Assembly (NCBI GenBank): GCA_937873665.1
Contig: CALMYW010000231.1
Coordinates: 1-29,766, forward strand
Direction: 5' to 3'
Length of the DNA: 29,766 nt
Source of the DNA: an uncultured Sphingorhabdus sp.
Lineage (GTDB): Bacteria; Pseudomonadota; Alphaproteobacteria; Sphingomonadales; Sphingomonadaceae
Part shown: piece by piece, positions 1 to 29,766 of the stretch
Layout of the letters: every line of letters starts with the position of its first letter
Position numbering within the stretch: the stretch's first letter is position 1
The notes under the pieces: model-generated
The model's database searches: none
The model's input: the letters and a program-made list of their open reading frames with translations, nothing else
What the model was told of the DNA's origin: nothing
Program-made: the position numbers and the translations under genes

Positions 1-2
1 TC

Positions 3-302
3 GAAAGCTACGCGGAACAGTTGCGCGACGGAATCGAGGACAGGCTCGTACTGACACCAGGACAGCCAATCTCGCCCCCCTCGGTCACAGGACCGGGATC
101 TGTCCGCGGTCGTGCCCAAATCGGCGGAGAGCGCCCAGGAAACGCGCCGAAGATGGACCCAGGCACTGTTCACGACGAAGTGCTGCGCGCTCAGAATGCC
201 GGTCGCCAACGGATCCGCGGATCCAGAGGGCGCCTCGATGCAGTTACCAAGGGCGCACAGGGTGCGAGCGCGGAGTCGGCAGATGAAGTGAAGGAATGGT
301 GA
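3..302 (+). CDS. C-terminal fragment of an unidentified protein, cut by the left window edge
   Basis: The reading frame is open from the first bases of the window to a TGA at 300-302, giving about 99 residues, so the true start lies outside. The fragment is hydrophilic and rich in Gly, Arg, Ala and Pro, with no membrane segment and no motif I recognise. A low-complexity basic tail like this occurs at the end of some relaxases and other DNA-processing proteins, but nothing here proves that. It runs toward the 76-aa gene at 312-542, leaving only 9 nt between the two stops, so the genes are convergent. It may be the last native gene to the left of the defence island. Confidence 0.45.
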   Translation, partial: ESYAEQLRDGIEDRLVLTPGQPISPPSVTGPGSVRGRAQIGGERPGNAPKMDPGTVHDEVLRAQNAGRQRIRGSRGRLDAVTKGAQGASAESADEVKEW

Positions 303-311
303 CGGATGAGC

Positions 312-542
312 TCACCAGAGCCCGGCTGATGCTCCAGCCAAGTACGCAAAACCTGCGGCAATCACGGGCAGGACTGTGATCGTGAGCTTCCGGCCCCAAG
401 GATCGGCCCAGGACTTCTTGATCCGATACTCCATCAGCCGATTATCGCGGATCGCCTGATCGAGTTCCGAGAAGCCCTCCCAACTTTGGGAGCGCTGTTG
501 CTCGGTTGCGTCGATATCGAATTTGGCCATGATCGCATTCAT
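312..542 (-). CDS. Small protein with a C-terminal membrane helix, function unknown
   Basis: The chosen ATG gives 76 aa beginning MNAIMAKFDIDATEQQ. It is preceded by GAGGAG about 6 nt upstream; an upstream in-frame start adding 13 residues has no such site. Residues 1-45 are polar and probably helical, and residues about 52-72 are a hydrophobic stretch with Ala and Gly, consistent with a single tail anchor. It lies downstream of the helicase gene on the same strand after a 167-nt gap with no clear terminator, so it could be read from the defence operon or be an independent host gene. I do not recognise the family. Confidence 0.55.
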   Translation of the reverse strand: MNAIMAKFDIDATEQQRSQSWEGFSELDQAIRDNRLMEYRIKKSWADPWGRKLTITVLPVIAAGFAYLAGASAGLW

Positions 543-709
543 CTCACTTCTCCTCAGAACATATCGGAAACAAGTGATCAAAGACAGAAAAATCGTCGTA
601 CCGTCTTGCGATGACCATTTTCGCAGCCTCCACTCCCTTCAACGTCATTTGCTACGATTTCCGGGATCCCGCTTAGAAAAAAGAGAAAAGGTATAAGGCA
701 ATACTGTAG

Positions 710-2884
710 CTATCCGTTCCCTTTGATCGAACGACAAAGGTCGGTTAAGCCATTCGCGTCCAAGCGTGCTGATAGCGCATCTTTTTGCAGCAAATCCTCG
801 GTCAAGTAAGGATGGAATTTCTCAAACAACAGGTTCGGCGAATGCGCAAATAGGTGCACCTCTTTGCCATCTGCCAGGGCCGAAAGTGCGTCGATCAACT
901 GCGGGCTTTCACCCTTCCCGAACACTTCAAGAAACCCATCGTGTGTCTGCACTGTAAAGCCGCTCGCCCGAAGGGCGAGTGCCAAAGTCGTTGTCCGAAC
1001 TGAACCCGTTTTCGTCGCTATGACAGCAGCGTTGTCGCTGAGCTGGGCAATCGTTCCGGGGTCAAATAGCAGTTGGCCGTAATTGCTGCGTGCCTCGTCG
1101 AGTAGCTCCAGCGCAGTCGCATCAAGGTAGATCGGGCGCTTTTGTCCCTCCAGAACATCGAACATACGCTGGATCACCCGGTCATGGATGTTACCAGGGT
1201 CGCCCCCAAAGATGGGCGGCACTCCGGCTTTCGCCGGTGCAACCAGGATGACACGATCCCGGTCGAGAACTTCTTGCACCAACCAGCGCCTGCCCGAAAA
1301 AATGAGAAGCATTCCGGGCGCAATCATGTTGTCGATGGGGAGTGTTCCAAGCTCCTTACCGCCGGAAATCAGCCGGTATTCCTCGGGGGTCTGGAACACG
1401 GCATAGAAGCTATAGTGCTCAACCAGCTTTTCGCCATTGGCACCGAGCAGCAAGAGTCCATCACTGGTTTGCTCAATCAGCGCGACCTCAGGTTGCCCGA
1501 GTGCTCGCAAAACATCCAGGAACAGCTGTGTATCGACCTGACGGAATGGCCCGATCTGGCAAAGAATCCCGTAGAGTTGCTGCGCACGTATTCCGCCTCG
1601 CTCGGCGATCACCGAGAGGATTTGGTGAACGAGGGTCGAAAGGTGAAGGGCCTCGCGTGGCGGCGGTTCACACCAGCCTTCCAAAAGCAATTCGATCATC
1701 GCAATGGCCCGCACCATCCCAAGGCGAAGACAGTCCGAAAAATTGCTGGTAGGCGTGAGCTTCGCCTCGACTGCGTATTGCCGAAGGATGGCTGGCTTGC
1801 CCGGTCGCCGCCCTGATCGACCAAGCCTTTGCCTCAGCGATGCGACGCTGAACGGTGCGCCAATCTGGCCGACACAGGTCACATCGCCAATGTCGATTCC
1901 CAATTCCAGCGTGGAAGTGCAGATGGCAGTCGTCGGCGCAGTACCATCTTTCAGGCGGCGTTCGACGAAGTCTCGATGCTCGCGCGATAGGCTGGCGTGG
2001 TGAGGGTAAAACTCCTGCGGCAAATGTTCCTTTTCGCAAAGTGCGCGCAACCGATCTGAGTAGATTTCAACGGCCTGACGCGCACCGCCAAAGACAAGAT
2101 TGTCGCTGCCTCTCAGATGTTCGAATAGGTGCTGCGAAATGGCATCCGTCGCTGAAGGGCTTTCATCGTCCTTGTCGCCAGCAACGTAGCCACGGAGCTG
2201 AAGCTGCAATTCGGCTGATCCGCCCTCGGCAATGACCTGTTCGACTTCATCAGGGCTGTCAGGACGAAGATAAGCCTTCGCCAGCTCCATATCTCCGAGT
2301 GTGGCCGACAAACCGACCCGGCGAATAGGTCTCTTTAGAGCAATTTCGAGGCGCGTGAGAAGCGAACGCATCTGGATGCCGCGCTCACTGTCGAGGACCG
2401 AATGCAATTCATCGAGAATGACTGCGCGCGTTGCGCCAAACAGCCTCGGAATCTCCAATCCGCGTCGAATGAATAGCGCTTCAAGTGACTCCGGGGTGAT
2501 TAGCAGCACGCCCCCCGGTCGCTTGGTAGCCTTAGCCTTCACCGATGACGAAACGTCGCCATGCCACGGCGTGATAGGCAAGTCTGTATCGCGACAGATG
2601 TCTTCAAGTCGCCGCGCCTGATCGGTGATGAGCGCCTTTAGCGGTGCGACATACAGAACATCAAATCCAGTTTCCTCACTGGGTTCATCGAGCACTTGGG
2701 ACAGTAGCGGGAGAAATGCCGCTTCAGTCTTGCCTCCGGCGGTGCTGGCAGCGACAATCAGGTCACGATTGCCGTCCATAAGCACGTGCGTTGCGCGCGC
2801 CTGAATATCGCGCAATTCCTTCCAGCCTTGCTGACGTATCCATTTCTGGATTGGTCGAGCCAGCTTGTCGAATGCCGCGCTCAC
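710..2884 (-). CDS. Lhr/BrxHI-like superfamily 2 DEAD/DEAH-box helicase, last gene of the defence operon
   Basis: This 724-aa protein has all the helicase landmarks: Gln28 upstream of motif I, Walker A around A49-G-G-K-T53, motif II as D158-E-L-H161, motif III S193-A-T, motif V near T323-STLELGIDIGDV, and motif VI Q352-RLGRSGR. It should be an ATP-driven nucleic-acid translocase. The C-terminal half (about 380-724) has no catalytic motif I can name. It starts with GTG, and the GTGA overlaps the TGA stop of the BrxD-like ATPase gene by 4 nt, so the two are translationally coupled. In type 2 BREX a BrxD ATPase is paired with an Lhr-like helicase, BrxHI. Here the pair is present without PglX, PglZ or other BREX core genes. 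The helicase call is firm; the exact subfamily is less certain. Confidence 0.88.
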   Translation of the reverse strand: MSAAFDKLARPIQKWIRQQGWKELRDIQARATHVLMDGNRDLIVAASTAGGKTEAAFLPLLSQVLDEPSEETGFDVLYVAPLKALITDQARRLEDICRDTDLPITPWHGDVSSSVKAKATKRPGGVLLITPESLEALFIRRGLEIPRLFGATRAVILDELHSVLDSERGIQMRSLLTRLEIALKRPIRRVGLSATLGDMELAKAYLRPDSPDEVEQVIAEGGSAELQLQLRGYVAGDKDDESPSATDAISQHLFEHLRGSDNLVFGGARQAVEIYSDRLRALCEKEHLPQEFYPHHASLSREHRDFVERRLKDGTAPTTAICTSTLELGIDIGDVTCVGQIGAPFSVASLRQRLGRSGRRPGKPAILRQYAVEAKLTPTSNFSDCLRLGMVRAIAMIELLLEGWCEPPPREALHLSTLVHQILSVIAERGGIRAQQLYGILCQIGPFRQVDTQLFLDVLRALGQPEVALIEQTSDGLLLLGANGEKLVEHYSFYAVFQTPEEYRLISGGKELGTLPIDNMIAPGMLLIFSGRRWLVQEVLDRDRVILVAPAKAGVPPIFGGDPGNIHDRVIQRMFDVLEGQKRPIYLDATALELLDEARSNYGQLLFDPGTIAQLSDNAAVIATKTGSVRTTTLALALRASGFTVQTHDGFLEVFGKGESPQLIDALSALADGKEVHLFAHSPNLLFEKFHPYLTEDLLQKDALSARLDANGLTDLCRSIKGNG

Positions 2885-4185
2885 AGTCGGAAGCTGGCTA
2901 GCTCGTCGCTCTCGGGAACAGCGCCAACGCTCTCATCCACGTCGTTCATGTCGTCACCAGAATCCTCCGCCACGTCGAGTTCTTCGATGAGGTCCGACCA
3001 TTCGACGCCGGGGTTCTGTTCGAGCACCGCCAGAAGATTCACGAATGCCGTGACCGTGTTCCGGGGGGTTCTGAAATAGGCCTCCCCGATCCTGCCCGAG
3101 CAGTGTGCCATAAACGCTTCCAAGGCGTTGTCGGGCAGGATTGCTTCATCGCCCTGCATAACGGCGCGAATGTTGGCTAGGAGCACGAACAGATCTTCAG
3201 GCGTAAGGCTGGCTAGTCGAATGATCGGCCCGGAAAGATCGACCAGTCCATCACGCGCAAAAGTGTTCTCTGCGAGGCGAGACTGGAGTGCCTCATAGCT
3301 GTAGAGGCCGCGCCGCGTATTCATGAGGAATTCCGGCGTTCCTCCCATGAGGAACCCAAGGTTCTCCGCGCTTCCTTGCAGAACGTCGTTCAGGATGCGC
3401 AGGATTTGCTCATAGTTGGCATTGCGGGCTTGCGATGATGTCAGCTTGTAAAGGTTGACCATCTCGTCAAGGCCAACGAGCAGGCCCTTGTAGCCCGCTT
3501 CACAAACAAATGCCGACATCAGTTTGAGGTGATCGTAGACGCTGGCGTCATTGACGATTGTGCGAACACCCAGAGCCTTGCGAGCATCGGTTTTCGTAGC
3601 AAATTCGCCGCGCAGCCATCGAATTGCTGCCGATTTCAGTTCTTCATCGCCGGTTTCATGTCCCTCCCAATACCGGCGGATGACCTGCGCGAAGTCGAAG
3701 CCTCCTGTCAGCTCCTCGAAATGGGCAAGGCGCTGGCAAATGATGTCATCTGTCGATTGTTCTTGCGCCTCGGCATCGTGCTGGGCCTGGCTGACAAAGC
3801 GTTCGACAACATTCGACAATGCACCACCATCTGGCTTGGTCCGGGTGGCAAGATTTCGCGCCATCTCCGCGTAGAGGCCCCGTGCTTGCCCGCCGGTCGC
3901 GTGGATGCGTCGATCCGGGGCAAGGTCGGCAAACATGACGACCAGTCCCTTTTCGAGCGCTACAAGCCGGATCAGGTTCATGAAGAAGGTCTTGCCGGAG
4001 CCATACTCGCCGATGATGAAACGAATGGCTGAACCGCCATCAGCGATCCGGTCCATGTCCTTGACGAGTTCCTCGATCTCACGCGCTCGTCCGACCTGGA
4101 TGTGCCGAAGCCCCAATTTGGGAACAACACCGGCGCGTAGCGCCTGAACGATGGCGTCGCGTTCGCGCGGTTTCAGTCTCGACAT
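2881..4185 (-). CDS. BrxD-like (DUF2791 family) P-loop ATPase
   Basis: This 434-aa protein carries Walker A G59-EYGSGKT66 and a hydrophobic strand ending in D240-E241 (Walker B), typical of AAA+/STAND-like ATPases. The arrangement, with a late FRTPRNTVTAFVNLL segment at about 371-385, matches the BREX ATP-binding protein BrxD/DUF2791 family as I know it. Residues about 404-428 are strongly acidic and may be a docking tail. ATG is preceded by AAGGGGG at 8 nt. Only 3 nt separate it from the stop of the TerB-N gene upstream, and its own stop overlaps the helicase start, so the three genes form one translational unit. It probably loads or controls the neighbouring helicase; no nuclease motif is visible. 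Confidence 0.82.
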   Translation of the reverse strand: MSRLKPRERDAIVQALRAGVVPKLGLRHIQVGRAREIEELVKDMDRIADGGSAIRFIIGEYGSGKTFFMNLIRLVALEKGLVVMFADLAPDRRIHATGGQARGLYAEMARNLATRTKPDGGALSNVVERFVSQAQHDAEAQEQSTDDIICQRLAHFEELTGGFDFAQVIRRYWEGHETGDEELKSAAIRWLRGEFATKTDARKALGVRTIVNDASVYDHLKLMSAFVCEAGYKGLLVGLDEMVNLYKLTSSQARNANYEQILRILNDVLQGSAENLGFLMGGTPEFLMNTRRGLYSYEALQSRLAENTFARDGLVDLSGPIIRLASLTPEDLFVLLANIRAVMQGDEAILPDNALEAFMAHCSGRIGEAYFRTPRNTVTAFVNLLAVLEQNPGVEWSDLIEELDVAEDSGDDMNDVDESVGAVPESDELASFRL

Positions 4186-4188
4186 GAA

Positions 4189-6708
4189 TTAATCCCCCTT
4201 CGCCATCTCGGCTCTCAACGTATCGGCTATGTCCGGCGATACGTCATATCCGTCATATTCATCGAGCAATGCTTCATCGAACTTATCGAAAGCCCACTCA
4301 TTGACTACCTCAAGCGCGCCAGAGGGCATGAGCCCTTGCTTACCGGCGATCTCGTCAAACTCTTCGTCAGTCCAATGTTCGCGCTGGATTATCTGCTCCA
4401 CAAGCATCGCGTGCTTGGGATCGAGGCCAGCCATTGATGATGGAAGAGCATGTGCTGCGGTGGCCTCGTCGCTCACGTCTTCGTCGGTCGAGAAAATCTC
4501 GCCCAGAACGCTTGAAACGCGCTCGGTGTCATTTCGGATGGCGGCAATACGCGCCGCATCAAGGGAAGCCGCCTTTGCCTTTGGTTCATCGGGGATTTGT
4601 TCGCCGGGGACTTCCGCTTCGGCGGCCTTAACCCGGACAGGGCCATCGGCAACGTCTCCGGCATGAAGGTCAGCGTAGACGTGGCCAGCATCGATTCCCA
4701 ATGCCTTGTAAATTTTCTCAATACTGGCGACTTCATCGGACTGAATAACGCCATCAGCATGGGCAATCGCGACAACTGCCGCGCGCAAAGCGAGATGATG
4801 CTCTGCATCTGCCTCTTTCAGCTTACTGCGCAGCCATGACATGTCCGGCGGAACATCGAGATACCATTCGAGGTTGGCGTAAAGTCGCTTTCGTTCTAGC
4901 TCTGTCAGCCCTTTAGTTGCCTCGACCTTGTTGCGGAGGGCTCGGCGCTCTGCTTCCACGATCTTACTGTCGGCATGTGCCACGAAGGTCGCTAGTGCCA
5001 ATTCGAACAACTCTGATCGATATGCCGGGGAGACATCCTCCAGTTGCTCGACCGTCACGCCCAGCTCGAAGATCACGACCGGTTCGTCAATCTTCGGCCC
5101 ACGCAGAGAAAATCTCGGGTCAGGAGCCATGCCGAATCCGATCCGTGCGAGTGCGTCCGCTGCGCCAGTCAAGTTCCGTTTGCCGAGCTTCTCTGGTGTT
5201 ACTCCTTCCAGCCGCGAGATCACATCAACCGCCGGAATCAACCCACCCGCTGTAACTTGCTCGTGGGCCCAGGTTTTTAGTTCTTCCAATTCACCTGAAG
5301 GGAAAAGGCTCCAAAGCTCAGCAGGTAGCAGCGCCTGCGCTTCGATAGTCCCTCGGCCATTAGGATTTCGCCCAAGGTATCGGCTGAATTTATCCAGTTC
5401 ATCCATTGCCTCATCTGCGATCTTTTGCGCTTTCTGCACTGGGGACCGCAAATCGGACACATCAGGGATTGCTACATCTCCGCCATCTCCCGCCGTGAGA
5501 TTAACGGAGCAATTGAACTCGCTGGATGCCGCACGATAGTCCATTTTCAACAACTTACGAGGCGTTCGAACCTTTAAGCCATCAGGGTACAGCGCGTCGA
5601 ACTTCAGTTTGAAAAGTGCCTTGAATTCGTCACCGCAACGCTCAGCTGGAGTGCGAAGGCGTCGCTCTGGGTGGCAATGCAGCCAGAGATGCAGCCACTC
5701 GGCATCAAAGGCTTTGCCTTCGGCGATCATGCCGCCGAGTGCGAACTTCAGCGAAAATGGCAAATCCCAGCTTCGGTTCTCAAGGATTGTCTGCTTAAGT
5801 GTCGCATCGTCCAAGGAGATGCCGCCCATCGCCATGATACGCGCGATGTCGAGGAACTCGCCGAGATACCGTTGGGCGGAGTAGTTATCGGCGAAAAGAA
5901 CCTTCAGGCGTTCCACCTCCGCAACTATTTCCTGCTTCTCATCGTCGGGTGGTTGGTCGATCAGAAACCTGCGCTCCAGACCATAGAAGAACAGGAACAT
6001 GTAGCCGGGGTTGATCGTCCCATCTTGGCGACCACCAGCCAGCCAGTCGAGATAGGTGGCCCTGCACACGGCAGAAATGCTCGAATACCCTGGCCAATAT
6101 GGCATGTTATCGCCATTCTTGTCCGACCCCACCCGCGCGACGGATAACGATGGATCGATGTAGGCTCGACAGCTCTCACCATAGTAGGATGAGCCAATAC
6201 GTGGCGGTTTGCCCACAAAGATCATCCCATCGATCGTGCGACCTGCGATAGTGACCGATTGACCTTTTCGCAGCCAACCTTGCGACCTTGCCGGTGAATT
6301 TTGATGTGAGCGTTCTGGTTGAGACTGCTGATCAAGAACAGCACTGGACAGGCCTTGCCGTGCCAGTCTTCCAGCTGATCGGTGCTCCACCGCTGCTTCA
6401 AGATCGGCGTGCGCTTGTCGCCCTGCTCCAATAAGCTCGGCATAATTCTGCTTTGGCTGGTAGGGCTTTGGTTGGCTGAGTTGCTCCTCTTCGCTCGTCA
6501 GAGCTACGCGTCTTGGGGCTTCGAGTCCGTCGCTCTGGGCGATCCGCGTCTCTCGGTGTTTTTCGTGCCACCATACAAGAAATGCAGGGGTGACAAACGC
6601 GAATAGCATTTGCATCCCAATAGATACATTTGGCATCGCAATGGCAACCACGACCATGCAGACGAAGTAGAAGAAGAAATACTTGATTGCCCAGCGAACC
6701 AATCTCAA
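4189..6708 (-). CDS. Membrane-anchored TerB-N / TerB / TerB-C domain protein
   Basis: The protein is 839 aa from the TTG at 6708, chosen because AGGGGG lies 8 nt upstream, the same spacing as for the next gene; another TTG at 6726 would add 6 residues. Two hydrophobic helices (about 7-25 and 32-47) should anchor it in the inner membrane. A TerB-N domain follows (about 150-365, with MPYWPGYSSIS and YLDWLAGGR motifs), then a TerB domain (about 560-685) with two AHAD...E acidic motifs that could bind metal, and a TerB-C-like tail (about 715-835). TerB-N/TerB-C proteins are known from predicted stress and defence systems next to ATPases and helicases, as here. It heads the third module, after an approximately 110-nt gap from druE. 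Its biochemical role is not known; a scaffold or sensor is my inference. Confidence 0.82.
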   Translation of the reverse strand: MRLVRWAIKYFFFYFVCMVVVAIAMPNVSIGMQMLFAFVTPAFLVWWHEKHRETRIAQSDGLEAPRRVALTSEEEQLSQPKPYQPKQNYAELIGAGRQAHADLEAAVEHRSAGRLARQGLSSAVLDQQSQPERSHQNSPARSQGWLRKGQSVTIAGRTIDGMIFVGKPPRIGSSYYGESCRAYIDPSLSVARVGSDKNGDNMPYWPGYSSISAVCRATYLDWLAGGRQDGTINPGYMFLFFYGLERRFLIDQPPDDEKQEIVAEVERLKVLFADNYSAQRYLGEFLDIARIMAMGGISLDDATLKQTILENRSWDLPFSLKFALGGMIAEGKAFDAEWLHLWLHCHPERRLRTPAERCGDEFKALFKLKFDALYPDGLKVRTPRKLLKMDYRAASSEFNCSVNLTAGDGGDVAIPDVSDLRSPVQKAQKIADEAMDELDKFSRYLGRNPNGRGTIEAQALLPAELWSLFPSGELEELKTWAHEQVTAGGLIPAVDVISRLEGVTPEKLGKRNLTGAADALARIGFGMAPDPRFSLRGPKIDEPVVIFELGVTVEQLEDVSPAYRSELFELALATFVAHADSKIVEAERRALRNKVEATKGLTELERKRLYANLEWYLDVPPDMSWLRSKLKEADAEHHLALRAAVVAIAHADGVIQSDEVASIEKIYKALGIDAGHVYADLHAGDVADGPVRVKAAEAEVPGEQIPDEPKAKAASLDAARIAAIRNDTERVSSVLGEIFSTDEDVSDEATAAHALPSSMAGLDPKHAMLVEQIIQREHWTDEEFDEIAGKQGLMPSGALEVVNEWAFDKFDEALLDEYDGYDVSPDIADTLRAEMAKGD

Positions 6709-6821
6709 GAACCTAACCCCCTGCAATCAGATGAAATCTTGATCAATCGGATCTACTTTCCATTTTTAAACAAAAAATGAGCAATGCAATGTCCGAGCAT
6801 AGAAATTTCTATATCCATGTA
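6709..6821 (-). promoter_or_regulatory. Gap between druE and the TerB module: AT-rich with a 14-bp perfect palindrome
   Basis: This is one of two larger gaps inside the super-operon. It contains the perfect palindrome ATAGAAATTTCTAT at 6799-6812 and, further downstream on the minus strand, a TTGCAT followed by an A/T-rich TTTAAAAAT stretch. That could be a weak internal promoter with an operator for the third module. There is no GC-rich hairpin plus T-run, so read-through from druE is also expected. The promoter is a suggestion from composition only. Confidence 0.3.
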
Positions 6822-9800
6822 TCATATTCTGGCCACTGCGTAGTAACTCTCTCCCACACCAAAGACGGCAGCGGTTGAGCGAATAAGCTCGCCGACCTGC
6901 ACCGCAGGCGCTGCACGAAAGTCATGCCGCGGCGAACTGCCCGCAATTCGCCAGTATCCGAATCCCTGGTCGAGCAGGATCAGAACCTTCTGACCATCGG
7001 CATATTCTAGCTCAAGCTTGCGGCCATGGTTCGAATTCTCCATGATCTGAAGTTCGACATCGAGGCCAAACTTTTCGCCCAATAGCTCAGCGACTTCCGC
7101 TCGGTCGCCTTCATACTCCCAGTCATGGAAGATCTGATGGGGTGGCCGATCCTTCTTCAGTGGCTGGACCAAGATATCAACTTCGACCGGACTATTCGCC
7201 TGCAGGTCAGCGGATAGAGCTTCGCACGTCCGCAGAAAGAGGAGCATCGGTAGAGGCGCATTGAGATAACGGTCGGTGTAGGTGATCCGCAAAAGACTGC
7301 CGGGCTTCCAAACACCAGCCGCTTCCATCTGCTGCTTCAGTTTCGAGCCAAAGCGTTTGCCAAATTGGCCAACCGGGCATTGCCCGAAACCTTGCATCAG
7401 TTCGACCTGATCACCAGCCGCAACCTGTCGCTCCAGATCTTCAGGGTTGATCGGGCTGTAGGCGGTGGGGCCGCTGAGAGTGCCGGCAACGACAGCATGC
7501 GTCTCACCCAAGCCCCAGCGCTCCCCCGGCTGCGCCGCGTTCGCATCGCGTGAAAAGAACCCTGTGGTACGATCAGTCGAGATCAATTCGGCCAGGCGTT
7601 TGCTCTCGAAGGGGGCGTCTTCTCCTTTACCCAGGGCCAACGAAAATTCGAAACGCACCGAGGCATCGCGCAAAAAGCGCCGTTCGACCTCTTCGAGCTT
7701 ATCAAAGGAACTCGGATCAAGCACGAGAGTCACCGGAACGCCGCGCGCTGAGGCGGCAGAAAAGAACGTGCGCATTTTGGTCGAAGTCAGCTCTGCCAGA
7801 TCGAACACGGTCGGCAAAAAGACGGAAATGCTGTCTCCGCTTCGCGCTCTCAGAAGAAGTGTGTTTGCCGCGTCATTGATTGCCCTGGCATCGGGGACTG
7901 CACGATCTTCCTGCGGCAGTTCAGCATTTGTCTCAAGAAACGCCTGGACTGCGAGCAGAGCAGACCGCCGGTCGAGACGACCCTGCTGCTTGTAGAGATC
8001 GGCAGCAAGGACGCAGGCCGAACACCCCATCTCGCATTCCTTGGGGCAATCGAGGACGCGGGCCGCTCGTTCGAAGACATGATAGATATCATCGAAAAGT
8101 CTCGGAGCGTATCCGGCACCTCCAGATGCCTCATCGAAGATGTAGACCGACGGCACTCTGCGACCGAGCATGCCGTCTCGAGCTGCCACCGAAATCCCAA
8201 GCTCGCGCGGCTCAATTCCAAGCCAGCGCGCAAGACTCTCGCGCACGGCTGCGCTGAGTGCCCAGGCCGCACCGTCACTCTCCAGCCCAGGCAATTGCAG
8301 CTCTACCACATCGGTTAGAACTTCATGACCCAGCGCTAGAGCGCTCGTGATCGCATACCCTTCGTCATTGCCCGGACAGCGGTCAATCGCCTTTCGGTCC
8401 CTCGGGGTGAGCGGCCGATGGTCTTTGAGAGCGTCTGTCCCAGCGTCCCCAGCGCGACCACACTCCAGGCAAATCTCGTAACCCTGGTCTTTGGGGCCAC
8501 GCGAATGATGGTAGATGTAGCCTTCATGCGAAGCGCGGATCCGGCCCGTTTCAGGCTGCAGCATGGGTTGCCAAAGGGCATCACCGACACTGACCTTCGG
8601 AGACTTGGGTTCGATGTAGACAGCCTGATCGGTGTCGGCATGCGGCTGCGCGTTCCAGTCGACGCGGAACCCGGCCGGTTCAAGAAACTGCTCAATGGTA
8701 ATGCTGCGCTCGCCGCAATGGGCACACTGGTCAGGCATCTGGTGATCGCTGCCCGCCCCACCACAATGGTCGCACCACCAGGCCCAACGAAGGTTCTGCG
8801 GCTCCCGCTGGCCACTGTCGATCGGGCTCAACCAATTGAGGGTGACCCCGGCCGATTTCCAAACCAGCCCGTCTACGACGACCTCTGCCCCTGGGGCATA
8901 TTCCCGAATGGCGATATCGGCGTTGCGCGTCGGGCATTCATAGCGCCGATCACGCGCGCCTTCCTCTTCCGAACGATTACGCTCCTGCGCCTTCTGCGTC
9001 TCGGCACACAGGGTATCAAACGGGACAACTGATGTCGGAAAACCACTTCCAGGGATAAGCGAGCGATTGGCGAGCTCCTTCAAGAGGAACTCTTTGCACA
9101 AGCGCCGCGCCTGAAACTCGATCGCCTTCTTTGCCGGCCCTTCGAGCGCGTCCGAGTCTTCCTTTAGGCGCTGCCATGTACGACGGAAATTCGCAGCTTC
9201 CTGCCCAAACATCTCCGCCGTATGCCCCCGGATTTCGGTGTCGTATTCGAGACCTGTCCCCCTGAGGAGCCGCAGCAAACCTTGTTCGGTTGCGGATGCC
9301 GTAGTTGGTAGATCGAGCCATTCGCAAAAGGCATCCACGGGAGCGAGACCTTCGAAAGGACGAAGGTCAGCGCGACAGCCGAAGAAATCCCCGGTCTTGG
9401 TCCGGGCAAACTCCCCCTCAACCTCGCGAAACCATTGGGCGAGCAGATAGGCGTTCGCATGACGCTGTGCGATCCGATCTGAATCAAGCGATACGCGCGG
9501 CGAGGCGAGTTTACGGCGCAAATAGCCTGCAGGATCGGCAAACGTCTCGAGATCGAGAGGCGTGTTGCGGGCGATTGTGAGACTTGTCGAGAAGCCCTGT
9601 CCGCGGCGGCCTGCCCGACCGGCACGCTGATTGTAGTTGGCGATCGAGGGTGGAACATTGGTCATCAGCACGGCTTCGATCGAGCCGATGTCGACACCCA
9701 TTTCCATGGTGGTCGAGCAGGCGAGCAGGTTGATATCGCCTTCCTTGAATTGCTCCTCGAACTCCCGCAGTCGGTGCGGGGGCTGCTGGGCACTGTGTTC

Positions 9801-12779
9801 CTCAGCTCGCAGGTAGGGCGTGGCGAGCGCGGCCTGATCGTGCCAGTTCATCCAGATGCCACCCTCGCGAAGGGCCGCGACTTCTTCGTTGGTCTGAAGC
9901 CAGGCTGCGATTTCCTTTTGGCCATCCACTGCGAGAGGCCTTGTCCGTGGGAGACGCGGAAACTCAATTTCACGCGCCGGCTTGTTGGCGAACATCTTGC
10001 CAGCACTGACCAGATTGGGTGACCTGCCAAAGACCAGGCGGGGCAGGACACGCCGGGTCAAGGGGCATTGCCATGCCTTGCCAACTGCTTCGACCTCGGC
10101 GGATTTTTCCAATCGCAGGCTGAATGTACCACCAACACCCGACAGAAGGGGAGTCAGCTGATTCCAGGCGGCATGCATGACCTGATTGATTTCATGGCGG
10201 TCGCGCTGAGAAGTAAGGTCAAGGTTCAGAGCTGACGCCAAGAGAAGAATGGAGTCGGGCTGACGCCCCTTAGTGTTGACCAAAGGCCAGGAAACGTCGC
10301 GCTTGGCGCCAGGGGGCTGGTCGGGCCCGATCACATTGCGAGGCCGCGCGCGCCCAGGCATCCAACGCGCATCACCGTCGTCCACTTCAAGGGCAAACTG
10401 GCCGCGAAGATAGTCGACCATGTAGTAGAGGAAGCCGCGCCAATCTTCGATCGAATAGCCCTTCTGGCCGACAAGCTCAGGTAGCTTATCCGGGCCAATC
10501 CGCTCGATATCCGGGAATCGGAGCCGTGCCAGGCCAAGCGTCTCCATCGCATTGGCATTGCGTGGACGACGGGCGAGTTCGCGCAAGAGCATGAAGCGGG
10601 CCAGCGCTTCCCGGTTATCGTGAAAACGTTCGCTGCGATCGAGGTCCCAGACCTTGGCCATCATGCCAATCGCCGGCTCAGAAGCGAGCCCGGATACGAG
10701 ATCCTTCCAGGATATTCCGGTTCCCACTCCACCGCCCAGTTCAGTGTCGATCTGCGCAATTTTGTCTCGGAATGCGGGCATTTCGCTTACGTGTGCTTCG
10801 TAAATGGCCCTCTCTTTATGCAGCTCTTCCCTGCGCTCATCGGTCAGGTCGCTACCCTGGGCAGCCTTCTGAACGGCATGGTAAATAAAGCCGCGAACGA
10901 AGCCCCGCTCACCGTTGGTTTCAATATTGGCAGCGAAGCGAGCTGTTCCCTGCCTGCTGTCCGAAAAGCTGATCAGCTGACGGCCATCGAACGGCAGGGC
11001 GTGCTCCGCCTGATGTGGCGACACACCCTCAAGGAGGATCGGTGCTGCATTCTGGGTGAGGAATGGTGTGCCAAAGCGAAAGGGGAAGATGGCCGGTCGC
11101 CCGCGCCGCTTGTTCCCGAGACAGGCCGGGCAACGTCCCTCATCGAGCTGGGTCAGATGAAAATGTCCCGCCTCGCCAGTAAACTCTCCGCTGGATACAT
11201 CGAAAGCGGTCGCGGTCGCTTCGGATTTCGGGTTGATGGCAATCAGCCGTGGATGGCCGATCCCCTCATGCTCATCTTCTTCATCGTCATCATCATGATC
11301 GCGATCACGATAGCTATCTTCGCGAAACTCATCTGCATCATGATCGCTTCGCCGCGGTACGATCCTGTCGCCCATGTCATCGGCCGGGAGGAAGGGCTCG
11401 CCACAATCGAGGCAGTTCTGAATTTCGAACACCATCGACTGGCAATGGGGGCATTGGTCCCGATGGTCGAAGAGCACGGCACCAAATGGCCAATCCTTGG
11501 GCCGCATCTCACCCGGACAATCGACATTGATGCAGGTCCAGAGCCCGGCAACTGCCCGCGTGAAGCTGTGCGCCCGCATCGGCAGGACAGGCTTCGTTTC
11601 GCTTGCATTATGGGCTGACAGATCGAGCAAAATCCTTTCGGCGTCCGGCGAGAGTGCTATAAGCGAGGTCAGGGTCTGAGGCTCGCATTCCAGCCTCTCG
11701 GCAACCGACGAAGCTGCCGGATCATCGGACGCTGTCAGGACCTTCGAGAGGTCGACCGGCTGAGGCTTTCCCACAACGACATGCGCCCGCTCAAGCGGAA
11801 CGCCAGCAATGTCGGCAAGGAATCTCTGAAGGTCTTCGCGGGCCTTCTGGTCGTCAGCAGAGCCGATGGTGGCCGACGTCGCAACGAACCGGACCTGATC
11901 GGGCGTCACATCGAACGCGTTCATTACCCGGCGAAGCAGGAGCGAGAGCTCCGCCGCTGCCGAACCTATGTAACTGTGCGCTTCGTCGATAACTATCCAG
12001 CGCAGCTTGCCTTTTGAGGCGTCGAGGATCGGACGATCCTCGCGCCGGATCGTCATGTATTCGAGCATCGTCTGGTTGGTAACGAGGATCGGCGGTGGGT
12101 TGCCTCGGAGGGTTTCGCGGTAAAGAACCTGATGCGGTATCTCGTGCTCGGCCTTGTCGCGATTGGACTTCCGCGCCGTTCCCATCAATCCATTGTAGAG
12201 GGCAAAGCGGACATCGCCGCGGAGCGGCTTGGTCCAGGCTGTAAGGCGCTTCTCCTGGCTCGCGATGAGAGCGTTCAGAGGGTAGAGCATCAGGGCCCGA
12301 ACCCCCGTCAGAGGGCCTTGCTCTGCGGACTCCCGGACCAGATCATCGAGCATCGGAACCAGGAAGCATTCGGTCTTGCCCGACCCCGTGCCGCTCGAAA
12401 CCAGAACCGATTGCGGCTCTTGCGTGCTGAGCAGTTCCCACGTCGCCAGCTGGTGCGCGTAGGCGGGGTAATCGAAGCGTAGATCAGTATCCGACGTTTG
12501 GGTGATCGCGTCGATTGTGCGCTGATGCAGCAGCGTTTGAAGTTGGTTGGGGCTCTTTCCTGAGGATACATAGCCGGGAGCTGCCTGAAAAAGCTGTTCG
12601 GAAAGGAGGCTCCCGTTTGCTGGATCCGTACCAGCAAGAGTGCTCCGAAGAAAAGCATTTAACCCTTCGTGCCGGATGCCTGCGCGCGAGACGACCGCTT
12701 CGGCGAGGCCAGTCCTCAGCCGCTGGTGCACCTCTATCGGCGACGATCGGGATGTAGGGAGGGGATCACTGGCGGCCAT
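6822..12779 (-). CDS. druE: DruE-like giant helicase with DUF1998 domain (type III Druantia)
   Basis: The ATG at 12779 gives 1985 aa; it has GGAG about 7 nt upstream and overlaps the end of druH by 14 nt. A longer frame adds 47 residues without such support. Motifs: Walker A S129-GTGSGKT136, DEAH 265-268, SAT 302-304, motif V near C1021-STTMEMGVDIGS, motif VI Q1051-RAGRAGRRG. Cysteine pairs suggest zinc ribbons (443/446 with 456/459; 550/553; 1336/1339 with 1352/1355; 1437/1440). The DUF1998 region (about 1485-1610) ends in four cysteines (1578, 1582, 1586, 1589). An acidic Asp/Glu/His insert spans 491-505. The C-terminal domain (about 1826-1945) holds DRY, HGR and LDQGF motifs like those at the end of ZorD. 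A helicase of about 2000 aa with DUF1998 is the Druantia signature. Confidence 0.88.
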   Translation of the reverse strand: MAASDPLPTSRSSPIEVHQRLRTGLAEAVVSRAGIRHEGLNAFLRSTLAGTDPANGSLLSEQLFQAAPGYVSSGKSPNQLQTLLHQRTIDAITQTSDTDLRFDYPAYAHQLATWELLSTQEPQSVLVSSGTGSGKTECFLVPMLDDLVRESAEQGPLTGVRALMLYPLNALIASQEKRLTAWTKPLRGDVRFALYNGLMGTARKSNRDKAEHEIPHQVLYRETLRGNPPPILVTNQTMLEYMTIRREDRPILDASKGKLRWIVIDEAHSYIGSAAAELSLLLRRVMNAFDVTPDQVRFVATSATIGSADDQKAREDLQRFLADIAGVPLERAHVVVGKPQPVDLSKVLTASDDPAASSVAERLECEPQTLTSLIALSPDAERILLDLSAHNASETKPVLPMRAHSFTRAVAGLWTCINVDCPGEMRPKDWPFGAVLFDHRDQCPHCQSMVFEIQNCLDCGEPFLPADDMGDRIVPRRSDHDADEFREDSYRDRDHDDDDEEDEHEGIGHPRLIAINPKSEATATAFDVSSGEFTGEAGHFHLTQLDEGRCPACLGNKRRGRPAIFPFRFGTPFLTQNAAPILLEGVSPHQAEHALPFDGRQLISFSDSRQGTARFAANIETNGERGFVRGFIYHAVQKAAQGSDLTDERREELHKERAIYEAHVSEMPAFRDKIAQIDTELGGGVGTGISWKDLVSGLASEPAIGMMAKVWDLDRSERFHDNREALARFMLLRELARRPRNANAMETLGLARLRFPDIERIGPDKLPELVGQKGYSIEDWRGFLYYMVDYLRGQFALEVDDGDARWMPGRARPRNVIGPDQPPGAKRDVSWPLVNTKGRQPDSILLLASALNLDLTSQRDRHEINQVMHAAWNQLTPLLSGVGGTFSLRLEKSAEVEAVGKAWQCPLTRRVLPRLVFGRSPNLVSAGKMFANKPAREIEFPRLPRTRPLAVDGQKEIAAWLQTNEEVAALREGGIWMNWHDQAALATPYLRAEEHSAQQPPHRLREFEEQFKEGDINLLACSTTMEMGVDIGSIEAVLMTNVPPSIANYNQRAGRAGRRGQGFSTSLTIARNTPLDLETFADPAGYLRRKLASPRVSLDSDRIAQRHANAYLLAQWFREVEGEFARTKTGDFFGCRADLRPFEGLAPVDAFCEWLDLPTTASATEQGLLRLLRGTGLEYDTEIRGHTAEMFGQEAANFRRTWQRLKEDSDALEGPAKKAIEFQARRLCKEFLLKELANRSLIPGSGFPTSVVPFDTLCAETQKAQERNRSEEEGARDRRYECPTRNADIAIREYAPGAEVVVDGLVWKSAGVTLNWLSPIDSGQREPQNLRWAWWCDHCGGAGSDHQMPDQCAHCGERSITIEQFLEPAGFRVDWNAQPHADTDQAVYIEPKSPKVSVGDALWQPMLQPETGRIRASHEGYIYHHSRGPKDQGYEICLECGRAGDAGTDALKDHRPLTPRDRKAIDRCPGNDEGYAITSALALGHEVLTDVVELQLPGLESDGAAWALSAAVRESLARWLGIEPRELGISVAARDGMLGRRVPSVYIFDEASGGAGYAPRLFDDIYHVFERAARVLDCPKECEMGCSACVLAADLYKQQGRLDRRSALLAVQAFLETNAELPQEDRAVPDARAINDAANTLLLRARSGDSISVFLPTVFDLAELTSTKMRTFFSAASARGVPVTLVLDPSSFDKLEEVERRFLRDASVRFEFSLALGKGEDAPFESKRLAELISTDRTTGFFSRDANAAQPGERWGLGETHAVVAGTLSGPTAYSPINPEDLERQVAAGDQVELMQGFGQCPVGQFGKRFGSKLKQQMEAAGVWKPGSLLRITYTDRYLNAPLPMLLFLRTCEALSADLQANSPVEVDILVQPLKKDRPPHQIFHDWEYEGDRAEVAELLGEKFGLDVELQIMENSNHGRKLELEYADGQKVLILLDQGFGYWRIAGSSPRHDFRAAPAVQVGELIRSTAAVFGVGESYYAVARI

Positions 12780-15700
12780 TCTTGAGCTCCGAAAGGGCAT
12801 AGCCAAAGGCTTTGGCAAAATAGTCGGGGTGACGTCGTTCGACGTCCTTGATGGTGAGGACTTGCTCCTTCTCAAGAGAAGCACGTCCGGTAGCGGACAG
12901 AGCAGCGGCGAAAGGAGCATCGAAGACCCGCATCAGCGCTTCGACAAAGTTCTCTCTCGGCAGTAGCTCGCTGTAAGCAGGCCGAAAAGGGTTGAAGCCG
13001 CCGGCATCCATATTGATGCCCTCGCTTGTATGGCTCGTGAAGTGGTTGCGAAGCTCTTCCCAGCTCAACGGCGAAAAGTCCCGGGAAATGAGTGGCGCAA
13101 GCTGCGGCGCACGCGCCGCAATTTCGTTCTGACGTTCCGTGATGTTTGCCAACGCCCGCTGAGGGTCATCGAGCCGGCTGACCAGATAGTTGCCTTGAGC
13201 CTGAAAGGCAGCCTCCCAGGCCTTGATCGGCAAAAGAGACCAGCTTGAGCATAGGCCATCAAACAGCTCGAGGATCGTCGAGAGGTGTTGCTCCTCGCAG
13301 CGATAAAGAAGGAGCGGCGCAAGCGGACCGGCAATCTCAAACTTGCTGAAGATTTCGAATGTCTGCGGAGGCAAGCCATTGAGCGACAGCGCCAAGTCCA
13401 TGACTGCACGAATGGTCTGGGTCGCTTCGGAAGACATGGGCTCGGCAGCGAGTTCCTCCGCCAGCCTCACGAGGTCCTCGCGCGCTTGCAAAAGAGGCTG
13501 TGCCATTGCCCGGCCGAGCCTGTGTTGCGGCACGTCGCGAACAGGATCGCCGTCGATAAACTTTGGCCGCGTGAGGACGCGAGCACCTTCGCGCAGATAG
13601 ACGAGCCATGGACCGCGCAATCGTGGCAGTTGAATCAATTGCCCTCCGAGGCCGCCAAGCAATCCGTCAAACGGACCGAAATCCACCTCTTTCTCGGGAG
13701 CACCAAGAAAGCGGCCGCCAACGCGGACATCCTCGCCGACAATAGCCGTTTTCGGACGCAGCCCTCCCGAAGGTTCCCACTCAAGCGAATTGCCGAATTC
13801 CGTGACGTACCAGTTGTCATTGCTGCCGTTGTGGAAGTCGAGCCGGACCTGGGCATCGATGCCGAGCGGCCGCATCAAGGCGGCAATATCGTTCCGCAGA
13901 GCCGACAGGCCCAGTTCGATATCGACCTTCCAACTCGCCTCTAGCGACGCTCCAGCGTGATGGGCAATTTCGCCCATCAGCATCGCACGGCCTGGCGCGC
14001 GGGCAACGGTGTCACGAAGATCGGCAAGGCCTAGGACAGCATCGCGCCTGAGAAGTTCACCATCCCAGGTGGTCAGCCATTCTTTCGATCGCAATGGCAC
14101 ATTGAGTTCGAAGGTGGAGCCATGTTCGGGGGTGAGGCGCAAGCCGAGCAGCGCGCGACGGGGCGGATCGATACGCACCCGCCAGCGACGGTCCGCAGTC
14201 GGCGCTTCATCGCTGAGCACCGCTTCTCCGGTCCAACCTTCCAAAAGGATTTCCGCATGGGCCGAATTGATCCGCTGACTGAGTGCGAATTCAGCCGGCA
14301 GGACCAATGCACTCGTCCGGTCCCGAACATGCTTGGTCGTTCCATCGAGCCAGGCGAACTCACAGTGTCCAGGGCCCGCGTTGCTGAGATCATCGCGCCA
14401 AGTGCGTTCCCCTGCAAACCGCCAGCCGACCTCTCCGCGCGTTGCAGTGCGCCGGGAAACCCCGTCTTCGACTTCTGCGTGCAGCGGATGTTTGATTAAA
14501 CGTTCGCCGCCGGGTGCCTGCACACCGGTCGCCTCTTGAGCGACTATGGTCAGGCGATCCTTACGATCTGCACTCTGCCCCGTCCGCACCAGAAATGCGT
14601 CGCCATTGGGCTTGTCGGCGATGATCTGGCCAGCACAGCGGTAGAGCGAACGACCAGGTGCAAAAGCAAAGTCCTCGACTTCGATCTCTGTATTGCTGTC
14701 CTTGCCGCGAAGCATCCAGTCCTGCGGAACATCGACAAAGACTGGTTCGGCGCGATAACCACCTGACCCCTGACCGATAAGGGAAAACGTGCCTAGCTCC
14801 GTGTCTCCGGTCCGCCGCTCGAATATCCGCAGTCCATCCCCAACTGCTTTGCCGCCCGGCAGGACAAAGCTTTGGGCGAGTCTTTCGCCGCGCGCATGGA
14901 ATTCGGCGGTGACGGAGAGGTCCAAGGGAAAATCGATCGCAGCTTCGCTGCGCATAGCGCGCGCGATCCAGCAATTACCTGATTCAACCTCCAAGTAAGC
15001 CAGTCGACCAGAGATACGGTCCGCCAAGGCACCCGAGGGCTGAAGAAACACCCGGACATATTCACCTGCGGACAGCACACGATCCTTGTCGTCCCAGCGA
15101 CCTTCGAGATGGAAATCCAGACTTTCGCGCCATTCACCATCCTGCGAACGCATCAACCGTCCGACCCGGATACTCCCTGTTCCGGTCAGCTTTCTGGCTT
15201 CAAGGAGCGTATCGATGAGGCCCGCAGCTGCCCCGTCGAGCGTCATCGGCAGTTCATCGCGCCAGTCTTCGTAAGCGTGGTCCAGCCGGGCCGAATAAGG
15301 GCGCCCGTCAACAGGCACTTCCTTGTCGATGAATGCACGAAGCTCCACGATCTTGAGGGCAAGTTCCCCGCAGATTGCGTGCATTTCCGGACTGCGCCAG
15401 ATTGAGGGAAGCAAATATTCGTTGCGTTCGCAGATCGAGACAGCGCTAGCGATGTCCTGAATGTCTGCCCCGAGCAGCTCACCGACTGCCCGCTCCAGGA
15501 AGCGACGCGGCCAGCTCGCACCGCCTGCGATTGCCGCTGCAGGAAAGCCCCCATGCCGTGCGAGATTGGAGAGACGCTGGTTTCCGTGCGCCGTGATAAG
15601 AGGTTCAACGCCCCAGGCATCGAAACCGCGGTCTGCAAGTGCCCGCCATTCCGATTGTGGGAGCTGGAGCCCCAAAACCGCTTCGATATCGGCCCAGCGC

Positions 15701-16077
15701 TGCATGCCGCCCTGGTAGGAGCGCCGAAACCAGTCTGCCGCCCACATAACGAAAGCTGGAGCTAGTGACGGTCGTAGCAAGTCCGATGCGAGATTGGCAG
15801 CAAGCTTCGCTTCGATCCGCTGAAAGATTCCCGGTGCGAGCTTGTAGCGGTAAAGCGGGAGGCCAGTCGGGCGAGGTAAACCAAGATCCCCGCAAGTCTT
15901 ACCCAAAGGATGTGGTCCGCTATCTGCTGCCCTGGCCAGCTGGATCGCTCGGATCATCAAGATACGCGAGCCGCCGCTAGCGTGAATGTCATCGGCAATC
16001 TTGCGCAGCCGAACCGGGTCGTTTTGCGCCGCGTCGATTTCAGATTTGAAATCGCGTCCTTCCATCCCCGCACTCAC
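12766..16077 (-). CDS. druH: DruH-like protein (STY4851/ECs_5259-type), type III Druantia
   Basis: A protein of about 1103 aa directly upstream of druE. Near the N-terminus it has a LPRPTGLPLYRY segment (about 67-78) that I associate with the STY4851/ECs_5259 family, large proteins found beside DUF1998 helicases and equated with DruH. I see no P-loop, nuclease or membrane motif, and its biochemical role is unknown. The start is uncertain: GTG at 16077 has AGAGG 8 nt upstream, GTG at 16086 is the first codon after a stop, and ATG at 16065 lacks a spaced ribosome site. Its end overlaps druE by 14 nt, so the pair is coupled. The gene pair plus the length fit type III Druantia, which consists of only DruH and DruE. 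Confidence 0.75.
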   Translation of the reverse strand: MSAGMEGRDFKSEIDAAQNDPVRLRKIADDIHASGGSRILMIRAIQLARAADSGPHPLGKTCGDLGLPRPTGLPLYRYKLAPGIFQRIEAKLAANLASDLLRPSLAPAFVMWAADWFRRSYQGGMQRWADIEAVLGLQLPQSEWRALADRGFDAWGVEPLITAHGNQRLSNLARHGGFPAAAIAGGASWPRRFLERAVGELLGADIQDIASAVSICERNEYLLPSIWRSPEMHAICGELALKIVELRAFIDKEVPVDGRPYSARLDHAYEDWRDELPMTLDGAAAGLIDTLLEARKLTGTGSIRVGRLMRSQDGEWRESLDFHLEGRWDDKDRVLSAGEYVRVFLQPSGALADRISGRLAYLEVESGNCWIARAMRSEAAIDFPLDLSVTAEFHARGERLAQSFVLPGGKAVGDGLRIFERRTGDTELGTFSLIGQGSGGYRAEPVFVDVPQDWMLRGKDSNTEIEVEDFAFAPGRSLYRCAGQIIADKPNGDAFLVRTGQSADRKDRLTIVAQEATGVQAPGGERLIKHPLHAEVEDGVSRRTATRGEVGWRFAGERTWRDDLSNAGPGHCEFAWLDGTTKHVRDRTSALVLPAEFALSQRINSAHAEILLEGWTGEAVLSDEAPTADRRWRVRIDPPRRALLGLRLTPEHGSTFELNVPLRSKEWLTTWDGELLRRDAVLGLADLRDTVARAPGRAMLMGEIAHHAGASLEASWKVDIELGLSALRNDIAALMRPLGIDAQVRLDFHNGSNDNWYVTEFGNSLEWEPSGGLRPKTAIVGEDVRVGGRFLGAPEKEVDFGPFDGLLGGLGGQLIQLPRLRGPWLVYLREGARVLTRPKFIDGDPVRDVPQHRLGRAMAQPLLQAREDLVRLAEELAAEPMSSEATQTIRAVMDLALSLNGLPPQTFEIFSKFEIAGPLAPLLLYRCEEQHLSTILELFDGLCSSWSLLPIKAWEAAFQAQGNYLVSRLDDPQRALANITERQNEIAARAPQLAPLISRDFSPLSWEELRNHFTSHTSEGINMDAGGFNPFRPAYSELLPRENFVEALMRVFDAPFAAALSATGRASLEKEQVLTIKDVERRHPDYFAKAFGYALSELKNGRQ

Positions 16078-16175
16078 CCCCGGCACCTCTCACAATCACG
16101 GATGCCAGACAACACCCTCACTTACCTCAACATCTCTGAACGTTACTTCATAATCAATGATGAAGGTCAGGTTTT

Positions 16176-19100
16176 TCAGTGCATTGCCCGAGAGGTCGAA
16201 ATCGAGCCCTCGTAAAAAGCATTCACGACGCAAGACCAACGCGCGTTCATGACGCCGTCAATACCCCGTCCAAGATCCCAGATGACGGTATCGCCATTCT
16301 CCAATTTAGCTCTCACGAAACGATCGTGCAGGTCGCCGCCCGACCGCCGTGACTTCTGTGCGAGGTGGAGGGGAACCGAGGCCAGCATACGGTTCCACCG
16401 ATCTTCAAGGTCCTGGCGCTGGTCACGCGTGCTTTCAGGGTCACGAGTCTGCACGGAATCGGCGTCGAATGTCACGATTTGCACGGCCGCGATTTCCGAA
16501 GCGAGCTGTCCAAAGCGACTGATGAAATTGATGAGGCGCCCGCGAGCCTGCTCGTCAGCGCAACAATAGGGGTCCTGGATTTCGAGCCGTTCAATTCGCG
16601 CGTCGCGCGCGTACTGCTCGAAAATCGTCCAGTCGCGTTGTCCATATTGTTCAAACACGACCCGCTGAACGAAAGGAACGCGCGCTTCAGCCGCCTCGAC
16701 GGGAGTACGCACAGAGAGAATGGGGCGCCGGTTTTTGCGCTCGGCATTGCTCGATGCTGTCTCGCCAGGATCAGAGTGAGACTGCGAGCGCGCCGCTTCT
16801 TCTAATCTTGGTTCTACCGCGTGCTCCGCAGCCGGATCAGGGTTTGCGGAACTCGCTGTGTTGTCGCCCGCGGGTCCGCGGGAGCGAGCAATCTCCTCGT
16901 CTCCCGTCGGCTCTTCGATTTCCGGCTGTCCGACTGGTGGGGCAGGCGGTTCCGCTTGTCGAATACTGGCGCTGTAATCGGTGTCTTGAATGTCCGCTGG
17001 CGCCTGCCCGGCGGCGGCATACGCACTACTTCGATCAAGGTTCTCTGCAGGGCGCCCGTCGAGCACATCGGAAAGCAGGTCTTCTACATCGCGATCGCTC
17101 TCCGGCGGCATGAGCAGACCCCGGCTCAGCGAACGCTTGCGCTCCATGAGGGCGTCGAGACGCTGGTCGAAGCTTGAAGGTCCGATCGCTTCGTCCGGAT
17201 GGACAGCCATCGGAATGTGAATGGTCACTGGCCTGGTCTGACCGATCCGGTAGGCGCGGTCCGTTGCCTGGTCTTCAACGGCAGGATTCCACCAGCGGGA
17301 CAGATGGATCACATTGTTTGCAGCGGTGATCGTGAGCCCCACGCCGCCAGCCTTGGGAGACAGGATGAGAACGTCGAATGAAGCCGGCGAACTCTGAAAG
17401 GCAGTCACCATCTCCTGGCGCTTATGGCCCGCAACCTTCCCGCTGATGCACATCGGGCGGCGCTCGAGCGAGAAGCGCTCCTGAATTGCCATCGCGAGGA
17501 AGGCCTGCATCTCGAGATCTTCGCAGAATAGTAGAGTCTTTTCGCCGCGCTGCTTGACCTCCTCAAGGATTTCGAAGGTCTTCTTCAGCCGTGCAGATTG
17601 CCCGATGTACTCGTCGATGTTCGAAACTCCACGCGGCGGCGACGGGTGGAGCGATGTACCGCGCAGCATATGCAGCACTTTGAGCATCGCACCCTGTTCG
17701 CCGCTTTCCCGTAGCGCTCGCGCTCTGGCCAACACGAGGTCGTAGGCCTGCGCTTGCGCGGTCGGCATCTCGACCGGATATTTGCGGGCCTTCTTCTCCG
17801 GCAGCCCGGTCAGGATTTCGTCCTTCATCCGACGCAGCATGAAAGGCGGAAGTTCTTTGTCGCGCTCGATCAGACGGTGCTGGAGATCGCCAAGGCGCTC
17901 GAGATCGTTCGCCGGGAAACTGCTCTCGAATTCCCGGCTCGAGCCAAGAAAACCTGGATAGACCGTATCGGCAATCGACCACAGGTCCTGCAACCGGTTC
18001 TCGACCGGTGTGCCCGTCATAGCGATCTGGATTGTGCCGTTCAGCGCCTTTGCGGCGCGGGTCATCTGGCTGGCAGGATTCTTGAGCTTCTGGATTTCAT
18101 CGTAGACGATTGCAGCGAACGGAATGCGCGCGAAGCTCATGTGATAATCGCGCATTGTTTCGTAGGTCGTCAGAACGATTCCGGCGTCGTTCCATTCGGA
18201 CACGTCGAGACGCGATGTTCCCCCGCGAATGTCGCTCCCAGCCTCGAGACGGAAATTGCGCAGGTTGGCGCCGAACGCCTCGACAACAGGCCCCATGAGA
18301 TCTGCCTCGATGTGCTGCGAAAGCTCGGCTTGCCAATTCCGCAGAAGACCTGTTGGCGCGACAATCAAGACGGGCTTCTGATGAAGCGTTTTGCTGCGCA
18401 GCCAGAGAAGGAACATGAGCGCCTGGAAGGTCTTTCCGAGCCCCATATCGTCGGCGAGCAAGACGCCCGGCATGCGGCGCTCCCAGGCCTCGGCAAACCA
18501 AGCGAACGCCTGCACCTGGTGAGGCTTGGGTTCCGATCTCAGTCCCTTGGGCAGCTCGGGAGCATCGAAATCCTGCACTTCGGCGTCGGGACGAGGCAGC
18601 CGCGCATAGTCCAGCTGCTCGAAATTCTCTCCGACCTGAAGGAAGAAGATATCGACGCTCTCGCGTTCGGTTCTGTCCGAGGCGCGTCCCTCGACCTCAT
18701 CAGCGATCCCACGTTCGAGGTCTGCAATTGCTCGCGCGGCCTGCAGGGTTGCAGGCGTCGCGGGGATGCTTTCGTCGCGCCAGGCGATCGTTTCCTTGCC
18801 TGCATCAATCGCTGTCTCGACTTCGCTTGCGATCGTTTCAGCTTCACCTGGAGCCAACTCGACATGACGCGCATCGGGCGGATCCCCGATCCGCAATCCA
18901 AACCCTTCGGGCAGCCAGCTGTTCGGCTTGGGCTTGATCCAGGGTAGGACCGGCTTTTGCCAGACCTCGATCCCGCTGACTCGCTCGGAAAACTGCTGTG
19001 TCTCGATGAAGAGACGATCAGCGGCCTCGTCATCGTCTGCCGCGTCTAGCTTGAGCTCTTCACGCAGGACACGTTGCGGCGAACGCAGAAATTCGCGTTT

Positions 19101-19991
19101 TTCCTGGGAGGTGCCCACCTGCTTTGCGCGCACGATGTCGAGGGCTTTGCCCAGCATCGGGTCGAGGAAAAGGAGCGTTCCGTCGGAAAGCAGATAGCTT
19201 CGCCGCCCGCCGTCCTGACCCCGGAACCGGCGCTGAAAATGCTGATTGTCCTGCGGGGTAAGCAGCGACGCTTCTTCTTCGTCGACCAGGTCACCCTCAG
19301 CGCTCTCGCTTACGTTTCTCGAGAAGAGGACGGGGTCGAAGTCGAAACGTCCATGGTCGGTCTTTGCGTTAAGTGAAAAGTTGGCGGCATAGGCAATCCG
19401 GACACGCTCGAGAAAGCCATCCGCCTCGATGCCGGTGCCGATGTCGTCTCCGAGCGTCGAACGAAGCTCGGCAAAGGCAGCACGGCGCAGATCGGGATCA
19501 TCAGCCGCGTTGACTGCAAGTGCGGCCTGGAAGGCCGAGTAGATCGGTTCGGGAATTCGTCCGACACGCCCGCCCTCTCGCAGACGTGCGCCGGCGATGT
19601 CGGCTCGAACCGGCATGCCACCGCGGCGAACCCATTTCGTATCGACTTTGATCGTTCCTTCAGCGAGCGAACCTCCCGAGTTGAGCTGAAGGGTCATCGA
19701 CGTGACCGGAGGAAGACCGAGGGCGAAGGCGTCAGCCTCATCGAGCCGTGCAACGATCTGCGGTGGAAGGACTATGCCTTCCGCCTCCTCGCTGATCTGA
19801 CCATCATCATCGAGAGCTCGAGCCAGCGCCAGAGCGGCCTGCCCAGCTTCGGGGGCTACTCTGGGCCACTCTGAGACCGGCACAATTTCGCTTGATGCTC
19901 GCCGGAAGAGCCCACCTGGCTGTTCGCGGAGAAGCGCAATCGTCTCACCGCCGAACTCGTTCTGTGTGGCAATGAACTTGGTCGTTACCAT
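16176..19991 (-). CDS. zorD: ZorD, SNF2-family helicase of type I Zorya, with a C-terminal MIT_C-like extension
   Basis: This protein has 1271 aa. Residues 1-480 form a long N-terminal region of the Zorya type. The SNF2 motor covers about 485-960: Walker A D515-MGLGKT521, motif II D631-E-I-Q634, TGTP 659-662, and motif VI Q908-ATDRAYRIGQ918. A Pro/Glu/Ser/Ala-rich linker (about 980-1085) leads to a last domain (about 1095-1265) with IQDPY (1138-1142), LHDRF (1221-1225) and LGRGID (1240-1245). This pattern resembles the phospholipase-D-like MIT_C domain. ZorD is the ATP-dependent DNA-acting effector recruited in Zorya defence. The start ATG overlaps the zorC stop by 7 nt. The motor call is secure; the name zorD rests on the zorABC context, and the C-terminal domain call is pattern-based. 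Confidence 0.88.
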   Translation of the reverse strand: MVTTKFIATQNEFGGETIALLREQPGGLFRRASSEIVPVSEWPRVAPEAGQAALALARALDDDGQISEEAEGIVLPPQIVARLDEADAFALGLPPVTSMTLQLNSGGSLAEGTIKVDTKWVRRGGMPVRADIAGARLREGGRVGRIPEPIYSAFQAALAVNAADDPDLRRAAFAELRSTLGDDIGTGIEADGFLERVRIAYAANFSLNAKTDHGRFDFDPVLFSRNVSESAEGDLVDEEEASLLTPQDNQHFQRRFRGQDGGRRSYLLSDGTLLFLDPMLGKALDIVRAKQVGTSQEKREFLRSPQRVLREELKLDAADDDEAADRLFIETQQFSERVSGIEVWQKPVLPWIKPKPNSWLPEGFGLRIGDPPDARHVELAPGEAETIASEVETAIDAGKETIAWRDESIPATPATLQAARAIADLERGIADEVEGRASDRTERESVDIFFLQVGENFEQLDYARLPRPDAEVQDFDAPELPKGLRSEPKPHQVQAFAWFAEAWERRMPGVLLADDMGLGKTFQALMFLLWLRSKTLHQKPVLIVAPTGLLRNWQAELSQHIEADLMGPVVEAFGANLRNFRLEAGSDIRGGTSRLDVSEWNDAGIVLTTYETMRDYHMSFARIPFAAIVYDEIQKLKNPASQMTRAAKALNGTIQIAMTGTPVENRLQDLWSIADTVYPGFLGSSREFESSFPANDLERLGDLQHRLIERDKELPPFMLRRMKDEILTGLPEKKARKYPVEMPTAQAQAYDLVLARARALRESGEQGAMLKVLHMLRGTSLHPSPPRGVSNIDEYIGQSARLKKTFEILEEVKQRGEKTLLFCEDLEMQAFLAMAIQERFSLERRPMCISGKVAGHKRQEMVTAFQSSPASFDVLILSPKAGGVGLTITAANNVIHLSRWWNPAVEDQATDRAYRIGQTRPVTIHIPMAVHPDEAIGPSSFDQRLDALMERKRSLSRGLLMPPESDRDVEDLLSDVLDGRPAENLDRSSAYAAAGQAPADIQDTDYSASIRQAEPPAPPVGQPEIEEPTGDEEIARSRGPAGDNTASSANPDPAAEHAVEPRLEEAARSQSHSDPGETASSNAERKNRRPILSVRTPVEAAEARVPFVQRVVFEQYGQRDWTIFEQYARDARIERLEIQDPYCCADEQARGRLINFISRFGQLASEIAAVQIVTFDADSVQTRDPESTRDQRQDLEDRWNRMLASVPLHLAQKSRRSGGDLHDRFVRAKLENGDTVIWDLGRGIDGVMNARWSCVVNAFYEGSISTSRAMH

Positions 19992-21391
19992 CGATCATTC
20001 CAGTTGCGCCCCCGGCCTCTCCCAAAGCGGGGATGCGCGATTGATGTCCGGCGATGGATGATACCGGCGAACTTGCCCTCCCATCCAGGACTCGCGGGGA
20101 CATGGGACTCATATTCGAAATCCGACCGTCCGCTGGTGGTTCGCAGCTTCCCGCCGTCGTAGACCTTTGCGTAGAGTTTCGGAGCTCCGGGATCGGTGTC
20201 ACTCCAGAAGCGGCAAGATCCGTTATCGCTCCACTCTGATATGCGCAGGTCGCCTATCTGCATGATGATGGACGAAGACGAGGCAGGACCGCCCCGGATG
20301 ATGCCATATTCAGGGCGTTCACCACTTTGACGAATGAGATCCTCGATCCTGTTGCGCGCCCGAATGCCTAAAGCGGGCCAGGCATCGCTGACGAGACCTT
20401 CATCGAGGTAGGCCATCCAGAATTTCTCGCGCTGTGCCCACTGATCCGGCCGATCCGTGGTCTTTGCGATGGCGCGGAAGAACTCGCGCATGGCGACTTC
20501 GGTAAGCCAGCGCTTGAACACCTGGGTGACCTCGCGCGCACGTTCTTCACCGATCGACTCGGCGAGCGATCGCACGATCCTGTCCCACCGGGTACGTTGG
20601 AGACGCGGATCACCCACCTGATCGAGCAGAAACTCGGAAATTGCCTTTCGATGCTCGGGTTCGGGCTTGCTCCTTATCCAGGGTTCTAGCAGGGCGCGGA
20701 CAACCAGTTCCAACTGTCCTGCCTGCGCTTCTGTATCAAACATACGCAGGATACTGCGCTGCGGGCCGACTGCTTCTGCAGGCTGAAGCTCTGCGGTTGC
20801 CTTACAGGTCTCGGCGAAAGTTGCCTGACCAAACCCGCTCGCCGCAAGGTTTGCGCCAAGGCCTGTCTCGCGCATCAAAAGGGAAATGCCGTCTGCATCG
20901 CGCGTAACAAAATCGCGTGCCACTTTCGCTGGTCCTATCTGCGGCTTGAACAGATCCCACCGTGCGCCACGCTCGCGCCACGCCCAGTCATGCCGACCGG
21001 CAGCGCGGGATGCAGCTTCTGCTAGCATCGGCATGATCGAGCGGTCTATCGGGAAATAGGTAAGGTAGCCATCGATCACGGCCTGATCGGAACTGCGCCG
21101 ATGATCGACATCGGCCCGTTCGAGCGCCGCCACGCCCAGCTCATCGAATTCCGGGTCACACCATGCGCCGCGCAGGACCCTGTTGAGTTGAAACCGCGGT
21201 AACCCGTTTGCGCCGGTATCGGCCGCTCCTCGCAGGAATGGCTTAAGTTCAATGACGGGCTCTGCTTCGCCCACACATGCATCGAGCTTTGCCAATTGTC
21301 GCTGCAACTCAGGCTGTGTCGTCGGAGGTTTAGCCAGTCCAGCCGATGCCAAGGCCTCCATTCTCGCGATTGCAGACCGCAGCGAACTCAT
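19985..21391 (-). CDS. zorC: ZorC, EH-signature domain protein of type I Zorya
   Basis: This 468-aa soluble protein follows zorB with an ATGA overlap and is itself overlapped by zorD. A REKFWMAYL segment (321-329) and the later block with GDLRISEW (about 380-387), CRFW (393-396) and the His at 430 match the conserved Glu/His layout of the EH_Signature family that defines ZorC. The first 300 residues are helical and poorly conserved to my eye. In type I Zorya, ZorC works with ZorD on invading DNA after the ZorAB membrane complex senses infection. Its presence, and the absence of the HNH nuclease ZorE, make this type I rather than type II. Confidence 0.85.
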   Translation of the reverse strand: MSSLRSAIARMEALASAGLAKPPTTQPELQRQLAKLDACVGEAEPVIELKPFLRGAADTGANGLPRFQLNRVLRGAWCDPEFDELGVAALERADVDHRRSSDQAVIDGYLTYFPIDRSIMPMLAEAASRAAGRHDWAWRERGARWDLFKPQIGPAKVARDFVTRDADGISLLMRETGLGANLAASGFGQATFAETCKATAELQPAEAVGPQRSILRMFDTEAQAGQLELVVRALLEPWIRSKPEPEHRKAISEFLLDQVGDPRLQRTRWDRIVRSLAESIGEERAREVTQVFKRWLTEVAMREFFRAIAKTTDRPDQWAQREKFWMAYLDEGLVSDAWPALGIRARNRIEDLIRQSGERPEYGIIRGGPASSSSIIMQIGDLRISEWSDNGSCRFWSDTDPGAPKLYAKVYDGGKLRTTSGRSDFEYESHVPASPGWEGKFAGIIHRRTSIAHPRFGRGRGRNWNDRW

Positions 21392-22116
21392 TGCTCCTGC
21401 CTCAAAATGTCGCGGTCGAGGCCAGCGCTTGGCGTCGTCATCAGGAAGCGCAAGTCGATCCGACGATTACGCTTCTTGGCTTCTTCGGAGTCTCCACGAT
21501 CGACGGGACGGTCAGGACCATAGCCACTCAGACTGAGGATCGGTGCTGAGCCGTCTTCGCTGGCAGGTTTATTGAGAAACCCGTTGAGCGCAGGCTGACT
21601 ACGTTGGAGCGACTTAAACGTCGTCTCCGCCCTTCTGACGGAAAGGCCGTAATTATCCATACCGCCCGACATGACATCGGAGTCTGTGTGCCCCTCGACG
21701 AACACTGCATCGATAAGATGCTTGCTCCGCTCCCCCTCGCAAAGGTCGGAAGTGGTGTAGCAAGGAAGTACCTCAACCATGGCGCTTGCAACTTTGCTGA
21801 TGGCGGCCTGCCCCCTCTCCGTCAGTTCCCATTGGCCTTTGTCGAACAGGACATCGTCGGGGAGCCTTAGAACTCCTGTCTTTGTGTCGATTTCGACCTG
21901 GAGCCCTCGGTCTTTCAAGGATTGCTGCAAATCGTTGAGGATCTCGGCGCGGGTCCTGTTTGCGCCGGTCAGCTCCTCGGTCTTGGTCTGCAGATTGAGG
22001 GCAAAGTAGGCTAACAGGATGATGAAAATAAGAAGCAGGCCGACCATCATGTCCGTCATGGACATGAAATAGCTTTCGCCCTCCTCAGGCGGCTTCCGGC
22101 GAACCACGCCTTCCAT
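21388..22116 (-). CDS. zorB: ZorB, MotB/OmpA-like peptidoglycan-binding subunit of Zorya
   Basis: This 242-aa protein has a short cytoplasmic N-terminus and one membrane helix at about 23-42. Asp22 lies at the start of the helix, in SMTDMMVG, the position of the proton-carrying aspartate of MotB/ExbD-type stators. The periplasmic part is an OmpA/MotB domain (about 83-225), with EGHTDSD at 141-147, GYGPDRPV at 198-205 and RNRRIDLRF at 216-224, which should bind peptidoglycan. The start is an ATG in a TAATG junction with zorA, so translation is coupled and subunit ratios may be set there. Two cysteines (C119, C126) in the periplasmic domain could form a disulfide. Confidence 0.92.
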   Translation of the reverse strand: MEGVVRRKPPEEGESYFMSMTDMMVGLLLIFIILLAYFALNLQTKTEELTGANRTRAEILNDLQQSLKDRGLQVEIDTKTGVLRLPDDVLFDKGQWELTERGQAAISKVASAMVEVLPCYTTSDLCEGERSKHLIDAVFVEGHTDSDVMSGGMDNYGLSVRRAETTFKSLQRSQPALNGFLNKPASEDGSAPILSLSGYGPDRPVDRGDSEEAKKRNRRIDLRFLMTTPSAGLDRDILRQEQ

Positions 22117-24041
22117 TATTCAGCGGCTTCCCTGTTCTGGTTTGCAAGGATGCCGGCAAGTTCCTCGACGGTATCCCGCAGGGTCGTGAGCGGTTCAAGT
22201 GCGCCGGCGAGCTGCGCCACACCATCGCCCAGAGCCTTGTCGATCTGGCCGACCCGTTCGTTGAGGTTCGACGCATGGTTGCCGGCAGCATCCGAGATCT
22301 TCTCGATTGCGTCACCAAGAGCGCGGTCCACATCTTCGAAGCGAGCACGATATTCCGACCATGCGGAAGAGGCCGCACTCGCAGTCTCATTCAGCGCTGC
22401 GGCAAGCTGACGCATTTCGTCACGAGCGCTCTCGGATGACTGCGCATTTCGGGAAACGATAGTCTCCACCGATTTGACTGCTTCGGCTATCGAGACTGCC
22501 GACTGGCGTACAGGCGCGGTTGCCGCTTCAACATCGTTGGCAACCGTTCCGAACGCCGTCGCCAGATCGCTGGAGCGAGCAGCAACTTGCTCGATCGCTC
22601 GCACGTGATCTCCGATAGCACTTTGTGCGGTCGAGAGACGGTCCGCAGATAAAGAGATAGCATCGCCCGCATCCTTCATGCTGCCAACAAGTGGGCCGCC
22701 GGTCTGGTTGAACCGTTCGACGAACTCGGAAAATGACTTTTCCATTGCCTCCTGGCCGATCCGAGCCGCGTCATTCGCCGCGCGTGCCGAGGCTTCACCC
22801 ATCTGACTGGCCGCCGAGGCGAGACCGGATTTCATATCGTCGAGCGTATTGCCCAGATTGCTCAGCAACTCGTCCATCCGCTGTCTGGCAAGCTCGCTTG
22901 CCTGCTCGTTTTCTTCGCGCATGCGGTCCGCTACGACGCCGAAATTGCGGTTGAGCTCGCCAAATGCTGACCGCATCTCTTCCGAAGCCTGGCCAAAGCG
23001 CCTGACAGCTTCCTCGATCTGGCGGTCAGCTTCGCCGGTCTGTTTTTCGATACGTTCGGACATCGTGGCCATCGAGACGGTCATTGCGCCAATGGCATCT
23101 GCGAGGCCCGCCATCTCTGCACCGGCACTTGAAGCGATCGCGTCGCGGACGGCTTCACCCCCGCCACCGCTGATCTTGTCGATGCCCTGCTGGATCGACC
23201 CTAGGTGCGTGATCATGGGCGCCATCTGCTTTTCCAAGGCCCCGTCGAGGGCTGCGGCAAGCTGTTCGGAAAAGGTGCGAAGTGCCGGTGTCTGCTCTTT
23301 GAGTTGTGCCAGCTGATCGCTCGCGATCCGTTGCGGCGGCAGATAAGCCATTCCGTGCTCGAGTTTGTCACACAGCATGGACAGCCCATCATTGATGCGC
23401 TTGCCGAAGAGGTAGTCATAGGATCGAAGGACGATGGAAGCCACGATGCCCCCCACAGAGGCCCAGAACTTCGCTCCCGCTACCTTCATGAGATCATTGA
23501 GCCGCTCCTGCATCGCATCGACACCGCCGCTGAAGTCGAGTGTCGATAGAGCTGCGATGATGCCCAGGAAGGTGATCAACAGGCCGATGGCGATAAAGAT
23601 ATTCGCAAACCAGTTCAGTCCGCGATGACGGTCGCCAAGATTGACGAAGAAGTGTTCGGGACGAGCGGAGTTCTGGAGAACATCGGCCGAGGGATCGACG
23701 ATCGTTTCGCGATATTCTTCCCAGGTTCTGCGGAGCGGCAGCGCCTCAGCGTCATTCGCCTCCATCATCTGGGCGTCGATATCATTGAAGCGGCGCGCGA
23801 ACTCGAGGCGCGCTTGGTCGACATCTGCGGTACTGCCGCCGGTTATCTCATCAAGCAGGCGGACGCGGGCTTCGATCGCCTCAGCGAGAGGAGCGTGATA
23901 TTGGCGCTTGTATCGGTAAGCTATTGCTAGAGCAGTTCCGATCAGCACGATTGCCAGAAACGCCGCCATCGCATCGCCAATGAGCGGAATTTTGGTGAAA
24001 AAGTAGATCAGCCCATGACCGAGCGATTCGGTAATTTCCAC
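22116..24041 (-). CDS. zorA: ZorA, MotA/ExbB-like membrane channel subunit with a long cytoplasmic tail
   Basis: I start this gene at GTG 24041 (641 aa), which follows AGGGGG by 4 nt. A longer frame to 24191 adds 50 Cys/Arg/Pro-rich residues unlike the family. Membrane helices lie at about 24-43, 142-165 and 189-207; the last two, with the segments between, form the MotA/TolQ/ExbB channel. From about residue 240 to the end runs an approximately 400-residue Ala/Glu/Ser-rich helical tail, the hallmark of ZorA, which is thought to carry the infection signal from the envelope to the cytoplasmic effectors. It is the first gene of the super-operon. The leader upstream is long (about 150 nt from my best promoter guess). 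Confidence 0.9.
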   Translation of the reverse strand: MEITESLGHGLIYFFTKIPLIGDAMAAFLAIVLIGTALAIAYRYKRQYHAPLAEAIEARVRLLDEITGGSTADVDQARLEFARRFNDIDAQMMEANDAEALPLRRTWEEYRETIVDPSADVLQNSARPEHFFVNLGDRHRGLNWFANIFIAIGLLITFLGIIAALSTLDFSGGVDAMQERLNDLMKVAGAKFWASVGGIVASIVLRSYDYLFGKRINDGLSMLCDKLEHGMAYLPPQRIASDQLAQLKEQTPALRTFSEQLAAALDGALEKQMAPMITHLGSIQQGIDKISGGGGEAVRDAIASSAGAEMAGLADAIGAMTVSMATMSERIEKQTGEADRQIEEAVRRFGQASEEMRSAFGELNRNFGVVADRMREENEQASELARQRMDELLSNLGNTLDDMKSGLASAASQMGEASARAANDAARIGQEAMEKSFSEFVERFNQTGGPLVGSMKDAGDAISLSADRLSTAQSAIGDHVRAIEQVAARSSDLATAFGTVANDVEAATAPVRQSAVSIAEAVKSVETIVSRNAQSSESARDEMRQLAAALNETASAASSAWSEYRARFEDVDRALGDAIEKISDAAGNHASNLNERVGQIDKALGDGVAQLAGALEPLTTLRDTVEELAGILANQNREAAE

Positions 24042-24194
24042 ACAGCCCCCTGAAGCCCGTAAAGATGACGGGCCCCTACGAACCGTTGCCGAAGCAGGCC
24101 AAGCGTGCGTGATGCAACCGGGCGAAGAAACCCTAAGTAGGAAGGACGGTATCGAACCGCAACGTTGACTGCAAGAGAGTTCTCGACACAACTA

Positions 24195-24204
24195 CAGATA
24201 TCTG
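24195..24204. repeat. Perfect 10-bp palindrome upstream of zorA
   Basis: CAGATATCTG reads the same on both strands and lies at the expected start of transcription for the candidate zorA promoter. It could be an operator half-pair or chance in AT-rich DNA. Confidence 0.3.
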
Positions 24205-24214
24205 ATTAATTTCA

Positions 24215-24228
24215 GAACATATAAGAAC
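24215..24228 (-). promoter_or_regulatory. GTTC-N6-GTTC element upstream of zorA, a spacing variant of the LexA box
   Basis: On the minus strand this reads GTTCTTATATGTTC. It differs from the canonical box at 24607-24621 (GTTCTTGTTATGTTC) essentially by a one-base deletion and one substitution in the spacer. It lies between the -35-like TTGATT and the -10-like ATTAAT of the best zorA promoter candidate. Alphaproteobacterial LexA prefers a 7-nt spacer, so a 6-nt version may bind weakly, bind a different S24-type regulator, or not function. Confidence 0.4.
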
Positions 24229-24407
24229 AAATCAAAATATATCTGGCGAAAATTATCAATACCCTCCTCATTAACAAAATATTTAAGACACAATATCAAA
24301 ACATATCTATATATCTTATAGCATTGTTCCAACCTATAGATTTGAATTAGAGTAATATATTTTCTGGTTTACATCCACACATAAAGAAATTTGCCTTAGA
24401 TCTGGGT

Positions 24408-24581
24408 TTAACGATCATCCGAAATGAAATCATTGATGCGACGCCTCGTTTGCTGCCTCGGCTGGCGTCCTTCGCGAAGGTCCTGGACGAACCTGGGATC
24501 AGCTACCGCAGCCCTCCCAAATGTGCTCGCGCGCATTCCGGTACGCGCCAAATACGCTTCGATCTGGTCCAGGAGCTCCAT
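24408..24581 (-). CDS. 57-aa helix-turn-helix protein
   Basis: A short gene from ATG 24581 to TAA 24408 encoding MELLDQIEAYLARTGMRAST followed by a FGRAAVADPRF-type helix-turn-helix (about 19-40) and a basic Arg/Gln-rich end. I recognise this as a common type of tiny XRE-like DNA-binding protein in sphingomonads. It is divergent from the S24 regulator, and the LexA box at 24607-24621 lies 25 nt upstream of its start. Its ribosome site is weak (GAAGG very close to the ATG). It reads in the same direction as zorA, 366 nt further on. It could regulate either side; the family resemblance is by eye. Confidence 0.7.
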   Translation of the reverse strand: MELLDQIEAYLARTGMRASTFGRAAVADPRFVQDLREGRQPRQQTRRRINDFISDDR

Positions 24582-24606
24582 CGCCTTCGACTCGCTTTCC
24601 GCTTGT

Positions 24607-24621
24607 GTTCTTGTTATGTTC
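24607..24621 (+). promoter_or_regulatory. LexA (SOS) box GTTC-N7-GTTC
   Basis: GTTCTTGTTATGTTC is an exact match to the direct-repeat LexA operator of alphaproteobacteria. It sits between the divergent 57-aa gene and the S24 regulator gene, 25 nt and 66 nt from their starts, so it could control both. A second exact box occurs at 26550-26564, making chance less likely. Confidence 0.72.
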
Positions 24622-24625
24622 TTAT

Positions 24626-24662
24626 TAGGAAGGCTTCCTAGAGTCTAGGATCGAATTTCCTA
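24626..24662. promoter_or_regulatory. Array of TAGGA/TCCTA half-sites upstream of the S24 regulator
   Basis: Half-sites TAGGA (24626), TCCTA (24636), TAGGA (24646) and TCCTA (24658) alternate at about one helical turn. They form perfect inverted repeats TAGGAAG-G-CTTCCTA (24626-24640) and CCTAGA-G-TCTAGG (24637-24649). CTAG, normally rare in bacterial DNA, occurs three times here. The position just upstream of the S24 gene suggests an operator used for autoregulation, separate from the LexA box. Confidence 0.5.
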
Positions 24663-24687
24663 GACGGATGCGATAGGACCCGCAGCG

Positions 24688-25332
24688 ATGGAAGATGCAC
24701 GCAAAGCCCTGGACGATCTGATCCAGCAACGAGGGTGTAATTACTCCTCGATCTCTCGCCTTCTCGGACGCAACGCGGCCTACATCCAGCAATACATCCG
24801 CCGCGGCAGCCCCCGCCAACTGGACGAGCAGGACCGCTCCGTGCTCGCCCGCTTCTTCGGCGTGGACGAGAAGATCCTCGGCGCTCCCGAGCGGCGATCC
24901 GGCCCGGTCGTCGAACTGGTCCATGTTCCGGTTCTCGATGTCGAAGCCTCGGCAGGGCACGGCGCTTTGGCAGAGATGGAATCCAAATGCGCCCAGTTCG
25001 GGTTCGACGAGAAGTGGCTGCGCCGTCTGACCGCAAGCAAAGCGACGAGCCTTTCGATCATCGCCGTGCACGGGGATTCGATGGAGCCGACGTTGCATGA
25101 CGGCGATGAAGTCATGGTTGACCTGAATGATGGGCAGTCGCGGCTGCGCGACGGGATCTATGTGCTGCGCATGGACGACATGCTCAGCGTCAAGCGGGTC
25201 GCAATCGAGCCGCAAGGCAAGCGGGTCTCGGTGCTCAGCGACAATCCGGCCTATCCCAGCTGGCGCGGTCTGGAGAAGCGGACGATCAATATTGTCGGCC
25301 GCGTGCTTTGGTTCGGCCGCGCGCTGCGCTAG
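24688..25332 (+). CDS. LexA/CI-like S24 transcriptional regulator (self-cleaving type)
   Basis: This 214-aa protein has an N-terminal helix-turn-helix (about 18-45, ISRLLGRNAAYIQQYIRRG) and a C-terminal S24 peptidase/LexA-like domain. The catalytic pair is visible as Ser131 in HGDSMEPT and Lys169 in LSVKRV. An Ala89-Gly90 bond lies at the expected cleavage site. It should be a repressor inactivated by RecA-stimulated self-cleavage. The ATG has AGGA 9 nt upstream. A LexA box and a TAGGA/TCCTA array lie in its promoter. It is followed after 11 nt by the nuclease-like gene, so it heads a small operon. It is shorter in its DNA-binding part than, and distinct from, housekeeping LexA. Confidence 0.88.
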   Translation: MEDARKALDDLIQQRGCNYSSISRLLGRNAAYIQQYIRRGSPRQLDEQDRSVLARFFGVDEKILGAPERRSGPVVELVHVPVLDVEASAGHGALAEMESKCAQFGFDEKWLRRLTASKATSLSIIAVHGDSMEPTLHDGDEVMVDLNDGQSRLRDGIYVLRMDDMLSVKRVAIEPQGKRVSVLSDNPAYPSWRGLEKRTINIVGRVLWFGRALR

Positions 25333-25343
25333 GTAGCGAACCA

Positions 25344-25769
25344 ATGCTTGCGCTTCTTGCTGCCTCGATCGTCGCTGCCGGCCAGACCTTTACCTGCACG
25401 CCCACGCATGTCTGGGATGGCGACGGGCCCATATGGTGCGCCGAAGGCGCTCATGTTCGCATCGCCGGGATCGCCGCGCGCGAAATGGACGGGACATGCC
25501 GGACCAACCAGCCCTGCCCCGACGCGTCGGCTATCGAAGCGCGCGACGCGCTCGTCGATCTTCTTGGCGGCCCACGCGGGACCATCTCGACAGGGCACGT
25601 CGTGGTTCGTGGACCGAGATTGACATGCCGGTCGGAAGGTTCGGCAGGCGGCAACCGGACGGCTGCCTGGTGCCGACTGCCGAACGGAGCCGATCTCTCC
25701 TGCTCGATGATCCAGACACGCACAGTGCTGCGTTGGGATCGCTACTGGAAAGGACCTGCATGCCGCTAA
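25344..25769 (+). CDS. Secreted thermonuclease-like (SNase-like) protein
   Basis: The protein has 141 aa. The ATG follows AGGTAG at 7 nt. Residues 1-13 form a short hydrophobic signal-like sequence. The VWDGDGPIWC and HVRIAGIAAREMDG segments match the first half of the staphylococcal-nuclease fold, keeping an Asp, the Arg of VRI and the Glu of ARE. The threonine usually following DGD is replaced by Gly. A later GNRTAAWCRL segment may supply the second Arg. Several cysteines suggest an oxidised periplasmic or extracellular protein. Activity is uncertain because of the changed DGDT motif. Its end overlaps the next gene by 10 nt. Confidence 0.72.
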   Translation: MLALLAASIVAAGQTFTCTPTHVWDGDGPIWCAEGAHVRIAGIAAREMDGTCRTNQPCPDASAIEARDALVDLLGGPRGTISTGHVVVRGPRLTCRSEGSAGGNRTAAWCRLPNGADLSCSMIQTRTVLRWDRYWKGPACR

Positions 25770-26068
25770 GCCCGGAGATCAATCTGACAGGCCGACTTGT
25801 CGAAGGCCTCTTCGGACTAGAACTCCATTCGGGAGGCGGCGTGTGGGAACTCGACACCGGGCGTGGAGCACGCCGGTTGCTCGGACGCGAGGTGGAAGTC
25901 TGCGGACGCCGCGCCGGGTTCAACGAGCTCATCTGCGATCAGATCTGGCCAGCAGGACAACCCCGCCCTCCTCGCTCCAAATTCAATATTGAACTTCTCC
26001 TGGCGGGCAGTGTCGTGGGCTACGGTTTGATCGCGTTCTTCCTCGGCCTTGTTGGACGTCTCGGCTGA
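25760..26068 (+). CDS. DUF5818-like protein with a C-terminal membrane helix
   Basis: This 102-aa protein starts within the end of the nuclease-like gene (10-nt overlap), with AGGA shortly upstream of the ATG. Residues 5-60, with LTGRLVEG and GREVEVCGRRAGFNEL, look like the small beta-rich DUF5818 domain seen in sphingomonads. Residues about 78-98 are a strongly hydrophobic helix, so it is probably membrane-anchored. It ends in a TGATG junction with the next gene, indicating translational coupling. Function unknown. Confidence 0.7.
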   Translation: MPLSPEINLTGRLVEGLFGLELHSGGGVWELDTGRGARRLLGREVEVCGRRAGFNELICDQIWPAGQPRPPRSKFNIELLLAGSVVGYGLIAFFLGLVGRLG

Positions 26069-26265
26069 TGCTGAGCGATTGGGAACTCTGGGCCTGTGCC
26101 AACCAGGTCCTGAAGACCCATGGTGAGAATGCACCGCTTCATGTCGCCGAGCAGATCGGCGCGCTCGCGCTGGCACAGGACGAGGCGGGCATCGCCACCT
26201 GGAAAGCCATCGCCAAACGCGTGGCAGAGCTGATGGGGAAGGATCGCCCGACGCGCCTGCAATAA
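26068..26265 (+). CDS. DUF6961-like small protein
   Basis: A 65-aa protein beginning MLSDWELWACANQVLKTHG, coupled to the preceding gene through TGATG. The WACA...HG, AEQIGALALAQDEAG and TWKAIAKRV segments match a small sphingomonad family I know as DUF6961. It is soluble and helical with no catalytic motif. It is the last gene of the S24-led operon. Function unknown. Confidence 0.75.
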   Translation: MLSDWELWACANQVLKTHGENAPLHVAEQIGALALAQDEAGIATWKAIAKRVAELMGKDRPTRLQ

Positions 26266-26266
26266 G

Positions 26267-26298
26267 CCAGTATTACCTCAGCCACATATCAATGCTGG
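26267..26298. terminator. Possible weak bidirectional terminator between convergent genes
   Basis: CCAGTATT and AATGCTGG (7 of 8 complementary) flank a 16-nt loop in the short gap between the two convergent genes. No U-run follows, so this is only a weak candidate. Confidence 0.15.
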
Positions 26299-26547
26299 TC
26301 AGCCCATCGGCGAGAGATCGCCTGGAAAGAGAGTGGGTTGAGAGCTCCTGCTGGCGTTCCCCTCGCCTTTGATCTCCAAACCCTGCATGCGTTCGACCAG
26401 GTGGCGCGCGAGATCGACACGAGCATTGCGTTGGGTTCGCGGGTCGTCAGCGCCGAGCCCGACAAGCGTTGCTTCGGACGCGATGGCAATCGCGACTTCG
26501 ATATGCGTGAACAGGATTTCGTCGGCGATTCGGGACATGGTCGCCAT
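26299..26547 (-). CDS. Small helical protein under a LexA box, function unknown
   Basis: The protein is 82 aa from ATG 26547 (MATMSRIADEIL...) or 79 aa from ATG 26538. The frame remains open into the IS66 end, but codons there come from the insertion and cannot be native. The sequence is an amphipathic helical protein with HIEVAIAIASEATLVGLG and RNARVDLARHLVERM segments and a polar tail. I have seen this type in sphingomonads but cannot name a function. A perfect GAAC-N7-GAAC box lies 2 nt upstream of the first ATG. The IS66 element begins 23 nt upstream and has separated the gene from its original upstream promoter DNA, including a TTGACT hexamer now at 29724-29719. Confidence 0.65.
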   Translation of the reverse strand: MATMSRIADEILFTHIEVAIAIASEATLVGLGADDPRTQRNARVDLARHLVERMQGLEIKGEGNASRSSQPTLFPGDLSPMG

Positions 26548-26549
26548 GA

Positions 26550-26564
26550 GAACAAAAACAGAAC
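26550..26564 (-). promoter_or_regulatory. LexA (SOS) box GAAC-N7-GAAC beside the IS66 insertion
   Basis: GAACAAAAACAGAAC is an exact alphaproteobacterial LexA operator. Its last three bases lie inside the duplicated target site, so the left copy of the box is complete while the right flank keeps only AAC. Before insertion the box would have lain between the minus-strand 82-aa gene and whatever starts to the right near 29743. Confidence 0.72.
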
Positions 26565-26569
26565 TAACA
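26562..26569. repeat. Left copy of the 8-bp target-site duplication (AACTAACA)
   Basis: An identical 8-mer lies at 29712-29719, directly outside the other end of the IS66 element. Eight base pairs is the usual duplication length for IS66. Confidence 0.95.
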
Positions 26570-26583
26570 GTAAGCGTCCGGCC
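26570..26583 (+). repeat. IS66 left terminal inverted repeat
   Basis: GTAAGCGTCCGGCC matches the right end in 13 of 14 positions; the first 11 are identical. Confidence 0.92.
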
Positions 26584-26664
26584 TTCCGCGTGTTGCGGCA
26601 TTCAGGCTCGGCGCTGATGGACTTCCGCTAAGGAGTCTCTTTCTGGACTCCAGAAGGAGGCCAA

Positions 26665-27123
26665 GTGAAGGATCGGGTGGAGGTCATCGCGCGCACCGAA
26701 CGGCGCAGGAAGTTTTCAGAGGGCGAGAAGGCGGCAATCCTCGCCGAGGCGGATGCAGATGGCGTATCGGTCCGTCAGGTCGCTGAGCGCCATGAGATTG
26801 CCGAGAGCCTGATCTATAACTGGCGGTCCGCGCGCCGCCAGGCAGCGGCGATTGCCAGTGAGGCGCTCGAGTTCATTCCCTACGGGGCAATCATAACGAC
26901 GGAGCCTGCGGCTGCGCCGGGGGTGCCTGAGCCCCAGAAGGCACCGCGACCTGTTTCGTCGCCGATGTCGTCAGCCCCGGAGGAACTGGTCCGCCCGCAT
27001 CCCGGTGCCCGCCCCGGCGCGATAGACATAGACCTGCCCAGCGGCGTTCGCCTGTCGGTGGACAGCTACGTCAACGAGAAGGCATTGGCCCGCGTGCTGC
27101 GGGCATTCCGGGACGTGTCGTGA
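26665..27123 (+). CDS. tnpA: IS66 accessory protein TnpA (helix-turn-helix)
   Basis: The protein has 152 aa. The GTG start has a strong AAGGAGG 4 nt upstream. The N-terminal part RRRKFSEGEKAAILAEA...VRQVAERHEIAESLIYNWR is the IS3/IS66 OrfA-type helix-turn-helix that binds the element's ends. The middle is Pro/Ala-rich and the C-terminal block IDIDLPSGVRLSVDSYVNE is conserved in IS66 TnpA. The stop overlaps the tnpB start (GTGA). Confidence 0.93.
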   Translation: MKDRVEVIARTERRRKFSEGEKAAILAEADADGVSVRQVAERHEIAESLIYNWRSARRQAAAIASEALEFIPYGAIITTEPAAAPGVPEPQKAPRPVSSPMSSAPEELVRPHPGARPGAIDIDLPSGVRLSVDSYVNEKALARVLRAFRDVS

Positions 27124-27473
27124 TTTCGCTGGCGCCCGGAACGAAGGTCTATCTGGCAAGCAAGCCGGTCAGCATGCGGCTCGGTTTTGATGGGTTGGCG
27201 GCGCTGGTCCGCCCACTATTCGCGGTCGAGCCCTACGGCGGGCATGTCTTCCTCTTCCGCAGCAAGAGCGGCAACTACCTGAAGGCGCTCCATTGGGATG
27301 GTACCGGGCTTTGCCTGTTCGCCAAGCGCCTGGAACGCAGCCGTTTCGTCTGGCCGCCGCTCATCGAAGGCGGTGTCGTGCTGACCCCGGCGCAGTTTGC
27401 GCTGCTGATCGAAGCGATGGATTGGCGGCGCACAGTGGCCCCCGATCCGCCTCGCCTGCCGGAGCAGATTTGA
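27120..27473 (+). CDS. tnpB: IS66 accessory protein TnpB
   Basis: This 117-aa protein has the MRLGFDGLAALV, HVFLFRSKSGNYLK and GLCLFAKRLER motifs of the IS66 Orf2 family (unrelated to the TnpB nuclease of IS200/IS605). It starts at GTG overlapping the tnpA stop, so expression is coupled. It is needed for IS66 transposition in studied members, though its exact role is unclear. Confidence 0.95.
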   Translation: MISLAPGTKVYLASKPVSMRLGFDGLAALVRPLFAVEPYGGHVFLFRSKSGNYLKALHWDGTGLCLFAKRLERSRFVWPPLIEGGVVLTPAQFALLIEAMDWRRTVAPDPPRLPEQI

Positions 27474-27539
27474 CGCGATAATCGCCGTATTTCCGGGCTT
27501 TCTGCTTGGGCGGAAGGCCGGATTCTGCTATCGGGAAGC

Positions 27540-29177
27540 GTGTCTCCCGACGATCTCGAACTCCCTGTTGATCCCGCAGAACTGCGCGCTTTTGCCGAGG
27601 CGATGCGCGCGCGTCTGGTCGCTTCGGAGCAGGCGCTGGAAGCCGAACGAGCGGCCCATGACGAGACCCGCGAGAAGCTTCAGACTGCTCAAAACTCGAT
27701 CAAGCTGACGGCGCTGCAGATCGAGAAGTTTAAGGTCCAGCTGGCCCGCCTCCGGCGCATGAAGTTCGGTCAGTCGTCGGAACGCCTTGCTCTTCAGGCC
27801 GATCAGCTCGAGTTGACGCTGGAGGATCTCGAGGCCGAGCATGCCCATGCCGAGTGTGCGATCGAAGGCCATGTGCCCGACGATGCCCCGGCAAAGGTTA
27901 CCCCTCGCAAACCTCGCCGTGCTCCGCTGCCCGACCATCTCCCTCGCGACGAGGTTATGCACGCAGCGCCGGATGCCGACGGCTGCTCCGCCTGTGGGGG
28001 CACAATGGGCAAGCTCGGCGAGGACGTGACCGAAGTGCTGGAGTATGTCCCCGGTCGCTTCCGTGTCGTCCGTCATGTCCGCCCCAAGGTGTCCTGCAAC
28101 AGCTGCGACGCGATCAGCCAGGCGCCGGCTCCGGCGCTTCCCGTGCCGCGCGGCCGTGCTGGTCCCGGCCTTCTGGCCCACGTCATCGTCTCCAAGTTTG
28201 CCGATCACCTGCCTCTTTACCGACAGTCGCAGATCTACGCCCGCGAGGGCGTAGAGATCAGCCGCTCGACGATGGCGGACTGGCTCGGCCAAGCGAGTTG
28301 GCTGCTGCAACCGCTCGTCGAGCGGATCGCCGATCACGTCATGGCCAGCGTGAAGCTCCACGCCGACGACACACCCGTTCCCGTGCTGGCGCCGGGGACC
28401 GGGAAGACGGCAACCGGGCGACTATGGGTGTATCTGCGCGATAACCGGCGATGGAGCCACTTGGATAAGCCGGCAGCCCTGTTCCGCTACAGCCCCGATC
28501 GCAAGGGTGAGCGACCACGCGAGCATCTCAAGACTTTTGCAGGCTTCCTGCAGGCGGATGCCTATGCCGGTTTTGAGCGCCTCTACGCGAGTGACCGCCA
28601 GCCCGCGTCGATCACGCCCGTTGCGTGTTGGGCACATGCCCGGCGTAAGCTGAACGATGTCTACAAGGCAGACCCGAACTCGGCTGCGCTCGATGGGCTG
28701 CAGATGATCGGCGAGCTTTACGATGTCGAACGGCAGATCGTGCGTGAGCCAGCAGATTTCCGTCGCAAGGCTCGGAAGCTCTCAAAGCTCAAGGCGCTCG
28801 ATTTCTTCGCCTGGGCCGACGATGTGTTGTCCAAGGCCTCGGCCCGGTCCCCTTTGGCAGAGGCCCTGCGCTACGCGGTTAAGCTGAAGCCGCAATTGCT
28901 CGCTTACACCGACGACGGCAGGTTAGAGATAGACAACAATCCGGCAGAGAATGCCCTCCGCGGCATCTGTCTCGGCCGCAAAAATTGGCTTTTTGCAGGT
29001 GCTGACTGTGGTGGTGAACGTGCCGCGGCCATGTATTCGTTGCTTGAGTCCACCAAGCTTAACGGCGTCAATCCGCAGGAATGGCTAGCCGATGTACTCG
29101 ATCGCATCGGCAAGGGGCATCCAATCAACCGGATCGACGAGCTGCTGCCTTGGAACTGGGCCACCCCGCAGGCGTGA
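27540..29177 (+). CDS. tnpC: IS66 transposase TnpC (DDE type)
   Basis: A 545-aa transposase. A coiled-coil-like N-terminus (about 20-105) is followed by a zinc finger with C149, C152, C186 and C189 and by the DDE catalytic domain. Catalytic residues are visible as D276/D277 in LHADDTPV, D340 in LQADAYAGF and E470 in [10 protein letters not shown], with the [10 protein letters not shown] block between. The frame is intact and of normal family length, so it is likely active. GTG start, 66 nt after tnpB. A 277-codon open frame on the opposite strand is a by-product of its codon composition. Confidence 0.96.
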
Positions 29178-29205
29178 ACGCGCATTTTGGGTGAGAAGTG
29201 GACGA

Positions 29206-29637
29206 TCAACGCGGATTGATTTTGGGACCTGTTTTAATGTCGGTGATCCGCTGCACGTCGATAGCAAGCGGGTTGTAAAAGCGAGGCGTCTGCTTCGTTC
29301 GTGGACGCCACATGATCCGACCGATGAACGTGGCCACCACCGTCCGGTCATAGCCTCCATTTAAGGGAGTTCCTACGGCAACATCGAGGGCGCGTCCGTC
29401 AGCGGCAGGCGCGGAGTCCGTTGAGGCTAGCTGAACGCCGCCCCTGCATCCTTTGGCAAATAACTGAATCCCATGATGCCAGTCCGTAAGAACGGCAGCG
29501 CGAAACCGCACCACCTTACCGTTGTATGCCATGGGATCGCGACTGATCGAGCAGAGCGATGCTTCAACGGGCTTAGCCGAAACCGTACCTGCGTAGGCAA
29601 ATCCGGCGATTATGAACGGCAGAAAGATGGCTCGCAT
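29206..29637 (-). CDS. Passenger gene of the IS66 element: small secreted protein
   Basis: This 143-aa protein has a clear signal peptide (about 1-21, cleavage after VSA). The mature part contains LCSISRDPMAYNGKVVRFRA and a later AKGCRG, a Cys-rich layout with alternating strands that resembles small OB-like periplasmic domains in sphingomonads. It sits inside the element, reading toward tnpC with a 28-nt gap between the two stops. It is therefore mobile cargo, not a host neighbour. The ribosome site is weak. I cannot assign a function; it shows no resistance-gene motif. Confidence 0.7.
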   Translation of the reverse strand: MRAIFLPFIIAGFAYAGTVSAKPVEASLCSISRDPMAYNGKVVRFRAAVLTDWHHGIQLFAKGCRGGVQLASTDSAPAADGRALDVAVGTPLNGGYDRTVVATFIGRIMWRPRTKQTPRFYNPLAIDVQRITDIKTGPKINPR

Positions 29638-29697
29638 TCTGGCAGGTTAGGTCGCGCAGATTATGTCCGCAATGGGGCGTCTACCACCAACGGTCCC

Positions 29698-29711
29698 GGG
29701 CGGACGCTTAC
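29698..29711 (-). repeat. IS66 right terminal inverted repeat
   Basis: On the minus strand this reads GTAAGCGTCCGCCC, pairing with the left end at 13 of 14 positions. Confidence 0.92.
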
Positions 29712-29719
29712 AACTAACA
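29712..29719. repeat. Right copy of the 8-bp target-site duplication (AACTAACA)
   Basis: Identical to 26562-26569 at the other side of the IS66 element. Confidence 0.95.
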
Positions 29720-29766
29720 GTCAACCGGTGCCATATGAACCCATGCGGATAGACGCTGCGTCAGAT
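29720..29766. other. Host DNA to the right of the IS66 element, possible start of a gene
   Basis: This is the continuation of the sequence left of 26570. It has TTGACT on the minus strand at 29724-29719, a good -35 hexamer that would have served the 82-aa gene before the insertion. An ATG at 29743 stays open to the window end (8 codons), without a clear ribosome site, so a rightward gene may begin here. By analogy with other alphaproteobacterial SOS loci it could be a DNA-repair gene, but the sequence is too short to tell. Confidence 0.3.

Follow-up and report, generated by a model that had tools for sequence, protein, structure and literature searches.

A Zorya I-Druantia III defence cassette with a variable third neighbour on a conjugative element from Sphingomonadales

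Here, I show that a nine-gene defence cluster of an uncultured Sphingorhabdus sp. (contig CALMYW010000231.1, positions 1 to 29,766, this whole stretch of 29,766 nucleotides being called the window) is carried as cargo by a TrwC/TraG family of conjugative elements, with relatives found mostly in Sphingomonadales. The zorABCD-druHE genes are a lasting two-system cassette in a fixed slot beside a divergent S24 gene and a TrwC relaxase gene; the third place is taken in this copy by Shango, a cassette of its own. The explanation that I regard as probable is that Zorya I and Druantia III, carried as defence cargo of the conjugative element, are kept together because both would act on the same DNA ends and intermediates, Shango standing apart from this coupling. 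The element family amounts to a natural experiment on whether adjacent defence systems cooperate or simply share a vehicle: the pair is constant, the third member is swapped, and the pair occurs with and without adjoining Shango.

The original prediction placed nine co-directional minus-strand genes at 710..24041, overlapping or nearly touching inside three modules and with gaps of about 100 nt between them, and this layout holds. All nine ORFs are open and PADLOC models match all three modules; the junctions inside modules measure 1 to ~20 nt (zorA/B 1 nt, zorB/C 4 nt, zorC/D 7 nt, druH/E ~20 nt, counted from the probable start of druE; sngA and sngB are separated by 3 nt, sngB and sngC overlap by 4 nt). 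Between modules, 89 nt separate zorD from druH and 95 nt separate druE from sngA, or 113 nt with TTG 6708 as the sngA start. Beyond the predicted range, the surroundings include the S24 repressor-like gene, a small ORF and an SOS-type box on the upstream side and the traG-like gene end on the downstream side. The features of the window are the following.

3..302, plus strand: traG-like conjugation gene, end only (last 99 codons; 94% to residues 802-900 of the protein of G001, the nearest genome compared)
710..2884, minus strand: sngC, 724 aa, DEAD/DEAH helicase (PDLC03960, 902 bits)
2881..4185, minus strand: sngB, 434 aa, BrxC/D-like ATPase (PDLC03959, 594 bits; PF10923)
4189..6726, minus strand: sngA, 845 aa from TTG 6726 or 839 from TTG 6708, with an N-terminal hydrophobic segment (hydropathy) and TerB_N, TerB and TerB_C (PDLC03958, 327 bits; PF13208/PF05099/PF15615)
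6709..6833, no strand: druE-sngA junction; the longest Shango homologue match (G355) ends at 6708, matches of the relatives of the pair end at 6834
6822..12785, minus strand: druE, ~1987 aa, YprA-like DEAH helicase with MZB domain (DruE3 PDLC00037, 2078 bits; PF00270/PF00271/PF09369), ORF open from 12920
12766..16086, minus strand: druH of Druantia III, 1106 aa (DruH3 PDLC00040, 2360 bits)
16176..19991, minus strand: zorD, 1271 aa, SNF2 helicase (PDLC00634, 1988 bits; PF00176)
19985..21391, minus strand: zorC, 468 aa, EH_Signature (ZorC1 PDLC00620, 816 bits; PF15611)
21388..22116, minus strand: zorB, 242 aa, one TM segment (hydropathy) and OmpA-like domain (ZorB1 PDLC00610, 277 bits; Pfam OmpA)
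22116..24041, minus strand: zorA, type I, 641 aa from GTG 24041, MotA/ExbB-like with a long tail (PADLOC PDLC00604, 1195 bits)
24162..24449, no strand: AT-rich junction between the homology of the pair, which reaches up to 24161, and that of the S24 side, which begins at 24450 (G398) or 24457 (G001)
24408..24581, minus strand: small ORF in the zorA direction, 57 aa, HTH-like by eye only; a similar ORF lies in 8 of the 9 intergenic regions checked, window included
24607..24621, no strand: SOS-type box, GTTC-N7-GTTC, flanked by the small ORF and the S24 gene
24688..25332, plus strand: S24 repressor-like gene, 214 aa (PF00717), divergent from the cargo
25433..26068, plus strand: DUF5818 protein of the element backbone, adjoining an identical S24 in G001 too
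26572..29711, plus strand: IS66-type insertion (genes 26665-29177), absent here from G001, whose sequence joins the 26571 side to the 29712 side

The motor proteins ZorA and ZorB (PADLOC ZorA1 and ZorB1, an OmpA domain, TM segments), together with ZorC (EH signature) and ZorD (SNF2 helicase), identify type I Zorya, and the presence of both DruH and DruE by PADLOC, the latter with the helicase motifs TGSGKTE and DEAH, identifies Druantia type III. The longest frames of zorA and druE start earlier, at TTG 24191 and ATG 12920; relatives favour 24041 and ~12785, ZorA of G001 being likewise 641 aa and the nearest DruE relatives ~1985-1989 aa long. The TerB, BrxD and helicase domains of the third module had been described correctly but without a name: sngA (TerB), sngB (BrxC_BrxD ATPase) and sngC (DEAD helicase), judged from sequence to form one operon, are the known system Shango. 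A new TerB/BrxD/helicase system or a piece of BREX was considered and rejected, for all three PADLOC models return Shango. In the available portions of the published descriptions, the window shares with type I Zorya (PMC11890865) zorABCD in order, all four with high PADLOC scores, and differs in that Druantia III directly follows zorABCD in its clade; it shares DruH3 and DruE3 with Druantia type III (PMC13192584), here in an alphaproteobacterial clade; and it shares with Shango (PMC10250203) a TerB protein, an ATPase and a helicase in one operon, while the SngA of its lineage has an N-terminal hydrophobic segment absent from the distant SngA of G232, G254 and G314.

The best 80 of 537 DruE relatives gave 79 loci with flanks of at most 10 kb; together with genome samples of the family (298 genomes) and the class, 12 co-directional Zorya I-Druantia III pairs were found, nine in the Zor-Dru and three in the Dru-Zor order, separated by 21-194 nt in 11 of them and by 941 nt with an extra 284-aa gene in L010. 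ZorD-like matches were left out of the Zorya I count where ZorA–C are not adjacent (L011, L028, L036, L040, L058, L084, which has a weak ZorB besides, and a further match in L010). In the main clade of DruE, all eight members whose context is known keep the order of the pair (L008 is too short to be judged); a single event, spread by a single element family, may lie behind all eight. On the DruE tree (FastTree; 83 rows, comprising 78 of the 79 loci, the window, G001, G226, G291 and G111, and leaving out L018, whose split ORF falls below the score cut) the linkage amounts to four changes, gain and loss not told apart and flanks too short to judge in 21 rows. In G111 a Zorya closely related to that of the window (ZorD 72%) is joined, in reverse order, to a distant Druantia (DruE 42%), and this pair is placed differently by the DruE tree and by the ZorD tree (the latter from a quick IQ-TREE run with no mixture model, long-branch warnings applying to both trees), which indicates that the association arose more than once.

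Zorya and Druantia occur together in 5 of the 6 Druantia genomes of the family sample, 0.3 being expected, with Fisher values that ignore relatedness. Most sampled Zorya I genomes are nevertheless without Druantia III, and the pair is not universal: with ZorD counted at E <= 1e-80, which may include a few related SNF2 helicases, a DruH match is absent in 10 of 15 ZorD-bearing family genomes, and only 1 of 10 ZorD genomes of the class sample other than G001 has a DruH piece. Moreover, some copies of the pair need not be functional; the druE frame of L009 breaks off near residue 1547 and is followed by IS21-type genes, and in G291 the DruH match runs across one TAG.

The third place is where copies of the element differ. 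Positions 6834-24161 of the window are 94% identical to a single G001 block that ends at druE and is followed by an IS3-type gene, HsdMSR and GmrSD, and the nearly same Shango (95%) lies ~1.5 Mb from it, with an identical S24 elsewhere too and a CBASS set and IS66 between these two. Among sibling copies, the third position is taken by restriction sets or by a different gene set, or is free of defence genes, and nearly the same pair (DruE 94–96%, ZorD 96–97%) occurs with and without adjoining Shango; hence the pair, not the trio, looks like the lasting unit. The original prediction held that type I Zorya is hard-wired to Druantia III and to a third system: direct joining of the former two recurs, while SngA was found at 0 of the 79 DruE loci (best 80 of 537, flanks at most 10 kb). 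Adjacency and order, looked up in other genomes, are accordingly rare for the triad and recurrent for the pair, and no second Zorya I-Druantia III-Shango array was found in the stretches of these 79 loci or in the genome samples.

A single layered machine, in which Zorya I, Druantia III and Shango would form one operon that combines several DNA motors with a single membrane sensor, is thus very improbable and, as a conserved arrangement, largely refuted. Nine co-directional genes with short gaps and the hydrophobic segment of SngA would suit it, as would the lack of promoter- or terminator-like matches around the druE-sngA spacer, although the same consensus scans are blank upstream of zorA too and therefore say little. 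A nine-gene operon conserved in nature was rejected given the SngA count, the separation of the cassettes in G001, the variable third place and a druE-sngA junction sequence that finds no match in the loci compared; the Sphingobium plasmid pTK1, moreover, carries Shango without the pair within the stretch examined. It is also rather unlikely, if less so, that Shango has Zorya I, and not Druantia, as its real recurrent partner, with shared divergent promoters and the window order as a rearranged form. Zorya I genes do stand directly and divergently beside sngA in 4 of 11 family-sample Shango loci (G320, G254, G232 and G314, with PADLOC confirmation only in G232 and for ZorA/ZorB of G320), and ZorD matches occur in 6 of 10 Shango genomes of that sample against 0.5 expected; yet three of the four loci are one close group, no Zorya was found at the five class-sample loci with sngA and sngB (only L171 and L172 having several kb on the sngA side; the SngA match of G428, without sngB and sngC, is not counted as Shango), and the window has a different orientation, with Druantia in between.

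As to the carrier, the order TrwC-S24-zorA is found in all six other main-clade copies whose upstream side is available, the remainder of the pair in G396 presumably lying on another contig, and the end of the window has a 55-base match to the stretch directly behind trwC of G001. The S24 gene, of which G001 has two copies (100% identical), adjoins other cargo too, and is thus a backbone gene. An SOS-type box is present in 10 of 10 S24 upstream regions, window included; the motif alone is no rarity, with two matches in the window and 24 of 100 shuffles reaching two, so that its weight rests on its repeated place.

Linkage of the pair could reflect shared regulation, not chemistry, the S24 gene and the small ORF forming a CI/Cro-like switch under which defence rises once DNA damage inactivates the repressor. 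The divergent S24 gene, the box and the recurrent small ORF on the cargo strand are consistent with this, but the backbone nature of the S24 gene, the ~366 nt, AT-rich in part, that leave room for an independent promoter between small ORF and zorA, and the lack of an S24 match in the stretches examined near the reverse-order pairs G111 and L021 (L012 could not be judged) make it improbable, roughly one chance in a few. Slightly better placed, though still doubtful, is passive accumulation, by which a cargo hotspot of the conjugative element takes any defence cassette and Zorya I and Druantia III are uncoupled neighbours by chance and shared transport. The slot or element family indeed also carries CBASS, HsdMSR, GmrSD, an SNF2/MzaB-like set and Shango, and the scarcity of Druantia III among Zorya I genomes points the same way; against it stand the constant order of the pair in the main clade while the third place changes, and its recurrence in both orders and, in G111, with a different partner lineage.

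Under the favoured explanation, that of a coupled pair with a separate Shango, Zorya I would act early, its ZorAB motor sensing the envelope at injection and recruiting ZorCD to DNA; Druantia III would act late, DruH sensing late phage proteins and nicking, and DruE would load on 3' single strands, Shango mounting its own ATPase/helicase/TerB response in parallel. Synergy of type I Zorya with Druantia III is predicted by analogy with the sister combination Zorya II-Druantia III, for which it is published (PMC13192584, PMC12458937, as far as their available text goes). According to the same portions of these reports, an E. coli array unites Zorya II, Druantia III and ARMADA II, with Druantia III synergistic with each of the other two. 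The window resembles it in that three adjacent systems are carried by a mobile element, with Zorya adjoining Druantia III; it differs in that its Zorya is type I (ZorC/ZorD, no ZorE), its third system is a swappable Shango and not ARMADA II, and its carrier is a TrwC/TraG conjugative element instead of a phage-like satellite.

A further difference from the E. coli array concerns the host. Druantia-Zorya synergy is described, in the available part of PMC13192584, as requiring RecBCD, and RecC is part of the hub behind it; RecC (PF04257) was found in 0 of the 11 genomes with the pair other than the window's own assembly (completeness given for 4 of the 11; E. coli control positive), while AddA was found in 11 of 11. 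The published RecBCD-centred coupling cannot, therefore, apply unchanged, and as RecC was not found in the hosts, the DNA ends would here be processed by AddAB. More tentatively, Zorya I-Druantia III might be a composite unit, put together repeatedly and in either order, whose early membrane-triggered and late DruH/DruE attacks are coupled via AddAB-processed ends and not RecBCD, and which owes its mobility, and perhaps a tuning by DNA damage, to a conjugative element bearing a CI/Cro-like switch. The constant pair, its swapped third neighbour and hosts in which RecC was not found make the coupling directly testable outside E. coli.

Carriage of the pair by plasmids or viruses was considered as well and set aside. 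No plasmid record carried both halves of the pair, DruH matches (24–26% identity) falling on 4 records and ZorD (E <= 1e-80) on 4 different ones; SngA matched 678 plasmid records, 60 of them listed, many being distant and perhaps not Shango. None of 16 IMG/VR loci had ZorA, ZorB or ZorC; a ZorD-like helicase lies near a DruE-like one in four loci, and one viral locus (L087) has both DruH and DruE.

The nine co-directional minus-strand genes, with gaps of about 100 nt between modules, on which the original prediction of a Zorya I–Druantia III super-operon with a third module was built, are borne out: they span 24041 to 710 of the window in one direction, with between-module gaps of 89 and 95 nt. 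PADLOC and Pfam identify zorABCD as Zorya type I, druHE as Druantia type III and the third module as sngABC, the known system Shango, whose domains had been described correctly, yet which had been left unnamed. The cargo is flanked as follows.

Left of sngC: the final 99 codons of a traG-like gene
Right of zorA: a 57-aa ORF (HTH-like by eye)
Right of zorA: an SOS-type box
Right of zorA: a divergent S24 repressor-like gene
Right of zorA: a DUF5818 gene
Right of zorA: an IS66-type insertion

By eye, the S24 protein presumably has an HTH-like N-terminus and, as in repressors that cleave themselves, a putative Ala-Gly site and Ser/Lys residues. GAAC-N7-GAAC, which reads GTTC-N7-GTTC on the opposite strand, is the alphaproteobacterial LexA site according to PMC3091678. 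This motif occurs in 10/10 S24 upstream regions, two of which, in genomes G398 and G399, only putatively adjoin a pair. In the nine regions measured it is 42–75 nt away from the start of S24; single-base shuffles show it there in 1–3%. A second GTTC-N7-GTTC is found on the minus strand at window 26550-26564, immediately ahead of the point where IS66 is inserted.

The final 55 bases of the window match G001, the nearest genome compared, directly behind its trwC relaxase gene; the match takes in the last 6 bases of that gene, so a presumed trwC would lie outside the window. The order TrwC – S24 – zorA is found in all six other main-clade copies of the Zorya–Druantia pair whose upstream side is covered, namely G001, G226, G291, G395 (Erythrobacteraceae bacterium Alg239-R51), G397 (Erythrobacter sp. 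SD-21) and G396 (Sphingobium indicum BiD32); the last, in which the contig with S24 and the zorA start is separate from the one with the remaining genes, is counted as a presumed pair copy, and locus L013, which starts inside zorD, is left out of the count. The cargo slot of G226 is closed off by a HipA-like gene (L158:17597-18895) that runs on the opposite strand, with relatives at 83-93% in G001, G291, L007 and L010.

Within the main DruE clade the order Zor→Dru is constant in the 8/8 members with known context (L008, too short, left out). What adjoins druE downstream is the following.

Genes downstream of druE
G001, G291, L007: HsdMSR + GmrSD
G226: a different HsdM/HsdS/GmrSD/HsdR set
L010: an MzaB-like/SNF2 set
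L009: IS21-type genes; the frame of druE ends near residue 1547
L013: TraG/TraH
Window: Shango

The arrangement is classed as an array of several defence systems in which the pair is fixed and the third member can be swapped. In L010 (Erythrobacter sp. SD-21), zorD and druH are separated by an extra 284-aa gene (L010:5866-6720) without a Pfam match, which has the same orientation as they do and abuts the druH start.

G001 carries the same parts in another arrangement. Window 6834–24161 corresponds to a single G001 block at 1.56 Mb (94.2%). Beyond the end of druE, where this block stops, come an IS3-type gene, a type I restriction set and a GmrSD protein. Shango lies on the same contig at 37.8 kb, where window 1–6427 matches (94.8%), as does the S24 side, 24457–26571 (92.6%). 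Between these G001 has a CBASS set (SMODS, HORMA, TRIP13-like, Cap17-like effector), an exonuclease, then IS66 (corresponding slot, L113:8022-15742), after which a PRiA4_ORF3 gene abuts a shortened sngA. Because G001 holds the two separately, with an S24 protein 100% identical to that of the window at its Shango region and one of 61% adjoining its Zorya–Druantia block, the window combines one element's backbone and Shango with a Zorya–Druantia cassette characteristic of a second element. Neither junction (6709–6833; 24162–24449) is matched among the loci compared; towards Shango, homology of the pair breaks off inside the final druE codons, and the longest homologue of Shango (G355) reaches as far as the sngA start. 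A second G001 S24 copy 100% identical to the window's (G001:C1:1095531-1096172, L125), at 1.10 Mb, perhaps belongs to a third related element.

In a DruE scan of genome contigs, 79 loci were kept from the best 80 of 537 relatives; among them Zorya I lies directly upstream of DruE in five (L007, L009, L010, L013, L019), directly downstream in two (L012, L021) and on the opposite strand in one (L078), while SngA was found in none of the stretches covered. With the window, G001, G226, G291 and G111 included, co-directional pairs number 12, nine Zor→Dru and three Dru→Zor, separated by 21–194 nt except in L010 (941 nt). Linkage requires 4 changes on the DruE tree, gain and loss not being distinguishable. 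G111 combines a Zorya close to that of the window (ZorD 72%) with a far Druantia (DruE 42%), in the reverse gene order. On the trees the DruE of G111 and that of L012 are sisters, but the ZorD of G111 sits next to the main clade, so the pairing was made more than once.

Among 298 genomes of the family, ZorD occurs in 15, DruH in 6 and SngA in 10. Relatedness being ignored, Zorya and Druantia meet in 5 genomes against 0.30 expected (Fisher 9.2e-7), Zorya and Shango in 6 against 0.50 (Fisher 1e-6), and Druantia and Shango in one, G001, against 0.20 (p 0.19). The first two systems are adjacent in four of their five genomes (G001, G226, G291, G111) and on different contigs in G250. The class sample of 385 genomes has SngA in 6, ZorD in 11 and, among the 14 genomes with matches in which DruH was sought (G001 aside), one DruH fragment. 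Zorya I therefore usually occurs without Druantia III in these samples.

According to PMC13192584, in the sister combination DruH is a likely late sensor that nicks DNA, DruE is a helicase-nuclease acting on 3' single strands, and RecBCD must be intact for Druantia III to synergise with Zorya II. RecC (PF04257) was found in 0/11 genomes with the Zorya I–Druantia III pair, E. coli being the one positive of 14 controls, and alphaproteobacterial AddA in 11/11 (10 over the cut-off, one split over two contigs); therefore, if the pair synergises there, another end-processing enzyme would have to replace RecBCD. This would most likely be AddAB, taking the role of RecBCD in any such synergy. A conserved Zorya II–Druantia III–ARMADA II array is already published (PMC12458937), whereas the window has Zorya I, Druantia III and Shango; the literature searched, largely open-access, yielded no account of an alphaproteobacterial Zorya I–Druantia III junction or of one that includes Shango.

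Zorya I genes stand directly beside sngA, divergently, at 4/11 Shango loci of the family sample (G320, G254, G232, G314), three of which are one close group. PADLOC confirms the complete set of four Zorya genes in G232 and, in G320, ZorA/ZorB; the calls in G254 and G314 are matches to custom profiles, weak for ZorA and ZorB. In the class sample Zorya is found at 0/5 loci with sngA and sngB, only two of which cover several kb on the sngA side, and the Shango of the Sphingobium plasmid pTK1 has neither Zorya nor Druantia within 15 kb on either side. The Zorya I–Shango association is a lead rather than a result, and no description of it in divergent form was found in the passages of the literature searched. 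The back-to-back arrangement, with divergent starts, is seen in these four genomes (L115:11798-16603, L121, L122, L123).

In the Shango lineage of sphingomonads, SngA has a strongly hydrophobic segment at its start (Kyte-Doolittle 2.2-3.0; window 6570-6726, L115, L116, L117, L118, L119, L120), which is missing from the more distant SngA of G232, G254 and G314 and also from that of G001, whose frame starts near residue 100. In the close Shango lineage, SngB is 97-99% conserved versus 71-93% for SngA.
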